Virus record (IMG/VR): IMGVR_UViG_3300028837_000819
Coordinates: 1 to 57,846 of that record
DNA length: 57,846 nt
Reading direction: 5' to 3' (one strand)
Source: a virus
Shown: piece by piece, positions 1 through 57,846 of the stretch
Position numbering within the stretch: position 1 is the first letter of the stretch
Layout of the letters: the number at the start of each line of letters is the position of its first letter
Program-made: the position numbers and the translations under genes
The notes under the pieces: generated by a model
Databases searched by the model: none
What the model was told of the DNA's origin: nothing
What the model saw: only the letters and a program-made list of their open reading frames with translations

Positions 1-1
1 C

Positions 2-958
2 GACCGGCAGACCAAGCAGAAGCTCGGTCCCAAGGGCAACGTGATCGAGGCGCTCCAGAAGTTCTCGATGAAGCCCTGTCCCATCTGCGGGTCCAAGGTA
101 CCTACGAACACCGGGTACTGCATGAAGTGCAAGAAGAAGACCCTGAAGACCGAGAGCGTTGACGAGGCCACGTTCGAGAAGGGTCGCCGTGTTGCGTGGA
201 CTGCCCCTAACGGTACCAAGATGCAGGGCGTGGTGGTCAACGACGTTGGCGGCAAGTATGACATCAAGGTCAGGGTGACGAACCCCACGCCCAAGAGGGG
301 CGACGAGGAAGTCCTTGTCAAGCGCGCGAAGCTCAAGACTGCGGGGCCTGCTGAGGACCTCGACGAGGACAAGACGAGCAAGGAGATGGAGGCGGGGCTC
401 AAGGGCTTCGTCGCCGACTACATCCTCTCCCGCAGCCACGGCAACGTCTCGCTTGCCAAGCAGATCAAGAAGAAGATCGACGCGATCATCAAGAAGAAGG
501 GGCTCAAGAAGGACAAGGTGTACGGGTACTTCGGCGACCCCGACGACCCGAAGCAGCGGGAGAAGGTTCGCAAGGCCGCGCGCAACCTCAAGGAGAGCGA
601 GCTTGCGGAGGTCGCGGGTGGCATGACCATGACGATGCAGGGCCGCGAGATCAAGGAGCCCACGTTCCTCAAGTCGATGGCGAATAAGGCGGGGGTCGAA
701 CTCAAGCGGGCTCTCCGTCTGTGGGGCAAGGCTCAGTTCGCCACCGAGGACCAGTACCCGGAGATCAAGAAGAAGTCCTCGCGGTACTACGAGATCGTGA
801 CGGGCATCTTCAAGAAGATGCAAGATGCTCAGGCTCAAGGAGGATGTGGACCTCAAAGCGTGGCTCGCGGGCTTGAGCAATGCGGACTGGCGGGGCATTA
901 TCGAGCAGGAGCCCCCGACCAACGGCGAGCCCCCCGCAAACGGCGAAGAGCCGGATGA
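2..958 (+). CDS. Cys-rich/Lys-rich phage protein, N-terminal part (open at left edge, frame-disrupted)
   Basis: The frame is open from the first bases, so the true start lies left of the window; a GTG at 41 is only the first possible internal start. A zinc-knuckle-like pair (CPIC, then CMKC) is encoded near 77-130. It is followed by a small beta domain (KGRRVAW...GVVVNDVGGKYDIKV) that could be SH3/Tudor-like, then Lys-rich helices. Plausible protein ends near 820 (GIFKKM). The remaining 45 codons to the TGA at 956-958 look like a shadow of another frame: Arg/Gly/Ala-rich and out of character. A 7-bp tandem duplication at 815-828 causes the shift. With one copy removed, the frame runs on into the 825-1430 ORF as one protein of at least 473 residues. 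Function not recognised; position upstream of head genes suggests a virion or head-assembly role. Confidence 0.6.
   Translation, partial: DRQTKQKLGPKGNVIEALQKFSMKPCPICGSKVPTNTGYCMKCKKKTLKTESVDEATFEKGRRVAWTAPNGTKMQGVVVNDVGGKYDIKVRVTNPTPKRGDEEVLVKRAKLKTAGPAEDLDEDKTSKEMEAGLKGFVADYILSRSHGNVSLAKQIKKKIDAIIKKKGLKKDKVYGYFGDPDDPKQREKVRKAARNLKESELAEVAGGMTMTMQGREIKEPTFLKSMANKAGVELKRALRLWGKAQFATEDQYPEIKKKSSRYYEIVTGIFKKMQDAQAQGGCGPQSVARGLEQCGLAGHYRAGAPDQRRAPRKRRRAG
815..828 (+). repeat. 7-bp tandem duplication that breaks the reading frame
   Basis: AAGATGC occurs twice in direct tandem (815-821, 822-828). Each copy carries an ATG (818 and 825), and the two ATGs are in different frames. Deleting one copy joins GIFKKM to LRLKEDVDLKAW in a single frame. 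There is no Shine-Dalgarno sequence at a usual distance before the ATG at 825. Confidence 0.85.
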
Positions 959-1430
959 CGATGACGATGACGACGACGATGATGACGAAGAGGACGATGA
1001 CGAGGACGAGCCCAAGGCAAAGCCGAAGCCCAAGACCACCGTCGCCGTCGCCTCCGGGAAGAAGGGCAAGAGCGCGGTCAACTACCAGCCGCAGTCCGGG
1101 ACGAAGAAGTGCAAGACGTGTTCGTTCTGGCTCGGCGGCCAGTGCTCTCAGGTGAAGGGTAAGATCAGTCCGGACGGCACGTGCGACCTCCACCAGAAGA
1201 AGGTGAAGACAGAATCCAACAATTTGTTGGTCCGCTTCAGCATCACCGAGAGCGATCACAAGCTCGTCAAGAAGTTCATGGACCTCGCGAAGGGCGTTGG
1301 GCTGGACTACGAGACTCCTGTCCATCTGCGCGGCGGGAAGCTCGAATTCGATGTTCCGGAGGCGCTTGGCCGGAAGATCAAGCCCTTCATGGAGGGCGTT
1401 GGGGTCTCTGCGGAGGTCCTGCAGGAATAA
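825..1430 (+). CDS. C-terminal continuation of the disrupted Cys-rich protein (polyacidic linker plus Cys cluster)
   Basis: Can be read as a 201-residue ORF from the ATG at 825, but that ATG has no ribosome site and lies in the second copy of a 7-bp duplication, so this is more likely the tail of the upstream gene. It begins LRLKEDVDLKAWLAGLSNADW and then has a long Asp/Glu run (about residues 45-65). A Cys cluster follows (CKTC, then QCSQ, then TCDLH), plausibly metal-binding. The last 65 residues form a compact domain (RFSITESDHKLVKKF... to VSAEVLQE). The codons joining the Cys cluster to the last domain contain the 15-bp palindrome at 1216-1230. No family recognised. Confidence 0.6.
   Translation: MLRLKEDVDLKAWLAGLSNADWRGIIEQEPPTNGEPPANGEEPDDDDDDDDDDDEEDDDEDEPKAKPKPKTTVAVASGKKGKSAVNYQPQSGTKKCKTCSFWLGGQCSQVKGKISPDGTCDLHQKKVKTESNNLLVRFSITESDHKLVKKFMDLAKGVGLDYETPVHLRGGKLEFDVPEALGRKIKPFMEGVGVSAEVLQE
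1216..1230. repeat. Palindrome copy 1 (CCAACAATTTGTTGG), inside a coding region
   Basis: Core CAACAATTTGTTG at 1217-1229, flanked by C and G to make a 15-bp odd palindrome. It is the only one of five copies inside a gene, where it encodes Ser-Asn-Asn-Leu-Leu with two TTG leucines, while the gene mostly uses CTC. Other copies: 21424, 27913, 44322, 52634. Confidence 0.75.
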
Positions 1431-1434
1431 GGGG

Positions 1435-1470
1435 TTTTTCGGAAAAAAGGGTGGACACTACTACACCCTT
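1435..1470 (+). terminator. Hairpin pair in the gap after the disrupted gene
   Basis: TTTTTCGGAAAAA (1435-1447) is a palindrome around a central G. It overlaps a second hairpin, AAGGGTG (1447-1453) pairing with CACCCTT (1464-1470) around a 10-nt loop. A modest T-rich stretch follows (TTAAACTTTT). Position after a stop codon suggests a weak terminator; a leader structure for the next gene is the alternative. Confidence 0.4.
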
Positions 1471-1523
1471 GCGTTAAACTTTTGGTCGTTGCCGCTCTGG
1501 CAGAACGGATAAGGAGGATCGTC

Positions 1524-2543
1524 ATGAGTCCAGTCGTGATCGGCGGGTCCAAGGAGAAGGTCGATGAGGTCGACGTCGAACAGCTTCTCGTGAACGAGGA
1601 GGGCGAGCCCTCCATCGAGGCGCAGGTCATCGAGGCTTTCCTCGACGACGTCGAGTATTCCCCCCTCATAGACGAGATGCTGGCGGACGAGGACACGCGC
1701 GAACTCGTCAAGGTCAGCGAGGTGCACGCCAAGCCGCTCAAGGGCGTCGAGGGTGCGCTGATCGTCTGCGAGGAGGGCGAGGAGGACGATGAGGACGCGA
1801 GCCTCTACCTCCTCTTCGAGGTCAAGGGCTCGGACATGGCCGAGATCATCGACGTCGATGACCTGTACGCCATGTTCGACTACCACCTCCGGGAAGAGCT
1901 TCCCGAGGAGACCCTCGAAGACAAGATCAAGAAGGCCGTCTTCGGTGTCATCGACATCGACGAGGACGAGCTTGACGAGCGGTTCAAGAAGGGCGACTTC
2001 CGGAAGATTCACAAGGCTGGCGGGAAGGATCAGGTCGCGCGGATGCTGATCGCCATGATGAAGAAGGAAGTCATCCAGCGGGCCGACTCGCCGGGCACCG
2101 GTTACAAGGGCGGGGACTACAAGAAGCAGCCCGCCGGGTACTCGACCGGCACCCCGAAGGGGAAGAAGAAGTACCGCCTGTACAAGAAGAAGTTCGCCGC
2201 CAAGATCAAGAAGGCCGCCGTCAAGGCGAAGAAGGCCATCAAGATCGCGGGCAAGAAGGCGGGCGCGAAGGGCAAGAAGAAGAAGGCCGGTGGCAAGAAG
2301 AAGGTCGCCGCTTCCGTCGAAGCCCCGGCCGCCGGGACCGTTCTCAGCGAGGGCGCGAGCCTCGCGGGCAAGGTCCTCGGTGTCATGGGCGGGAAGCCTA
2401 CGAAGCCCGGCTTCATCATCGAGGGCGATGAGGAGAAGAAGCCCGAGCCCGAGAAGAAGCCCGAAGGCGGGGACACCAAGCCCGCCGACGAGCCGGAGAA
2501 GAAGGACGGGGACACCGATCCCGAGAAGAGCGACGACGAGTAG
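1524..2543 (+). CDS. Lys-rich, histone-like-tailed phage protein of unknown function
   Basis: Start chosen at ATG 1524 because AAGGAGG (1511-1517) sits 6 nt upstream; an earlier TTG at 1482 in the same frame lacks a site. The 339-residue product has an acidic N-terminal half (to about residue 190), a strongly basic middle (about 205-270) dominated by KK, AKK and GKK like histone H1 tails, then an acidic Pro/Glu/Lys tail ending EKSDDE. The basic middle would bind nucleic acid, so a DNA-condensing or packaged internal protein is possible. That is inference from composition; no family is recognised. Confidence 0.75.
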   Translation: MSPVVIGGSKEKVDEVDVEQLLVNEEGEPSIEAQVIEAFLDDVEYSPLIDEMLADEDTRELVKVSEVHAKPLKGVEGALIVCEEGEEDDEDASLYLLFEVKGSDMAEIIDVDDLYAMFDYHLREELPEETLEDKIKKAVFGVIDIDEDELDERFKKGDFRKIHKAGGKDQVARMLIAMMKKEVIQRADSPGTGYKGGDYKKQPAGYSTGTPKGKKKYRLYKKKFAAKIKKAAVKAKKAIKIAGKKAGAKGKKKKAGGKKKVAASVEAPAAGTVLSEGASLAGKVLGVMGGKPTKPGFIIEGDEEKKPEPEKKPEGGDTKPADEPEKKDGDTDPEKSDDE

Positions 2544-2613
2544 CAGACTCTCGTCGATCTTTGCCTGAGCGTCGGGGCCGTTGGGTCACAGGGGGGTACC
2601 AGCGGCCCGGCCT

Positions 2614-2627
2614 CACCTCGGGAGGTG
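2614..2627 (+). promoter_or_regulatory. Hairpin embedding a Shine-Dalgarno site
   Basis: CACCT (2614-2618) pairs with AGGTG (2623-2627) around CGGG. The 3' arm contains the GGAGG used by the TTG start at 2632. It could lower translation of the next gene; the stem is short. Confidence 0.35.
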
Positions 2628-2631
2628 TTAC

Positions 2632-3063
2632 TTGGACGGTCCTCCGTCTCATGAACTACCGCCAGTGAAGTCGTCCGAACTGGCGTTGAACACAGGCCCC
2701 GTCGGCGCGGTGTTGAAACGCCACGTCGATGAGGCTGACGAACTGGAGCCTGCGGCACAGCCAAATCCGTCTGCCGTCCGTGACGACGACAATGAGCCCT
2801 CGCCGCCGAGGACTCTCCCTGATCCGGCCCCGCAGGCTCCGGCTTCTGGTGACCTCCCCGAAGGGCTGACCACCCTCGGGGAGGTTGCCAACTACCTCCA
2901 AGCCAAGATAGACGAGGCACCACCCGAGTTTGACGAAGCGGAGGGCGAAGTCGACGCCGATTGGGATGCAGCCAAGCTGTTGAAAGAGAGCGTACCTCAA
3001 GTCCGCAGCACCGGTCCGCAGGTGGCGGCCAAGGCGCTCGGACGCATGAGGCCCGGTTCATGA
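2632..3063 (+). CDS. Small acidic Pro-rich protein, unknown
   Basis: Start placed at TTG 2632 because GGAGG at 2621-2625 is 6 nt upstream; no ATG is available early in the frame. The product of about 143 residues has a Pro/Asp/Glu-rich, probably disordered middle (residues 40-75). A short helical segment follows (LPEGLTTLGEVANYLQAKID), then an acidic stretch and the C-terminal end VAAKALGRMRPGS. Its stop overlaps the next start (ATGA at 3060-3063), so the two are probably translationally coupled. The final AAKALGRM resembles ASLAGKVLGVM near the end of the previous protein's basic region, possibly a shared short tail motif. No family recognised. Confidence 0.6.
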   Translation: MDGPPSHELPPVKSSELALNTGPVGAVLKRHVDEADELEPAAQPNPSAVRDDDNEPSPPRTLPDPAPQAPASGDLPEGLTTLGEVANYLQAKIDEAPPEFDEAEGEVDADWDAAKLLKESVPQVRSTGPQVAAKALGRMRPGS

Positions 3064-3545
3064 ATGTATACGACCCGTATGCACACGCCGAGCGGCCCTT
3101 AGAGGAGTGCACCGCGCTCCTGTTCGCAGGCGACTACATCCCCGTCAAGTCCGTGATCGAAGACAAGTGGTTCGCCGTTCACATGCGGACCAACCGATCC
3201 TTCAAGCTGTCCAATCTTCCCGAGGACGCCAACGGGAAGATGCTTCAGGATACGATCCTTTCTCACGAACTCTCCAACGAGTTGCTCGAAGCGTGCTACG
3301 AAGTACGCTTCCGGATGGTGGAGGTCGCTCCTCCAAGCGAGGCGGAACTCGATGAGGCGAAGGCGCGAATCGACTCTCGGTACGGTCAACCCCCCCGACC
3401 CGCTGCCGAGGCGAGAGCGCTCTTCTCGGGCTATAGACCCGGCGAGGTCCGCCTTGCAACCATCCGTCTGTCAGAGAAGCTCCTCGATGACACGATGGCA
3501 AGCATAGAGCGCGTGCGGATCAGCGCGCTTGCGGAGGAGGGTTAG
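3060..3545 (+). CDS. Unknown phage protein, 161 residues
   Basis: Starts at ATG 3060 in an ATGA overlap with the preceding stop. It begins MNVYDPYAHAERPLEE and has an N-terminal beta-rich half (LLFAGDYIPVKSVIEDKWFAVHM) and a helical C-terminal half with many Glu, Arg and Ala. No transmembrane segment, signal peptide or known motif is visible. Its stop lies just before the next ATG, and its tail codons (GCGGAGGAGGGTTAG) supply the ribosome site of the kinase-fusion gene, so the genes form one operon. Function unknown. Confidence 0.7.
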   Translation: MNVYDPYAHAERPLEECTALLFAGDYIPVKSVIEDKWFAVHMRTNRSFKLSNLPEDANGKMLQDTILSHELSNELLEACYEVRFRMVEVAPPSEAELDEAKARIDSRYGQPPRPAAEARALFSGYRPGEVRLATIRLSEKLLDDTMASIERVRISALAEEG

Positions 3546-3548
3546 TGC

Positions 3549-5828
3549 ATGGCGCTCTCCGCGCTGCTCGCCGATCCCACGGTCGAGGAACCTACGTACC
3601 TCGATGACTTCTTCCTCTCGGAGGCGGTCTGCCGCAGGATCGCCTCCTTGACGGAAGGCCGGGAGGACAAGCACGTCCTCAAGGCTGTCTTCCTCGCCGG
3701 AGCCGGAGGCGCTGGCAAGTCTGCCGTCGCCGACGCGATGTTCGCGGGCACCGGGATGAAGGTCATCAACGCTGACAAGCATCTCGAACGGTTCCTGAAG
3801 GAACTCAAGATACCGCCCGCCGAGGTGGGGCTGGAGTACGGGCTCTTCCGCAAGGCCCGCGATCTCATGAAGAAGGAGATGAGGCACTACGCACTCGCCC
3901 GCCTCGGGGTCATCGTTGACTCGACGGCGTGGGAGTACACGCGGATCGCGGAGCCCGTCAAGAAGTTCCGGCAACTCGGGTACGACGTCTTCATGGTCTT
4001 CGTGGACACGAGCCTTGAGACGGCGCTTGCCCGGAACAAGGCGCGGGCAGAGAAGGGCGGCCGGAAGGTCCCGGACAGTTTCGTCGAGGACGCGTGGCGC
4101 GGATCGCAGAAGAACAAGAAGAAGTTCGCCAAGCTCTTCGGCAAGAAGCGGTTCCTCATCGTCGATAATGACAAGGACGTGGAGAAGAAGACGTGGGCCA
4201 ACGTGATCGCCCCGAAGCTACGTTCCATCTCCAACAGGATTCTCAAGGCGGCCGTCAAGAACAAGAAGGGGATCGCGTGGCTGAAGAGCGGCAAGCGGGC
4301 GACGAAGGCGTCGCGTGCAGCCGAGTGGCCGAAGCCCAAGAAACCCAAGCCGTTCGTCTTCAAGGCCGATGCGCCCAAGGCCCCGCAGGGGAAGGTGAGC
4401 AAGAAGGGCGTCCCGATGGGGCGCAAGGGGCCGTCGAAGCTGAAGGCCGAGTTCAAGGGTAAGGGCAAGATGGACCTCGGCGTGATGTTTCCCGAGCTAT
4501 TCGGGAAGAGCTACATCCGCCCCAACGAGTCGATGGCCGAGTCCTTCATCAACGAGAAGGACCTCTCGAAGCTCAAGCCCAAGCTCGACGACCTGAAGCA
4601 CAACATCGAGGCGATGTACGAGCTTGAGTGGAAGTATTACCAGATCAAGAACAACGCGTGGACCGGCCGCCCGGAACGGTACGAGAACACGCTGAAGCTC
4701 TACGCCAAGGCGCTGAAGCAGATCATCCCCGCCACAGCGAAGCTCCTGCTTCCGACGTTCGATAAGTGGCTCTCGCAGCACGCGCTCACGAGCAAGAAGT
4801 CGTGGGGCAAGGCGCGCGTCGGTGAGGACCGCGAGATGTACGACGACGTGAAGGAGGCGTGGGGCGCGCTCCAAGGCGAGCTTGAGAGGTACGGCGGCCG
4901 GGATGCTACGTGGGCTCTCATTGACGTGGACCTCGATCAGACGCCGCGCTTCAAGGAACTGGTCGAGCTTCTCCGCAGTGAGGACGAACAATTCTGGAAG
5001 GACGAGCAGTACAGCGAGCACGGCGATGACGATGACGAGTGGGAGCCGTACCCGTACGAGGACGAGCAGTCGTACCTCGAATCGCTCGCGGGCATGGGGG
5101 ACTTCGGTGACGCGCTCGCGTCCTTCTCCATCGACGACGGCTGGAAGTGGGACATCATCGAGGAACTCTACGGCGAGCTTGTCTTCGATGCGTGGTTCGA
5201 TCACTGGAAGGCGCAGGGGATCGTGCAGACGCGGGCAATGGTCCAGAAGCGTCGCAACGATCTCAGCAAGCTCTCGCGTGGTGTGAAGAACGTCCCCAAG
5301 GGCGTGGTCCGGCTCAACCTCGCGCTCAACTGTGCGCACCAGACGGGCTCGATGCTCGACTACGTGGAGCAGGAGCACGAGGATGTCAACACCGCGTTCC
5401 TCAACAAGCTCTCCAACCGGGCGATCCCGCCGAAGTGGAAGAAGGAGATGCGGACCATCGGCGTGGACCTCAACCCGGCGAACGAGAAGAAGACGAGCAA
5501 CTGGCAGAAGTTCATGAAGGCGTGGAAGTCATACTCCGAGTCGCTGGACGAGGGCGTGTCCGCGATCTACGAAGGCAAGAAGGGTCCGATGTGGAAGACC
5601 CTTGAGAAGAACAAGGTGAAGCTCTCTGACGAGGAGCGCGCTGAGGTCATGAAGCGGAAGGCTGTCTGGCACCACGGCCCGAACGGAGAAGCGACGCCCG
5701 CCGTCTGGAAGGCTGTGGTCGACGGCGTGAAGTGGTACGTGACGAACACGCACCGGGCCTTCAACGTCCGGCCTACGCTCGCGGGCGCGATCAGCCGGTA
5801 CCACAAGTTCATCAAGAGCACGGCTTAG
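3549..5828 (+). CDS. P-loop kinase (zeta-toxin/polynucleotide-kinase-like) fused to a long unknown domain
   Basis: ATG 3549 follows GGAGGAGGG. The 759-residue product has a Walker A motif GAGGAGKS at about residues 51-58, then VINADKHLERFL, a helical lid and VIVDSTAWEY. FMVFVDTSLETALARNKAR follows, as in zeta-toxin/AAA_33 kinases that phosphorylate nucleotides, sugars or nucleic-acid ends. The kinase-like domain ends near residue 225. Behind it is a basic linker and about 450 residues of helical, Trp/Tyr-rich sequence with an Asp/Glu patch (about 495-515). Kinase-family membership is well supported by motif order; substrate and the C-terminal role are unknown. The fusion is much longer than stand-alone zeta toxins (usually under 300 residues), and no antitoxin gene is adjacent, so it may be a virion-carried enzyme. 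Confidence 0.7.
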   Translation: MALSALLADPTVEEPTYLDDFFLSEAVCRRIASLTEGREDKHVLKAVFLAGAGGAGKSAVADAMFAGTGMKVINADKHLERFLKELKIPPAEVGLEYGLFRKARDLMKKEMRHYALARLGVIVDSTAWEYTRIAEPVKKFRQLGYDVFMVFVDTSLETALARNKARAEKGGRKVPDSFVEDAWRGSQKNKKKFAKLFGKKRFLIVDNDKDVEKKTWANVIAPKLRSISNRILKAAVKNKKGIAWLKSGKRATKASRAAEWPKPKKPKPFVFKADAPKAPQGKVSKKGVPMGRKGPSKLKAEFKGKGKMDLGVMFPELFGKSYIRPNESMAESFINEKDLSKLKPKLDDLKHNIEAMYELEWKYYQIKNNAWTGRPERYENTLKLYAKALKQIIPATAKLLLPTFDKWLSQHALTSKKSWGKARVGEDREMYDDVKEAWGALQGELERYGGRDATWALIDVDLDQTPRFKELVELLRSEDEQFWKDEQYSEHGDDDDEWEPYPYEDEQSYLESLAGMGDFGDALASFSIDDGWKWDIIEELYGELVFDAWFDHWKAQGIVQTRAMVQKRRNDLSKLSRGVKNVPKGVVRLNLALNCAHQTGSMLDYVEQEHEDVNTAFLNKLSNRAIPPKWKKEMRTIGVDLNPANEKKTSNWQKFMKAWKSYSESLDEGVSAIYEGKKGPMWKTLEKNKVKLSDEERAEVMKRKAVWHHGPNGEATPAVWKAVVDGVKWYVTNTHRAFNVRPTLAGAISRYHKFIKSTA

Positions 5829-5837
5829 GGGCACGCG

Positions 5838-8780
5838 ATGGCAACGGGGAAGTACAAGTTCGCTGACCTGAAGGATGTCGAAGAGGCGATGAACGGCCTC
5901 GACTCCATCGTCTCAGGCGCGGGTGTGATACAGGGTGCGGTCAACACGTTCGCGGACCTGCCGAATCCCATTGGCCTCAAGGACGGAACTATCTACATCG
6001 TTCGGCTGGACACGCCGGGCCACGACAACGGCTTCTATGTGGTGCAGTCGGACACGTGGCAGTTCTTCGATGCGCTCAACTTCCAAGACTCCGACGAGGT
6101 CCCCAACAAGTCGATCATACCGGGTGCGAGCGTGACCGCTGCGCTCGATCACCTCGGCGGGTACTTCATGTCGGACTTCTCTACGCCACAGGCGGCCATT
6201 GACGCGGCCATCGTGTCGGGACAGAAGTTCCTCTTCGTCGATCAGCTATTCTCGCTCTCCGTCGCGCTGGACCTCAAGAGTGAGGCGGACCTCAGCCTCA
6301 TGGGGCTCGGGTCGGGGACGGGCTTCCTCGTTGCGAACGTGGCAGCCACAGGAGCCATCGAGAACGTCGGGGATCGTGCGAAGCTCAGTGACATCTACAT
6401 CGAGGTCCAGAACTGCACCACCACGGCCAAGATCATCGACGCGGACGCGGCTGCAGGCGTGACGCTGGACAACGTGCTCATCAGGATGAAGACCGGCACG
6501 CAGGCGGCCCGCGCCTTCTCGCTCTTCGACTGCGACGACTCCACCGTCAACCTCTGCCGGGTCATTGTCGAGGATGCTGGCACTGGCAAGCTCGATTACG
6601 GCATCTATGCTGAAGGCTGCGAGAACATCATCGTCCAGAGCAACCGCACGCTCAAGGGGACGGTCGGGATCAGGGTCGATGACAGCGAGCGGGCCTCGGT
6701 CGAGAACAACTACGTCCTGTATCCGTGGGGCAACGCGTACGAGATCGTTGACTTCAACCACGGGCAGGCCCTCAGCAACCACGCGTACTCGGGCAACACG
6801 GCGGGCACGTACGGCTTCTTCCTTCAGAACCTCGAAAGCCTCCAGTTTGGCAAGAATGACGTGCAGGATTGGGACGCCGGGGCCAACATGACCGGCGCGT
6901 ACTTTGACAACGTGGACAAGGGCGTCTTCGAGGGGAACCTCTTCCGGGACCTCTCGCTTGACGGGATGTACTTCACGGACAGCGCCAGTCTCACGTGCCG
7001 GAACAACTTCGTGCACGTGTGCGGGCGCGACGGCATTTACTTCAACACTAACCAGTACGCGAACATCTCGGGGAACTACATCTATTTCCCCGTGCGCGAC
7101 GGGTACGGCTTCACGTCCTGCGCTCAGACGATCCTCAATGACAACCACATCTTCGGACCGGGCGGCCGAAACGGCGTCCTGTGCTCGGCCGGGGCCATGT
7201 TCCAGATTGCCAACAACCACCTGTACAACGCCTTCGGGACCGGACCGGATATCGAGTGTGTCGATTGCACGACCGTCGTCATCGAGGGCAACATCTGTGG
7301 CGGGTCCAGTGTGCAGAAGGTCTACCTACATGGGGCCACCACGCGGGACATCCTCGTCGACGACAACCAGTGCACGTTCGTTCGATACGATGGGATCGTC
7401 GTTGAGGACTGCGAGAAGGTACAGGTCAAAGACAACACCATGCGCGTCGGGAGCGATGTTGACTTCGACGCCATCAAGGTGACCGAGGGCAATGACATCC
7501 ACGTCGAGGGCAACCAGATAACTCAGTGGGACGCTTCGACGGGCATCCGTGGCATCTCGTGGACCACCTCCGTGGCGGACAGCAGCAAGGGCACCATCTC
7601 TCGGAACAGGATCACGGGCCTCACGGGCGTTGGCATCTACCTCCACGGTGCACCCCCGGCCGGACCGAAGTATCACGAGCACGTCGACGTGGAGAACAAC
7701 AGGATCGTCAGTCCGGGGAGCCACGGCATCCACGCCGCGCACATCCGGTACTGCAACATCAACGGGAATAAGATCAGCAAGGGTCAGGGGCAGGATACCT
7801 ACGGCATCCTGATCGAGTCTGACGTGGGTCAGTCGAACAACCTGTGCTCCGTCTCTCGCAACAAGATCACGGAATGGAATGCGCAGACGGGGATGGGCTG
7901 CATCAAGATCGCCGGAAACAATAATACCGAGTTCGAGATCGACGAGAACAAGGCGTACCAGTGCACCGGCCACGCGATGGAGATCAAGTGCAGCGGGTTC
8001 AGCCTCATTGGCAACCGGGCCGAGGCAGCCTTCGGCGCGGCTCTACTTGCCAACGGGCTTGTCAACGGCAGCATCACTGGCGGGTCGTACGAGGGCGGTG
8101 ACGCCACGACCGGGGGTGCTATCGTCTTCGACGGTGGCGGATCAGTCACGCTCACTGGAGCCTTTATCAGTGGCGGTTCCTATCGCGCGGTGTGGGTGAA
8201 GGACTACTGTGAGAACATCAGCGTCACGGACAACCACATCAAGACCGGTGGGAACCTCGCGGCTGACCGCGCTGTCATCGACGTGGAGGGCGAGGTCGAG
8301 CGTATCCTCATTGGCGACAACGTCTTCGAGCACTCGAACCATCACCCGATCCGCGTCAAGACCGGAACCACTGGCGATCCCGACGCGGTGACGGTCAAGG
8401 GGAACATCTGCGTCGGCTGCTCTGTCGGCGGCATCAAGTGCCAGAACGTGGGCCATCTCAAGGTCGAGGGGAACACGCTCGGTGACAAGGCGTACAACGC
8501 CGGATACCCGGCCATCGACGTGGACAACTGCGATCAGGCGTCGCTCCAGCACAACACGATCTATGACTGGAACGCCGGGGCCGGAGATCACGGCATCTAC
8601 GTCCAGAACTCGACCAAGGTCCTGCAGGCGGACAACACGATCCAGAATGTGGGAGGTGACGCGGCGAAGTGGGAAGATACGGTCACGTACTCGATGAGTC
8701 GTGACAACATGATGATCGGCGAAACCGTCGATCTCGGTTCTGGCACCGGTAACGATGCGAACGGTGACCGGATCGTATAG
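5838..8780 (+). CDS. Right-handed beta-helix tail spike/fibre-like protein
   Basis: ATG 5838 with AGGGG upstream. The 980-residue product has an N-terminal region (1-110) with a typical phage-fibre look (NTFADLPNPIGLKDGTIYIV). A very long run of about 22-residue rungs follows, rich in N-x-I/N-x-V turns (SGNYIYF, GNICGG, DDNQCTF, NNRIV, GNKISKG), the hallmark of parallel beta-helix (PbH1, pectate-lyase-like) folds. Such proteins bind or cleave surface polysaccharide. No lytic catalytic site can be assigned by eye. Its place next to the ParB-methyltransferase genes, far from the tail genes, is unusual for a receptor-binding protein. Confidence 0.75.
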   Translation: MATGKYKFADLKDVEEAMNGLDSIVSGAGVIQGAVNTFADLPNPIGLKDGTIYIVRLDTPGHDNGFYVVQSDTWQFFDALNFQDSDEVPNKSIIPGASVTAALDHLGGYFMSDFSTPQAAIDAAIVSGQKFLFVDQLFSLSVALDLKSEADLSLMGLGSGTGFLVANVAATGAIENVGDRAKLSDIYIEVQNCTTTAKIIDADAAAGVTLDNVLIRMKTGTQAARAFSLFDCDDSTVNLCRVIVEDAGTGKLDYGIYAEGCENIIVQSNRTLKGTVGIRVDDSERASVENNYVLYPWGNAYEIVDFNHGQALSNHAYSGNTAGTYGFFLQNLESLQFGKNDVQDWDAGANMTGAYFDNVDKGVFEGNLFRDLSLDGMYFTDSASLTCRNNFVHVCGRDGIYFNTNQYANISGNYIYFPVRDGYGFTSCAQTILNDNHIFGPGGRNGVLCSAGAMFQIANNHLYNAFGTGPDIECVDCTTVVIEGNICGGSSVQKVYLHGATTRDILVDDNQCTFVRYDGIVVEDCEKVQVKDNTMRVGSDVDFDAIKVTEGNDIHVEGNQITQWDASTGIRGISWTTSVADSSKGTISRNRITGLTGVGIYLHGAPPAGPKYHEHVDVENNRIVSPGSHGIHAAHIRYCNINGNKISKGQGQDTYGILIESDVGQSNNLCSVSRNKITEWNAQTGMGCIKIAGNNNTEFEIDENKAYQCTGHAMEIKCSGFSLIGNRAEAAFGAALLANGLVNGSITGGSYEGGDATTGGAIVFDGGGSVTLTGAFISGGSYRAVWVKDYCENISVTDNHIKTGGNLAADRAVIDVEGEVERILIGDNVFEHSNHHPIRVKTGTTGDPDAVTVKGNICVGCSVGGIKCQNVGHLKVEGNTLGDKAYNAGYPAIDVDNCDQASLQHNTIYDWNAGAGDHGIYVQNSTKVLQADNTIQNVGGDAAKWEDTVTYSMSRDNMMIGETVDLGSGTGNDANGDRIV

Positions 8781-8781
8781 C

Positions 8782-8799
8782 CCCTTGCGAGCCCAAGGG
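8782..8799 (+). promoter_or_regulatory. Hairpin overlapping the ribosome site of the first ParB-methyltransferase gene
   Basis: CCCTTG (8782-8787) pairs with CAAGGG (8794-8799) around a 6-nt loop. The 3' arm is part of the AAGGGAGG site for GTG 8809, so the stem could hide it. Confidence 0.4.
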
Positions 8800-8808
8800 A
8801 GGTCAGGC

Positions 8809-10086
8809 GTGGCGACGAAGGCGAAGACGAAGAAGAAGCCCACGAAGAAGAAGCGGGCCAAGGGGTCCAACGGCCATTACGCGCGCGCGAATGTCGTGAG
8901 GCTCAAGGTCGCGGACCTCGAAGACGCTCCCTACAACGCGAGGACGATCACGCAGAAAGCTCTCAAGGGACTCTTCAAGAGCCTCGAAGAGTTCGGCCTC
9001 GTGCATCTCCCCGTGGTCAACAAGCGCAAGAAGAAGTACCGGATCATCGGCGGCCACCAGCGGGTCCTTCTTCTCAGGCGAGAGGGGGTCGAGCATGTAT
9101 GGTGCATCGTGGTGGAGGTCCCCGACGACGTTGAGCGAAAGGCCAACTTCACGCTCAATAACCGAGCTATCCAAGGGGAATTCGTTCCCGAACTCACCCG
9201 AGACCTACTGGACCGGATTCGGGGTCTCGTCGATAACGCAGACGCGAAAGACTCGCCCTTCAAGCTCCTCAACTTCGACGAGCTAGTGAAGCGGGTCTCC
9301 CGGAACATGAACGTGCTCTCCGGCGAGAACGGACAGCCGATCATCCTGAACGAGGGCCGCGTCGACGAGGACGCCGAGCCGCAGATGACGAAGACCAAGG
9401 CCGACTCTCAGGTCGGGACGATCTACGAACTCGGGGATCACCGCATTCACTGTGGGGGTCTCAAGGGTGTCGGGAGTCTCAAGGCGTTCGGTGTCGCAGA
9501 CGACGTGGTGGACATGGCCTTCACCCGGATCGCTGATCCCAAGACGCTGAGCGAGGGGTACCTCGACTCGTATCTCGGGACGATACTGGAGGGCACGAGG
9601 GGGGCCGTTTACATCGTCACGACGACGCGGAACCTCGCGCAGATTCAGCAGCGCTTCGAGGCTCTCCACGGGCACTGGTCAACTACGCTCATGTGGGTCT
9701 ATCCCGAGGCGAGCCCGTCGGTCGACGAGCGGTACCGGGACGTGCTCATCCCCGTCATCTATGGCTGGCCGGAGGGGGCGGATCGCCAGTTCTATGGGGA
9801 GAAGCGGATCAGCAACGTCTTCACCCTGAAGCGGGCACCGAAGAACAAGCTGCCGGTGGAGATCGCCATCAAGGCGTACGCGCTGTCCTCGTGCGACGGG
9901 GACAACGTGCTCGATGTGGACGTGGGGGACGGCTCAAGTGTCATCGCCGCGAGCATGACCCCGCGTCATCTGATTGGCTACGTACGAACGGCCCACGCCT
10001 GTGACAAGGTGCGGAGGAGATGGGCCGAATTCATTCATGGGCCGAAGTGCAACTGGAAAGCGCTTACACCGAAGCGTTCCGGATGA
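8809..10086 (+). CDS. ParB-like/DNA methyltransferase fusion with degenerate catalytic motifs
   Basis: GTG 8809 is chosen because AAGGGAGG (8795-8802) lies 6 nt upstream; an ATG at 8755 would overlap the spike gene without a site. The 425-residue product has a basic N-terminus, a ParB/Srx-like domain (about 25-130; IIGGHQR corresponds to the ParB box) and a C-terminal region that aligns by eye with the intact fusion at 10323. The expected DPPY (motif IV) reads TRIA at about residues 239-242, and the expected DPFVGSGTT reads DVDVGDGSS at about 369-377. The tail RRRWAEFIHG matches RRRWAESVHG of the paralogue. Methylation is therefore unlikely; a DNA-binding, decoy or regulatory role is inference. 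Confidence 0.75.
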   Translation: MATKAKTKKKPTKKKRAKGSNGHYARANVVRLKVADLEDAPYNARTITQKALKGLFKSLEEFGLVHLPVVNKRKKKYRIIGGHQRVLLLRREGVEHVWCIVVEVPDDVERKANFTLNNRAIQGEFVPELTRDLLDRIRGLVDNADAKDSPFKLLNFDELVKRVSRNMNVLSGENGQPIILNEGRVDEDAEPQMTKTKADSQVGTIYELGDHRIHCGGLKGVGSLKAFGVADDVVDMAFTRIADPKTLSEGYLDSYLGTILEGTRGAVYIVTTTRNLAQIQQRFEALHGHWSTTLMWVYPEASPSVDERYRDVLIPVIYGWPEGADRQFYGEKRISNVFTLKRAPKNKLPVEIAIKAYALSSCDGDNVLDVDVGDGSSVIAASMTPRHLIGYVRTAHACDKVRRRWAEFIHGPKCNWKALTPKRSG

Positions 10087-10106
10087 CCGGAGGTGGAGGG
10101 CGCTGT

Positions 10107-10319
10107 GTGGAAGAACGAGAGCCGACGCTGTTAGGAAAGATCGCGTGCTTCTTTGGGGTGCACCCGTGGCAGTACAACACCCCGTGGAAGGGCGAGTACA
10201 TGTGGCCTCACCGGAGCCGGTGGAGGTGGAAGAGGCGCTGCATTGTCTGCGGGGTCGAGGAGGTCTGGTATCCTCACCTTCAAGGGCAGTCGAGCGGCGG
10301 ATGGCACAGACAGAGGTGA
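10107..10319 (+). CDS. Small zinc-ribbon phage protein (DUF1660-like pattern)
   Basis: GTG 10107 follows GGAGGG (10095-10100) at 6 nt; an in-frame ATG at 10083 also exists. The 70-residue product has the layout CFFGVHPW, a Trp/Arg/His-rich stretch, then CIVCG and VEEVWYPH. This spacing (Cys, FG-H-W, then C-x-x-C-G) is the one I know from small phage/prophage DUF1660-type zinc-ribbon proteins of unknown function. It lies between the two ParB-methyltransferase genes, with 3 nt to the next ATG. The family link is by pattern only. Confidence 0.6.
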   Translation: MEEREPTLLGKIACFFGVHPWQYNTPWKGEYMWPHRSRWRWKRRCIVCGVEEVWYPHLQGQSSGGWHRQR

Positions 10320-10322
10320 TCT

Positions 10323-11555
10323 ATGCCGATTGAGATGACGAAGCCGACGATCATGCGGCTCAAGCTGAGCACGCTTGAGTTCTCGAACTACAACCCGAGG
10401 CAGATCAGCGAGACCGCGATGCAGGGTCTCCGCGAGGCGCTGGCCGAGTTGGGTCTCATGGACATGCCTCTCGTCAACGTCGCCGACGGGAAGAAGAGGA
10501 TCATCAGCGGCCACATGCGCGCGCGAGCGCTTATGGAGGAGGGGTACACGGAGGCGGACTGCCTCGTCGTGGAGTTCGACGACCTGAAGGAGCAGATGGC
10601 GAACATCACGATGAACAACCCGGCCGTTCAGGGGAAGTGGGACCTGAAGGACATCGTGCCGACGCTCGATCAGATCACGGCGGACCTACCGAAGCCGGAC
10701 CACATGCTGCTGGAGACCTTGCTCCGGGACATCAGGAAGCAGGTCTCGCGCAACCCGGACCTGAGACCGTCGGGCAAGAAGTTCGCGGGCGGCACGCCCA
10801 AGTCGAGCGCCGGAGTGATCTACGGCCTCGGCCCGCACCGGCTGTACTGCGGAGCCATGCAGGACAAGGACGCGTTCCCCTTCATCTTCGGGAAGAAGCG
10901 AGCGACGGCGTGCGTCACCGATCCTCCGTACAACGTCCAGTACGAGCAGGCGGGCAAGGACGGCGAGATCGAGAATGACAACATGAGCCCGGCTGAGTTC
11001 CGGTCCTTCATGGAGGACGTGGTGTCCGTGATCCGGGCGTACGTCTCCGGCGTCACCTACATGTTCATGTCGAGCAAGTACCTGCCCGTCGTGCAGGACG
11101 TGTGGGAGTATCACGACGGGATCGTGGATCGCTGGATGGCGTGGGTGAAGACGAACCCGAGCGTCAGCAGCTTCCGGACGGTGGACTTCCACAGCCAGTT
11201 CGAGTGGATCATGTTCGGGTACAAGGCCGGGGCGAGTGTGCCGGAGGTCGAGACGGCGAGGACGAACCTCCTCATGTTCCCGAAGCCAGCAGTCAACAAG
11301 CTCCACCCGACGCAGAAGCCGCTCGAAGTGGTCGCGCCTCTGGTCGAGGACGCCACCGACGAGGGCGAGATCGTCTTCGATCCCTTTGTCGGGAGTGGGA
11401 CTACGATCATCGTCTGCGAGGTCCTGAAGCGCGTGTGCTTCGCCTGTGAGCTTGATCCCCGGCACGTGGACACCGCTCGACGGCGTTGGGCCGAGAGCGT
11501 GCACGGCGAGAATTGTGATTGGGAAGACTTGACTAAGGCGGTTTCGGCTATATGA
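10323..11555 (+). CDS. ParB-like domain fused to N4/N6 DNA methyltransferase (apparently intact)
   Basis: ATG 10323 after AGAGGTG. The 410-residue product has a ParB/Srx-like N-terminal domain (about 1-120; LEFSNYNPRQIS, IISGHMRARALMEEG) and a beta-class methyltransferase domain. DPPY is at about residues 200-203 and DPFVGSGTT at about 355-363, in the order IV then I expected for N6_N4_Mtase (PF01555). Between them is a target-recognition-like region. Such fusions are common in phages and prophages and probably methylate adenine-N6 or cytosine-N4 to evade restriction; no restriction nuclease is adjacent. It is a paralogue of the degenerate gene at 8809. The last codons carry a promoter-like sequence. 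Confidence 0.85.
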   Translation: MPIEMTKPTIMRLKLSTLEFSNYNPRQISETAMQGLREALAELGLMDMPLVNVADGKKRIISGHMRARALMEEGYTEADCLVVEFDDLKEQMANITMNNPAVQGKWDLKDIVPTLDQITADLPKPDHMLLETLLRDIRKQVSRNPDLRPSGKKFAGGTPKSSAGVIYGLGPHRLYCGAMQDKDAFPFIFGKKRATACVTDPPYNVQYEQAGKDGEIENDNMSPAEFRSFMEDVVSVIRAYVSGVTYMFMSSKYLPVVQDVWEYHDGIVDRWMAWVKTNPSVSSFRTVDFHSQFEWIMFGYKAGASVPEVETARTNLLMFPKPAVNKLHPTQKPLEVVAPLVEDATDEGEIVFDPFVGSGTTIIVCEVLKRVCFACELDPRHVDTARRRWAESVHGENCDWEDLTKAVSAI

Positions 11556-11556
11556 T
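11529..11556 (+). promoter_or_regulatory. Strong sigma70-like promoter
   Basis: TTGACT (11529-11534), 16-bp spacer, TATGAT (11551-11556): five of six matches in each box, overlapping the methyltransferase stop codon. The predicted start is near 11563, upstream of a 15-bp palindrome and the ATG at 11600. It should drive the nuclease gene and the polyprotein. Confidence 0.65.
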
Positions 11557-11572
11557 GGCCGATGTCACACTG

Positions 11573-11587
11573 CTCTATTAAATAGAG
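11573..11587. promoter_or_regulatory. 15-bp palindrome between promoter and start (operator or leader hairpin)
   Basis: CTCTATT-A-AATAGAG, perfect 7-bp arms around one base, about 10-24 nt downstream of the predicted transcription start. The right arm touches the ribosome site (AGAGGAG) of ATG 11600. Either a repressor operator or an RNA stem limiting translation would fit. Confidence 0.5.
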
Positions 11588-11599
11588 GAGAAAGCGACG

Positions 11600-11941
11600 A
11601 TGGATGCACCGAAGTATCTGTACCATGCCACCTACCTTGCAAACTATGACGGGGACACCATTGACCTCAACGTGGACCTCGGCTTCAACATCAACGTGAC
11701 GATCCGCGTACGGCTCCTCGGTGTGGACACGCCCGAGCTTCGGGGTGTCGACGAGGCCGAGAAGACGCGCGGCCAGCGGGCGAAGGACTTCACCTGTCAG
11801 TTCCTCTCGGGCGAGGACGTGATCGTCAAGACCTACAAGGACAAGAAGGGGAAGTACGGCCGATGGCTCGCGGAGCTTTGGGTCGGGCAGAGGAGCTTGG
11901 GCGACGCGCTGCAGGAGGCGGGGCTCGCGGCTCCCATGTGA
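11600..11941 (+). CDS. Staphylococcal-nuclease-like (thermonuclease) protein
   Basis: The 113-residue product covers a compact SNase domain: YDGDTIDL near residues 17-24, RVRLLGVDTPELRG near 36-49, and KGKYGRWLAEL near 88-98. These hold the counterparts of the SNase catalytic Asp/Arg/Asp/Glu and second Arg, so a Ca-dependent nuclease activity is likely. No signal peptide is seen, so it would act in the cell or in the virion. AGAGGAG lies upstream of ATG 11600, and a strong promoter and palindrome precede it. It is the active-looking partner of a degenerate relative at 38774. Degradation of host or competitor DNA or RNA is possible but inferred. Confidence 0.85.
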   Translation: MDAPKYLYHATYLANYDGDTIDLNVDLGFNINVTIRVRLLGVDTPELRGVDEAEKTRGQRAKDFTCQFLSGEDVIVKTYKDKKGKYGRWLAELWVGQRSLGDALQEAGLAAPM

Positions 11942-11963
11942 CGGGTCGGATCGGGAATATCAG

Positions 11964-14900
11964 ATGCCCTTGACGTACAAGGTCCCTAAGAACGTCCGCG
12001 CAGCGGCCGAGAATGCCCTCAGAGCGCACGCAAAGCGTCCGGGCGGCTCGGAAGCCGTCTCGGGGGCCGGTATCGCGACAGCGCTCAAGGAAGGCACCGT
12101 GGGGCTCGATCTGGTGGCCTCTCTGCACCGGTTCTTCACGATCAACGAGCGCCTATACCGTGCAGCCATACGGACCCTCCAAGATGACCTCACCGCGCCC
12201 GTGATCCTGTCGTGGAGACTACATGGGGACACGGGCGGCAAGGTATGGGCTCGCCGGGTCTTCACGCAGGCGGTGAAGGAGGGACTCCTCGAAGAGGATC
12301 AGTACGCCGCCCTCTTCCGCCGCGAGCCCGAGCAGATTTACGACCTCTTCGCCGCCGACGCGTGGCGATGGGAGTACGGCCTCGATCCACGGAGCGCCGC
12401 TCGCTTCGTCGAGGAGTACGCTCACCAGACCGGCAACCTTCTGGAGATCAACCGGGCCTTCGGCGACGGAGCAAAGGCCGTCGGCAACGCCGTCTATCGC
12501 CGGTACCACACGCCCAACCCGTTCGAGGAAGTGTACAAGGCGATGGTCGTGGAGGACGTGGACTACAAGCTCGCGGCCGAGCTTGATCTCCATGACATGT
12601 GCCGGAGCGCGAACATCCCGCTGAGCGAATCGCTCTTCCCGCAGATCGCGAACAAGTCCGACCTCACCGTGGCGAAGACGATATGGGGCCAGTTCGTCGC
12701 GTACTTCATCCTTGCCGTCGAGGCTCCGGACCTTCTCAAGCCGGTGCACAAGGGCTCGAAGATTCCGCCGCTCCTGATGCAGACTCCGAAGAAGCACTTC
12801 GCGTACCCGGACCCGATCAACACCTACATCCGTTACTTCCATCCCGATGGCGCGAAATACGTGGACCCCAACAAGGACAAGAAGTTTGTGGGCCTTGAGG
12901 TCGAAGCCGAGAACCTCATGAAGCGCGCGTTCTATGGGAAGAAGATCACCCGAGTGCAGGCTCTCAAGTTCCTCGGCCGAGCCCGACGCTGGACCGCGAA
13001 GAACAAGATGGCCGGGAGCCTCTTCCACATCTTCAACGCTGACTGGAAGAAGGCCAACTGGCAGCACATCCTTGACAACATCCCGCTCGAAGCCGACGTC
13101 CAGCCTGCCTTCGCGGCGTTCGTCGCGGGCAACCCGATGCCTGCCGAGGGTGTGGACCTACAACAGACGCTCGCCAAGAAAGCCACGAAGGTGGGGGTCA
13201 TCAAGGCGCTGTCCATTCAGTATGGCGACATGCCGACGGCCATCGAGCCCATGAAGCTCCGTGACACGGACTCCGGCAAGTGGGCCAAGGGAGAGAAGAC
13301 TCCGCTCGGAGTTTACAGCGTTCTCCTGAGTGCGGGGACGGATCACAAGTTCATCATGCTCGGCGCATACAAGGTGCCAAGCCAGAACGAGCCGATCCTC
13401 GTGTATCACCCGGAGTTCGACGAGGCGAATCTCAAGCTCACAGGCGACGCCAAGCTCCTCGACGCGCTCAAGAAGAAGAGCGTCATCATCGTGCAGGGTC
13501 ACAAGGACATGCCGGGCACTATCTACGGAGCGCCCGAGAAGCCGAAGAAAGAGGATCAGGCACCGGGCGCGGCCGAAGACGAGGACGCGCTCCTCGCCTT
13601 CATCGCCAGCGAGCTTGAGTTGCCAGTCGACGAGGTGAAGGCGATCTCCCTCACGCTCACTGAGTCGTGGGCCACGTTCGGATACGAGTATCCGGAGTGG
13701 ATGTTCATCGAGACGACGGACCTTGATTACAAGAAGGAGGGCACGGAGTTCTCGCTGAAGCTCCTCGGCGCGTTCGAGACGGCCGTCCAGATGGTCATTG
13801 CCTACCGGGATGATGACGGCGATCTCGGGTGGACCGACGATGACGAGTTCTCGCAGGCGATCACGAAGCACTATGTCCGCCCGCAGGGGTGGGAGCCCAA
13901 CGTTCCCGAGGACCCGGCCTTCCCCGATTGGGTTCCCAAAGAGCTTGGCAAGATGTTCGGAGTCGGGGCGGCCAACGTCAGTCAGGTACCGCTCAGCAGT
14001 ACCAAGTTTGCCAAGGCGTGCAAGATAGAGAGCCTTGAGTGCAAGTCGTACTCGCAGTGGGTGTACTGCGGGCCGACCTACCAACTCATTGGTGCGGCGC
14101 AGATCGGCGGCGTCGTCCACATCGTCTTTCAGGACATCATTGACCCGAACGACCTCATAGGTCCGATGGACTCGATGGCGTCGCAGTCGGTGTACGACGG
14201 GACCGCGTACCCGTCGGACAAGAAGCAAGCGCTTCCCGATGACCTCCACAAGTTCACGGACGAAGAATACTCGGCGATCAAGAATCAGTACAACCTTGAG
14301 GAGCCGGACGTTCTCTCTGTCCCTCTCGAAACCACGGATAGCTACGACACCGCGAAGGAGAACGGGTGGGGCTTCCGTCGCGGGACTGTGTGGGGGGTGA
14401 AGACAGCGGGCGGCGCGTGGCTCTATTACAAGGTTTCCGGAGCCTTCAAGAAAGGCTTCGAGGTCATGTTCCTCCTGTACAAGGGTGAGGATCAGAACAG
14501 CACCACCGATATCGCGTTCTTCTACGATTCCGTCTTCAAGGGTGGCCTCAACAACGGTGACATCATCCCGGCTGCGCAGGTCCCCGTTACGTCCCCGCCC
14601 AAGTTCGTCGTCGGGGACGTGCTCGATTTCCCGTCGGCCCGGTGGGCGGTGTTGGGGTTCCAGTCCCAACAGTATCTCCTTCAGCCTCTCAACGTCAGCT
14701 ACGATATCAAGGCCACGACCACGGGCTTTCAGGACGTTGTGGAGGGGGCGGCCGAGAAGGTCGGCCACATCGACGAGCCGCTCGCTGGCGCGCTCCTCAC
14801 CGCGCACATCGTTCTCCCAAGCGGTTGGGAGCACATGCCGAAGGCCGAGTTCGTCGAGGAGACTGGACTCGCGCTCGGGACCGCCGTCAACATGGGCGGG

Positions 14901-17900
14901 AGCAATTATTGGATCAGCGGCGGCGTGAAGAACACGGCTGGCGAAACATACGTGCTCGGAACACGGCCCGCGACGTCAAAGAATTCCGGCTGGTCTGATA
15001 TCGCGTACATCGAGCCGCTCCTCTCGCCTGCTAGTGACTACATCACCGAGTACGAGTCCACGTACGAGCCCACCGATCCGAAGCCGGAGCCCGGTGCGGA
15101 GGACGCGCTCGACGCGGTGGACGACGAGGCTGGCAACGCTGCGATGAGCGGTACGAATCCTGCCTTCACCTTCCTCAAGAAGAAGGATTGGACTCCGGCG
15201 GTCAAGAGTGAGAGCCCTGAGTTCCAGTGGGACCTCGGAGCGAAGCTCCAATACGGTCCGGAGAAGACGCGGACGATCATCGGGTACGGCTTCGCCGACG
15301 AGGCTGCTATCTACGTCATGGTCACCGAGAAGGGCAACGTCAACTTCAAGTCTGTCAAGGTGGGGAATCAGCAGTATGGCCCCGTGATCGAGTACGTCCA
15401 GAACATCGTTGACAACCTTCACCCGAAGCCGAGTGACGCGGGGAAGCAGAAGTTCCCGAAGCTCAATTACGGGCTCTCGTCGCACGCCAAGAAGCTCGCG
15501 CAGAAGCACGATCTGATCTATATCTCGTCGCCTGCCAATGCTCCCTTCTACGTGGGCTCCAAGATTTACGATAGCGTCGAAGGTAAGAGCGGCTGGCTCG
15601 TCGCGTGGACTGGTGACCCCGAGGAGCACGAGTTCAACGGGATCATCATGTACAAGGACGGCACGTGGTCCGAGCAGTCCTTCAACGCGATCCTCAACAA
15701 CCTGAGCATCAAGTACGCGAACACCAACGTGATCGACGAGACTGAGGGTGACATCACCTTTGGCAAGGGTTCTGAGAACGTCTCCATGACGGTGAACTAC
15801 CCCGGAGGCTCGCTGCCGACCAAGCCGGTCGAGGGGTGGGATGACCCAACGCCGGTTCAGCAGCCCGCCTTCCCGGAGCTTCCTTCAGGCAAGCACATCT
15901 CGGCTGGCGTCGTTGCCGTCTTCCCGGCAACTTCGACGGGCGTCAACAGCGGACCCACCATCGCGGTGCTCCCGAAGGCGACGTTTGTCATGACGCATCC
16001 GATGAACGAGTTCGCCGGGTACTCGATCACGTTCCCGAAGGGCACCGTCGAGCCGGGCGAGTCCATCGAGAAGGCTGCCGTTCGAGAGTGCTTCGAGGAG
16101 ACGGGTCTCACCATGAAGCTCGTCGCGTTCCTCGGGGACTACAAGGGCCAGTCCTCGTTGACGCGGATGTTCATGGGGTACGTGACCGGCGGCGATCCGA
16201 AGGCGGCCGGGAAGGAAACCGACGCCGTCTCCCTGAAGCCATTCGACTTCGCTGCGCCGCCCTCGGAGCAGAAGTGGTGGAGTCAGCTTCAGGATCGTGA
16301 CAAGAAGATCGTGGACGATGCCATCGACTGGATGAACACCAACGGGCTCCCCAATGAGGTGAAGATCAGCGAGGCGGCAGAGGACAGCGCCGTTACCGGA
16401 CCACAGGACACGGAAGGCTCGAACGGACCGGATACCTACGACCCGAAGGCTGAGCACGAGTACAAGCAGGAGTTCCCCAAGCAACTCATCAGCACGGCGG
16501 ACTATAAGGTCACCGTCGATACGAAGAAGTGGTGCGGCTCCTTCTTCGGCACGGTGTATTACGAGCAGTGGTGGTACGGGAAGCAACTGGAATGGATCAA
16601 CTTGGGCTATCCGCCCGTCGGCGCTCTCATCAAAGCTCCGGATGCTCAGGTCCCGGTCTCGCGCGTGCGCGCGTACGTGGACACGAAGGAGAAGGATGAG
16701 GGGGGCGAATACTTCGGGACCTACATCGTCGTCGAGTACGAGGACAAGACGACTCATTGGGCGCTCCTCATCAACAGCGGTCAGGCTGGAGCAACGCCTT
16801 ACAAGCCCGAAGTCTTCCAGCCCGTCGTCTCGAAAACGTCTGTCAAGCCGACGGCGATCACGGCGGACACGACCAAGGACGATGTGTGGAAGACGCTCCT
16901 CTTCAAGGCCCCGTTCCCCGTCAGTCAGGAAATGCAGGACGCGCTCAAGAAGACGGCGGCGGCGATCCCCTCGATACCGGCCACCTTCTCGTGCGCGAAG
17001 AACATGACGAAGGGACCTCCCTACGGAGAGATCGTCGTCTATCCGGCGCTCGATTCGGACGTGCCGTACCTCGTGGCCGGGTACGTCGAGTGGAAAGACA
17101 CGGAGGGAAACGATTACAGCTTCGCGCTCCTTGTCGGCGGCGGCAAGGTACAGGTCATTCCGTCGCTCAACTTCATAACCGACGAGTGGTCCATAGACGC
17201 GAACGCGAAAGCGGCACAGAGCCCGGCCGATCCGTTCTTCACACACCCGGACCCCAACATCAACGCGGTCATTCAGCAAATCTATGCCAACGGCGGGGAC
17301 ACCAAGGCCGTCGGCACGACGGTCGGTCAGTTCAAGGATCAGTGGATGAAGGAGGCGAAGCTCCCTGCCTACGCCGTCGTCACCAAGCCTCTCCTTCAGG
17401 ACGTGGCGTCGCTCTTCGTTCCCGGTGCGGCCACGCAGGCACAGTACGACGCCATTGTCGGTTGCCTCAAAGCCCGGATGAAGGCCACGCACAAGAACAA
17501 GGGCAAGAAGGGCACGAGCGCCGGGACCGCTGTCGCCACGCCGCAGATCACGGCCGCCGCTCCGGTTCTTCCCGAGGTCAACGTTCCGAAGAAGGTCCTG
17601 AAAGCGAAGGGACTCAACGTCGAGTCCGCCGTCTATCAGAACTACGTCAATACCCCGCAGCCGATGCTCTTCAGCGATCTCGGTCAGACCGTTGGTGGTG
17701 GCTCGAAGCCGAACAAGCTCCTTGCCGGTCCCGGCGGGACGAAGTGGTTCTTCAAGATGGGTCCGGGGAAGGAGACCTTCCGGCCGTACGTGGACCGTGC
17801 GGCGTATCTGATCTCCGACCTCGTGAAGGATAACAACATCCCCGTCGGCGTCATGGAGTTCGAGGGCGGCGTCGGGTCCTACCAGCCGTACGCCGAGGAC

Positions 17901-18968
17901 GCGACGAATCCGCCGAGCGATCCCACCACGCTGTCGCCGGAGAACATGGCAGAGGTCCTCGCTCAGCACATGGTCGATATGTTTATGGGGGACCACGACG
18001 GCCACGTCGGCAACTGGCTGCGGATCGGCACACAGCTTCGCGCCGTTGACCGGGGGCAGGCGTTCAAGTTCCTCTTCCAGAACAAGAATGATAGCTACGA
18101 TCCCACGTGGCACGCCAAGGGGAACTTCGGTGAGGGGTACGCCAAGAAGCTCCTCATCGAGTGGGGCAACAACAACGTCGATCTTCCCAAGGAGTCTCTG
18201 CAGGGCGCGCGCGACGCCATCGCCAAGGTGCAGGCCATCGTGGACCAGCAGCTTGAGGCGATCCTCACACCGGTCTTCGACGCTCGTGACACGTCACCAG
18301 CTGAGCGGAAGAAGATTCTGAAGAAGCTGTACACGAGGAGGGATAACTACCTCAAGGACTGGACGGCCGTCATGAAGGGCTTGAAGAAGGGCTTCAAGTG
18401 GCCGTCGGTCGGTGTCACGATCCCGAAGATTACCCCGCTCAAGTCCTCTCCGAAGACGCAGGAGTTCAAGGCGCGCGAGGAGAAGACGATCAAGGAGGCC
18501 GTCGCGGCGGGCTGGCAGGGCAAGGCTCTCCAGATCGACAAGGATGCCATCGAGAATCAGGAGGTCATGGTTCGGCGGGTGACCTACGAAGAGAAGCCGG
18601 GCATGAAGATACCCGCGACGCTGATCCAGTTCCGTGTTGCTCGCGAAGCCGGACTGAAGCTCGTGCAGACGCTCGCCCCGAAGGCGAAGGTCACCATCGA
18701 GGAGGGCGGTACGGCATTCGGTCCGCAGCGCCTCAAGGCCGACGTGGTGAAGAATTATTACGAGGCGATCCTTGCCGCGATCAAGAGCGTCAATCATCAC
18801 CTCTCCAAGGAGAAGAACCTAGAGATCAACATGGATCAACATGCAGACGGTTGGCAATGCGCTCAACCTATCGCCGGAATTGGAGAAGATTTTCAGCCAG
18901 ACCAAGGACCCGGCTGGCACCTACAAAGCAACTGGCGAACCGAACGACGCCGTGAACGCGATGGCTGA
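11964..18968 (+). CDS. Giant polyprotein with Nudix and kinase-like domains
   Basis: 2334 codons from ATG 11964 (weak ribosome site), 22 nt after the nuclease gene. The N-terminal 500 residues are helical with no recognised fold. From about 600 to 1250 several short beta modules recur loosely (VGDVLDFPSARWAVLGF, LGTAVNMGGSNYWISGG, LGAKLQYGPEKTRTIIGYG, VGSKIYDSVEGKSGWLVAW). A Nudix domain lies at about 1312-1470 with a complete Nudix box (G, 5, E, 7, RE, CF, EE, T, G) starting near 1359. A HipA/PI-kinase-like domain lies at about 1895-2100 with GDHDGHVGNWL near 2005 and AVDRGQAF near 2025. The last 45 residues look like a wrong-frame tail caused by the 10-bp duplication at 18824. It is probably packaged and injected, by analogy with other phage polyproteins; that is inference. 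Confidence 0.7.
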   Translation: MPLTYKVPKNVRAAAENALRAHAKRPGGSEAVSGAGIATALKEGTVGLDLVASLHRFFTINERLYRAAIRTLQDDLTAPVILSWRLHGDTGGKVWARRVFTQAVKEGLLEEDQYAALFRREPEQIYDLFAADAWRWEYGLDPRSAARFVEEYAHQTGNLLEINRAFGDGAKAVGNAVYRRYHTPNPFEEVYKAMVVEDVDYKLAAELDLHDMCRSANIPLSESLFPQIANKSDLTVAKTIWGQFVAYFILAVEAPDLLKPVHKGSKIPPLLMQTPKKHFAYPDPINTYIRYFHPDGAKYVDPNKDKKFVGLEVEAENLMKRAFYGKKITRVQALKFLGRARRWTAKNKMAGSLFHIFNADWKKANWQHILDNIPLEADVQPAFAAFVAGNPMPAEGVDLQQTLAKKATKVGVIKALSIQYGDMPTAIEPMKLRDTDSGKWAKGEKTPLGVYSVLLSAGTDHKFIMLGAYKVPSQNEPILVYHPEFDEANLKLTGDAKLLDALKKKSVIIVQGHKDMPGTIYGAPEKPKKEDQAPGAAEDEDALLAFIASELELPVDEVKAISLTLTESWATFGYEYPEWMFIETTDLDYKKEGTEFSLKLLGAFETAVQMVIAYRDDDGDLGWTDDDEFSQAITKHYVRPQGWEPNVPEDPAFPDWVPKELGKMFGVGAANVSQVPLSSTKFAKACKIESLECKSYSQWVYCGPTYQLIGAAQIGGVVHIVFQDIIDPNDLIGPMDSMASQSVYDGTAYPSDKKQALPDDLHKFTDEEYSAIKNQYNLEEPDVLSVPLETTDSYDTAKENGWGFRRGTVWGVKTAGGAWLYYKVSGAFKKGFEVMFLLYKGEDQNSTTDIAFFYDSVFKGGLNNGDIIPAAQVPVTSPPKFVVGDVLDFPSARWAVLGFQSQQYLLQPLNVSYDIKATTTGFQDVVEGAAEKVGHIDEPLAGALLTAHIVLPSGWEHMPKAEFVEETGLALGTAVNMGGSNYWISGGVKNTAGETYVLGTRPATSKNSGWSDIAYIEPLLSPASDYITEYESTYEPTDPKPEPGAEDALDAVDDEAGNAAMSGTNPAFTFLKKKDWTPAVKSESPEFQWDLGAKLQYGPEKTRTIIGYGFADEAAIYVMVTEKGNVNFKSVKVGNQQYGPVIEYVQNIVDNLHPKPSDAGKQKFPKLNYGLSSHAKKLAQKHDLIYISSPANAPFYVGSKIYDSVEGKSGWLVAWTGDPEEHEFNGIIMYKDGTWSEQSFNAILNNLSIKYANTNVIDETEGDITFGKGSENVSMTVNYPGGSLPTKPVEGWDDPTPVQQPAFPELPSGKHISAGVVAVFPATSTGVNSGPTIAVLPKATFVMTHPMNEFAGYSITFPKGTVEPGESIEKAAVRECFEETGLTMKLVAFLGDYKGQSSLTRMFMGYVTGGDPKAAGKETDAVSLKPFDFAAPPSEQKWWSQLQDRDKKIVDDAIDWMNTNGLPNEVKISEAAEDSAVTGPQDTEGSNGPDTYDPKAEHEYKQEFPKQLISTADYKVTVDTKKWCGSFFGTVYYEQWWYGKQLEWINLGYPPVGALIKAPDAQVPVSRVRAYVDTKEKDEGGEYFGTYIVVEYEDKTTHWALLINSGQAGATPYKPEVFQPVVSKTSVKPTAITADTTKDDVWKTLLFKAPFPVSQEMQDALKKTAAAIPSIPATFSCAKNMTKGPPYGEIVVYPALDSDVPYLVAGYVEWKDTEGNDYSFALLVGGGKVQVIPSLNFITDEWSIDANAKAAQSPADPFFTHPDPNINAVIQQIYANGGDTKAVGTTVGQFKDQWMKEAKLPAYAVVTKPLLQDVASLFVPGAATQAQYDAIVGCLKARMKATHKNKGKKGTSAGTAVATPQITAAAPVLPEVNVPKKVLKAKGLNVESAVYQNYVNTPQPMLFSDLGQTVGGGSKPNKLLAGPGGTKWFFKMGPGKETFRPYVDRAAYLISDLVKDNNIPVGVMEFEGGVGSYQPYAEDATNPPSDPTTLSPENMAEVLAQHMVDMFMGDHDGHVGNWLRIGTQLRAVDRGQAFKFLFQNKNDSYDPTWHAKGNFGEGYAKKLLIEWGNNNVDLPKESLQGARDAIAKVQAIVDQQLEAILTPVFDARDTSPAERKKILKKLYTRRDNYLKDWTAVMKGLKKGFKWPSVGVTIPKITPLKSSPKTQEFKAREEKTIKEAVAAGWQGKALQIDKDAIENQEVMVRRVTYEEKPGMKIPATLIQFRVAREAGLKLVQTLAPKAKVTIEEGGTAFGPQRLKADVVKNYYEAILAAIKSVNHHLSKEKNLEINMDQHADGWQCAQPIAGIGEDFQPDQGPGWHLQSNWRTERRRERDG
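18824..18843 (+). repeat. 10-bp tandem duplication that breaks the polyprotein frame
   Basis: GATCAACATG is repeated exactly in tandem (18824-18833, 18834-18843). Each copy ends in an ATG; the first is in the polyprotein frame, the second starts the next ORF. Removing one copy joins NLEINM to QTVGNALNLSPELEK and gives one ORF from 11964 to 20292 (2772 codons). The nearest AAGGAG (18808-18813) is far too distant to serve ATG 18841. Confidence 0.85.
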
Positions 18969-20292
18969 CCAGTACATCCAGTACCTCGCGGCGATCAAGG
19001 TCTTCGTGGACAGCAAGGAGGAGTATCTCGGAAAGCACTCGCCTCACTTCGCGCCGTTCCTGTGGCAGGAGCCCACCGAGGAAGAGGAGGAGCCCACCGA
19101 GATTCCGCAGATCGAGATCGAGCTTCGCAAGCAGGGAGCCTCGTTGCCGCAGTCGACGGCCGAGCCGGGTGAGGTTGTCATCACCGGTTTCAACAAGCCT
19201 GTCTACCGTACGTCGGAGCAGCCTCAGTTCGTCATCAAGGACCCGATCACGCAGGCGACGATCTTTTACAACCCGCCGGGTGGCGTGCAGGGTCTCAAGT
19301 CCGGCGTCGAGGGCCACAAGTCCATCGCGTGGGCGGTCATGAAGGGTGAGCCGTCCACTGGCGTCGTGGCGCACCTCATGAAGCTCTTCGAGTCGGCGGC
19401 CGGTCTGAAGATGCGGCCTGCCACGAAGAAGGACGACGAGGTTCTCTACTGGTCAAAGCAGGCGGCTCTCCTCCAGAGCGGCGGCAAGGTTCACCCGAAA
19501 GCAGACGGCACCGCCGAAGTTGATCCGGCATACGCGCAGGCGATGCAGCAGTACCGGATGGGCGATGACGATGCGGCGCTGAAGGGGCTGAAGGATTTCA
19601 CGGCGAAGCAGCTTGGCGTCCCCGTCGGCCAGCTTACGAAGCAGCCGGGGTACAGCTTGAAGGGTGACTACACACGGGGGGCGGGCTGGCGCAGGCACGA
19701 GCGAATCGGATGGACCGCCTCGAAGCTCCAGAGCTTCATGGGGAAGGGCGCGACTGTCGCCCACACGGTAACCGGTGGCTCGGGCAACATGCTCAACTTC
19801 TTCCAGATGGCGATGAAGAACGGCTCGCTTCTGTCGAACAATCAGAAGCCCTTCTATGGAGTCAGTGTCAACGGATTCTCGACGGGTTCGGACTTCGACG
19901 CGGGTGGCACGCAGGGTCTCTTCTGCGTCTTCCGGAAGTTCGGGTCGGCCGGTGCGAACGTGCTGTACTTCGATATCGCTGTCTGTCTCAGAACGGATGT
20001 CTACGTCGTGGGTTCTGGTGACGCTTTCGGGAACGTCCACACCGAGCGGTACACCACACCGGAGCAGTGGAAGGGGAAGGTCGGTACGGGCCAGATCGGT
20101 GCAAGCTCGCACTTCCAGATCAACGTCCGTCATGACATTGACATTCAGAAATATCTTCTCTCGGCGGTGTGCTCGTCGGCCAGTTCTCGCGATCAGATCA
20201 GGAAGATTTGCAAAGACATGGGCTGGACGAAGTTCGCGCGCGGGCGCAGTATCGAACAGGCCATTGTCACCTCGAAGGAGGCAAAGTTCTGA
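18841..20292 (+). CDS. C-terminal part of the giant polyprotein (possible ADP-ribosyltransferase-like domain)
   Basis: 483 codons, most likely the natural continuation of the 11964 polyprotein after the 10-bp duplication; its own ATG has no ribosome site at a useful distance and overlaps the upstream ORF by 128 nt. There is a Glu-rich linker at about residues 78-90, a helical region around 160-270, and a C-terminal domain from about 280. That domain contains HTVTGGSGNMLNFFQMAMK, GSLLSNNQKPFYGV, NGFSTGSDFDAGGTQGLFC and VFRK. The order (H-x-T, L..G.L.S, G.S..D..GG, VF.R) resembles a domain seen in some phage polyproteins and, loosely, ADP-ribosyltransferase-like folds. That reading is weak. With the Nudix domain upstream, a link to ADP-ribose chemistry would be coherent but unproven. 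Confidence 0.6.
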   Translation: MQTVGNALNLSPELEKIFSQTKDPAGTYKATGEPNDAVNAMADQYIQYLAAIKVFVDSKEEYLGKHSPHFAPFLWQEPTEEEEEPTEIPQIEIELRKQGASLPQSTAEPGEVVITGFNKPVYRTSEQPQFVIKDPITQATIFYNPPGGVQGLKSGVEGHKSIAWAVMKGEPSTGVVAHLMKLFESAAGLKMRPATKKDDEVLYWSKQAALLQSGGKVHPKADGTAEVDPAYAQAMQQYRMGDDDAALKGLKDFTAKQLGVPVGQLTKQPGYSLKGDYTRGAGWRRHERIGWTASKLQSFMGKGATVAHTVTGGSGNMLNFFQMAMKNGSLLSNNQKPFYGVSVNGFSTGSDFDAGGTQGLFCVFRKFGSAGANVLYFDIAVCLRTDVYVVGSGDAFGNVHTERYTTPEQWKGKVGTGQIGASSHFQINVRHDIDIQKYLLSAVCSSASSRDQIRKICKDMGWTKFARGRSIEQAIVTSKEAKF

Positions 20293-21011
20293 TGCCGTTG
20301 ATGGACGCCATCATGCAGGGGATGGAGTTCCGGTGCGCCTACTACGGAACGCCGCAACCCATTGACCTCGTGGCGCGCGCGCCGGGCGAGACGCTTATCG
20401 CCTTCGCAGGGTGGTGGAAAGCACAATGGGACATCGGCAATGGTCTTGAGATCGTCAAGGGGAACCTCGTCGAGGCCGAGCAGGGCATCCGCTGGAAGTT
20501 CGACGAAGGTCCCGATGACACCCTCATCGCGTCGCCGAGTGATGGTGACATGCAGGCGCGGATCGACCGAACGCGCACGCTGCAGGACATCGAGCGGCCG
20601 ATTTACCTCAACGCGCTCGCGATTCTCAAAGAACAGAACCCGGACTTCGATTTCGACCCGTGGATCGAGACCTACCTAGAGCGGCCTCTATACGACCCTG
20701 TGGCGGCATATCGAAAAAAGCACTTAGGACTACGAAAAACCTCTGGACTTTTGCTTCTCAACAGGGATAATGTGGGCGTCGATGTTCTTCTCGTGGATGA
20801 GCACGGCAACGCTGCAGTTGCAGCAGCGTCGGAGTGGCTGACCGTGTTCGCCAACAGGTGGACCGAAATGGAAGACAGGCCCGATCCTCAGAGCTTCGTC
20901 GAGTGGGTCGCGACGCAGCGTCCCTACGGTCCTCATGGTCTTAGCGAACCCTTTGTGTTGGAAGCGGAAGGTCACTTGGAGGACCTCGCCGCGAGAAGAC
21001 TGAGTGAGTGA
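20292..21011 (+). CDS. Unknown phage protein, 239 residues
   Basis: ATG 20292 overlaps the TGA of the polyprotein tail (TGATG), with GGAGG (20278-20282) about 9 nt upstream, so a longer in-frame start at 20169 is rejected. Begins MPLMDAIMQGMEFRCAYYG and contains GETLIAFAGWWKAQWD, an acidic middle and FDPWIETYLERPLYDPV. A region of altered base composition follows (20700-20775; AAA, TTA and TTG codons). No domain is recognised. The AT-rich internal segment contains a promoter-like pair, so this gene may carry the promoter of the head operon. Confidence 0.7.
   Translation: MPLMDAIMQGMEFRCAYYGTPQPIDLVARAPGETLIAFAGWWKAQWDIGNGLEIVKGNLVEAEQGIRWKFDEGPDDTLIASPSDGDMQARIDRTRTLQDIERPIYLNALAILKEQNPDFDFDPWIETYLERPLYDPVAAYRKKHLGLRKTSGLLLLNRDNVGVDVLLVDEHGNAAVAAASEWLTVFANRWTEMEDRPDPQSFVEWVATQRPYGPHGLSEPFVLEAEGHLEDLAARRLSE
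20744..20771 (+). promoter_or_regulatory. Promoter-like boxes inside a gene, before the head module
   Basis: TGGACT (20744-20749), 16-bp spacer, GATAAT (20766-20771) in an AT-rich island of a GC-rich gene. It would serve the genes from 21054 on. Weaker than the 11529 promoter. Confidence 0.35.
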
Positions 21012-21053
21012 TGGTCGTCTAGCTGGCGGCCACTTGGAAAGGAGCATTCAGTT

Positions 21054-21419
21054 ATGCCAAGGCGTCAGGCAGCAGCGGTGGATGTGTACGATTTCGGTGC
21101 CCCGGCTGCGGTGGCAACGGTCCTCGACTTCAAGGTCTTGCAGGGCGGCAAGCTCGACCTTTGCTTCGAGAACCTCGAAGCGCCGGACCTCACGGTCTCG
21201 GTCGAGGTCTCCGAGGACGGGACCACCTACGCAGCGACCACGGCGGCGGACAACCTCGCGGTTGTCACCGACGAGGTCGTGGCGGGCGGCTGCAACAAGG
21301 ACTTCACGGTCCTTGCGAGGCAGGACTTGGACAACTACGTCCGCGTCCGCGCCTTGGGCGGCACGCGTGCCAACATGCAGGTGCGCCCCGACGGCGTCCT
21401 CCAGATCAGGCAGATATAA
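21054..21419 (+). CDS. Small beta-rich protein, possible decoration or virion protein
   Basis: ATG 21054 with AAAGGAG (21038-21044) upstream. The 121-residue product is mostly beta by composition: VATVLDFKVLQGGKLDLCFE, LTVSVEVSEDGTTYAATT, VRVRALGGTRANMQV. This resembles small immunoglobulin-like or jelly-roll virion proteins, but no family can be named. A palindrome copy starts 5 nt after its stop. Its position at the left end of the head module suggests capsid decoration or a connector accessory; this is inference. Confidence 0.6.
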   Translation: MPRRQAAAVDVYDFGAPAAVATVLDFKVLQGGKLDLCFENLEAPDLTVSVEVSEDGTTYAATTAADNLAVVTDEVVAGGCNKDFTVLARQDLDNYVRVRALGGTRANMQVRPDGVLQIRQI

Positions 21420-21423
21420 GCAA

Positions 21424-21436
21424 CAACAATTTGTTG
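21424..21436. repeat. Palindrome copy 2 (CAACAATTTGTTG)
   Basis: 13-bp odd palindrome 5 nt after the stop at 21419 and 62 nt before ATG 21499. Same orientation as copies 1 and 4. As RNA it can fold CAACA-AUU-UGUUG. Confidence 0.75.
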
Positions 21437-21498
21437 GTTGGATTGTGGCTCTGCCAGTCTGAGCCGCTGCCGGTCCACAGGAAGAGGAGGTCGCCACC

Positions 21499-21933
21499 AT
21501 GGGCGAGGTGAGGGAAAGCCTGCCCCGCGTGTACCAGTTCGACATCGGACTGGACCCGACGCAGCCAGCGGGGTCCGAGGACCTCGTTGGCGTCGTGAAG
21601 CGGAACGATCAGGTCTCGGCGGCGGGCTACGGCCTCGCTCCTCTCTTCGGGCTCGTCGAGAATCACGGGCCAGTCGATCTCGTCTTCGAGGTCGAGGACT
21701 CCGACGACAACGGGCAGGTCGATCCGTACGCCGTCGAGAACATGCGTATCGGTGGCGCGTCGGTTGCCAACGTCACGGTACCTCCCGGTGGCAAGGTCGT
21801 CTTCATTCTTGAGGGCGTCACGAAGCGGTGGCTCCGCTTCAACGCCACCCCCGCGCTGACAGCCGGTGGCCGCCTCACCGTCGCCTACTGGTTCGGCGAT
21901 CTTGAGACAAGGCTCGCGGTGGGAACGCCGTAA
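21499..21933 (+). CDS. Small virion-type protein, short paralogue
   Basis: ATG 21499 after GAGGAGG. 144 residues: MGEVRESLPRVYQFDIGLD, SEDLVGVVKRNDQV, GLVENHGPVDLVFEVEDSDD, MRIGGASVANVTVPPGG, YWFGDLETRLAVGTP. It matches the next gene nearly throughout, except that the next gene has about 112 extra residues at the NGQVD/PY junction here. Beta-rich, probably a virion surface or adaptor protein. No named family is recognised. Confidence 0.7.
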   Translation: MGEVRESLPRVYQFDIGLDPTQPAGSEDLVGVVKRNDQVSAAGYGLAPLFGLVENHGPVDLVFEVEDSDDNGQVDPYAVENMRIGGASVANVTVPPGGKVVFILEGVTKRWLRFNATPALTAGGRLTVAYWFGDLETRLAVGTP

Positions 21934-21949
21934 CGAGGAGATCGCGGTC

Positions 21950-22738
21950 ATGGGCGACGTAAGAGAAAGCCTCCCACGGTCGATCCAGTTTGACATCGGG
22001 AGCGATTCGCTCAGACCGGTGGGGTCCGAGGATATCGTTGGCATCGTGAAACGGAGCGATCAGGTTGGCGACGTGGCCTACGGGATCGCGCCCATTTCTG
22101 GTCTGGTCGAGAACCACGGGGCTGCGGCGCTTACGTTCGCGTTGGAGGAGTCGCAGACCAACGGACTGGTGGACGGGCCGCCCGGAGAGCTACATGTGAA
22201 GGGTGCCGTAGTGGCCGCCACGACCGGGGCGCAGGTACTCGCCACGGACTTCGAGAACGGGGACACCATCGACGGCGTGTTGCTCGCCACAGGTGACCGT
22301 GTTCTTGTGAAGGATCAGGCGTCAGGCGTAGAGAACGGCATCTATGTGGTCAAGGCCGTGGGTGCTCCTGACCGTGCCGCTGACATGGCCGCCACCTCAG
22401 ACGCGGCCTTGGCGTACTGCTTTGTCGCCGGGGGTACCGCCAACGAGGGCACTGGTTGGGTGTGCACGACCGCCTCCCCGGCTGTGGTCGGGACTGATGC
22501 CCTCGCCTTCACGCAGTATGCGGGGGACCCCTACGTTCCCCGCAACATTCGCGTGGGCGGTGCGAGCGTGGCGAACGTCGCGGTCGAGCCGGGTGGCAAG
22601 GTCCCCTTCTCCATTGAGGGGACAACGGAGGAGTACCTCCGCTTCAACGCCACGCCGACGGTGTCGGCCAAGGGTCGTCTGACGCTTTCCTACTGGTACG
22701 GCGAGCTTGAGAGACGGCTCACGTTGGGGACGCCATAA
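21950..22738 (+). CDS. Paralogue with inserted tail-fibre-type domain
   Basis: ATG 21950 after GAGGAGAT; 262 residues. N-terminus (MGDVRESLPRSIQFDIGSD) and C-terminus (IRVGGASVANVAVEPGG, YWYGELERRLTLGTP) match the previous gene. Between NGLVD and GDPYVPRNIRVGG lies an insert (about residues 81-193) with TIDGVLLATGDRVLVKDQ, ENGIYVVKAVG, AYCFVAGGTANEGTGWVCTT and DALAFTQYAG. I recognise this domain as a recurrent one in phage tail fibres and appendages. Tandem duplication plus domain insertion suggests a surface-exposed, host-contact or decoration role. Confidence 0.75.
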   Translation: MGDVRESLPRSIQFDIGSDSLRPVGSEDIVGIVKRSDQVGDVAYGIAPISGLVENHGAAALTFALEESQTNGLVDGPPGELHVKGAVVAATTGAQVLATDFENGDTIDGVLLATGDRVLVKDQASGVENGIYVVKAVGAPDRAADMAATSDAALAYCFVAGGTANEGTGWVCTTASPAVVGTDALAFTQYAGDPYVPRNIRVGGASVANVAVEPGGKVPFSIEGTTEEYLRFNATPTVSAKGRLTLSYWYGELERRLTLGTP

Positions 22739-22929
22739 TGGTGCAGGAAGCCATGACGCCGGGCGTGCTGAACGCGCTCAACAAGAACAGGAACCGTTCA
22801 ACGTGTCCCGGTTGCGGCTTCCCGCTCCCGATTTATCCCGGCCGCTATCCTGCGCACTGTCCGCAGTGTGGCGGGGACCGCGAAGCACCGGCCGAGACGC
22901 AGGAGCCAGAAGAGGACAGCGAGGAATGA
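22738..22929 (+). CDS. Small double-CxxC zinc-ribbon protein
   Basis: ATG 22738 overlaps the preceding TAA (TAATG). 63 residues with CPGCGFPLPIYPGRYPAHCPQCGG in essence: two C-x-x-C-G knuckles about 17 apart, the zinc-ribbon layout, then an acidic tail (ETQEPEEDSEE). No enzymatic motif. Such ribbons bind zinc and often nucleic acid or protein; the specific role is unknown. Confidence 0.65.
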   Translation: MVQEAMTPGVLNALNKNRNRSTCPGCGFPLPIYPGRYPAHCPQCGGDREAPAETQEPEEDSEE

Positions 22930-22930
22930 G

Positions 22931-23158
22931 ATGGCTCGTTCCGGATTGAAGGTGAGTCTCGATGACGAAACGCTCTACCAACTCACCAAAACCGGGATGG
23001 GCGATCTCGTCGAGCAGATCGAAGGGAAGTTCTCAGGCGTGAAGCTGAGATGCCGAGCGACGAAGTGCAAGTTCAACGAGGATGGGAAGTGCGGACTCCC
23101 GGCCGAGCGCATACAGATGAATAGCTCGTGGGAGTGCGACAACTTCGCGAGGGAGTAA
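22931..23158 (+). CDS. Small Cys-rich protein (DUF1540-like pattern)
   Basis: ATG 22931, one base after the previous stop; the ribosome site (GAGGAATGAG) lies in the previous gene's tail. 75 residues: an N-terminal helix (DDETLYQLTKTGMGDLVEQIEGKF), then CRATKCKFNEDGKC and, later, WECDNF. The spacing Cys-x4-Cys-x6-Cys then a distant Cys is that of DUF1540-type metal-binding modules. Function unknown. It is the third small Cys-rich gene in this window, after 10107 and 22738. Confidence 0.6.
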   Translation: MARSGLKVSLDDETLYQLTKTGMGDLVEQIEGKFSGVKLRCRATKCKFNEDGKCGLPAERIQMNSSWECDNFARE

Positions 23159-23160
23159 CG

Positions 23161-23565
23161 GTGGCGAAGAAGGATGGAAAGCTGAGGTCCTCGCGGTCGT
23201 CGAGACCGAAGGCACCGCTTCCAGAGTCGCTGCCCGGCGACTTCTTCCTCATGGAGTACGACCGATCCCGTGGGCGCTACATCCTCCACCTTGATAACGA
23301 CGACGAGGAGAGCTTCGATCTCGGCTCGGACGTACAGGAGATGATGCGGCAGTTCGAGCGTTGGGGCCGGTACTCGATAGGGTGCGAGGCCATCGACCGC
23401 GCGCGGGAGTTCGGACTTGCTCAGGCGATTCCCGGAGAGACCGCGCGCGACGACCGAGTAATCGCCCTGCACGACCGGCCCGGCAAAGGCCGTGAGTTGA
23501 TGTTCAGGGACGGCAAGGAGAAGAGACATGGGGACCTCCCAAGGCTCACCAGAGCTTCTATGTGA
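23161..23565 (+). CDS. Unknown basic protein upstream of the prohead protease
   Basis: GTG 23161 directly after the previous stop, with GGGAG in the previous tail. 134 residues: Lys/Arg/Ser-rich N-terminus (KKDGKLRSSRSSRPK), a central segment FFLMEYDRSRGRYILHLDNDDEESFDLGSDVQEMMRQFE, and a C-terminus overlapping the next gene by 38 nt. The next gene has its own AAGGAG inside this gene. No family recognised; position suggests a head-assembly accessory. Confidence 0.6.
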   Translation: MAKKDGKLRSSRSSRPKAPLPESLPGDFFLMEYDRSRGRYILHLDNDDEESFDLGSDVQEMMRQFERWGRYSIGCEAIDRAREFGLAQAIPGETARDDRVIALHDRPGKGRELMFRDGKEKRHGDLPRLTRASM

Positions 23566-25138
23566 GGGCGCTCTCGGCGCTTTCATGCCCGAGGTGGCCT
23601 ACGTCCGTCAGGACGATAAGGTCCTCTTCCTCCTCGGAGAGCAGGCTCTAACGGAGTCTCTGGATGACGGTGCCAACATCGTCGAGTCGATGGATGACCT
23701 CGAACTCGAAGAGCGCGAGATCGGCGGCAAGAAGGTCAAGTACCCGAAGAACTCGCAGTGGTTCGTCGAGGGTCCCTTCCAGCGTTCCGACGTGAAGAAC
23801 GCCAACAACCGCATCTACGCCCGCAAGATATGGGAACGCCTCGTCGGCGACGCCAAGAGCGCCACGATGAAGATGGTCACGGACCGCGCGATGATCGGGC
23901 ACCTTGAGCATCCGAAGGACGGCCGGACCGACGGCAAGGAGGGCGCACTCGTCACGACCAGCCTCAAGCTCAAGGAAGACGGCGTGGTGTGGGGGAAGGC
24001 CGAACTTCTGGACACGCCGAACGGTCTCATCTTGCAGGAGTACACGCGGAAGAAGATCAAGTGGGGTGTCTCCTCTCGCGGCAACGGCACCGTGAAGGAT
24101 GACGGCCACGTGAACGAGAACGACTACACGCTCGAAGCGTTTGACGGTGTGATGCGCCCCTCGACGCCGGGTGCGCATCCCAAGCCCGTCACGAGCAGCG
24201 AATCGGAGGAGCCCACGGGCGCGGCTCCTCCTGTTGTGGAGGATGACATCAACCCCGAGCAGGGTGCGGGGACCCCTTCCGAGGAGGAGGAACTCACGGA
24301 GGACGCGCAGGCGACGGTGGATCGCGTGACTTCTCTCGTGGAGACCGACCTCGAAGACCTCGACGAAGGTGCGTCTGCCAAGCTGACTGGCGAGATTCTG
24401 GCGAATTTGGGGACCTTGATCGACCTCGCAAAGGAGGGCAAGCTCAAGGCTGAGCGCGCCTACACCATGCAGGGTTGGTTGACGGATCGCCTGAAGGCGC
24501 TGCAGGAGTCGCAGGGTGTCAGTGCGGAGACCATCATCGAACGGGCCATCGAGGGCGTCGACACGGAGGAGGACGAGGAGAAAGCCGCCGCCTTCCGCAA
24601 GGTCGTGGAGTCCTTCCAGTCGCAGATTTCGAGCCTCACAGAGGACCTCGAAACTGCGACGTCCGAGGTCGAGACGCTGGAGGGCAAGCTGGCCGACGCC
24701 GAGATCGCTGTCAGCCTCATCACCACTGAGCGTGATGAGCTACTGCAGACGGTCGAGACGAAGGACCGGCAGCTTGCCGTCGCTCTGGCCTCGATCAGTT
24801 CGGAGTCCGAGGAGGAGGTAAAGGACCCTGTTGAGGCGGCAGTGGCAGAGGCGATCCTGAAGAAGCCCGGTCTCTCCGAGTTCCGCGACGTGCTCATGCG
24901 CGCCGAGGACGATGAGGAGGTCGAGCGGCTCGTCGAGAGTCTGCTACCCGCCATCCCAACCTCCGAGCCAATCGTCGAAGACGATCCGCCCGGAGTTTCA
25001 CCGAAGTCTCGCCGAGCGCTCCCGCGTGGAGATGTAATCTCCGAGGTGAAGGGCGGAAAGCCCAAGCCTGCAGTGAGCGAGAGCAGGGGGGCGAGAGTTG
25101 CGGGTAAAGCGTTGTCAAACATGAAGGGTGGGGAATAA
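23528..25138 (+). CDS. Prohead protease (T4 gp21-type) fused to a coiled-coil scaffold
   Basis: ATG 23528, AAGGAG 8 nt upstream. 536 residues. The protease region (about 75-210) shows NANNRIYARKIWERLV, GHLEHP (candidate catalytic His), WGKAELLDTPNGLILQEY and IKWGVSSRGNG (candidate catalytic Ser), the layout of T4 gp21/S77 prohead proteases. From about 225 the protein becomes Glu-rich. From about 340 to 440 it is a long coiled coil (SFQSQISSLTEDLETATSEVETL...), like scaffold/core proteins. The protease presumably cleaves its own scaffold and perhaps the capsid protein as the head matures. In T4 these are separate genes (21 and 22). It sits immediately upstream of the capsid gene, as expected. 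Confidence 0.85.
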   Translation: MGTSQGSPELLCEGALGAFMPEVAYVRQDDKVLFLLGEQALTESLDDGANIVESMDDLELEEREIGGKKVKYPKNSQWFVEGPFQRSDVKNANNRIYARKIWERLVGDAKSATMKMVTDRAMIGHLEHPKDGRTDGKEGALVTTSLKLKEDGVVWGKAELLDTPNGLILQEYTRKKIKWGVSSRGNGTVKDDGHVNENDYTLEAFDGVMRPSTPGAHPKPVTSSESEEPTGAAPPVVEDDINPEQGAGTPSEEEELTEDAQATVDRVTSLVETDLEDLDEGASAKLTGEILANLGTLIDLAKEGKLKAERAYTMQGWLTDRLKALQESQGVSAETIIERAIEGVDTEEDEEKAAAFRKVVESFQSQISSLTEDLETATSEVETLEGKLADAEIAVSLITTERDELLQTVETKDRQLAVALASISSESEEEVKDPVEAAVAEAILKKPGLSEFRDVLMRAEDDEEVERLVESLLPAIPTSEPIVEDDPPGVSPKSRRALPRGDVISEVKGGKPKPAVSESRGARVAGKALSNMKGGE

Positions 25139-25164
25139 CTCCCCCCCAAGAAAGGAACAGTAAA

Positions 25165-26655
25165 GTGCCGGGACACATACTCAGCGAACAGGGCCTCTAC
25201 GAGGGCCTGATCGAGGCAGGTCTCCGCCTCGCAGCCATCCCCGAGTCCGAGGGCGGCTGGAAGGAGTATTTCGAGGAGTCCGACGGAGCGGACCTTCGGA
25301 TACAGGACGACATTCTCCGCGCGCAGACTGCCCTGATGCTGGAGAACGCCAAGCGCTGGCTCGCACAGAAGTGCAAGGCGCGTCGCAACAGCGAGGGCAG
25401 GCTGGTGATCGACGAGGTGACCCGCTCCGCGCTGGTCGGCGGCTGGTCGGACTACCTCTTCCCGATCATCAGGGCGTCGTTCCCCACCAACCCGATCAAC
25501 GATCTGGTGTCGGTCCAGCCCACCAACCGCCGCACCGCGACGGTGGTGTACTGGAACTGGATCGTTGCCACGCAGAAGGGCTCGTACTATCCGGGCCAGA
25601 GGCTTCAGGACGCGAACAAGGGTCGCGTCGACGCCGGATACCACTTCTCCGACGAGTGGGTCATGGGCGAGGTCGTCGGGGTCGGCACAGGCGCATCGCC
25701 CACCATCGCCGGGACGCTTGCGTTCCACGATGGCGGCGGCGTCCGTCCGGGCACCGTTGCGGTAACCGCCGTGGTCGCGGCCACGCCGGAGACGGTGTAC
25801 GACGACGGGAACGGCGGCTTCACGGGTGGTGTCGTTGGCACCATCAACTACGTGAGCGGCGCGTTCAGCATCACGTTCAGCGGCAACGTTGACGCAGCGG
25901 CCAACGTGGTCGGCAACTACAAGTGGGACTCCGAGGGCGGCGCACTGCCCGAGGTCGACGTCCAGATCATCTCCAGCACCGTCGAGACGCAGCGGCGCGG
26001 GCTGAAGGTCAACTACTCGATGGAGGCCATGCAGGACATCATGGCCGAGTTCGGCGTCTCGCTTGAGGGCAACCTCGTCAGCGGCGCGGCCGAGCAGATC
26101 AACTTCGAGATAGCCCGTCAGCTTATCGCCGAGATGTGGGCCGTGGCTCCGGTCAACAGCACGTTCCCCACGACTCTCGCCGGTACGCCGGGTTACAACC
26201 AGCAGGACCACTTCAAGGACCTGTCCTACAACCTCAACGCGGCAAGCAACTCGATATGGGCGGCCACGCAGAAGGGGTACGGCAACTGGCTCGTCATCGA
26301 CGAGTTGGCCTCCAACGTCGTCGAGTCACTCCCGGCGGGCATGTTCGTCGGCGCACCGCGTCCGGCCAACGTGCAGGGGCTCCACTTCGTCGGCACGCTG
26401 CTCAACAAGTACCGGGTCTACAAGGACATCCACCTCACGGGGCTTCCGGGCTCCAGCGCCAACGGCAACATGCTGATGGGGTACAAGGGGCGGCAGTTCT
26501 ACGAGGCCGGGCTGGTGTGGGCTCCGTACCAGTTGCTTTACACCACGGAGTCGCTGCAGACGGCGGACTTCCTGACGCAGAAGGGAATGGCGTCAAGGTA
26601 CGCGACCAAGATGGTCAACAACGAGATGTACGTCCGCGTCAACCTCGGCCCGTAA
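25165..26655 (+). CDS. Major capsid protein (T4 gp23-like, HK97 fold)
   Basis: GTG 25165 after AAAGGAAC. 496 residues. Landmarks of the gp23 group: LFPIIRASFPTNPINDLVSVQPTNRRTATVVYW near residues 93-125, RGLKVNYSMEAMQDIMAEFGVSLEGNLV near 279-306, EINFEIARQLIAEMW, and a C-terminal domain with a YKGRQFYEAGLVWAPY motif. It forms the icosahedral shell. The middle (about 170-260) contains a Gly/Thr-rich, beta-strand-like insertion that may protrude as an insertion domain. A strong hairpin terminator follows the stop, as often happens after high-level capsid genes. Confidence 0.9.
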   Translation: MPGHILSEQGLYEGLIEAGLRLAAIPESEGGWKEYFEESDGADLRIQDDILRAQTALMLENAKRWLAQKCKARRNSEGRLVIDEVTRSALVGGWSDYLFPIIRASFPTNPINDLVSVQPTNRRTATVVYWNWIVATQKGSYYPGQRLQDANKGRVDAGYHFSDEWVMGEVVGVGTGASPTIAGTLAFHDGGGVRPGTVAVTAVVAATPETVYDDGNGGFTGGVVGTINYVSGAFSITFSGNVDAAANVVGNYKWDSEGGALPEVDVQIISSTVETQRRGLKVNYSMEAMQDIMAEFGVSLEGNLVSGAAEQINFEIARQLIAEMWAVAPVNSTFPTTLAGTPGYNQQDHFKDLSYNLNAASNSIWAATQKGYGNWLVIDELASNVVESLPAGMFVGAPRPANVQGLHFVGTLLNKYRVYKDIHLTGLPGSSANGNMLMGYKGRQFYEAGLVWAPYQLLYTTESLQTADFLTQKGMASRYATKMVNNEMYVRVNLGP

Positions 26656-26669
26656 CCGAGCCGTTGATC

Positions 26670-26708
26670 GTTGCGAGGGAGGGGGGCTGGTGCTCCCCTC
26701 CCTCCAAC
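26670..26708 (+). terminator. Long GC hairpin after the major capsid gene
   Basis: GAGGGAGGGG (26675-26684) pairs perfectly with CCCCTCCCTC (26695-26704) around a 10-nt loop. GTTG (26670-26673) and CAAC (26705-26708) extend the stem past a one-base bulge. No clear U-tract follows, so it may act as a partial terminator or as a 3' stabiliser for capsid mRNA. Confidence 0.65.
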
Positions 26709-26738
26709 GCTTAGGTCCCGAACGGGAGGAACGGTAAG

Positions 26739-27104
26739 ATGGCAAAGAAGACGGGCGCGAAGCCCAAGTTCGTGAACATGCAGAAGAGCCCGACGATGGT
26801 CCACGGCGAGGACGGCCGCACGGTACGCGTCCACCCGTTCGACCGTCGCAACGAGGCGCAGGACGGTGCGGTCTACGTCGTCGAGGGCGAGCACTTCGAG
26901 CAGTTCGTCAGCCCGCAGGGTCCCCTCTATCCCTTTCCCGTCAAAGCCCTCAAGGCTGCGGAGGATAAGGCAAAGGCTCTCGCGGAGCAGAACGCTGCGG
27001 CTGCTGCTGAGGCTGCTGGCGTGGCTCCTGACGCTGCCGCGAAGGGTGGCAAGGGCAAGAAGGCGAAGAAGGGCAAGAAGGCAAAGCCCAAGCCCAAGTC
27101 CTGA
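26739..27104 (+). CDS. Small protein with a Lys/Ala-rich tail, unknown
   Basis: ATG 26739 with GGGAGG 12 nt upstream (long spacing). 121 residues: a compact N-terminal half (MAKKTGAKPKFVNMQKSP, VHPFDRRNEAQDGAVYVVEGEHFEQF) followed by an Ala-rich helix and a very basic tail ending KAKPKPKS. The basic tail resembles DNA- or RNA-binding tails. It follows the capsid gene beyond a terminator, so it could be a minor head component. No family recognised. Confidence 0.65.
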   Translation: MAKKTGAKPKFVNMQKSPTMVHGEDGRTVRVHPFDRRNEAQDGAVYVVEGEHFEQFVSPQGPLYPFPVKALKAAEDKAKALAEQNAAAAAEAAGVAPDAAAKGGKGKKAKKGKKAKPKPKS

Positions 27105-27133
27105 CGGGCGGTCGCTCTACTATGTAAGGCGTT

Positions 27134-27148
27134 CCCGTCAATGACGGG
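27134..27148. promoter_or_regulatory. 15-bp palindrome overlapping a ribosome site
   Basis: CCCGTCA-A-TGACGGG, 7-bp arms around one base. As RNA it gives a 6-bp stem with an AAU triloop whose 3' arm joins the GGGGGG ribosome site of the next gene. It has the same design as the palindrome at 11573. Confidence 0.45.
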
Positions 27149-27156
27149 GGGTGACC

Positions 27157-27909
27157 GTGCCGAATGAGATGACCGTCGCCTTGGTGCGTGAGGAGATCGA
27201 GACACGCCTCGGCATTTCGGGCGTGGCCGTCGAACTCTGCGACCGGGACTTCGCAAGCGTCCTCACGGAGGCCGTCCGGCAGATCAACCGGAACGTGCCT
27301 CCGCGCGGTCGTGACACGTTGCCTGTCACCACGGCCGTGAAGAAGTACCGCGTCGACGACAGGGTGCTACCCAAGAAGATCATCGGCGTCGTCAACGTGG
27401 AGTTCGTGGACCCGGCGCTTGTCTCGCAGAGCATTGATCCCTTTGATCCTTGGTGGACACTCGGCGGTGGCATCAGCATCGGTGGGGGCACGATAGCCGA
27501 GTATCAGCAACGGCTCCAGTACATGGAGCAGGCGCGCGAGGTGACCGGGAGCGACGCGTCGTACCAGCAATCTTGGGAGGGCGCGGAGCTTTACCTGTAC
27601 GTCGATATCCGCCGGGCGCTCCAGTGCTCCTACGAGTACACGTGGAGGATCACGCCGGACGATGATGCGGACACAGGTATTCCCCTTCTTCCGGATACGA
27701 TGATCGACTGGCTCCTCGATTATGCGACCGCGCGCGCGAAGGTGATACTGGTCCGGATCAGGAACAAGTTTACTGGCGTCCCGATGCCGGACGGCTCCGT
27801 GAGCGAGACTGACGCGAACACGATCCTTGAGGAGGGCCGGACGGACATCAAGGAGCTACTGGACTTGCTGAAGAAGCGGCGACGTCCACTTCCGCCGGTC
27901 TTTGGGTAG
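27157..27909 (+). CDS. Probable head-tail connector/neck protein
   Basis: GTG 27157 chosen because GGGGGGTGA lies just upstream; GTG 27151 in the same frame is possible. About 250 residues. The sequence VREEIETRLGISGVAVELCDRDFASVLTEAVRQIN looks like an adaptor N-terminal helical bundle. Later come PFDPWWTLGGGISIGGGT, YQQSWEGAELYLYVDI and a helical C-terminal half ending LLKKRRRPLPPVFG. Location right after capsid genes and before the virion-morphogenesis gene fits a connector. I do not recognise a specific T4 homologue with certainty. Confidence 0.5.
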   Translation: MPNEMTVALVREEIETRLGISGVAVELCDRDFASVLTEAVRQINRNVPPRGRDTLPVTTAVKKYRVDDRVLPKKIIGVVNVEFVDPALVSQSIDPFDPWWTLGGGISIGGGTIAEYQQRLQYMEQAREVTGSDASYQQSWEGAELYLYVDIRRALQCSYEYTWRITPDDDADTGIPLLPDTMIDWLLDYATARAKVILVRIRNKFTGVPMPDGSVSETDANTILEEGRTDIKELLDLLKKRRRPLPPVFG

Positions 27910-27912
27910 GAA

Positions 27913-27925
27913 CAACAAATTGTTG
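27913..27925. repeat. Palindrome copy 3 (CAACAAATTGTTG)
   Basis: Same 13-bp site in opposite orientation (central A), 4 nt after the stop at 27909 and 13 nt before ATG 27939. The downstream gene has only a weak ribosome site, so the element sits where it could influence initiation. Confidence 0.75.
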
Positions 27926-27938
27926 GTCGGGATACGGG

Positions 27939-28481
27939 ATGGCGAAGATCAGATACAAAAAGTCGCACATCCCTCCGTTCAAGAAGATCGCGGCCAAGGT
28001 CTCTGAAGCTGCGACTGCGGTCCTCGACGAGGAGGTTGCGAAGTTCTCCGAAGACGAGAAGGACCTATTCGTCGTCGAGATAGAGACGCAGGACGTTACG
28101 TCCTTCAAGACTGTCCCCCTCAACCCCGATTACAAGCAGTGGAAGATTCTTCACGGGCTCGACGAGCGTGTGATGATCGCCACCGGCTGGTACGTCTCGC
28201 AGATCAAGGTGCAACACAAGAGCACCGGTAAGTACGGGACCCTCTACTACGTCGGGTTCGACAATCGTGCACTGGCGCGGGACGCAGACGGAAACACCGT
28301 GCCGTTCACGCTTGTGAGCCTCGCGTGGGTACACGAGAAGGGATCGGCCAAGGCGCACGTACCGGCCCGACCGCATTGGGGGCCGCACCTCATGAAGATG
28401 AAGCGGCGGGCCGTGGGGCTCCGTCTGAGACTCCGGCAGAAGATCGTCAAGCGCTGGAAGCGAGCGCTTCCAAAGTTTTAG
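27939..28481 (+). CDS. HK97-gp10/virion-morphogenesis-like tail completion protein
   Basis: ATG 27939, 180 residues. N-terminus MAKIRYKKSHIPPFKKIAAK, central beta region (WKILHGLDERVMIATGWYVSQIKVQHK), then SLAWVHEKGSAKAHVPARPHWGPHLMKMKRR and a basic C-terminal helix. The segment 'V-H-E-x-G ... I/V-PARP-x-W/F' before a helix is the signature I know from HK97 gp10/phage virion-morphogenesis families that complete the head-tail joint. Identification is by this motif only. Its 3' end forms a terminator-like hairpin. Confidence 0.55.
   Translation: MAKIRYKKSHIPPFKKIAAKVSEAATAVLDEEVAKFSEDEKDLFVVEIETQDVTSFKTVPLNPDYKQWKILHGLDERVMIATGWYVSQIKVQHKSTGKYGTLYYVGFDNRALARDADGNTVPFTLVSLAWVHEKGSAKAHVPARPHWGPHLMKMKRRAVGLRLRLRQKIVKRWKRALPKF
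28455..28479 (+). terminator. Hairpin with short T-run at gene end
   Basis: TGGAAGC (28455-28461) pairs with GCTTCCA (28466-28472) around GAGC, followed by AAGTTTT just before the stop codon. It has the form of a rho-independent terminator with a short T-run. Confidence 0.45.
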
Positions 28482-28490
28482 GAGCGAGTG

Positions 28491-28877
28491 ATGGCAAAGA
28501 ACGTGGTACTGCTGGTCATGGCCCGCGAGGACCTACCGGCCAACCCGGAGACCGGGAGGCCCAACAGGTGGGGCGAGGTCGTCGGACAGTTCCCCGTGGA
28601 TCACAACTTCGGTCGGTTCGAGCAGCCCTCGGCCGGGAAGTTCGTCCACGTGCGGGTCGATGACTTGGACGACGACGCCGACCTCATGGAGCTTTATGAC
28701 ACGGGCGAGCAGACGCTCGGGCAGCCGGACCCCGAGACGGGCATCCCGACGGTTATAAAGGTCTATGCGAAGCGCTGGTTCGTCCCGGCTGAGATCATCG
28801 ACGAGATCAGGGCCGCCAACGGCGCGCGGCGCACGCTCACTCTCGAAGAGTTCGAGGATAGGGAGCCCGCTGAGTAA
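28491..28877 (+). CDS. Unknown acidic protein, 128 residues
   Basis: ATG 28491 with GGAG 6 nt upstream. Begins MAKNVVLLVMAREDLPANPE, has DHNFGRFEQPSAGKFVHVRVDDLDDD and ends FEDREPAE. Stop overlaps the start of the giant beta-helix gene (TAATG), so they are coupled. No domain recognised; a small partner of the following fibre-like proteins is possible. Confidence 0.65.
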   Translation: MAKNVVLLVMAREDLPANPETGRPNRWGEVVGQFPVDHNFGRFEQPSAGKFVHVRVDDLDDDADLMELYDTGEQTLGQPDPETGIPTVIKVYAKRWFVPAEIIDEIRAANGARRTLTLEEFEDREPAE

Positions 28878-31800
28878 TGCCCGCGCAGGTAAAACACCTC
28901 ATCATGCCGTCGGGTGGTGACTACACCTCTGCCTCCGCGTGGGAAGCCGGAGAGCAGAGGGACCTCGTGGCCGCCGACGAGATCGCCCTCGGTGAGATCA
29001 CCGGGGACTGGTCCGGCGGCGCGGATACCACTTACCTCCTCATCGACAACGTAAACTGGACCACGGACGCGACGCATTACATCTCCCTTTACACGGCGGA
29101 AGATGCTCGTCACCCCGGCCGGTGGGACACGAACAAGTACGTCCTCTCCGTCTCTTCGCAGTGGAACGGTGTCGTGCGGGTGGATGCTAACTACGTTCGG
29201 ATCGACGGTCTTCAGATAGAGAACGTTTGGACGGACGCGACCACGGGAAACGTGGTTGGGATCAATCAGAACGGGCACGGTGACGAGCACACGAACAACA
29301 TCATCAGATGGGGCGGGGGCGGGACCCCTGACTCTGCCAGTGACGCCGGGATTCAGTACGACGGTGCGGCGGCCGGGACACACAAGGCGCGGAACAATAT
29401 CATCTACGACTGGTACATGGGAATGTACTTCGATTACGGGGCGGCGGGCACGACCTTCGTCCTGTATGACAACACGATCAACGATAACGTGAGCACCGGC
29501 ATCTGGATTCAGGACTCCGTGGGCGACGTTACGCTCTACATGAAGAACAACATCTGCAACGGGAATGGCGCGGCGGATTACAACGAGACCACCTTCACGA
29601 CTTACGTCCACTCGAAGAACATCTCCGAGGACGCGACCTCTCCGGACGCTTCGTACCAGAGCATGGCTGTGGTCTTCGTTGATGAGGCCAACGATGACTT
29701 CCACGTGGACGTGAGCGATACCTACGCACGCGGAGCCGGAGACGATCTCTCTGCTGACGCACAGATGGCCTTCAACGATGACATCGACGGCTTCATGCGG
29801 GAGGTGGCTTGGGACATTGGGGCTGACCAGTTCCGAGCCGTCGAGGTCAAGCGGAGCATTTTGGAATCGGGAGGCGATTACTCGTCACTCTCCGGGTTCG
29901 CAGCCGGGGAGGAACGGGACCTCGGGCACCTTGGCGAGATCGCTGTCGGAGAGATCGACGAGGGCTGGACCTCGGCGGACACGGGGTACACGGACTTCGC
30001 TCCCACGAATTGGGTCACAACGCGGGGAAACTACATCTCGGTATTCACCACCAAGGCCGCGCGGCATCCCGGCCGGTGGGATACGAGCAAGTACCGGCTG
30101 GTGACGACCAACGTGTGGTACGGGGCGATCAGGTGCCGCGTGCCATTCGTCAGGATCGACGGGCTGCAGGTCTCGCGCGAGAGCGACGTGGACGTGGGAG
30201 ACGGGACTGGAATCCGGTTCGACGGCAGTGGGGACTATCACGTCACCAACAACATCGTACGATTCAATGGGACGGGGACGCTGGCCGGTGGGGATATCGG
30301 CCTCAACTTCGATACGGTCACGGGCGGCAACTTCAACGCGTACGTCCGGAACAACATCGTTTACGACTTCTACTACGGCTTCTTGATTGATTGGGCTGCT
30401 GGCGGAAACAAGATCGTCCTATACAACAACACCTTCCATAACAACGTCGGCCGTGCGGTACAGATTGTCGGGGCCGTCGGTGATATCGCGCTCTATATGA
30501 AGGACAACATCGCTCAGGGCTCCGGCCTTGCCGACTACAATATCACGTCCTTCACGACCCTCGTGACCTCGAAGAACATCTCCGAGGACACGACCTCGCC
30601 CGACGGCGCGAGCTATCAGAGCAAGGTCGTCACGTTCGTGGACGAGGCCGGGGATGACTTCCACGTCGCCGCCGCTGACACGTCCGGTGCTCTCAAGGGC
30701 GGGGACAACCTGTCCGCCGATGCACAGATGGCCTTCACGGATGACGTTGATGGTCACGCGCGGAGTTCAGGTCCGTGGACCATCGGGGCGGATGAATACA
30801 GGTCCGTCGAGGTGATCCGCACGATCAGCGAGACGGGTGGGGACTACACGTCCACCGCTGCGTTCGAGGCGGCTGAGCAACGGGACCTTGTGAACCTCGG
30901 GGAGGCGGCCGTTGCCAAGATCGACGGAGCATGGGCCGCCGCTGACACCGGTTCGGCGTACTTCGATTCTGCGGATTGGGTGACGGCCGAGGGCAACGGG
31001 ATCAAGGTTTACACGACGGCGGTGGCGCGGCACAAGGGCCGTCCCGGCACCACTACCTACCGGATCAACCCGGCGGCCGTCGGGGGCATCGGCATCCGGA
31101 CTGGCGTTCCGTGGACCGAGATATATGGCGTCGAGATTCTCGATTGGGGTGGCTCGGGATACTCGGCTTCGGCGATTCAGGTCAACACCGGCATTTCCAA
31201 CTGTCGGATCGGATACAACCTCATTCACAACGAGGTCGCGGGCAATGGCGGTGCGGGCATCTCCTTTGGGAGCGCTGGCTCTTACGGGATGCACGTCTTC
31301 AACAACATCATCTACGGCTGCCAGACCGGGATCAGTGGGGACTCTTGGGGCACGTCGTTCTATCAGTACGTGTACGCCAACACGGTCTCGAACATGAGCG
31401 CGTACGGGATCGTCTCCAACAACGGGTTCACGGTCGCGAAGGACAACCTCGTCCAGACGTGCGCCACGGCCTGTTACAACTCCAACTTTGCGGCGGCTTC
31501 CACCAACAACCTCGCCGACGACACGACCGCGCCGGGCTCCAGCCCGATCAACAGCACCACGGTCTCCTTCATCAACATCAACGGAATCGCAACGAACGTG
31601 CTCAGGGACTACCGGATTCACGAAGACAGCGCCAATGCGCGCGGCGCTGGCGCGGACCTCACGTCAGACGCGGACCTCGCGGTCGCGGACGACATCAACG
31701 GGAAGCCCCGCGATCCTCTGCACTTCGACGTCGGGGCCAGCCAGTTTGTTGCCGTCGAGCGCGAGCGGGTCATCGCGGACAGTGGCGGCGATTACACCAC

Positions 31801-33700
31801 GCAGGCGGCCTTCGAGGCGGGCGAACAGACGGACCTCGTGGCCGAGGGCGTTGCTCTCGTCGGCAAGATCAGTGGGTCCTTCGCGGCGGCCGAGACGACG
31901 ACCGTCACGTACGCCGGGTCCTCATGGTACACGTGCCGGGGCAATGGGCTCAAGGTCTACACACTCGATGACGGAGCCCGGCATCCCGGTCGCTGGAGCG
32001 ATACCGCGTACCGGATCATCGTCACGGCCAACGAGTGCATCAGGCTCGAATCTCCGGTGCGTCACATCTGGATCGACGGCCAGCAGTTGTTTACCAACCA
32101 TTCCACGTCGCCTTACGACGGGGTTCACAGCAGTGTCAATGACTCCAGCAGTCACCCGGAAGCGCTGATCGAAGTCTCGAACAACATTATGAAGAGCGAC
32201 GGAACTGCAGGCGGGAAATGCGGCGGGTTCCACAGCGAATGGGCTTACGGATACAACACTGCCAACCGAATCTGGAAGAACATTATCTACGACTTCGGCA
32301 ACGGAGGCGGGTACAAAGAGTCGGGGATCATGTGCCGCACCGGAGACTTTTGGGTTTACCGGAACACGATTGACCGGTGTCGGTATGGCGTCTATGATGA
32401 CGGCAACGGGGCTGACATCACAGCCAAGGGCAACATCGCGCTGGTCTACGGCACCACGCCCGTCTGCTATCAGGGCACCTTCAACGCGAACTCGACCAAC
32501 AACCTCGCGAGCGACGCCACGGCTCCGGGCTCGAATCCGATCAACAACGCCACGCCGGTCTTCGTGGATCAGGCCAACGATGACTATCACCTCGACATGA
32601 CGGACACGGACGCGATGCAAGCCGGATTGGACCTTTCGGCTGACGCCGAGATTCCGATCACCGATGACATCGACGGCCACGGTCTCAAGGCTGTGCCGGA
32701 CGTGGGCGCTGACGAGTACCGGGAGTTGGAGGTAAAGGTTCGGGTCAGGCCCACGGGAGGGGACTACACGACCCTCGCGGCGGCGAACACCGGAGAAGAG
32801 CGTGACCTCGTTCATGCGGGTGAGAAGTCGTTTATCTCGGTGGAGGGAGACTGGAGTGGTGGACCTGACACCACGGACACGACCTTCGATGAGGACTCGG
32901 CTTGGAGAACCTCTGCCGGGAACTACGTCCGGATTGAAGCCGATGACGCCAACAGGGCCACGGCCAAGTGGGATGCGAACAAGTACGTCCGTCGAGTCGC
33001 TGGCATCAGCGGGGTCATCAACATCGACCTGAACAGGTGCATAGTCCGTGGCCTTCAACTCCACGCGAACAACGCATACCGGTCCTGCGTCCAAGTACAT
33101 CGCTCTGGCGGGCACGTGACTGTCGACGGGAACTTCTGCCGCGCGCTCGATCAGACACAGAATTGTCAGGTCATCGGGCTGGACGGGTACCCCATGACCG
33201 TTGATATCATAAACAATATCTGCGAGGGCGGCGGCCACGGAATCTTCAGCGCTGCTGTCGTCGAGAAGGACCTTCAGATTTACAACAACACCATCTACGA
33301 CATGTCGCAGGTCGGCGTCAACGTGAATTGGAGTACCGGGGTCGTCAACATCAAGAACAATCTCGTTCAGGTCACGGCTGTCAATGACTATGTGATTGGC
33401 GTCAGTGGTGGGACTCTGAACACGGCGGGCAACGTAAGCGAAGACGCGACTTCCCCCGAGACAGCCCTTCGGAACCTCACGGCGGTCTTCGAGGATGTTG
33501 GATCGCTTGACTTCCATCTCTCCACAGCCGATTCGGCAGGCAGACTCAACGGGACGGACCTTTCGGCTGATGCCTACTATGCCTTCGACACGGACATCAA
33601 TGTGCAGAAGAGAATCGCCCCGTGGGATTCTGGAGCCGCTGAACTGCTCCTGAAGACCGGCGGGGGCGGGGGTGGTATGTTTAATAGGGGCATGGTCTAA
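28877..33700 (+). CDS. Giant five-repeat beta-helix virion protein (putative appendage/tail spike)
   Basis: 1607 residues from ATG 28877. Five successive units of about 320 residues start near 28877, 29840, 30805, 31755 and 32728. Each opens with a GGDYT(S/T) motif and (A/G)EQRDLV-type sequence, runs through Asn-rich beta-helix rungs (NNIIYD, NNTI, NNTF), and ends with LSADA, D(D/I)xDG and (D/I)GADE/GASQ. The unit resembles 'choice-of-anchor Q' type parallel beta-helix modules in bacterial and phage surface proteins. Probable role: surface binding or polysaccharide recognition. The N-terminus has no signal peptide. Confidence 0.75.
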   Translation: MPAQVKHLIMPSGGDYTSASAWEAGEQRDLVAADEIALGEITGDWSGGADTTYLLIDNVNWTTDATHYISLYTAEDARHPGRWDTNKYVLSVSSQWNGVVRVDANYVRIDGLQIENVWTDATTGNVVGINQNGHGDEHTNNIIRWGGGGTPDSASDAGIQYDGAAAGTHKARNNIIYDWYMGMYFDYGAAGTTFVLYDNTINDNVSTGIWIQDSVGDVTLYMKNNICNGNGAADYNETTFTTYVHSKNISEDATSPDASYQSMAVVFVDEANDDFHVDVSDTYARGAGDDLSADAQMAFNDDIDGFMREVAWDIGADQFRAVEVKRSILESGGDYSSLSGFAAGEERDLGHLGEIAVGEIDEGWTSADTGYTDFAPTNWVTTRGNYISVFTTKAARHPGRWDTSKYRLVTTNVWYGAIRCRVPFVRIDGLQVSRESDVDVGDGTGIRFDGSGDYHVTNNIVRFNGTGTLAGGDIGLNFDTVTGGNFNAYVRNNIVYDFYYGFLIDWAAGGNKIVLYNNTFHNNVGRAVQIVGAVGDIALYMKDNIAQGSGLADYNITSFTTLVTSKNISEDTTSPDGASYQSKVVTFVDEAGDDFHVAAADTSGALKGGDNLSADAQMAFTDDVDGHARSSGPWTIGADEYRSVEVIRTISETGGDYTSTAAFEAAEQRDLVNLGEAAVAKIDGAWAAADTGSAYFDSADWVTAEGNGIKVYTTAVARHKGRPGTTTYRINPAAVGGIGIRTGVPWTEIYGVEILDWGGSGYSASAIQVNTGISNCRIGYNLIHNEVAGNGGAGISFGSAGSYGMHVFNNIIYGCQTGISGDSWGTSFYQYVYANTVSNMSAYGIVSNNGFTVAKDNLVQTCATACYNSNFAAASTNNLADDTTAPGSSPINSTTVSFININGIATNVLRDYRIHEDSANARGAGADLTSDADLAVADDINGKPRDPLHFDVGASQFVAVERERVIADSGGDYTTQAAFEAGEQTDLVAEGVALVGKISGSFAAAETTTVTYAGSSWYTCRGNGLKVYTLDDGARHPGRWSDTAYRIIVTANECIRLESPVRHIWIDGQQLFTNHSTSPYDGVHSSVNDSSSHPEALIEVSNNIMKSDGTAGGKCGGFHSEWAYGYNTANRIWKNIIYDFGNGGGYKESGIMCRTGDFWVYRNTIDRCRYGVYDDGNGADITAKGNIALVYGTTPVCYQGTFNANSTNNLASDATAPGSNPINNATPVFVDQANDDYHLDMTDTDAMQAGLDLSADAEIPITDDIDGHGLKAVPDVGADEYRELEVKVRVRPTGGDYTTLAAANTGEERDLVHAGEKSFISVEGDWSGGPDTTDTTFDEDSAWRTSAGNYVRIEADDANRATAKWDANKYVRRVAGISGVINIDLNRCIVRGLQLHANNAYRSCVQVHRSGGHVTVDGNFCRALDQTQNCQVIGLDGYPMTVDIINNICEGGGHGIFSAAVVEKDLQIYNNTIYDMSQVGVNVNWSTGVVNIKNNLVQVTAVNDYVIGVSGGTLNTAGNVSEDATSPETALRNLTAVFEDVGSLDFHLSTADSAGRLNGTDLSADAYYAFDTDINVQKRIAPWDSGAAELLLKTGGGGGGMFNRGMV

Positions 33701-36700
33701 TGATTCCGTTGAAGCAGTCGTTGGCCGGGCAGGACGTTCCCGTCCGGCTCTTTAACAACGCGAACAACCCGGTCACGGGTGTCACCGCGCCGACGATACA
33801 GGTGAGCAAGAGCGGTGCCGCTCTCGTTGCCGTCTCGGACGGCGCGTGGACTGAGATCGGGAGCGGCTGCTATAACATTCAGGTCGACGCAACGGATACG
33901 AACACGGTTGGGTACCTACTGGTCATCGTGACGGGAACTGGCTTCGTGGACGCTCCGGTCCTCTGTTGGGTCCGGGCGAACACGGAGAAGGATATCGACG
34001 ACAAGCTCGGCGCTCCGGCAGGCGCGAGCGTCTCTGCGGACATCGCGGCGAACCTCGTGGCGGTCAACGCCGTCGGGACGGCAGTCGGGCTGCTCAACGA
34101 TCTTTCCGCACTGCAAGTCGAGAACGCGGTGTGGAATGCTGCGCGCTCGGCGCACACAGGTGCGACCACCTTTGGCGGCGGGGTCCTCACTGAAGACCTC
34201 AACGCGGCTGCGAAGGCGAGCGTTAATGCGGAGGTGGATGCCGCGCTCGATACCGCGATCCCCGGCTCCCCGACGGCGGACTCGATCAACGAACGGATCA
34301 AGACGCTGGATGACAACTACACGGTGACGCGGGCCGGGAACCTCGATAACCTCGACCAAGCCCTCAGCACCACGGAGTCCAACATCAGAGGCTCGGACGG
34401 CGATGACCTCAAGGACATCTCCGACGAGATAGCCGGGGTGTCCGCCGCTATCGGACTGCTCAATGATCTCAGCGCCACTCAGGTCGAGAACGCCGTTTGG
34501 GACGCGAGTAAGGCGGCTCACACAACCGGCACGACCTTCGGAGACCTCGGGAACAAGATCGACCAGTCCCTCTCAGCTACCGAGACCAACATCAGGGGCG
34601 CGGACGGGGACGATCTCAAGGACATCTCCGATGAGATCGGTCTCCTGAACAACCTCTCGGCCGCGCAGGTCAACGCCGAAGTCGATACGGCTCTCGCTGA
34701 CATCAACCTCGATCACCTCATGGCGGTGGCTGCAACGGGTTCGGACGTGGTGGATGATTCCGTCATTGCTCAGCTTGCCAGTAAGTCGGCGACGGCGGAT
34801 TGGGACACCTTTGACAACACGGCCGATTCGCTCGAAGCGCTGGCCGATGCGCTGGCGGGCTCGGGGCTCACGGCGCAGCAGGTCCGTGACGCCATGAAGC
34901 TGGCTCCCACGGTGGGCGCTCCTGCAGTGGGCTCCGTTGACGCACACCTTGACACCATCGAGGCGGACACAACGGCCATCGTCGCGAAGCTCCCTACGGG
35001 TACGATCTCTGATTTCGACGAGGCCAGCGATCTTGTCGATCTCAACGCGGATCAGAGCACCGTCACGTTCGGCACGGTGAATGCGCTCGGCACGACGGCC
35101 AAGGCGGACGTGAATGCGGAGGTGGACGCGGCACTGGACACGGCTATCCCCGGCTCCCCGACGGCTGACTCCATCAATGAGCGCATCAAGACCCTCGATG
35201 ACAATTACACGGCCGCGCGCGCGGGGAATCTGGACAACCTCGATCAGGCCATCTCCACGACCGAGAGCAACCTCATGGGTACGGGCAGCCGGGACCTCAC
35301 CGAGGTGTACGATCTCGTGGGGGCACTCAATAACCTGTCGGCCCTACAAGTCGAGAACGCGGTGTGGGACGCGGCCAAGTCGAGCCACACGGGCGGGACC
35401 ACCTTCGGCGATCTCGGCCAGAAGGTCGATCAGGCGATCAGCGTCACCGAGTCCAACATCCGAGGCACGGACGGGGACGATCTCAAGGACCTCAGCGATC
35501 AGATGGACGCCCTGCAGACCTCCATCGACGGCATCTCGAACGTCACTCGGCTCAGCACGGCGCTCCCGAAGTACATGCAGCGCCCGTCCTCGGGTGACAA
35601 GGCCGTCTTCGTCAAGGTCGCCCTCAAGGACACCACCGGTCAGATGGAGGACCCGGACAACAGCGACATTGGGCTCAAGGTCTACAACTCGGCCGGGACT
35701 TCAAGGAACGCGAACCTCTATCAGGATCAGGCGCTTACGACGTCGCTGGTCGCCAGCTTGTACGCCGGTCGCCTGAAGCTCGTGAAGACTGCCACCGGTC
35801 TCTATGAGTTCTACTACAAGGTCAACGCCGCCGATGCAGAGGAGGAGTTGATCTTCGACTTCTATTGGGAAGAGAGCAGCGTCGGCCTCACGGAGTTCCG
35901 CTCCTCGCAGATTACGGACGCGGCGAACGATCTCACGGCTATCAAGCTGCAGACGGACAAGCTCACCTTCGACGGCTCCAGCCGGATCATCTCGAACGCC
36001 CGCGCGATCTCGGACAGCACGACTGCGGCGGATGATCTCGAAGCCAACATCGGGTACCTCGACCAGTCGCTCGTGACGATGGAGGCTGACATCAGGGGAA
36101 CAGACGGGGACGACCTGAAGGATATCTCCGACGAGATTGCTGCGCTCAGCATACCTACGGTCGGGCAGATCGAGAACGCGGTGTGGAATGCGGCTCGCTC
36201 GGGTCACACCAACGTCGGGAGCATGGGCGAGACGATGACGGACCTCGACACGAAGCTCCCCACCGGGACCATTTCGGACTTCGACGAGACGAGCGACCTT
36301 GTGGACCTCAACGCGGACCAGAGCGGCGTGACAATCGGGACCGTCAACGCTCTCGGGACCACCGCGAAGGCGGACGTGCTGGCGGAAGTCAACTCGGCTC
36401 TCAACACAGCAGTTCCGGGAAGTCCGACGGCCGATTCCCTCTTCGAGCGCATCCAGACGCTCGATGATAACTACACGGCAGCGAGAGCGCCCAACCTTGA
36501 CAACCTCGATCAGGCGATCAGCACCACGGAGTCGAACATCCGAGGGTCCGACGGCGACGACCTGAAGGACCTCAGCGATCAACTCGATGCCGTCTCCACG
36601 GCTATCGGTGCGCTCAACAATCTCAGCGCTGCACAGGTGAATGCCGAGGTGGACACCGCGCTCTCGGACATCAACCTCGATCACCTTATGGCGGTCGCTG

Positions 36701-37893
36701 CTACCGGGGCGGACGTGGTTGACGATTCGGCCATCGCGCAGATGGTCAGCAAGGCGGGAACAGCAGATTGGGACACGTTCGACAACACCGCAGACTCGCT
36801 TGAGGCCATCGCCGACGCCATGAGCGGCTCTGGACTTACGGCTCAGCAGGTCCGGGATGCCATGAAGCTCGCCCCCACGGGCGGTGCCCCGGCTGGTGGA
36901 TCGGTTGACGCCCACCTCGATAACATCGAGACCGACACAACCGCCATCGTGGCGAAGCTCCCCACCGGGACGATCTCCGACTTCGATGAGACCACGGACA
37001 AGGTGGACCTCAATGCGAATCAGTCGAGCGTGACCGTCGGAACCGTCACGGTTGTGGATTCTCTCGGGACTACGGCCAAGGCAGACGTGAATGCCGAGGT
37101 CGACGCCGCGCTTGATACCGCGATTCCTGCTTCGCCAACAGCAGACTCGATCAACGAGCGGATCAAGACGCTGGATGACAACTATACGCCCGCGCGCGCG
37201 GGGTACCTCGATGACCTCGATGCCCCGATCAGTACGGCCATCGCGGACATAGCGACGAACCTCAGCGCGATCAACGCCGTTGGGGTGCTGGTCGCTGGGC
37301 AGAACGATCTCTCGGCCCTACAGGTCGAGAACGCCGTGTGGGATGCGGTCCTCGCGGCGCACCCGAATATCGGATCGACCGGGCTGGCGCTCGCAACGGC
37401 GGCGGCCGGTGGCTCGCCCACGACGATTGCGGCGGCCGTGTGGGACCTCGCACGCGCGGGGCACACGGGACCCACGACCTTCGGCGGCTCCATCGACGCG
37501 CTGGACACGAAGCTCCCCGCTGGTCCTATCGCCGAACCGGGCGATCAGATGGACCTCGTTCCGGCAACGCTCGCGCGGCTTACCGAGTACATCCCGAGGC
37601 GGTCGGTATCGTACGATGACACCGGGGACGTGCTGACGATCCTCGCGTGGCTGGAGATCGAGGGCGAGATCGTGGCATCGCCTACGAGCGTTGCGGTGGA
37701 CGTGCTAGATGAGGACGGAACCAACGTCTTCGCGCAGCTTACGTCCAGCAGTCCGCAGACCGACGGCGTCTTCAAGCTCACGCAGAGCGCGCCGGGGCTC
37801 ACTCCGGCGAAGTCATATCAGGTGAAGGTGGCGGTTGTGCATAACGCCATCACGTACACGAACATCAAGAACATCGTGACGGTGGGTGCATGA
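33700..37893 (+). CDS. Repeat-rich elongated fibre-like protein
   Basis: 1397 residues; ATG 33700 overlaps the previous stop. The N-terminal ~100 residues form a beta domain (VPVRLFNNANNPVTG, GCYNIQVDATDTNTVGYLLV). The rest repeats several blocks, for example EVDAALDTAIPGSPTADSI near 34229, 35117 and 37091 with a variant near 36382, LDDNYTxxRAGNLDNLDQA, ESNIRGxDGDDLKDISDEI, and NLSAxQVENAVWxAARS. These alternate helix and turn and are typical of long trimeric phage fibres or whiskers. A beta-rich segment near 35570-35950 interrupts the repeats, and the end (about 1310-1397) is a beta domain. A fibre role is inferred from repeats and position. Confidence 0.7.
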   Translation: MIPLKQSLAGQDVPVRLFNNANNPVTGVTAPTIQVSKSGAALVAVSDGAWTEIGSGCYNIQVDATDTNTVGYLLVIVTGTGFVDAPVLCWVRANTEKDIDDKLGAPAGASVSADIAANLVAVNAVGTAVGLLNDLSALQVENAVWNAARSAHTGATTFGGGVLTEDLNAAAKASVNAEVDAALDTAIPGSPTADSINERIKTLDDNYTVTRAGNLDNLDQALSTTESNIRGSDGDDLKDISDEIAGVSAAIGLLNDLSATQVENAVWDASKAAHTTGTTFGDLGNKIDQSLSATETNIRGADGDDLKDISDEIGLLNNLSAAQVNAEVDTALADINLDHLMAVAATGSDVVDDSVIAQLASKSATADWDTFDNTADSLEALADALAGSGLTAQQVRDAMKLAPTVGAPAVGSVDAHLDTIEADTTAIVAKLPTGTISDFDEASDLVDLNADQSTVTFGTVNALGTTAKADVNAEVDAALDTAIPGSPTADSINERIKTLDDNYTAARAGNLDNLDQAISTTESNLMGTGSRDLTEVYDLVGALNNLSALQVENAVWDAAKSSHTGGTTFGDLGQKVDQAISVTESNIRGTDGDDLKDLSDQMDALQTSIDGISNVTRLSTALPKYMQRPSSGDKAVFVKVALKDTTGQMEDPDNSDIGLKVYNSAGTSRNANLYQDQALTTSLVASLYAGRLKLVKTATGLYEFYYKVNAADAEEELIFDFYWEESSVGLTEFRSSQITDAANDLTAIKLQTDKLTFDGSSRIISNARAISDSTTAADDLEANIGYLDQSLVTMEADIRGTDGDDLKDISDEIAALSIPTVGQIENAVWNAARSGHTNVGSMGETMTDLDTKLPTGTISDFDETSDLVDLNADQSGVTIGTVNALGTTAKADVLAEVNSALNTAVPGSPTADSLFERIQTLDDNYTAARAPNLDNLDQAISTTESNIRGSDGDDLKDLSDQLDAVSTAIGALNNLSAAQVNAEVDTALSDINLDHLMAVAATGADVVDDSAIAQMVSKAGTADWDTFDNTADSLEAIADAMSGSGLTAQQVRDAMKLAPTGGAPAGGSVDAHLDNIETDTTAIVAKLPTGTISDFDETTDKVDLNANQSSVTVGTVTVVDSLGTTAKADVNAEVDAALDTAIPASPTADSINERIKTLDDNYTPARAGYLDDLDAPISTAIADIATNLSAINAVGVLVAGQNDLSALQVENAVWDAVLAAHPNIGSTGLALATAAAGGSPTTIAAAVWDLARAGHTGPTTFGGSIDALDTKLPAGPIAEPGDQMDLVPATLARLTEYIPRRSVSYDDTGDVLTILAWLEIEGEIVASPTSVAVDVLDEDGTNVFAQLTSSSPQTDGVFKLTQSAPGLTPAKSYQVKVAVVHNAITYTNIKNIVTVGA

Positions 37894-38774
37894 TAATTCA
37901 GCAGACAGGGCCGGACGCAGTGCTCATGTTTCTGGACGCCGGAGGTCTCACGCCTCCGGACCCGTGCACCATCGTGTCCGTCCGGAAGGCTGGCCCCGTC
38001 ACCATCGAGGTGGAGATCACCGACGGCGCGGGGTATGACAACTACGTCCAGCTTCGCAAGAGGGACACTGGCGAACTCGTGGACCTCAGCTTTGTCTCCG
38101 GCGACGGGACTGTCACGCTCACCGCGCCGACCGAAACAGCCGTCTATCTCCTCATCCCATACAGCGTCAACGGGGCGTACGTCTCCGTGCCCGGCGATCC
38201 GTGGAGCGTGTACCTCTCTTGCGGCCTCTGCATCAAGGAATTCCCGGTCGCGTCGGGCGTCGATATCCCGATCCAAGAGCAACTCATCGAGGAGATGTAC
38301 GAGCGCACGTATCCGGCGCTGCCATACTACAATCTTCTCAAGCAGGTCACGCCGCAGACCACCGGCCCCGAGGAGATCGTCGGCGAGGCGGCCACCACAC
38401 AGTTCGACCCTATTTGGGGCGAGCGCGTCCCGAGCAACATGACGGAGTGGGACCAAGCGCACCTCAGTACCACCTTCGATCCGACGGAGAAGGGCGAGTA
38501 CGCGGCCCCGGTCGAGCTTCACATCCGCGTGCAGCGTGAGGCCCACGAGCTTGACCTCAAGAAGTGGGGCTTCGATCAGATCAGGGACGTGCTGGCCTTC
38601 ATCCCGCTCTCGGTTCTGGAGACGAACGCGATCCTCGTCCGGCCGGGTGACTACTTCGTTTGGGACGAGACCGAGTACACCGTCTTGCAGAAGGACCGGG
38701 ACGGCTGGTGGAAGAACACGACGAGGCGCTTTTACATGATCCTCAACTGCGAGAAGCGGAGGAAGGGCTCGTGA
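37890..38774 (+). CDS. Putative neck/tail protein with N-terminal beta domain
   Basis: ATG 37890 overlaps the previous stop (ATGA). 294 residues. Residues 1-110 form a beta sandwich-like domain (VLMFLDAGGLTPPDPCTIVSV, TIEVEITDGAG). The C-terminal part (from about 145) contains YYNLLKQVTPQTTGPEEIVGE, DPIWGERVPS, LHIRVQREAHELDLKKWGF and ILVRPGDYFVWDETEYTVL. This reads like a connector or head-closure protein with a ring-forming beta domain. No homologue named with certainty. Located between fibre-like and tail-completion genes. Confidence 0.55.
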   Translation: MIIQQTGPDAVLMFLDAGGLTPPDPCTIVSVRKAGPVTIEVEITDGAGYDNYVQLRKRDTGELVDLSFVSGDGTVTLTAPTETAVYLLIPYSVNGAYVSVPGDPWSVYLSCGLCIKEFPVASGVDIPIQEQLIEEMYERTYPALPYYNLLKQVTPQTTGPEEIVGEAATTQFDPIWGERVPSNMTEWDQAHLSTTFDPTEKGEYAAPVELHIRVQREAHELDLKKWGFDQIRDVLAFIPLSVLETNAILVRPGDYFVWDETEYTVLQKDRDGWWKNTTRRFYMILNCEKRRKGS

Positions 38775-39202
38775 TGGATGGCACGCGCCTATACTCCGGC
38801 CGGACGGTCAAGGTCCTCTCGACCAACTGTATCGAGGTGGCGCTCGACCTCGGGTTTGGGCTGCACCTCAACAAGCGGATCGTGCTGGAAGGGGTCAACA
38901 ACCGGAGCATCCCGAAGAAGCTCAGGAACGCGGCGCAGCACGCGCTCATCGTTCTCGTGGGTGGCAAGCGTGTGCTCGTGCACGTCGATGACACGAAGCA
39001 GGACGGGTTCCTCACCGGCCGCGTCTATCTCGACGAGAAGGTCTACGGCGAGCCGGTCGGGATGACCATCCCCTTTGGCCGGGAGACGCCGTTGCTGGAG
39101 GTCAGTGAGTTCTATCGGTGGCTCGGTGATGTCGAGTTCGACCTCAAGGAAGTGAAGGCCGCGCTGAACGGCAGGAACGGGAAGCCCAAGAAGAATGTCT
39201 AG
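38774..39202 (+). CDS. Degenerate staphylococcal-nuclease-fold protein in the neck region
   Basis: ATG 38774, 142 residues, overlapping the previous stop. By eye it follows the SNase fold of the 11600 gene: CIEVALDLGFGLHLN aligns with TIDLNVDLGFNINV, RIVLEGVNNRS with RVRLLGVDTPE, and VLVHVDDTKQDGFLTGRVYL with VIVKTYKDKKGKYGRWLAEL. The catalytic Asp, Arg and Glu positions are replaced (GDT to TNC, DTPE to NNRS); only the late Arg remains. So it is probably a structural or binding protein that kept the fold. Its neighbours are neck and tail genes. Confidence 0.65.
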   Translation: MDGTRLYSGRTVKVLSTNCIEVALDLGFGLHLNKRIVLEGVNNRSIPKKLRNAAQHALIVLVGGKRVLVHVDDTKQDGFLTGRVYLDEKVYGEPVGMTIPFGRETPLLEVSEFYRWLGDVEFDLKEVKAALNGRNGKPKKNV

Positions 39203-40784
39203 CCCATACACATTCGAGAATTCGCTCCGGTACCACGACGTCGCCGTGTACGAGTGGCTCAAGGGCCTGCACGTGGATTACCGGATCAAGGATGACCCGC
39301 TGGTCCTCCGTCCGGACGAAGAGGTCCTCTCGATCTTCGCGTCTCCGTCACGCCCGTTTGCTCAGGTTGCGGACCTACTAGTCGCGCGCGACTTCTTCCA
39401 TGACATGGGCCTTACGCCCGCGCAGATGACGGAGATGGCCGAGGATCAGTTCCACGCGATCCTTCCGTTGCCAATCATCACGATACAGCGCGCGGACCCA
39501 CAGCCGGACACGGAGCTTGCGAGCGTCCCGAAGGTCTTCAGGAGGAAGTACCTCAACCCGCTGACCGGCAAGTGGGAGTTCCACCCGTGGCCCGGTCACT
39601 ATCGGACCGAGTACACCTTCACTCTCTGGTCGCAGAACAAGATGACCGAGGCGTTCCTGCTCGAATGGTTCTACGCACAGATTGGAAAGGTCGGCGCGGC
39701 TGACAACGAGACCTTCATCGCGGTCAATCACGACGAGCCGTGGGGGACCCTCAAGCAGAGCTTCAAGCTGTCGGGAAGTTCCGATCTCTCCGAGCTTGAG
39801 AGCGCAGACAACCCACGCTGGCTCAGGCACGAGTTGTCCTTCTCGCTCCGGACATGGATCATGCGTCTCTCGGCGGTGAGCTACGATTACCACGACCGGC
39901 AGGGCCTCGACGTGGATCAGATCGGGCCGGAAGGTCCGTACGGCAACTGCACCGACGAGGGCACGCCGCTGGATGTCGCCAACACCGGCATTCAGACCCT
40001 CAACCTGTTCGAGTTCTCGTTGCCTCCGAACCGGGTCCCGACGCTCTGGCCGAAGACGGGCAACGCCACCGTGGCGATGGGTGACGAGTCTCCGGGAGGG
40101 ACTTACAAGACGCGGTTCCACCCCACGCTGCGGATCGGCGTCGAGGAGCCAACGGATACCGTCTCGCTCCTCGAACGGCTGTACGTGAAGGACGACGACG
40201 ACCTCGGGATCGTGGGTTTCTCCTTCGCTTACAAGGCCACCCTGCCGGTCGAATTCGAGGTCCACACCAAGGACTACACGGCCGATCAGGAGTTCAGCGC
40301 TTTCAGCCTCGTGCTCCCGGCCGCGAGCCGGTGGAAGAAGGTCCACCGTTTCACGGTCGTGAACAAGGACTCCTTCATCGCGAAAATAGCCGGAATCATG
40401 GGCCAGAACCCGCAGGAAGCCCGTCTGTCCGATCTCGATTTCAGGGTCATTTCCTCGTTGACAAAGGTCCCCCCTACGGGTAACATTGATCTCGGCACGG
40501 AGATAAAATACTTCTGGAATGGTCTTGAAAAAGCCCCATATCTTGGTATCATTGTCGTCGCGGCAACTACCGGGGGCAATAACGAGGTCGTCCTTGAGGA
40601 TGATGACGTGAATCCAGACACCTCGCGATCACAGATCGTCGACGCGGCTGTCAACGTCGGTGCCGTTCTTCTGTCCCAACCCAAGCATAGTTCACTGGCC
40701 CTTCGCGTCCCCAAGGACGTGACGGTCAGCAGTGTGTACGTCCAGAGGTTCCTTCCGGCGTACAATGGAGACGAGCTTGACTGA
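39195..40784 (+). CDS. Putative tail terminator/completion protein fused to a C-terminal domain
   Basis: ATG 39195, 529 residues, overlapping the previous stop by 8 nt. The N-terminal half (to about 240) contains YHDVAVYEWLKGLHVDYRI, PLPIITIQRADP, FRRKYLNPLTGKWEFHPWPG and HYRTEYTFTLWSQNKMTE, which looks like tail-completion proteins that cap the tube just before the sheath gene. The C-terminal half is a beta-rich domain (LSDLDFRVISSLTKVPPTG, YFWNGLEKAPYLGIIVVAA). Function assigned by position and weak pattern only. The last 260 bp contain an AT-rich promoter-like pair. Confidence 0.45.
   Translation: MSSPYTFENSLRYHDVAVYEWLKGLHVDYRIKDDPLVLRPDEEVLSIFASPSRPFAQVADLLVARDFFHDMGLTPAQMTEMAEDQFHAILPLPIITIQRADPQPDTELASVPKVFRRKYLNPLTGKWEFHPWPGHYRTEYTFTLWSQNKMTEAFLLEWFYAQIGKVGAADNETFIAVNHDEPWGTLKQSFKLSGSSDLSELESADNPRWLRHELSFSLRTWIMRLSAVSYDYHDRQGLDVDQIGPEGPYGNCTDEGTPLDVANTGIQTLNLFEFSLPPNRVPTLWPKTGNATVAMGDESPGGTYKTRFHPTLRIGVEEPTDTVSLLERLYVKDDDDLGIVGFSFAYKATLPVEFEVHTKDYTADQEFSAFSLVLPAASRWKKVHRFTVVNKDSFIAKIAGIMGQNPQEARLSDLDFRVISSLTKVPPTGNIDLGTEIKYFWNGLEKAPYLGIIVVAATTGGNNEVVLEDDDVNPDTSRSQIVDAAVNVGAVLLSQPKHSSLALRVPKDVTVSSVYVQRFLPAYNGDELD
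40525..40552 (+). promoter_or_regulatory. Promoter-like boxes upstream of the sheath operon
   Basis: TTGAAA (40525-40530), 16-bp spacer, TATCAT (40547-40552) in an AT-rich patch of a GC-rich gene, upstream of the genes at 40809 and 41073. Confidence 0.45.
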
Positions 40785-40808
40785 CCTTGCTGTCAGGAGG
40801 GTAAAGCC

Positions 40809-41015
40809 GTGTCGAACGTGATGATTGCAAACAAGCTCCCGCAGGCCGTCGAGGTCTCGCTGCAGAGCCCCGGTGGTGGCGTCGAGGGCGTCAAGCTGGA
40901 GCCCTACGAGGCTATCCCGAACGACCGCAGGCCGGAGCATGTGGCCGAGTCCAGCGTGACGGGTTACACGCGGGGACTCGCGGAGCGGGGTTACATCCGA
41001 ATCCGCAAGGGCTAA
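40809..41015 (+). CDS. Small unknown protein before the sheath
   Basis: GTG 40809 after CAGGAGGG. 68 residues: MSNVMIANKLPQAVEVSLQS, ESSVTGYTRGLAERGYIRIRKG. It lies 58 nt before the sheath start. Small proteins here in myoviruses are often unannotated; no function can be read. Confidence 0.55.
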   Translation: MSNVMIANKLPQAVEVSLQSPGGGVEGVKLEPYEAIPNDRRPEHVAESSVTGYTRGLAERGYIRIRKG

Positions 41016-41072
41016 TTCCTCGGTGCTCGCGTGGATGCTTTACTCGCGGGCTGATACGAAGGAGTGACCGTC

Positions 41073-43733
41073 ATGGTGATGGTGAGCGCAGGAATCCAAG
41101 TCAACGAGTTGGACTTCTCCGACTACGCAGTGCGTCTCGGGATCACGAGACCAGTGTTCGTCGGCGGGGCTTCCAAGGGTGCACCCAATACGGTCATCGA
41201 GGTGAACGACGAGGCGGCCCTCGTCGCGGCCTTCGGACCGCCGCTCCTGACGGATTACGGTCTGCAGGCGGCCGTCCAATACCTCCGGAGGGGCGATCAG
41301 CTAAAGTACCTCCGCGTCGGCGACTCCAACATGGAGACGGCGGACCTGCCGATCCCCGGCACGTCCGGAGGGACTCCGGCGGTCGCGGCCACAGGCGCGA
41401 TCAACTTCACCGCGTCGGCGAACCCGACGGACGGTGAGACGATCACCCTGAACGACGGCGTGACGGCCATCGCTGCCACGGGAGACATCGAGTTCACCGG
41501 AGGCACGCAGCCTACGGACGCGGACACGGTGCTCATCGACGATGGCACTGGCGTCGCAGCCGCCGCCAACATCACCTTCACGGTTACGCCCACCACAGGC
41601 GACACGGTCACCGTCGACGACGCCGAGGGCAACAGCGAGACGTTCGAGTTCTCCGATGGCGGTGGCGTCACGCCGGGGAACGTCGAGGTGGACAAGTCCA
41701 CCACCACCGACGCGGGCGCGTCAGAGTTCCGGACTGCGCTCAACGGCACCGGTCTCAACATCACCTGCGGCGCGATCACGGGCGCGGGTCCGTGGGTCGC
41801 CCCGCTCACCCACGACGTCGTGGGAACTACCGGAAACTTCGCCACCATCGCCTCGACCGGGACCACTCCCCCGGCCCATCCGTCCGGGCTCTCCGGCGGT
41901 GCGGGCGCGGTGAAGTTCGAGTTCGATGACGATGCCAGCACCGAGACGGGCCACGTCGCCGTCACCATCGGGGCCACAACGCCCGATACGCTGGACGACA
42001 TGGTGGACAAGATCAACGCCGCCACTGCCATAGACGTGAGCGCGGCGGACACCACCGGGGTCGGCGATCCGACGATCACGTGCACGCACGGGACGCCGGG
42101 CGCGGCCGGGAACAGCGCCACGATGGCAGCGGCCGGAACAACGCCGCCCACCGTGGCCGCCAACTTCACGGGCGGTGCGGACGGGACCGACTACACCTTC
42201 GAGTTCGACGATGACTCCTCGGTCACGCCGGGGAACATCGCCGTCCTGATCGGGGCCACCGCAGCGGCCACGATGGCAAACCTGATCGTCGCTATCAACG
42301 CATCCGCCGTTCAGATCGTGGCGATAGACGCCACGGTCACCGTCCCCAACTGCGCCCTGACGAACTCCGTACCGGGCGACGCGGGGAACAAGACGATCAC
42401 CGAGACGGGCGCGAACATCGGTGTCAGCGGCATGGCCGGAGGCACGGACGCGATCCCCGGCTCGCTCGTCAACGTTATGACTGTCTACGCATCCTCGCCG
42501 GGCACGTGGGGCAACGAGGTGCAGGTCCAGTTCAGGGACAGCATCGTCTTCGATGCCCCGGCGGGCAACTTCGACATGCTGGTGTACGCGCCGGACAACC
42601 CCGGCGGGACCGCCGTCATCAAGGAGACCTTCCTCAACCTCTCGCTCACGTCCTCGGACGCGCGCTTCATCGAGACGGTCATAGATCAGGGGATTCCGGG
42701 CGAGGCCAACCCGTCCGAGTACGTCTCAGTGGATGTGCTCTCGGATGGGACCGTGACGGCCGCGACGTACACCCTCGGGACGGGCGCGGGGACCGTCGGC
42801 AACGACGGCGTGGCGAACATCCTTGCCGCCGACTACATCGGCACCGTGACCGGCACGGTTGCCACTGGACTGCAGGCGATCAGGAATCCCGAGACCGTCG
42901 AGTTCAACCTCATCGCTGTTCCGGGCGTCACGCACAAGGACGTGATCGACGAGGTCGTGGCCCTCAGTCTCTTCCGGGCGGACTGCCTTGCTCTGCAGGA
43001 CCCGCCGTTCGGTCTGGACAAGCAGGGCGTGATCGACTGGCACAACGGCGACAACATTGCCGTGCCGAACGCCCCGACGTCGCCCCTCACGAGCAACCGC
43101 ATGACGATGACCGGGCACGCGTGGGTCAAGAGGTACGATCCGTACAGCGAGACGAGCATCTGGATGCCGCCGTCAGGACAGGTCGCGGCGCAGGCGGCCT
43201 ACACGGATAGCGTGTCGTACCCGTGGTTCCCCATCGCCGGGCACAACCGAGGCATCCTCGACGCCGACGAGGTCGAGTGGAGCCCGGACTCTGACGACCG
43301 TGCGGACCTCGCCTCCGGGCAGAACCGCGTCAACCCCATCGTCGATTTCGTCGGGCAGGGACCCACGCTCTTCGACAACTGGACGCTGCAGAGGACGCCG
43401 ACGGCGCTCGATCAGGTCCACGTGCGCAGGCTGTTGCTCTACGCCGAGAAGCTCTGCGCCACGGCAGTGAAGTACCTCGTCTTCGAGCCACACGATGCGG
43501 TGACTTGGAAGCGTTTCGTGCAGCTTTGCAACCCGATCCTGTCGTCTATCGCGGCAAAGAGGGGCCTTGAGACCTTCAAGGTCATCTGCGACGAGTCCAC
43601 GAACCCGCCGTCGCAGCGGGCCAACAAGGTCATGAAGGGCAAGCTGCTGATGGTGCCGATCAACGCGGTGCGTGAGTTGGTGATGGACTTCGCCATCTAC
43701 GCGTCGGGCACCGAGTTCGAGGAGGAGTCGTAA
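41073..43733 (+). CDS. Tail sheath protein with a ~350-residue inserted beta-module array
   Basis: Start at ATG 41073 (AAGGAG at 41059-41064); a GTG at 41064 is rejected. 886 residues. N-terminus VSAGIQVNELDFSDYAVRLG and AAVQYLRRGDQLKYLRVGD matches sheath domain I. The C-terminal part has YPWFPIAGHNRGIL, DEVEWSPDSDDRADLASGQNRVNPIV and the VLRRLLLYAEKL-type helix that links sheath subunits (QVHVRRLLLYAEKL). Between about residues 103 and 460 sits a Thr/Gly/Asp-rich array with three copies of an FEF(S/D)D..(S/G)..TPGN-like unit plus a partial one. The core is normal contractile sheath; the insert probably faces outward. Confidence 0.85.
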   Translation: MVMVSAGIQVNELDFSDYAVRLGITRPVFVGGASKGAPNTVIEVNDEAALVAAFGPPLLTDYGLQAAVQYLRRGDQLKYLRVGDSNMETADLPIPGTSGGTPAVAATGAINFTASANPTDGETITLNDGVTAIAATGDIEFTGGTQPTDADTVLIDDGTGVAAAANITFTVTPTTGDTVTVDDAEGNSETFEFSDGGGVTPGNVEVDKSTTTDAGASEFRTALNGTGLNITCGAITGAGPWVAPLTHDVVGTTGNFATIASTGTTPPAHPSGLSGGAGAVKFEFDDDASTETGHVAVTIGATTPDTLDDMVDKINAATAIDVSAADTTGVGDPTITCTHGTPGAAGNSATMAAAGTTPPTVAANFTGGADGTDYTFEFDDDSSVTPGNIAVLIGATAAATMANLIVAINASAVQIVAIDATVTVPNCALTNSVPGDAGNKTITETGANIGVSGMAGGTDAIPGSLVNVMTVYASSPGTWGNEVQVQFRDSIVFDAPAGNFDMLVYAPDNPGGTAVIKETFLNLSLTSSDARFIETVIDQGIPGEANPSEYVSVDVLSDGTVTAATYTLGTGAGTVGNDGVANILAADYIGTVTGTVATGLQAIRNPETVEFNLIAVPGVTHKDVIDEVVALSLFRADCLALQDPPFGLDKQGVIDWHNGDNIAVPNAPTSPLTSNRMTMTGHAWVKRYDPYSETSIWMPPSGQVAAQAAYTDSVSYPWFPIAGHNRGILDADEVEWSPDSDDRADLASGQNRVNPIVDFVGQGPTLFDNWTLQRTPTALDQVHVRRLLLYAEKLCATAVKYLVFEPHDAVTWKRFVQLCNPILSSIAAKRGLETFKVICDESTNPPSQRANKVMKGKLLMVPINAVRELVMDFAIYASGTEFEEES
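41389..42456 (+). repeat. Repeated beta modules inserted in the sheath
   Basis: Repeats of about 100 residues share I-x-F-T-x..P-x-D-x-D-T..I-x-D-G, FEFDDD-S-TPGN-V-V-IGA, N-L-x-x-A-I-N and a G-x-x-G-N turn. The same module occurs once in the baseplate gene at about 54556-54910. Confidence 0.7.
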
Positions 43734-43773
43734 CCGAAGAGTTTCAAGCGGACTCTGACAGGAGGATAGGACC

Positions 43774-44307
43774 ATGCCCCTTGCACTGTTGAATGCCGAC
43801 CATGTCGGCGAGCAGGGCTTCGAGCCGCAGCGCGTCAACAACGCGCTCATGTACATCTCGGGGCTCGGAGGGAGTGAGGACGTTCTCACTCTGTCCCTCA
43901 ACTCGTTCCCGATCCCCAAGCGGACCATCGGGATACTGGAGGTGGGGTACCTCAACGACAAGAGGAAGTTCGCCGGGAACCCGGTGTACGACGACCTCTC
44001 TGTCATCTTCAAGGACTACGTGGACGCCGAGACGGCCCGCCTCCTCTGGAAGTGGAACTATCTCGTCCACAACCCCGAGAACGGGAAGACCGGCCTCGCC
44101 CGCTCGTACAAGAAGCAGGGGTGGGTCCATCTCCTGTCGCCCGAGGGGTCCATCGAGCGTATCTACGACCTCGTCGGCATCTGGCCGAGCGGCTTTGATG
44201 GCGGCGACGCCGATATGATGGGGGAGGACACCATGAACATCACGGTGACCATCACCATCGACAAGGCGATCCCGAGCACCGGGCTGCGTCCATCGGACGT
44301 TGCTTAG
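43774..44307 (+). CDS. Tail tube protein (T4 gp19-like)
   Basis: ATG 43774 after AGGAGGAT. 177 residues, in the canonical position right after the sheath. Contains NALMYISGLGGSEDVLTLSLNS, IPKRTIGILEVGYLNDKRKF, LSVIFKDYVDAETARLLWKW and NITVTITIDKAIPS, the beta-barrel pattern of the T4_gp19/tail-tube family. It stacks as hexameric rings inside the sheath. A palindrome copy follows its stop. Confidence 0.85.
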   Translation: MPLALLNADHVGEQGFEPQRVNNALMYISGLGGSEDVLTLSLNSFPIPKRTIGILEVGYLNDKRKFAGNPVYDDLSVIFKDYVDAETARLLWKWNYLVHNPENGKTGLARSYKKQGWVHLLSPEGSIERIYDLVGIWPSGFDGGDADMMGEDTMNITVTITIDKAIPSTGLRPSDVA

Positions 44308-44321
44308 AATCGGCCGGTGAT

Positions 44322-44338
44322 ACCAACAATTTGTTGGT
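44322..44338. repeat. Palindrome copy 4 (ACCAACAATTTGTTGGT)
   Basis: Longest copy: 17 bp, core 44324-44336, between the tube stop (44307) and the chaperone start (44381). Same orientation as copies 1 and 2. Confidence 0.8.
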
Positions 44339-44355
44339 GTCACTGGAAAGTTGAC

Positions 44356-44374
44356 CTCCTTTCAGCGGAAGGAG
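44356..44374 (+). promoter_or_regulatory. Hairpin sequestering the chaperone ribosome site
   Basis: CTCCTT (44356-44361) pairs with AAGGAG (44369-44374) around a 7-nt loop. AAGGAG is the Shine-Dalgarno site of ATG 44381 (6 nt), so folding would hide it. Confidence 0.5.
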
Positions 44375-44380
44375 CATGTT

Positions 44381-45202
44381 ATGTCTGGCGAGCTAGGTTT
44401 CACCACGGCCACGCTGCCGTCGCGTGGCGTCCTCTACAAGGACAAGGACACGGGGGAGGACCTCCTCCCCGGCGGCGAGATTCAGGTTCGTAAGCTGACG
44501 GCGAAGGAGGAGAGCATCCTGATGAATCAGGGTGCGCGTGGCGTCGAGCGCATCGCGATTCTCCTCAAGAACTGCACCAAGCTGCCGAGCCCGAAGCTGG
44601 CGCACGACGATCTTCTCATCACCGACCGGCTGGCGATCCTCCTTGCCATGCGGACCATCACGTTCGGTCCGCACTACACGTTCACCTTCCGGTGCCAGTT
44701 CTGCGGGAACACCGGCAAGGCGAACATCGACATCATCGAGGACCTTGAAGAGCGGACGCCCGAGAAGATTGCCGAGGACCTCCTCCTGAAGGAGAAGATC
44801 GCGAGCGTCGACGACTTCGTGCTCGAAGAGCCGTTCGACGTGCCGCTCACTGACTGCGGCAAGGTCGCTTCACTACGGTTCCTCCGGGGGACGGACGAGG
44901 CTCGCATCGTAAAGCGCACGAAGCGCATGGCGATGCAGTCGAACGATCCGGCGGACCCGTCGTATCTGTACCGGATCGCCCTCCAGTTCACCGCCATCGA
45001 CGGTGAGACTCAGAACATAGCCACAACGGAGGCATTCGTTCGGGACCTGACCGCCGGAGACACCGCACGGATCAGGCTGGCTGTCGACGATACGGAACCG
45101 GGGATTGACCTCAAGGTCTATCCCACGTGCCCGTCGTGTGGTGGCGAGAACGAGAGGATGATGCCGTTCGACGCGGAGTTTTTTCGGCCGTCCGTACTGT
45201 AA
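44381..45202 (+). CDS. Tail assembly chaperone/T4 gp26-like protein, zero-frame product
   Basis: ATG 44381 (site AAGGAG); a TTG at 44351 is rejected. 273 residues between tail tube and tape measure. Contains GEIQVRKLTAKEESILMNQ, AMRTITFGPHYTFTFRCQFCG with a Cys pair, LTDCGKVASLRFLRGTDEARI, and a terminal YPTCPSCGG zinc-like pair before the stop. Position and layout fit a tail assembly chaperone; the zinc pairs and LTAKEE-type start are also seen in T4 gp26-like baseplate proteins. Seven codons before its stop is the sequence GAG TTT TTT CGG, and a frame +1/-2 extension continues to 45401. Confidence 0.7.
   Translation: MSGELGFTTATLPSRGVLYKDKDTGEDLLPGGEIQVRKLTAKEESILMNQGARGVERIAILLKNCTKLPSPKLAHDDLLITDRLAILLAMRTITFGPHYTFTFRCQFCGNTGKANIDIIEDLEERTPEKIAEDLLLKEKIASVDDFVLEEPFDVPLTDCGKVASLRFLRGTDEARIVKRTKRMAMQSNDPADPSYLYRIALQFTAIDGETQNIATTEAFVRDLTAGDTARIRLAVDDTEPGIDLKVYPTCPSCGGENERMMPFDAEFFRPSVL
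45178..45185 (+). other. Candidate programmed frameshift site (GTTTTTTC)
   Basis: Six T residues in codons TTT TTT (45179-45184). Skipping one base or slipping back two places the ribosome in the +1/-2 frame, which encodes a well-formed 72-residue extension. The zero-frame stop TAA lies at 45200. Confidence 0.6.
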
Positions 45203-45401
45203 GCTGGAAGACCTCCGAGCGTACGAATTCTTCCTCCTGTACTACGGCCACGGGTACACGCAGACTGGCATCGGTGGCATGACGTTCGACGAGCTTAACT
45301 GGCACGTCAACAAGCTCGCTGAGCAGTTGAAAGAGGAGAAGCGCGTCCGTGACCAGCAGATGAGGAGGCTGAAGTCACGGGCGGCTGCGAGGAGAAGATA
45401 G
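45180..45401 (+). CDS. Frameshift extension of the tail assembly chaperone
   Basis: Frame +1 relative to the chaperone, open through to the TAG at 45399-45401, directly before the tape measure start at 45402. The extension reads GRPYCKLEDLRAYEFFLLYY, GHGYTQTGIGGMTFDELNWH and a basic helical end KRVRDQQMRRLKSRAAARRR. The Tyr/Phe/Leu-rich helix and basic C-terminus look like real protein, while the zero frame is already closed. There is no good start codon with a ribosome site inside; the ATG at 45279 has none. It completes the usual two-product chaperone arrangement of tailed phages before the tape measure. The fusion would be about 339 residues. Confidence 0.65.
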   Translation, partial: FFGRPYCKLEDLRAYEFFLLYYGHGYTQTGIGGMTFDELNWHVNKLAEQLKEEKRVRDQQMRRLKSRAAARRR

Positions 45402-48350
45402 TTGGCCTTCAGCGACGACGCCATCGGCTTCTATCTCCAGCTTGAGGATCAACTCACGCCTGCGCTCGCGACGGCTGATTCTTCGTACGAAACCTTCGTC
45501 AAGTCTCTGGAGCGATACAATCAGCGGGCCTTCAAGTCCGCCAACATGGGGATGTCGGCCGTCACTGATCTTGTGGACAGCTTCGGCGCGGTTCCGAAGG
45601 AGGCGGCGAAAGCCTACGACAAGGCGTACTCCGAGATCAAGAAGCGGACCAAGCCCATCACGCAGAGCGTCCGGATCGACTTCAGCCCGAAGACGACGAA
45701 GGGGCTGGCGCGGGCCGTCGAGCAGGGTGTCGCCAAGGCGATGCGCAAGGTCCGGATCAGGCTCTCGGCTGCACGGCCGCTGAGTCGGATCACCGGCTTT
45801 GACACCACCGAGTCGCTCCGGGCTGCATACAAGGGGATGACTCAGCCGCCGGACATGTTCGGCCGGTTCCAGAATATCCCTCGGTTCGCGGAAGGTGGCG
45901 AGGTAACTGGAGGCGGCGGCAAGAAGGACATTGACAACATCCTCGCCATGCTGAAGGAAGGCGAGATTGTCCTACCAGTCGATATCGCCGACGCCCTGAA
46001 GGCCGCCACAGGAAAGAAGCGACCCCCCGCTTGGCTCTCGGCCGCGCTCGCTGAGATGCTCAACGATAAGGTCGCCCCGATGATAAACAAGAACACCGAC
46101 GCGCTGGAGAACGTCAATGATACGGGCGAGGAGACCGTCGGCATCTTCGAGAACCTGATGACCAACATCCTCGGGCAGGCCCGCTTCCTTGCGCTCAACA
46201 AGGCACTGGAAACGGTCCAGACGAGCCTTCAGGGTGTGCAGTCCGCAGGCGGTGACGTGGCAGATCAGATGGGAGCTACCACGGAGGCGTCGCAGGGTCT
46301 CATCGAGAACATGTTCGACTCGAACCGTATGCTTGGGCTCAGCCGCGAGCAGATGTTTGCACTGACCAGCGATGTTGTGAGGTACGCCGCAGCGGTTAGC
46401 GACGGGGCCATAGGTACCGATGAGCTTGGGATGGCGTTCCTTTCGCTGACACAGGCGGGGCTCAGGAATCAGGCGCAGTTGAAGGCGCTCGCCCCGGCCG
46501 TCGCGCTTATCGCCAAGACCACCTTCACCGATCCCGACTCAGCCGCCAAGAGCTTGTATAAGCTCACGGATGCCTACGGCCTCAGCAACGACGCGGCAGT
46601 CGCGTTGTTCGGGACGTTCCGGAACATCGCCGGGAAGACGGCCATCACCGTCGCCGACCTCAACGAGCAGATGCAGACTCAGATGGAGGACTTGGGTGCA
46701 TTCTTCGAGATGAAAGGTCTCAAGCCCGAGCAGATAAAGACCTCGCTCGAAGGCATCGCCATGATGACGGCCGCCTTGTCTGACAACTGGCAGGAGTCCG
46801 GCTCAGCGATGGCCGCCGTGATGGCGGACGCGCTTGCGGGAAATATCGAGGCACAAAAGTCGCTCGGTTTGATGGGGACTAGCTACGAGAAACTTCAAGC
46901 GGCCGTTGTCACGGGTGACCTGAGTCCTGTGCTTGAGCAGATGACCAAGAATTTCGAGGGTGCGGGCGGCGCGGCCGAGAACCTCAAGGACCTCCACGGG
47001 AAGCTCGATATCCCGATCACGGTTGAAGAGTTCGGAAAGTTGATTACCAAGGGTGGCGATACCGTCGCGACGCTTCGTGAACTACAAGGCCAGACCGTCC
47101 CGACCGGGAAGGGGATGGCGGCGATTGCCGCGCAGGGCGAAGAGATGACTTCGATGTTCGACCGGTGGAAGAATTCCATCTCCCTGTTCTTCTCCAAGGG
47201 CTATGGGCTGAAGCTGATCGAGTTCTTCGACGGGTTCAACTTCCAGCTTGCGCACTCAATCGCGTACCTCTTGAAGGATGCAATCGCCTTCACGGTTTGG
47301 GGTGGCAAAGCTGTCCTGTCTATTCTCGGGGTGGCTTGGGCGCGCATCTTTCACGCGAAGGCAGCTACGACCGAGGCAGTCGCCGTGGGCGCGTCGGCGA
47401 CGGCCAGCGCGGCAGCGGCTCCAGCGTCAGTCGGGCTCTCAGCAGGGCTGATGGCGCTCGCTCCGGCGATCCCCGTGATCCTTGGGCTCGCCGCCGCCGT
47501 GGTCATGATCGGCGCGGCTCTCTGGCTCGCAACGCCAGCCTTCAAGGTCTTCGCCGACGTAATCAAGACGGGCATGGGTATGTTCATGGACATGTTCGGC
47601 ATCCTTGTGGAGACTCCACCGACTCAGATACTCGCATCCGTCGGGGCGCTCTATGCGATGGCGGGAGCCTTCCCGTTGCTCGGTCTCGGCATTCTCACCT
47701 TCAGCAACGCACTCGGGATGTCCGCTCCGGGCCTACTGATCTTCGCCGGGGCCGTCGCAGTCCTCGGCGGGGCTCTCGGTCCGACAGCGGGACTCCACGA
47801 CGTCCTGACGCGGCTCATGTCGATCTTCATCTTCGAGCCCGGCATGGCCGACGAGGCGCTCGCTGGAATGGCAGCCGCCGTGAAGTTCGTCGCCGGGTAC
47901 GTGACGATCATGGGGGCTCTGACGGCGCTTGCCGCCGGGGCGGTCGTGGCAAGCATCACCGGGGCGGTTCTGGAGTTCTTTGGGGTTGGCTCGCCGCTTG
48001 AGGCGCTGGTCGCGCGCGGGCGCGGGGTACTCGGGACCCTCAAGCCTCTCATGGCCGAGTTCGCCGAGCTTGGGTTCGGCGCTACCAAGATTGAAGTCAG
48101 TCCGGGGACGCTCCAGCAGATCACCGGCCGCCCGATCCTCAATGTCGGGGACATCGAGGAGGCGATCCTCGTCAGGCTGGACCCGGAGTCCACCGATGTG
48201 CAGGTCCGCGACGCAGTCCTCGAACAGACCGGAGTGCTACAGCGGTTCCTCGACGAGATTCGTTTCGGTCGCGCGCCCGGAGCCGACAAGGGTAAAGGGA
48301 CGGCCACGGCTAGTAAGGCCACACGTGAAATAGCCTTTGGGAAAGCCTAA
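45402..48350 (+). CDS. Tape measure protein
   Basis: TTG 45402 starts the frame immediately after the chaperone extension, with GAGGAG 7 nt upstream. 982 residues, consistent with a tail roughly 150 nm long at about 1.5 Å per residue. N-terminal helical region, then FAEGGEVTGGGGKKDIDNILAMLKEGEIVLPV, a motif common in tape measures. Several strongly hydrophobic segments lie at about 625-860 (IPVILGLAAAVVMIGAALWL, LLIFAGAVAVLGGALG, VTIMGALTALAAGAVVA) that may insert in the host membrane during ejection. Located between chaperone and baseplate genes, as expected. Confidence 0.85.
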   Translation: MAFSDDAIGFYLQLEDQLTPALATADSSYETFVKSLERYNQRAFKSANMGMSAVTDLVDSFGAVPKEAAKAYDKAYSEIKKRTKPITQSVRIDFSPKTTKGLARAVEQGVAKAMRKVRIRLSAARPLSRITGFDTTESLRAAYKGMTQPPDMFGRFQNIPRFAEGGEVTGGGGKKDIDNILAMLKEGEIVLPVDIADALKAATGKKRPPAWLSAALAEMLNDKVAPMINKNTDALENVNDTGEETVGIFENLMTNILGQARFLALNKALETVQTSLQGVQSAGGDVADQMGATTEASQGLIENMFDSNRMLGLSREQMFALTSDVVRYAAAVSDGAIGTDELGMAFLSLTQAGLRNQAQLKALAPAVALIAKTTFTDPDSAAKSLYKLTDAYGLSNDAAVALFGTFRNIAGKTAITVADLNEQMQTQMEDLGAFFEMKGLKPEQIKTSLEGIAMMTAALSDNWQESGSAMAAVMADALAGNIEAQKSLGLMGTSYEKLQAAVVTGDLSPVLEQMTKNFEGAGGAAENLKDLHGKLDIPITVEEFGKLITKGGDTVATLRELQGQTVPTGKGMAAIAAQGEEMTSMFDRWKNSISLFFSKGYGLKLIEFFDGFNFQLAHSIAYLLKDAIAFTVWGGKAVLSILGVAWARIFHAKAATTEAVAVGASATASAAAAPASVGLSAGLMALAPAIPVILGLAAAVVMIGAALWLATPAFKVFADVIKTGMGMFMDMFGILVETPPTQILASVGALYAMAGAFPLLGLGILTFSNALGMSAPGLLIFAGAVAVLGGALGPTAGLHDVLTRLMSIFIFEPGMADEALAGMAAAVKFVAGYVTIMGALTALAAGAVVASITGAVLEFFGVGSPLEALVARGRGVLGTLKPLMAEFAELGFGATKIEVSPGTLQQITGRPILNVGDIEEAILVRLDPESTDVQVRDAVLEQTGVLQRFLDEIRFGRAPGADKGKGTATASKATREIAFGKA

Positions 48351-48352
48351 TT

Positions 48353-49021
48353 ATGGCTGGTACGAATGACAGCGTGGTCCGGAATCAGCTAACTAGCGAT
48401 CAGCGCTTCGCTCAGGGACTTGTGCCTCCACTGAGCGACAAGCTCCTCATTCGTATCGACCCTTCGTGGCCGCACTGGCTTCCGTGGCGCAAGGTCGTCA
48501 ATCCGGCGGGTCGCGCAGGCGTTCCCGACACGCACCTCATCTTCACCTTTGTCGATCTCGAAGATGGCCTGACCGAATCCGCCGCCGTCAACTACGCGGA
48601 CACGGATGTCGTCGGCCGGGCCGAGGCGTACAAGACCTTCATCTCGACGGGCAACAAGCAGTTCCAGATCAACTTTCAGTTCCGGGCGCAGGGCTTGGAG
48701 ACGAGTGGCGACGAGATTTCAGAGATTCTTCAGAAGGAGGTTGTCCTCCCGGCTCGGTGGCTCGATGCTCTGAAGTATCCGATAGTCGATCAGGGACTCA
48801 CGCTTGCACCGCCTCCCTGCATCCTCCAGATCGGTTCGCTTTTCATCGCACGGGTGATCGCCGACGACGTGCAGATACAGTGGCAGCACCCGTTCGATCC
48901 TGAGAGCCTCCTACCTCATGGCGCTGAGGTCTCGTGCACCTTCAGCGTCGTGCGCCGCGTGGTCGGCAACTATCCGATGGACGGCCTTTGGGGCGCGCGT
49001 CGGACGACGGGAGTGACGTAA
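48353..49021 (+). CDS. Baseplate/tube initiator-type protein
   Basis: ATG 48353, 3 nt after the tape measure stop. 222 residues, beta-rich: LLIRIDPSWPHWLPWRKVVN, FVDLEDGLTESAAVNYADTD, FQINFQFRAQGLETSG, AEVSCTFSVVRRVV. Position directly after the tape measure and before the gp53-like gene suggests a baseplate tube-initiator or hub component (T4 gp48/gp54 role). No homologue is confirmed. Confidence 0.5.
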   Translation: MAGTNDSVVRNQLTSDQRFAQGLVPPLSDKLLIRIDPSWPHWLPWRKVVNPAGRAGVPDTHLIFTFVDLEDGLTESAAVNYADTDVVGRAEAYKTFISTGNKQFQINFQFRAQGLETSGDEISEILQKEVVLPARWLDALKYPIVDQGLTLAPPPCILQIGSLFIARVIADDVQIQWQHPFDPESLLPHGAEVSCTFSVVRRVVGNYPMDGLWGARRTTGVT

Positions 49022-49362
49022 TGGGTGATGTGATCGGCATCGCGGCAGACAGTCGGTACAAGGACACGCCGCTTTACACGGCTCCCGACGGGCAGCCCGA
49101 GTTCGCGCTCATGGAACCCCCCGTCGAGTTCAGCACCGAGCAGTCGAGTTTTCAGGTGCATCGCGTCGCCCGCAACGAGATCGGATTCCTCGATGTGCTG
49201 GCGGTCGTTTACTACGGACAGGGGCAGGAACGGCTCTGGTGGGCCATCGCGTTGGCAAACGCGCTGGTGGACCCGGAGAGGGACATGTACGTCGGGCAGG
49301 TCCTCGTGATCCCGTCGAGGTCTAGGATCAACAGCTTCATCTCGCGCGCGCGGGAGGTCTGA
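49021..49362 (+). CDS. Baseplate wedge/LysM-like protein (T4 gp53-like)
   Basis: ATG 49021 overlaps the previous stop (TAATG). 113 residues with VHRVARNEIGFLDVLAVVYYG, LWWAIALANALVDPERDMYVG and QVLVIPSR. This is the LysM-like pattern (YG...WWAIA..N...DP....G..L.IP) of gp53-type baseplate proteins that link wedges to the hub. The motif match is good for such a short protein. Confidence 0.7.
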   Translation: MGDVIGIAADSRYKDTPLYTAPDGQPEFALMEPPVEFSTEQSSFQVHRVARNEIGFLDVLAVVYYGQGQERLWWAIALANALVDPERDMYVGQVLVIPSRSRINSFISRAREV

Positions 49363-49363
49363 C

Positions 49364-50890
49364 GTGCCGGATTCATATTCACCACTCCAGATCGAGATCA
49401 TCTTCGTGACGGACACCCTCAAGGTGCAGATTCCGGCAGAGAACTATTTTCAGTCCTTGTCCATTGAGCAGCGTATGGGTGGCGCGTGGGCGGGGGCGCT
49501 AACTCTCTTCGACCCGAACTCGGCGTACCTTGAGGACCTCATCCTTGCAGCGGGGCCGCAGGGGGCGGGTCGTGGTGTTCTTGTCCGTTGGGGTTGGACC
49601 CACGACGCGGAGGGAAACTACATCCCGCTCAGCAAGCAGCGGGTCTTTGAGGGCCGGATCGCAACGTACACGTCTGAGTTCGCCGTTGAAGGCTTGACTC
49701 TCAAACTTGACATGGTACACGCGGGTATCCTCAACACAATGGTCGATGGCGAAGCCGCGCCGACGCATTCGTGGTCAGGCCAGATGACCGCCAGCGGTAT
49801 TGTTCGTGATATTGCGGAACAGCAGGGTTGGCAGACATCGGAGAAGGGGTTCTACACCAACAGAAAGACCTTCACGCGTGAGACGGTGGAGGACACGGAC
49901 GGTCCAATCGGCGAGTCTATCGTGAAGCCCGCTGACATGGATTTCGTGACCTTCATCCGAGAGTTCCTTCTCCCCCGTGCTGTCAACAAGGACAAGACGC
50001 ACTTCACGTTCGGCTTGGTGCATACGGCCCCCTCGAAGGAGACCACGACGGGTCTGCGAGTCCGGAAGGCGGACTATCCGTCGGTCGTTCACTTCCACTC
50101 CCCCGAATTCGACGGCGCGAGTTCTGGCGGTCTCAACAGGGCGAAAGGCGAGACCAAGCGGCAGATCATGGCCGCGAAGAGCTACATCTTTGGTCGGGAC
50201 AACATGGGCGAGGTCATCAGCTTCAGCCCGAGCGACGATACGCTCCTCGTCGCGTTGCAGGGGCACAGCAACAGCATTTACAAGGGTCTTGACTCCCTCA
50301 AGGGCGAGCAGATTATCTTCGAGACGCAGGAGCTTGAGGGCTTCCCCGGTGCGACCAAGGTTGTCACGGTGGACACGGAATACACGACTGAGGTGGGAGG
50401 CGAGAGGGTCAGTGCGATCCCGCTCATCGCGCGCACGGGCGAGGACTTGGAGCGGAAGGCCGCTGCGCAATTCTCAAGGGTGGGACAGTCGGGATACACT
50501 GCAACGCTGGAGGTCAGAGGCACGCACGATATGCGCGTCTTCGATTACATCGAGGTGATCTACTACCGGCGTGGGGAGACGATGGTTGGGGACGACCAAA
50601 CGATCCCGACGAGCGACTGGTTCAACGAGAGCACGCCGAAGAAACGGCAAGAGCGGGCGAGGGCGAAGGCGTTCCAGAAGCACTATCTGTCGGGACTCTA
50701 TCATGTCAGGGACATTTCGCACGAACTGAGTGCTTCGGGGTGGGTTACCACGTGTGAGCTTCAGCGGTCAGGGCACGCGTACGTGGGTCCGGACGCGACG
50801 AAGAGGCCAGTTGACATCAGCGTTGAGGCGCAGTCTGTCGAAGGTCAGCGTCGTGAGGACATGATCCCTGCGGAGGTGCGGCGTGGGTGA
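49364..50890 (+). CDS. Baseplate hub protein (gp27/gpD-like)
   Basis: GTG 49364 with GGAGG upstream. 508 residues with the hub layout: a beta start (KVQIPAENYFQSLSIEQRM, WAGALTLFDPNSAYLED), VEGLTLKLDMVHAGIL, DIAEQQGWQT, a middle with DMDFVTFIREFLLPRA, and a beta-rich C-terminal half (ATLEVRGTHDMRVFDYIEVIY). The next gene is the OB-fold spike, as in T4 gp27-gp5. It would form a trimeric ring at the tube tip. The C-terminal end (about 470-508) is polar and likely contacts the spike. Confidence 0.7.
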   Translation: MPDSYSPLQIEIIFVTDTLKVQIPAENYFQSLSIEQRMGGAWAGALTLFDPNSAYLEDLILAAGPQGAGRGVLVRWGWTHDAEGNYIPLSKQRVFEGRIATYTSEFAVEGLTLKLDMVHAGILNTMVDGEAAPTHSWSGQMTASGIVRDIAEQQGWQTSEKGFYTNRKTFTRETVEDTDGPIGESIVKPADMDFVTFIREFLLPRAVNKDKTHFTFGLVHTAPSKETTTGLRVRKADYPSVVHFHSPEFDGASSGGLNRAKGETKRQIMAAKSYIFGRDNMGEVISFSPSDDTLLVALQGHSNSIYKGLDSLKGEQIIFETQELEGFPGATKVVTVDTEYTTEVGGERVSAIPLIARTGEDLERKAAAQFSRVGQSGYTATLEVRGTHDMRVFDYIEVIYYRRGETMVGDDQTIPTSDWFNESTPKKRQERARAKAFQKHYLSGLYHVRDISHELSASGWVTTCELQRSGHAYVGPDATKRPVDISVEAQSVEGQRREDMIPAEVRRG

Positions 50891-51953
50891 TTACAAGAAC
50901 CTGCCCGGTGTCTACCGTGCCATCATTGCGTGTGTCGAGGACCCCGAGGAGCGGGGCCGCTATCAGGTCCGTATCCCACTCTTCCACGACGAGGATGTCC
51001 CCATCGAACATCTCCCGTGGGCCGAGCAGGTCGTCTTCGCTGGCAAGGGCTTCGGCGACGTACCGAATTACGACGTCGGGGACCTCGTGCTCATCGCCTT
51101 CGAGGGTGGCAATTACGAGTACCCCTTCATCATGGGCGGCTGGCTCAGTCAGTCTCAGGGCATCCCCGATCTTCCGCCCGAGCAGCGGGAAGACTACGAG
51201 GAGACGCGCAAGCGCTGGATGAGGATGGACCGCGCGGGCAACCTCATCGAGATGTCCGAGGTGGACGACGAGCTTCTCATCCGGATCAAATCCGGGGACG
51301 CGGAGGTCGTCGTTTCGCAGATCGACAACAGCATCAACATCGCCGCCACCGGGCCGGTCAGGATCAGTGCGCAGCGTGCGGAGATCGCGGCCGAGGACTT
51401 CTCTGTCCGGAGCGAGAACGCCGAGATCGTTGCCACGCATCGTGACGGCGGGGGCGCTGGCGACGCGATCCTCAACATCTTCTCCTCGCAGGTCGTCAAT
51501 ATCTACGGTGGGGACGCTCCGGGGATCGACGCCGATGCTGTCGTGCGTCTCGGTCAGTACATCGACGGGGCGGCAGCCGCTCGCCAGACCAACCTCGTGG
51601 AGGCGCGCTCCGAGATCATTCAGCTTGGCAAGAAGGACGATGAGATTTCACCGGCATACAAGAAGACGGTTACCATCAACGTCTCGGCGGACGCCCTCGT
51701 CTTCTTGGAGTCTAACACGAAGGTACAGATCGACGCGCCGGACGTGGAGGTCAACGCGAGCAACAGCGCGAAGGTCATCTGCTCGGCCATCGAACTTGGG
51801 GTCGGGACGATGCAGCAGCTTGCGAACTATGCGTTGAAGGCCGCCTACGACGCTCACACGCACGGTGGCGTTCAGAGCGGTGGCAGCCTGACGGGAGCAC
51901 CGACGACGCCGCTGTCGTCGAGCGAGTTCACCACTGATACGAAGGCGAGCTAG
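50883..51953 (+). CDS. Tail spike/baseplate puncturing protein (gp5/gpV-like OB-fold)
   Basis: GTG 50883 with GGAGG (50873 on), overlapping the hub gene by 8 nt. 356 residues: OB-fold N-terminus (YRAIIACVEDPEERGRYQVR, DVGDLVLIAFEGGNYEYPFI) then repeats forming a beta-helical stalk (IKSGDAEVVVSQIDNSINIA, VTINVSADALVFLES) and AYDAHTHGGVQSGGSLTGAP near the end. The HTH-GG and TGAP pattern marks the gpV/gp5 spike group. There is no lysozyme domain, unlike T4 gp5. It pierces the outer envelope during contraction. Confidence 0.8.
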   Translation: MGDYKNLPGVYRAIIACVEDPEERGRYQVRIPLFHDEDVPIEHLPWAEQVVFAGKGFGDVPNYDVGDLVLIAFEGGNYEYPFIMGGWLSQSQGIPDLPPEQREDYEETRKRWMRMDRAGNLIEMSEVDDELLIRIKSGDAEVVVSQIDNSINIAATGPVRISAQRAEIAAEDFSVRSENAEIVATHRDGGGAGDAILNIFSSQVVNIYGGDAPGIDADAVVRLGQYIDGAAAARQTNLVEARSEIIQLGKKDDEISPAYKKTVTINVSADALVFLESNTKVQIDAPDVEVNASNSAKVICSAIELGVGTMQQLANYALKAAYDAHTHGGVQSGGSLTGAPTTPLSSSEFTTDTKAS

Positions 51954-51955
51954 AC

Positions 51956-52630
51956 GTGGCAGACGCATGTGCAGGGTGTCCGCAATTCATGAAGGAGGCC
52001 GTCCGGCGTCCGGTTGGGGATGCTCTGCAGAAGGTTCAGAACCTCAAGAAGATGACGAACATCATCAACGACGCGATCAGTGCCATCGTCGGCGACGCCG
52101 CCACGGACGTGGACGCCATCGTGACGGCCATGCCCGATCCGCCGGTCCTCGATTTGAGCTACATGGTCTCGATCCTGACGTGCCCCTTGCTCCCCTTCGC
52201 TGTCGCGGCGGACCTGACGATCCTCCAGAAGCTCGATCCCCGCGAACTGGCGAAGATGGTGCAGGGCCAGATGAAGGGGTACATCAAGACCCTCAACCGG
52301 AACTATCAGGGGGCGCTCAAGGAACTGGATAGCTGGCCGGTCATCAAGCTCTCACAGAACTTCTATCGGGACTTCAAGCGCCTCGGGTTCGACGCTGTGC
52401 TCATGGTCGAGGTGCAGGCAGTGACGGCGGCAATCGAGATCATCTGCCCCGACGAGTACGCGGAGGGACCCTACGAGACATTCGATGACGAGGTGCAGGG
52501 TTTCAGCCTCACGGGCTTCCTGCCGAGTGGGCTGGATTCGGAGGTGAACGATCTTCTGACTGCGCTGCAAGGCGGCGAAGTCAAGATCGAAGCGTGGAGG
52601 GCAGCGGCGAGCGCTCCCATAATATTCTGA
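51956..52630 (+). CDS. Unknown baseplate-region protein
   Basis: GTG 51956 after a weak site, 2 nt after the spike stop. 224 residues: an N-terminal Cys pair (ACAGCPQF), helical stretches (VGDALQKVQNLKKMTNIIND), a hydrophobic segment (YMVSILTCPLLPFAVAADLT), and an acidic C-terminal half. It lies between the spike and gp25-like genes, so it is probably a baseplate component. No family recognised. A palindrome copy follows its stop. Confidence 0.6.
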   Translation: MADACAGCPQFMKEAVRRPVGDALQKVQNLKKMTNIINDAISAIVGDAATDVDAIVTAMPDPPVLDLSYMVSILTCPLLPFAVAADLTILQKLDPRELAKMVQGQMKGYIKTLNRNYQGALKELDSWPVIKLSQNFYRDFKRLGFDAVLMVEVQAVTAAIEIICPDEYAEGPYETFDDEVQGFSLTGFLPSGLDSEVNDLLTALQGGEVKIEAWRAAASAPIIF

Positions 52631-52633
52631 GGA

Positions 52634-52648
52634 CCAACAAATTGTTGG
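52634..52648. repeat. Palindrome copy 5 (CCAACAAATTGTTGG)
   Basis: Core 52635-52647, inverse orientation like copy 3, 4 nt after the stop at 52630 and about 42 bp upstream of a promoter-like pair. Position suits an operator or a 3' end element. Confidence 0.75.
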
Positions 52649-52689
52649 ATATGGAGGGCGCACCCCCTGTCTTATACGGCGAAAAAGGA

Positions 52690-52717
52690 TTGAGTGCGGG
52701 AGGTTTTCGAGTAAAAT
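52690..52717 (+). promoter_or_regulatory. Promoter-like boxes giving a leaderless baseplate transcript
   Basis: TTGAGT (52690-52695), 16-bp spacer, TAAAAT (52712-52717). Six bases separate TAAAAT from ATG 52724, so transcription would start at or near the A of ATG. No Shine-Dalgarno precedes this ATG. Confidence 0.6.
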
Positions 52718-52723
52718 CTTAAC

Positions 52724-53134
52724 ATGGCTCACGACGTCACAGACTTCGGTAAACCGCTTCGGGGGCTAGGGCTTCCGGCTCTGCAAGGGGCTGGTGGGTA
52801 CTTCGCCGCGAAGACTCGGCATCAGGTTGCGTGGGGGGACCTACTCAACGCGCTCCTCTGCCCCATCGGTGGTCGGTTCATGCGTCGGGCCTTCGGGAGC
52901 GGGCTGTACAACGTGTTGTTCGAGCCGGGGATGGCGGACAACCCGCAACTGATCCGTTTCATGGTGATCGACGCGGCGTCGAGGCACTGCCCGCACATTC
53001 AGATTCGCGATGTCATCATCGCGGTCGACGGGGATACCGTAAACCTCCGGGTCTCTTTCAGCCTCGCGGAGGACGCAGCGGTTGAGGAACGTCTCGTACA
53101 ACTGGCACGAGGCACGGTTGTGAGGACCCCATAA
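52724..53134 (+). CDS. Baseplate wedge protein (T4 gp25/GPW family)
   Basis: ATG 52724, no ribosome site, probably leaderless. 136 residues: AWGDLLNALLCPIGGRFMRRAFGSGLYNVLFEPGM, then ASRHCPHIQIRDVIIAVDGDTVNLRVSFSLAED. This matches the gp25 layout (LL...GxRxxxxxFGxxL..lLFEp, then I.I.dV....G..v.v.vsf) of the baseplate wedge, which holds the sheath to the baseplate. Stop overlaps the next start (TAATG). Confidence 0.75.
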   Translation: MAHDVTDFGKPLRGLGLPALQGAGGYFAAKTRHQVAWGDLLNALLCPIGGRFMRRAFGSGLYNVLFEPGMADNPQLIRFMVIDAASRHCPHIQIRDVIIAVDGDTVNLRVSFSLAEDAAVEERLVQLARGTVVRTP

Positions 53135-55209
53135 TGGCCGGACCTGCGATAGAAGAGCGGCTCTCGTACACGGATCGGGACTACGACACGGTTCTTGCCG
53201 AGCTTGAGACGCTCGTCAGGCAGACGCGGCCGGAACTCTGGTCCGATTTCTTCGAGTCGAACCTCGGGCTCGCGCTCATCCAGATGAATGCGCTCATCGG
53301 GGACATGCTCTCGTACGGGCAGGACGCTCTCGGCGCTGAGATATTCCTTTCGACCTGTCGCCGGTACGAATCGGCCCTCCGCTTCTGTCGTTCGGTTGGG
53401 TACGTGCCGCGATCCGCGACGCCCGCTGAGGTCACCGTCGCGGCGGTGGACTTCCCCGATGTCATCACGACGCAGGGTGGGACTGTTCCGGCGGGAAGCT
53501 CGATCAAGAGCGGAGACGGGTATACCTACGAGCTTCTTGCGGACGCTGTGATCCCGGCCGGGAGCACCTTCTCCAGCCTTTCCCTCATCGAGGGCCAGAG
53601 TTGGCAGGAGACCTTCGATCCGAGCGTGGACCCGAGTCAGGCGGTCAGCACCTCCCGTGGGGTCGTCGCCGATGCGTCGTGGGACGTGTACGTCGGTACG
53701 GTCAGCCCGTTGAACAAGTGGACTGAGGTCACCAACGTGGCCTTCGAGACAACGCCAACTGATACCTACGAGACGAGCTTCGACGGAGACGGCAAGCTGA
53801 TCGTGAAGTTCGGCGATGGCTCGGCCGGGAAGATTCCCGACGACACGATCACGATCCTGTACCGCACGTCGAACGGGGCGGACGGCAACGCTCCGGTGGC
53901 CTCGATCCGTGGCTCGATGACCGTCAACCTCACGGGCGGCGGGACTGTCAGCGTCACGTACGAGAACAGCAACAGTGCCGCGTCCGGCGGTGAGGACCGC
54001 GAGAGCCTCGCGGAGCTTCGGAACAACGTCCCTGCCTACATCGCGAGCCAAGACAAGCTCATCACGCTGCAGGATTACGAGACCAACATCCCGTCGGTCC
54101 CCGGCGTGGCCCTCTCCTTCGTTGACATTCTGGTCGCTTCGTATGCCTCGAACGTGCTCAACGTCAACGTCTTCGACGCGGAAGAGGTGACCTTCACCTC
54201 CGAGTCACCCGTGGACCTCATCCGCTCGACCGTCGATTACACCCGGTACGTGCAGATGTCGCAGGACCGGGCGAATGACGTGCAGGCGTTCCTTCGCACG
54301 CGCACGATGGAGTCGGTCCACCACACCATCGTCCGGCCGACGATTGCGTGGGTCGACATCTATCTCGGGAATGTGGTCTACGACCAAGAGTATGACAAGG
54401 ATGAAGTCCACGCGGCGATCACGGCCGCCGTCGTTGGGGCCTTCGAGGGAGGCACCGGCTTCTCCGTCCGCGTCTCGGAGGTATACAACGCGGTCCGTGA
54501 CGTGCTTGGGGTCAGCCACTTCTATATCGAGCGGATGATCTTCGACCACCTCGACGGAACGGCCGCCACGGGGACCATCGAGTTTACCGGAGACGTGAAC
54601 CCGGCGGACACGGATACGATCACTATCAGCGACGGCGAGCAGACCGCCACCTTCGAGTTCGATAACAACTCCACCACGTCGCCGGGGAACGTGCCGGTTG
54701 TCATCGGGGCGGACGCGAGCGAGACCCTTGAGAACCTCATGGACGCGATCAACGAGAACCTACTGATCCGCGCGTCCGAGGATCGCAGCGCCTCTGATCC
54801 CACGCTGGACCTCATCCACACGCGGACGGGCTCGCAGTACAACGTCCCCATGACGAAGAACGTGGCGAACCCGGTGACCCTCACGGGCATGGCGGGAGGC
54901 GACGACACGCTGGTACAGCACATCGAGGATCACCGCAGGAATCAGGAACCCGTTCCGGACTTCTGGCCTCCGGGACCGTACGTGCCCGGCGAGCCTTTCG
55001 ATCCTCCGGACCCGTGGGAGGACGGCGGCCAGCTTCCGTACGAGGAGATTGAGGACCCTGAGATCATCAGGGTCGTGAGTGCCCGGCGCTATTACGACGA
55101 GACCTATCTGTACAACAACGAGATATATTACAACGCCGGGGTTGGTGGAGCAGCGGCGGTTCAGGCGATCAACCTACGTCGGCTCGTATTCGAGCTTGTG
55201 ACGCAGTAA
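53134..55209 (+). CDS. Baseplate wedge protein (T4 gp6/baseplate J-like) with an inserted beta module
   Basis: ATG 53134. 691 residues: YTDRDYDTVLAELETLVRQTRPELWSDFFESNLGLALIQMNALIGDMLSYGQD at the start, and IASQDKLITLQDYETNIPSV near residue 305, typical of baseplate J/gp6 proteins. A module from about 475 to 592 (ATGTIEFTGDVNPADTDTI..., FEFDNN, SPGNVPVVIGAD, GMAGGDD) repeats the sheath insert. After it comes a Pro-rich segment (PFPDFWPPGPY-like, about 605-640) and an acidic end. The core wedge protein is well supported. Confidence 0.8.
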   Translation: MAGPAIEERLSYTDRDYDTVLAELETLVRQTRPELWSDFFESNLGLALIQMNALIGDMLSYGQDALGAEIFLSTCRRYESALRFCRSVGYVPRSATPAEVTVAAVDFPDVITTQGGTVPAGSSIKSGDGYTYELLADAVIPAGSTFSSLSLIEGQSWQETFDPSVDPSQAVSTSRGVVADASWDVYVGTVSPLNKWTEVTNVAFETTPTDTYETSFDGDGKLIVKFGDGSAGKIPDDTITILYRTSNGADGNAPVASIRGSMTVNLTGGGTVSVTYENSNSAASGGEDRESLAELRNNVPAYIASQDKLITLQDYETNIPSVPGVALSFVDILVASYASNVLNVNVFDAEEVTFTSESPVDLIRSTVDYTRYVQMSQDRANDVQAFLRTRTMESVHHTIVRPTIAWVDIYLGNVVYDQEYDKDEVHAAITAAVVGAFEGGTGFSVRVSEVYNAVRDVLGVSHFYIERMIFDHLDGTAATGTIEFTGDVNPADTDTITISDGEQTATFEFDNNSTTSPGNVPVVIGADASETLENLMDAINENLLIRASEDRSASDPTLDLIHTRTGSQYNVPMTKNVANPVTLTGMAGGDDTLVQHIEDHRRNQEPVPDFWPPGPYVPGEPFDPPDPWEDGGQLPYEEIEDPEIIRVVSARRYYDETYLYNNEIYYNAGVGGAAAVQAINLRRLVFELVTQ
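54556..54910 (+). repeat. Beta module shared with the sheath insert
   Basis: Single copy (ATGTIEFTGDVNPADTDTIT, ATFEFDNNSTTSPGNV, VVIGADASETLENLMDAINE, GSQYNVPMTKNVAN, GMAGGDD), matching the units at 41389-42456 in sequence order. Confidence 0.7.
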
Positions 55210-55221
55210 GGAGAGGGGACG

Positions 55222-55641
55222 ATGGCGAACTCACTGACGAACTTGGGCGAGCGCAGCGCGATCATGGGGAATGCGGCAACTGGCCCCACGGACGGTGCTA
55301 TCGCGAGGATAGCGGCCAAGGTGAAGCTCTTCGACAGCACGTCCACGCCGGACAAGGACGGCACGGGCTTCGTCGAGGTGGCGAACGGCAACGGGTATGT
55401 GACAGGCGGCCAAGCGATCACGCACGCCGACTGGACCTACTCCGTCGTCGCCACGAACGGCCAGATTGTCCTCGCCGATAAGCAGTGGACCGCTTCGGGC
55501 GGGAACATTGCCAACATCCTCGGCGCGTTCATCACGGACTCGGCGGATGCGGTGCTCGGCTGGTGGGAGCGTTCGAGCCCCGTCACGCTCGGTCCGGGTG
55601 ACTCGATCACGCTGGACGACCTGACGATCCGCATGACGTAA
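55222..55641 (+). CDS. Small beta-rich tail/adhesin-associated protein
   Basis: ATG 55222 with AAGGAGAGG. 139 residues: MANSLTNLGERSAIMGNAA, IAAKVKLFDSTSTPDKDGTGFVEVANGNGYV, DADAVLGWWERSSPVTL-like end. A phage-type small tail protein of unknown role, between baseplate J and the adhesin gene. No named family. Confidence 0.65.
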   Translation: MANSLTNLGERSAIMGNAATGPTDGAIARIAAKVKLFDSTSTPDKDGTGFVEVANGNGYVTGGQAITHADWTYSVVATNGQIVLADKQWTASGGNIANILGAFITDSADAVLGWWERSSPVTLGPGDSITLDDLTIRMT

Positions 55642-55651
55642 GGGAGTCCCC

Positions 55652-57846
55652 GTGGCGACGCGGACTTGGACAAACGGTAACGCTACCGGCATCTGGTCGG
55701 ACCCTCTCAACTGGTCGGGCGGCTCCAAGCCCGGCCCGTCGGACGATGTTGTCTTCGACGCCACTGACGTGTCGCAGTGTACCATTGACGAGCCCGTCTC
55801 CGTTCAGTCTATCGACGCCAAGGCTGCCTACACGGGTGCCGGGACGAGCGGGAAGCTCGTCAACACCACGTACGCCGTTGCCGTCTCCGGTGACGCCATC
55901 TTTGATAACAAGGAGGTGGACTTCGGGAGTGCCACATACACCGTCGGTGGTGACTTCGACCTTGAGCACGTCGGAATTCAGAGCATCGGAAGCGCCGATG
56001 TGGTCCTGACTGGATCGGCGAAGTCCTTCTACTACGGGTCCAACGTTCTAAACAGCCTTACGATTCAGGCGGGGGCTTCGTACACGACGGCGGGAGCCAT
56101 CAACAGCGGAGCGCTTGCGGTCACCTTTGACATCTCCGGCACATTCACGATCACCGTGACGAAAGACCACTCGTGCACAGACCTTCAAGTGCTCGGTACC
56201 GGTCAGCTTACGGGAGCCGGGCAGTTTCACGTGAATAGCGGCAACATTTACAGCCTCGCGGGGACCACGGACATTGCGGGCTTTTTCATCGAAGACTGCG
56301 ACTCGATTGTGGCCGGTACCATCGCCTCAGCTACGGTAAAGGTTTCTGAGAGCCGGACCGGCACTCGCACGTTGGACATCGAGGCCGGGGCTCACATTAT
56401 CTCTGGCAACATCGAGTTTGAGAAGACGGCTCTCGGTACGTGGGAAATCAATCATCTCTTGGCCGAAGGCTGGTGGGAGATCGCGGGCAACCTCACCCTC
56501 GATATCCAAGCCGGTTCGTTTGACTGGCAGGAATTCGGTTCCGGGTGGGGCTATCCGCAACTAATCCCGCCTATGAACCGGCCGAAGAACGGAATTATCT
56601 GGCTCACTGGTGGTGGCTCGGGCACGCAGACCGTCGACGCAGACTCTCAGAATATGGGGTACGTGATCGTCGACGATTCCGGAGCCACGAAGCAACTCAC
56701 AGCCACATCTACATTCCGAAAGCTGTACGTTGCCAACGGTCTCATCGACTTCAACGGTAAGACGGTCACGGCCAAAGAGCATCTAGGCGTTTACAACGAC
56801 AACTCGTCGTTCTTTGGGAACGTCGTCGGTACGGGTCTGAACGGCTCCACTATCAATGTCAACCGCAGCATCGTCGTGCAGGGCAACGCCAGCACGGATA
56901 TCGACTTCGATGCCTCGGCCAACTGGAATCTCAATGTCGTTCGCTTCGGCCAAGGTTGGCAGGCTTTCGTCTACTGCGACTTTGGGAACTGTCAGGCCAC
57001 GGGCGAGAAGATAGACGCCACGGATGCCAGCAATACGGACTCTGGTAGCAACAGCGAGGTGTACTTCTCGAAGACGACGCGGACGTGGGACGGCGGGGGC
57101 GGTGACACCAGTTGGGGAACGGCCGCGAACTGGTCGGGAGACACGGTGCCCGGTCCCTTCGATACTGCCGTCTTCGATGGGACAAGCGCGAAGAACTGCA
57201 ACGTCAACTCGACCAGACGTGTCGGCACGATTCAGACGTATGGAACGTATGCTGGTACTTTCGATAGTACCAGCGATGACGTTGACGTATTCGATAGGGC
57301 CGAGTTTGCGAACGCAACCGTGGACTTGGGCGGCGGGAATGTCTGGCGCGTTGGCAGCTACGTAGACAGTGGGATAACGACCTTCACGGCTCCGGGGCGT
57401 ATCGAATTCCACGCCTCGTTCGGGGACCTCGAAGCACCCGTTGCACGACCGCTTGGTGAGGTCCGCGTGTATGGCAGTGTTGGGACACGCGCCACGTCGA
57501 AGATCGGTCAACTCACCGCGTACGCGGCAGCGCGCCCCAATACCGATGGTCGTATGGTAATTGGGAGCGGTGATCCCCTTTACGTGGATGGGGATATAAC
57601 GGTACAAGCCAATGCGGGCGTCGGCGGCCGGGACGACCTTCACCTCCTAAACCCTCACGATGTCATACAGCAGGACGGTACGTTCGATCCGGAGGTCTTC
57701 TATTGCTACGGCCAGACGGACCTCGCGGCCGGGACGTACTCGTGCGATGAGACCCACTTCCAGAACGATCAAGGCAGTGCGCAGCCTGTGCGTTTGAGTC
57801 AGGGTACGAGCGGTGGCACGGTCCGCTTCACCCGAGAGGTGTACTT
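55652..57846 (+). CDS. Large beta-helical adhesin-like tail protein, 3' end outside window
   Basis: GTG 55652 with AGGGAG 5 nt upstream; open to the right edge, at least 731 residues. Two opening motifs, TRTWTNGNATGIWSDPLNWS and TRTWDGGGGDTSWGTAANWS, are each followed by PGPxDxxVFD. They recur about 470 residues apart and resemble autotransporter-like/passenger repeats (W..G..W....NW..G..P...D..VF). Between and after are beta strands rich in Gly/Ser/Thr. Probable receptor-binding or surface adhesin; the C-terminal part is not visible. Confidence 0.7.
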   Translation, partial: MATRTWTNGNATGIWSDPLNWSGGSKPGPSDDVVFDATDVSQCTIDEPVSVQSIDAKAAYTGAGTSGKLVNTTYAVAVSGDAIFDNKEVDFGSATYTVGGDFDLEHVGIQSIGSADVVLTGSAKSFYYGSNVLNSLTIQAGASYTTAGAINSGALAVTFDISGTFTITVTKDHSCTDLQVLGTGQLTGAGQFHVNSGNIYSLAGTTDIAGFFIEDCDSIVAGTIASATVKVSESRTGTRTLDIEAGAHIISGNIEFEKTALGTWEINHLLAEGWWEIAGNLTLDIQAGSFDWQEFGSGWGYPQLIPPMNRPKNGIIWLTGGGSGTQTVDADSQNMGYVIVDDSGATKQLTATSTFRKLYVANGLIDFNGKTVTAKEHLGVYNDNSSFFGNVVGTGLNGSTINVNRSIVVQGNASTDIDFDASANWNLNVVRFGQGWQAFVYCDFGNCQATGEKIDATDASNTDSGSNSEVYFSKTTRTWDGGGGDTSWGTAANWSGDTVPGPFDTAVFDGTSAKNCNVNSTRRVGTIQTYGTYAGTFDSTSDDVDVFDRAEFANATVDLGGGNVWRVGSYVDSGITTFTAPGRIEFHASFGDLEAPVARPLGEVRVYGSVGTRATSKIGQLTAYAAARPNTDGRMVIGSGDPLYVDGDITVQANAGVGGRDDLHLLNPHDVIQQDGTFDPEVFYCYGQTDLAAGTYSCDETHFQNDQGSAQPVRLSQGTSGGTVRFTREVY

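Follow-up and report, generated by a model that had tools for sequence, protein, structure and literature searches.

Apparently frameshifted genes are known to arise from assembly errors (Cooley and Wright 2024, PMC11017572); in such spurious cases a small indel in a single assembly interrupts a gene that is whole in relatives. Other systems carry real interruptions within a coding sequence. In gene 60 of phage T4 the ribosome skips 50 nucleotides flanked by matched codons, and this bypassing requires a stop codon, stem-loops and a nascent-peptide signal (PMC5009743). The mitochondrial genome of Magnusiomyces capitatus holds 81 bypass elements, short frame-breaking inserts relative to related genomes, which are tied to an unused A-site codon (PMC5009743). 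Slipped-strand duplication leaves a perfect tandem copy of a short unit and may break the frame by +1.

Here we analysed the 57,846 nucleotides of the viral record IMGVR_UViG_3300028837_000819 (IMG/VR), in the following called the window, which contains frame-breaking tandem duplications at positions 815-828 and 18824-18843. These resemble the spurious frameshifted genes in that one assembly has a small indel within a gene whole in relatives, but each indel is an exact tandem duplication, of 7 or 10 bp, for which we infer a technical origin. With T4 gene 60 they share the matched codons on both sides of the bases to be skipped; the gap, however, would be 4 or 7 nt instead of 50, and a take-off stop codon, consistent stem-loops and conservation are lacking. 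As in M. capitatus, multiple short inserts break frames in one genome in comparison to its relatives, whereas the window has two inserts only, next to ordinary codons and on a phage contig. A perfect short-unit copy and a frame broken by +1 are also what slipped-strand duplication leaves, but here there are two in one contig, neither of which is seen elsewhere and both of which are putative as real DNA.

Results

The heptamer AAGATGC is present twice in perfect tandem at 815-828 (plus strand), exactly as claimed in the first-pass annotation and verified by position in the sequence, and the duplication shifts the frame by +1. It lies where ORF 2-958, which is open at the left end of the contig, overlaps ORF 825-1430 by 134 nt, the latter starting with the ATG of the second copy. 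A codon log-odds scan trained on the large genes of the window placed the single best frame changepoint at 819-834, and the frame path calculated for the whole window switches at 819/820, in agreement with the earlier statement that the two halves are in different frames. The 45 residues that end the upstream ORF (821-958 including the stop codon) had been described as out of character. Indeed, these last 45 codons of ORF 2-958 score −0.72 log-odds per codon, while the same stretch read in the other frame scores +0.65, and this tail is unlike the homologues and matches none of them. According to the codon scans and the tail score, a single coding sequence therefore shifts frame at the 815-828 repeat. 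The 7-bp duplication is not above chance in itself, since three tandem repeats of this size were observed in the window and 5.3 are expected under an order-3 Markov model; it is meaningful only by its coincidence with the frame switch.

No Shine-Dalgarno sequence precedes ATG825, and for this codon the claim of a missing ribosome site holds true. The sequence AAGGAGG at 837-843 is located inside ORF 825-1430, 2 nt ahead of GTG846. The first copy of the duplicated unit also forms the 3′ arm of a 7-bp inverted repeat (GCATCTT-CAAG-AAGATGC, 804-821), which is possibly a chance occurrence: 43 stems of 7 bp are found in the window, this one included.

The upstream half of the broken gene (2-820), whose 5′ end lies off the contig, comprises a zinc-ribbon-like CPIC..CMKC motif, a WTAPNG module and an EPT..LWGKAQ..YYxxVTxxFKxM module. 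The downstream half (825-1430, other frame) contains an acidic linker and a HiPIP-like Cys motif. With Cys motifs in both halves, the earlier description as a Cys-rich protein is apt in a loose sense only. The downstream motif (KKCKTCSFWLGGQCSQVKGKISPDGTCDL, 1089-1229) resembles the HiPIP PioC with an E value of 0.11. The adjoining linker consists of poly-Asp, and its DNA resembles prohead core genes of Aeromonas phages, a low-complexity match. PHROGs and Pfam returned no confident family for the protein broken at 815, and protein searches against phage records gave no match with either half.

Relatives of the phage were obtained with major-capsid and tail-sheath queries. A search of viral and genome contigs for near-identical copies covering the 815 site gave nothing usable, and close copies of the sequence on either side of it were absent from the viral contigs. 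A relative of 143 kb (G003) encodes a modular ORF of 2081 aa that has two modules of the upstream half, with 62% identity over the WTAPNG…GDEEVLV module and 52% over EPT..LWGKAQ..YPxIKK..SRYYxxVTxxFKxM. For the …YYxxVTxxFKxM module this ORF is the one clear homologue, and weaker ones occur in jumbo phages. After the module, G003 continues with FKNM-LGLGKEE, while the weak relatives continue with FKNM-IGMEE (a 63-aa protein of Vibrio phage GR7B) and VKRR-LGLSK (Xanthomonas phages). This consensus continuation, [L/I]G[L/M], fits the frame of the window past the repeat (M-LRLKED) and not the present tail (FKKM-QDAQAQ). Over six residues the BLOSUM62 sums versus G003, GR7B and the Xanthomonas phages are +7/+6/+6 for M-LRLKED and −5/−5/−7 for M-QDAQAQ, and 1.3% of random six-residue stretches attain the former total. 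The homologues thus provide good but short evidence that points to a single frame at 815. A comparison of related phages at this point had been proposed; it gave a module that continues in the other frame in G003, but no close copy that covers the site. The fused architecture is not reproduced one-to-one in G003, because the HiPIP-like Cys motif matches its next ORF and not the one with the FKxM module.

The 2081-aa ORF of G003 (L020:12586-18831, minus strand) has 16 [ILVM]DE motifs between its modules, compared to 2.4 expected on shuffling. The motifs typically read E-[S/G/D]-[I/L/V]-D-E, and two such sites are present in the 815 gene of the window. They resemble the (I/L)-x-E sites at which T4-type prohead proteases cut, and by this likeness the G003 ORF may be a processed inner-head polyprotein.

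A further duplication, unreported by the first-pass annotation, is located at 18824-18843 (plus strand). Here GATCAACATG is present in two perfect 10-bp tandem copies that split a gene of 2.8 kaa, and in the same frame scan the repeat coincides with the point where the coding frame switches from ORF 11964-18968 to ORF 18841-20292. The upstream part (11964-18833) includes a NUDIX domain (Pfam) and is followed by an out-of-frame tail of 44 aa (18834-18968), which scores as non-coding. The downstream part (18841-20292) encodes 483 aa in the other frame; its predicted structure (mean pLDDT 69) gave no significant fold match. All seven relatives covering the joint have one open frame there, and five relatives have a complete single ORF (2459-2930 aa) that runs colinear with the two ORFs of the window. 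Homology of the relatives to ORF 11964-18968 ends at residues 2281-2291, just short of the tail. One relative (L009) aligns gap-free to the one-copy state, …NINM-NTIAAMQAIAPEL versus …EINM-QTVGNALNLSPEL. Near-identical copies covering 18824-18843 were searched for, and none was found in the collections searched. No Shine-Dalgarno sequence is found at working distance from either ATG825 or ATG 18841, the nearest one before the latter being AAGGAG, about 28 nt away.

Several other features were observed in the surroundings of this gene. ORFs 8755-10086 and 10323-11555 code for two paralogous ParB-like/DNA methyltransferase fusions (phrog_498) side by side, the former having no methylase domain recognised by Pfam, and the 759-aa product of 3549-5828 carries a zeta-toxin/AAA kinase domain at its N terminus (Pfam). 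At 21484-22738, in the region that separates the large gene from the head protease, cross-matches with contig L002 revealed diverged internal repeats (about 190 bp, 71-75% identity).

As a control, non-triplet tandem repeats of at least 7 bp were collected from the records of ten relatives. The coding frame was scored on each side of every repeat, and a frame switch was counted if it equalled the size of the repeat. None of 60 repeats in the relatives was located at such a switch, compared to two of four in the window. The other two repeats of the window (22315 and 52000) are unchanged in independent contigs of near-identical phages (L002 and L012). L012, which originates from another metagenome, differs from the window by one mismatch and no gap over 12,986 bp (39496-52481), and this near-identity indicates that indels are not common in the phage in general. 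This contig (IMGVR_UViG_3300008517_000097) is the same phage in another sample. Duplications of 9 bp at 1768 and 37205 were left aside, as they are of triplet length and do not break the frame. ORFs were also compared pairwise between genomes (about 700 kb) to detect those that are whole in one but split in the other, and this revealed no other split at a tandem repeat on a coding strand. Programmed splits common to the whole group were considered as well and rejected after testing the relatives over about 700 kb.

In both repeats each copy includes an in-frame ATG (818-820 and 825-827; 18831-18833 and 18841-18843), and each downstream ORF gains an ATG at the joint. Any tandem duplication of a unit with an in-frame codon necessarily gives such a matched pair. 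For random coding positions the chance that both units hold an in-frame ATG is about 0.031 × 0.048 = 0.0015, a value calculated post hoc. The presence of ATG in both units is not explained by an artefact; as it was spotted post hoc, it is of limited weight.

Discussion

The extra AAGATGC is probably an insertion without function that is confined to this record and most likely arose as an artefact of assembly or sequencing. The earlier claim that an additional copy of the 7-bp unit breaks one gene gains support from codon usage and from the homologues, which run on in the other frame. The extra copy would make one real gene appear as two overlapping ORFs, and the 10-bp insertion at 18824-18843 would be of the same kind and split another gene of the contig. 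A plausible route would be that two partial contigs with a few bases in common at their ends were joined and these bases were left uncollapsed. An artefact fits best since both breaks are specific to the record, the copies are perfect tandem copies, the tails are uncorrected and no Shine-Dalgarno sequence is found at working distance. A gene intact in the relatives and broken only here was found at 18824-18843; at 815 this is seen by the continuation of the module only. We found no paper describing exactly this artefact in the literature. The first-pass annotation had listed an assembly error, a natural mutation, phase-variable slippage and ribosome hopping as causes. The broken gene itself stands; among the causes, a second frame-breaking duplication that is absent from the relatives favours one specific to this record, artefact or recent mutation, over hopping or phase variation.

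Recent, real slipped-strand duplications in the sampled phage population, which inactivated or split two genes and are followed by no programmed repair, are possible but clearly less likely than an artefact. A tandem duplication is the classic product of slippage, the unit at 815 belongs to a 7-bp inverted repeat as its 3′ arm, and both breaks are close to module edges or length-variable linkers. Natural mutation keeps this standing because an in-frame ATG lies in both units, which would be expected if a duplication were tolerated only when it provides a start; the ATG of the second copy may then permit weak independent expression of the second half, that is gene fission. However, neither this ATG at 825 nor that at 18841 is preceded by a Shine-Dalgarno sequence, both tails of about 45 aa persist uncorrected, and two independent frame-breaking duplications would have arisen in a stretch of 58 kb, with none in the relatives. 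Loss of the second gene is probably costly, since every relative has it unbroken at this point. Taken together, a technical cause is most likely, rather than recent mutation. It is improbable that the duplications are real and tolerated in the sense that ATG-bearing duplications serve as tolerated split points, by a hop from the first to the second ATG or by initiation at the second.

Programmed bypassing, in which peptidyl-tRNA-Met would move from the copy-1 ATG onto that of copy 2 over gaps of 4 nt (815) and 7 nt (18824) and yield one protein per ORF pair, seems extremely unlikely. Take-off and landing codons match at both sites, and at 815 the A-site codon CAA is rare in the phage (2.7 per 1000) and the 7-bp stem overlaps the take-off codon. 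But neither take-off codon is followed by a stop codon, the A-site codon at 18834 is GAT (21.6 per 1000, not rare), and the RNA structure is weak at 815 (z −1.25, best subwindow −2.36) and about z 0 at 18824. Furthermore, the relatives are without such repeats, and seven of them have not retained the gap at the second site. It is the lack of a take-off stop, a shared slow codon, consistent RNA structure and conservation that speaks against hopping. Just as little credit is given to phase-variable slippage, by which the copy number of the unit would toggle one fused protein on and off. A non-triplet tandem repeat inside a gene would suit such a switch, but known contingency loci have long repeat arrays, and here the unit of 7 or 10 bp is present in two copies only. 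No relative has a repeat or an array at the second site, where a conserved gene close to head genes would be an unlikely switch. Two truly separate, overlapping genes that share a repeat by chance, an explanation for the 815 site only, are very unlikely as well. The arrangement in G003, where the HiPIP-like motif sits in the next ORF, apart from that with the FKxM module, would agree with it; in the window, nevertheless, the natural continuation of FKxM and the HiPIP-like motif share one open frame, the upstream tail is without coding character and ATG825 without a Shine-Dalgarno sequence.

If the insertions are artefacts, as we favour, they would matter for annotation only, with two phage genes wrongly split in the record. 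A search for non-triplet tandem duplications that coincide with a switch of frame in codon usage, checked versus relatives, would then offer a cheap error screen for viral contigs. If the duplications are real, the ATG in both would make them a testable case of gene fission rescued by a start codon, or of short hopping.

Follow-up and report, generated by a model that had tools for sequence, protein, structure and literature searches.

The dispersed palindromes described here, without ParA, resemble Noc sites; parS and Noc sites are even-centred and 14-16 bp long, and the KorB operator OB is an odd 13-bp palindrome with an S centre. Within the accessible portions of the published accounts, KorB from plasmid RK2 is a ParB-fold CTP clamp acting as a transcription repressor from operators near or far from promoters, with OB described as a 16-bp silencer (PMC11790492), the Cluster A mycobacteriophages carry dispersed short sites, a part but not the majority of them promoter-borne, whose consensus differs between related phages along with the repressor (PMC6550527), and the SPbeta genome repeats a 15-bp element (SPBRE) bound by one master repressor, MrpR (PMC10516654). 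A dispersed series of ParB sites in a phage was not described in the titles and abstract openings found by literature search, a source in which subscription papers were largely out of reach. Large uncultured bacterial viruses of one family share dispersed short palindromes, of which each lineage has its own version.

The window, i.e., the whole 57,846 nt stretch of IMG/VR record IMGVR_UViG_3300028837_000819 with genes called by a purpose-made simple caller, contained five exact copies of CAACAAWTTGTTG (starting at 1217, 21424, 27913, 44324, and 52635), as the initial annotation had reported. Its claim that this exceeds chance was borne out, as CAACAAWTTGTTG was seen 0 times in 100 dinucleotide shuffles of the window; it was also the sole 13-mer with five copies (strands merged), and no further copies with 1-2 mismatches were found in the window. 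The sites and the gene by which the family was found are:

1217-1229, no strand assigned: palindromic site 1, 15 bp with its flanks, within the open reading frame 825-1430
21424-21436, no strand assigned: palindromic site 2, stop codon 4 nt upstream; the equivalent in the relative G001 is TAACGATTCGTTA
27913-27925, no strand assigned: palindromic site 3, 3 nt past a stop codon with a start codon 13 nt on; the equivalent in G001 is TAACGAATCGTTA
44324-44336, no strand assigned: palindromic site 4, a perfect 17-bp palindrome 16 nt past a stop codon, present in G032 too
52635-52647, no strand assigned: palindromic site 5, 15 bp, 4 nt past a stop codon
25165-26655, plus strand: major capsid protein (T4 gp23-like), the probe by which the family was found

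Two copies had been described as inverse, and the A centre at 27913 and 52635 (T at 1217, 21424, and 44324) was indeed present but does not give an orientation, because the site is palindromic and the central base merely names the strand. The base following the palindrome was G on the plus strand at all five sites, and the palindrome grew to 15-17 bp at 1217, 44324, and 52635. Our own gene calls agreed with the annotated placement, with four of the five sites in same-strand gaps 3-16 nt past the upstream stop and the copy at 1217 giving two TTG codons within its reading frame, TTG accounting for 87 of 1354 Leu codons (6.4%). A promoter and terminator scan of positions 43800-53300, covering sites 4 and 5 only, gave no promoter-like match overlapping either site and one 43 nt downstream of site 5.

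The family set comprised 40 records, 38 of which were examined (G013 and G020 left out); relatives were not found with the baseplate protein as probe. A dispersed odd-centred palindrome family, enriched or matching, was present in 27 of these 38 records, which are not independent because several represent the same or nearly the same virus (window/G032, G030/G031, and G027/G028), and the families were mostly lineage-specific and built around AC-N5-GT. Site patterns were picked per record after inspection of the data, and those of the 19-record pattern analysis had null expectations of 0-0.2 matches on average in order-2 Markov sequences. In the short records G001, G012, G014, G019, and G032, the family consisted of 1-3 sites recognized by comparison with relatives. 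Of the 51 sites in G006, two lay in the terminal repeat and are possibly one; the weak signal in G025 was scored as none, and a single TTTCGCSGCGAAA that G004 and G005 share within a gene was not taken to be a family. All 19 records of the pattern analysis had odd-centred palindromes, and asymmetric, oriented sites of the Cluster A type were not encountered among them. As controls, the first 100 kb of Listeria phage LIS04 (182 kb in all) gave nothing clearly above the null, and the first 50 kb of Bacillus phage SP-15 (222 kb in all) contained only one local tandem array. Of the 245 site centres in the 19 records, 159 were intergenic according to our own gene caller (30.4 expected) and 42 were no more than 8 nt from a stop codon (4.0 expected). 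Spacing was over-even in G006, G003, and G026 (CV 0.50-0.56, 0/5000 random sets as even), as well as in G009 (P 0.0004), G007 (P 0.0006), and G037 (P 0.001), and was not significantly even in G015, G018, G002, G010, the window, G033, G036, and G039.

Conservation in close relatives, the lack of which the initial annotation had named as a refutation, held in part. The exact 13-mer was absent from all 10 relatives found first, and the nearest of them, G001 (95% identical to the window), carried another palindrome, TTAACGAWTCGTTAA, at both shared positions. The exact sequence was kept in G032, which is 99.99% identical to the window and is the same virus, and in the near-identical contigs G030 (three copies) and G031 (two copies). 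Palindromic symmetry was kept where the sequence differed between relatives.

We consider it fairly probable that the five palindromes are binding or loading sites of a phage-encoded orphan ParB, whose gene lies by recA outside the window, with a KorB-like or repressor-with-stoperators action. The two roles that the initial annotation had offered separately, repressor or stoperator sites and ParB sites, both survive in merged form, with a family ParB carrying ParB_N and HTH_ParB and some sites over -35 boxes, and it is the location of the reader within the window that probably does not. ParB as the reader is inferred. The gene order recA, ParB, exonuclease was present in all ten records covering the region, five of which had been found without recourse to ParB, and in G030/G031 tandem ParB genes lay between recA and the 5'-3' exonuclease; ParB is probably duplicated in tandem in the virus of the window as well (second copies were sought in G030, G031, G032, G034, and the window only). 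ParB_N scored above the cut-off in all 11 scanned proteins and HTH_ParB in nine, with G030 ParB2 below it (E 0.0083) and no match in G009. Of the predicted nucleotide boxes G[EH]RR and EN..R, the strict GxRR was found in 14/17 ParBs and the EN box in 17/17. The structure model (pLDDT 87) resembled ParB, Noc, and KorB structures; the closest sequence and fold matches were ParB and Noc, and, of the fold matches listed, the chain 8qa9_B of a KorB-KorA complex scored highest by TM-score (0.50 query/0.73 target, E-value rank 12). The palindrome family occurred in 13 of 18 ParB-bearing records and a clear one was absent from G022 (155 kb) and from G025, G029, G034, and G038, which are 14-32 kb fragments. 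ParB was lacking at 12 of 33 loci in one search, which may not all cover the recA region.

Site divergence followed the ParB DNA-binding domain better than it followed neighbouring proteins, a modest signal that leans on divergent lineages. Across 11 lineages the two distances correlated with r 0.59 (p 0.008) using G030 ParB2 and r 0.52 (p 0.025) using ParB1, and a repeat with another gap rule gave 0.53 (p 0.008) for the DNA-binding domain, with no significance for ParB_N, exonuclease, RecA, or PolA. PolA (0.37, p 0.15) was not far below ParB, the ParB C-terminal part correlated too (0.44, p 0.04), and the recognition helix alone was borderline (p 0.04-0.06). The correlation was weaker without G037 (r 0.35, p 0.06) and disappeared when subsets of only 7 or 8 lineages were compared (r 0.07 and 0.22). 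Regarding the specificity of the G001 ParB, a search with the G001 15-mer gave one contig 96% identical to the window and, among the matches listed, no ParB-bearing contig of the family.

A minority of sites covered promoter -35 boxes. A -10 box (TANNNT) followed a TTGACA-like half with no more than 1 mismatch, at a distance of 15-18 nt, in 26/187 sites read along the genes and 4/189 read against them, and a stricter promoter rule retained 1/25 sites in G035 and none in G036 and G039. A full site lay over the -35 box of the parB promoter itself in G003, G006, G026, G027/G028, and G035 (6/18 ParB-bearing records, five lineages) and was not found there in G030/G031, which bear the palindrome of the window; the parB promoter of G029 is uncertain because the gene start is. 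ParB dimers would bind the palindrome, and at sites over the -35 boxes of early-type and parB promoters would block RNA polymerase, making ParB a self-limiting repressor. Free-standing sites at gene ends would load sliding clamps that coat or silence the genome or, alternatively, would act as transcript roadblocks, and the site sequence and the ParB DNA-binding domain would change jointly between viruses. The clamp probably silences early genes and possibly also covers the DNA of the virus.

A broader proposal is put forward tentatively, namely that the family is lytic and that its evenly placed loading sites allow CTP-driven ParB clamps to coat the DNA end to end without ParA. The coat would serve as a viral nucleoid or a self-mark and would silence early genes as well, and a code of sites and proteins that evolves fast, tandem ParB included, would separate related phages. 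If ParB is the reader, a concrete job would be given to orphan phage ParB proteins, lately surveyed as a group (PMC12704722, accessible portion), the 11 lineages compared would form a natural series of ParB-site pairs for studying the evolution of ParB recognition, and stoperator-like whole-genome control would extend to T4-like phages that showed no sign of lysogeny in this analysis.

It is unlikely that an ordinary HTH repressor of a temperate, Cluster A-like phage instead uses the palindromes as operators and stoperators, blocking early promoters, stopping elongation, and holding lysogeny. The layout is that of Cluster A, with some sites on -35 boxes, many free-standing, and a close relative with a different site, and small GerE, MerR, and XRE proteins occur in G006 and an XRE protein in G003 (the domain searches for GerE and HTH_3 covered 8 records). 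Against this, a tyrosine integrase (Phage_integrase) was found in none of eight records, seven of which may be fragments and one of which, G006, has a 127-bp terminal direct repeat as in complete genomes, and one scan of GTDB genomes for a capsid relative that might reveal a host gave 42 pattern matches and 0 relatives. The GerE, MerR, and two XRE proteins of G006 were rejected as readers, with no convincing homologues in ten other records (the G003 XRE left out of the comparison).

Sites of a conserved HU/IHF-like or other conserved DNA-binding protein that organizes or packages the genome are improbable. An HU-like protein was present in eight records (G003, G006, G009, G018, G025, G026, G033, and G035) and neither it nor such a palindrome was found in G022, but HU distance showed no correlation with the site (r 0.24, p 0.24, n=7; nor did ParB in that subset), and recognition of 13-21 bp palindromes is not known for HU/IHF proteins. 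Conserved proteins without a Pfam match, e.g., G006 126143-127048 and 131069-132334, are other candidate readers, as is the HU-like protein.

Slightly less probable still are RNA-level elements, i.e., gene-end hairpins for mRNA processing or termination, as the initial annotation had also suggested. Many copies lie at gene ends, site 4 extends to a 15-bp stem with a terminator-like match 19 nt on, and G001 has an additional GC-rich hairpin beside site 2. However, sites also occur within genes and on -35 boxes, symmetry outlives sequence change, and only one of the five window sites folds strongly (z -6.2, -2.6, -1.5, and two none; three of five between 0 and -1.6), which leaves hairpins unsupported as a general explanation.

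The ParB-like proteins that the initial annotation had proposed as readers are:

8755-10086, plus strand: ParB_N-like stretch (26.1 bits, cut-off 26.3) with a phrog_498 phage DNA methyltransferase match
10323-11555, plus strand: N6/N4 DNA methyltransferase (Pfam N6_N4_Mtase, phrog_498) with a weak ParB_N match (20.6 bits, below cut-off)

Both look like ParB_N/methyltransferase fusions and, with ParB_N below the cut-off and no HTH_ParB match at E 0.001, are probably not the readers. That the palindromes are their recognition sites is very improbable despite their location in the window (8755-11555), as DNA methylases of the N6/N4-type class usually read 4-8 bp and the sites of several relatives form sparse, even series.

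A phage-encoded ParB as the favoured reader leaves partial likenesses to each known system. According to the accessible portion of its description, SPBRE is likewise one short element present many times along a phage genome, and differs in that MrpR is recombinase-derived and acts in a prophage at about ten sites in promoter regions (PMC10516654). The Cluster A stoperators share short dispersed sites, some in promoters and most not, but are asymmetric, mostly transcription-oriented, and from temperate phages in the part of the account available (PMC6550527), whereas here the sites are palindromes, the eight records yielded no tyrosine integrase, and ParB is the probable reader. The likeness to Noc and chromosomal ParB lies in a ParB_N plus HTH protein, ParB and Noc being the best sequence and fold matches. 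Unlike ParB-parS and Noc, the sites here are odd-centred, neither a ParA ATPase (AAA_31, 0/8 records), as expected of ParABS, nor the ParA-binding motif (0/17 ParBs) was found, and canonical parS (at most 3 mismatches, 23 records) gave isolated matches only in G006 (2) and G022 (1). In contrast to KorB-OB, one phage genome here can carry dozens of sites, often at even intervals, with a sequence that varies by lineage and repression that is predicted, and the likeness lies in a predicted ParB-fold clamp that would repress transcription from sites near promoters or far from them.

Its gene content marks the window as part of a large myovirus genome whose structural genes, including those for a prohead protease, tail sheath, T4 baseplate protein and baseplate wedge, are T4-like, and the named phage records matching it by sheath and capsid were all below 60% identity. 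Exactly five copies of CAACAAWTTGTTG were counted, with no variants at one or two mismatches in the window and no exact copy in shuffled sequence, bearing out the initial annotation of five copies beyond chance. Its description of their placement was also confirmed, as four sites lie 3-16 nt past a stop codon in short co-directional gaps and one within the ORF at 825-1430. Positions 3549-5828 of the window encode a large protein in which a Zeta-toxin/AAA kinase domain was recognized.

Related virus records were retrieved via the capsid protein (24), ParB (five more), and RecA, PolA and a window 15-mer (10), giving a set of 40 (the window plus G001-G039) of which 38 were examined. A dispersed odd-centred palindrome was present in 27/38, comprising 19 records with 245 sites, seven more, and G032, which represents the window virus again and has a single site. 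The palindrome was absent or weak in 11 (G004, G005, G008, G011, G016, G022, G023, G025, G029, G034, and G038), nine of them shorter than 32 kb. A tandem array of 15 ATAAGTACTTAT palindromes was also noted in Bacillus phage SP-15 (sequence L318, 3778-3991).

Selected half-sites of the dispersed palindrome by record
Window and G030: CCAACAA
G001: TTAACGA
G003: TRACAC
G006: TTGACAY (51 copies)
G009: AGTGACA
G018: TTTACGC
G024 and G033: CTGGAC
G037: ATTAAACG, with the AC displaced by one base

The expectation that the window 13-mer would be conserved in relatives held only in part, being absent from ten relatives retrieved with the capsid protein and exact in G030 and G031 (three and two copies, respectively). 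In G001 (sequence L124), the nearest of the ten with 95.3% identity to the window across 13.3 kb, TTAACGAWTCGTTAA replaces the window palindrome at both shared positions, and this joint change of two sites between close relatives looks like site-reader co-evolution. Directly before one swapped site (window 21424; L124 about 1880-1913), G001 carries 34 extra bases that include a GC-rich inverted repeat.

Across the 19 records, 159/245 site centers were intergenic versus 30.4 expected and 42/245 were no more than 8 nt from a stop codon versus 4.0 expected. The outer TRA of the palindrome doubles as the preceding gene's stop codon at 12/28 sites in G003. Sites were spaced more evenly than either random points or randomly drawn gene junctions in G006, G003, G026, G009, and G007, more evenly than random points only in G037 and, weakly, G035, and not significantly evenly in G015, G018, G002, G010, the window, G033, G036, and G039. 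About 13 sites in G006 were seen by eye to cover the -35 box of a conserved promoter module. By rule, a TANNNT box stood at the correct distance after a half-site resembling TTGACA, with up to one mismatch allowed, at 26/187 sites read with the genes versus 4/189 read against. Under a stricter rule, G035 retained 1/25 sites, and G036 and G039 retained none. Most sites are therefore not promoters, and the even spacing suggests a genome-wide role beyond promoter control. A promoter module bearing the palindrome lies a few bases upstream of the start of an ADP-ribosylglycohydrolase gene in G006 (L158:6985-7995).

Candidate readers were sought by Pfam scan of 19 G006 proteins and one G003 protein chosen as conserved or regulator-like. 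Among these 20, a ParB was the one to combine conservation with an HTH domain of the kind that recognizes specific sequences; conservation was also seen for an HU-like protein and for several others lacking Pfam matches. By sequence, the ParB alignments matched structures of ParB, Noc, and KorB, and by fold so did a model (mean pLDDT 87, pTM 0.62). The gene order recA, ParB, exonuclease was found in 10/10 records covering the region, five retrieved via ParB (G025-G029) and five independently of it (G003, G006, G009, G018, and G022), and the ParB-less records in this comparison also lacked recA and the exonuclease. Against ParB as reader, clear sites were absent in 5/18 ParB-bearing records, and the parB promoter bears a full site in 6/18 (five lineages, G030/G031 not among them). 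In G003, parB lies about 4 kb from a gene (L145:11887-15018, with orthologues) whose product, from motifs judged by eye, resembles a Family A DNA polymerase and has an N-terminal part like UDG.

G030 and G031, found via the polymerase and 99.9% identical across most of their shared length, carry two tandem ParB genes at the recA-exonuclease position (G030 6805-9087, sequence L391) that are 57% identical with differing recognition helices, a possible ParB-to-Noc-like split. G031 (as L018) had earlier been matched by the window 15-mer alone. Because G032 matches window 39496-52481 at 99.99% identity and its sample is numbered next to that of G031, G030 and G031 may derive from elsewhere in the genome of the window's species.

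Site distance correlated with ParB DNA-binding-domain distance over 11 lineages using ParB2 of G030 (r 0.59, p 0.008) or ParB1 (r 0.52, p 0.025), and under another gap treatment (r 0.53, p 0.008). Distances for ParB_N, the exonuclease, RecA, and PolA (0.37, p 0.15, n=10) were not significant. Several results weigh against the covariation: the C-terminal part of ParB likewise correlated (0.44, p 0.04), the recognition helix alone was borderline, omitting G037 gave p 0.06, and the signal disappeared in two smaller sets, of seven and of eight lineages (0.07 and 0.22). This covariation supports, rather than proves, ParB as the putative reader. Also counting against ParB as reader, the recognition helix of the G022 ParB lacks the RR pair present in most others. 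In place of a clear palindrome family, G022 has seven dispersed GGTAATTCGTTAC copies (L212-L219; 4441, 13683, 26647, 62695, 119583, 138359, and 149232), most within a larger inverted repeat with TTGAC boxes facing outward, and this promoter-like element is perhaps the distant relative's own operator/promoter.

ParA and tyrosine integrases (the tyrosine type only) were each found in 0/8 records searched, therefore indicating neither partition nor classical lysogeny. The layout of the phage sites resembles that of Cluster A stoperators (PMC6550527). KorB, a clamp protein of the ParB family, silences promoters and slides away from its operators (PMC11790492), and it is the closest precedent for the proposed role of the phage ParB.
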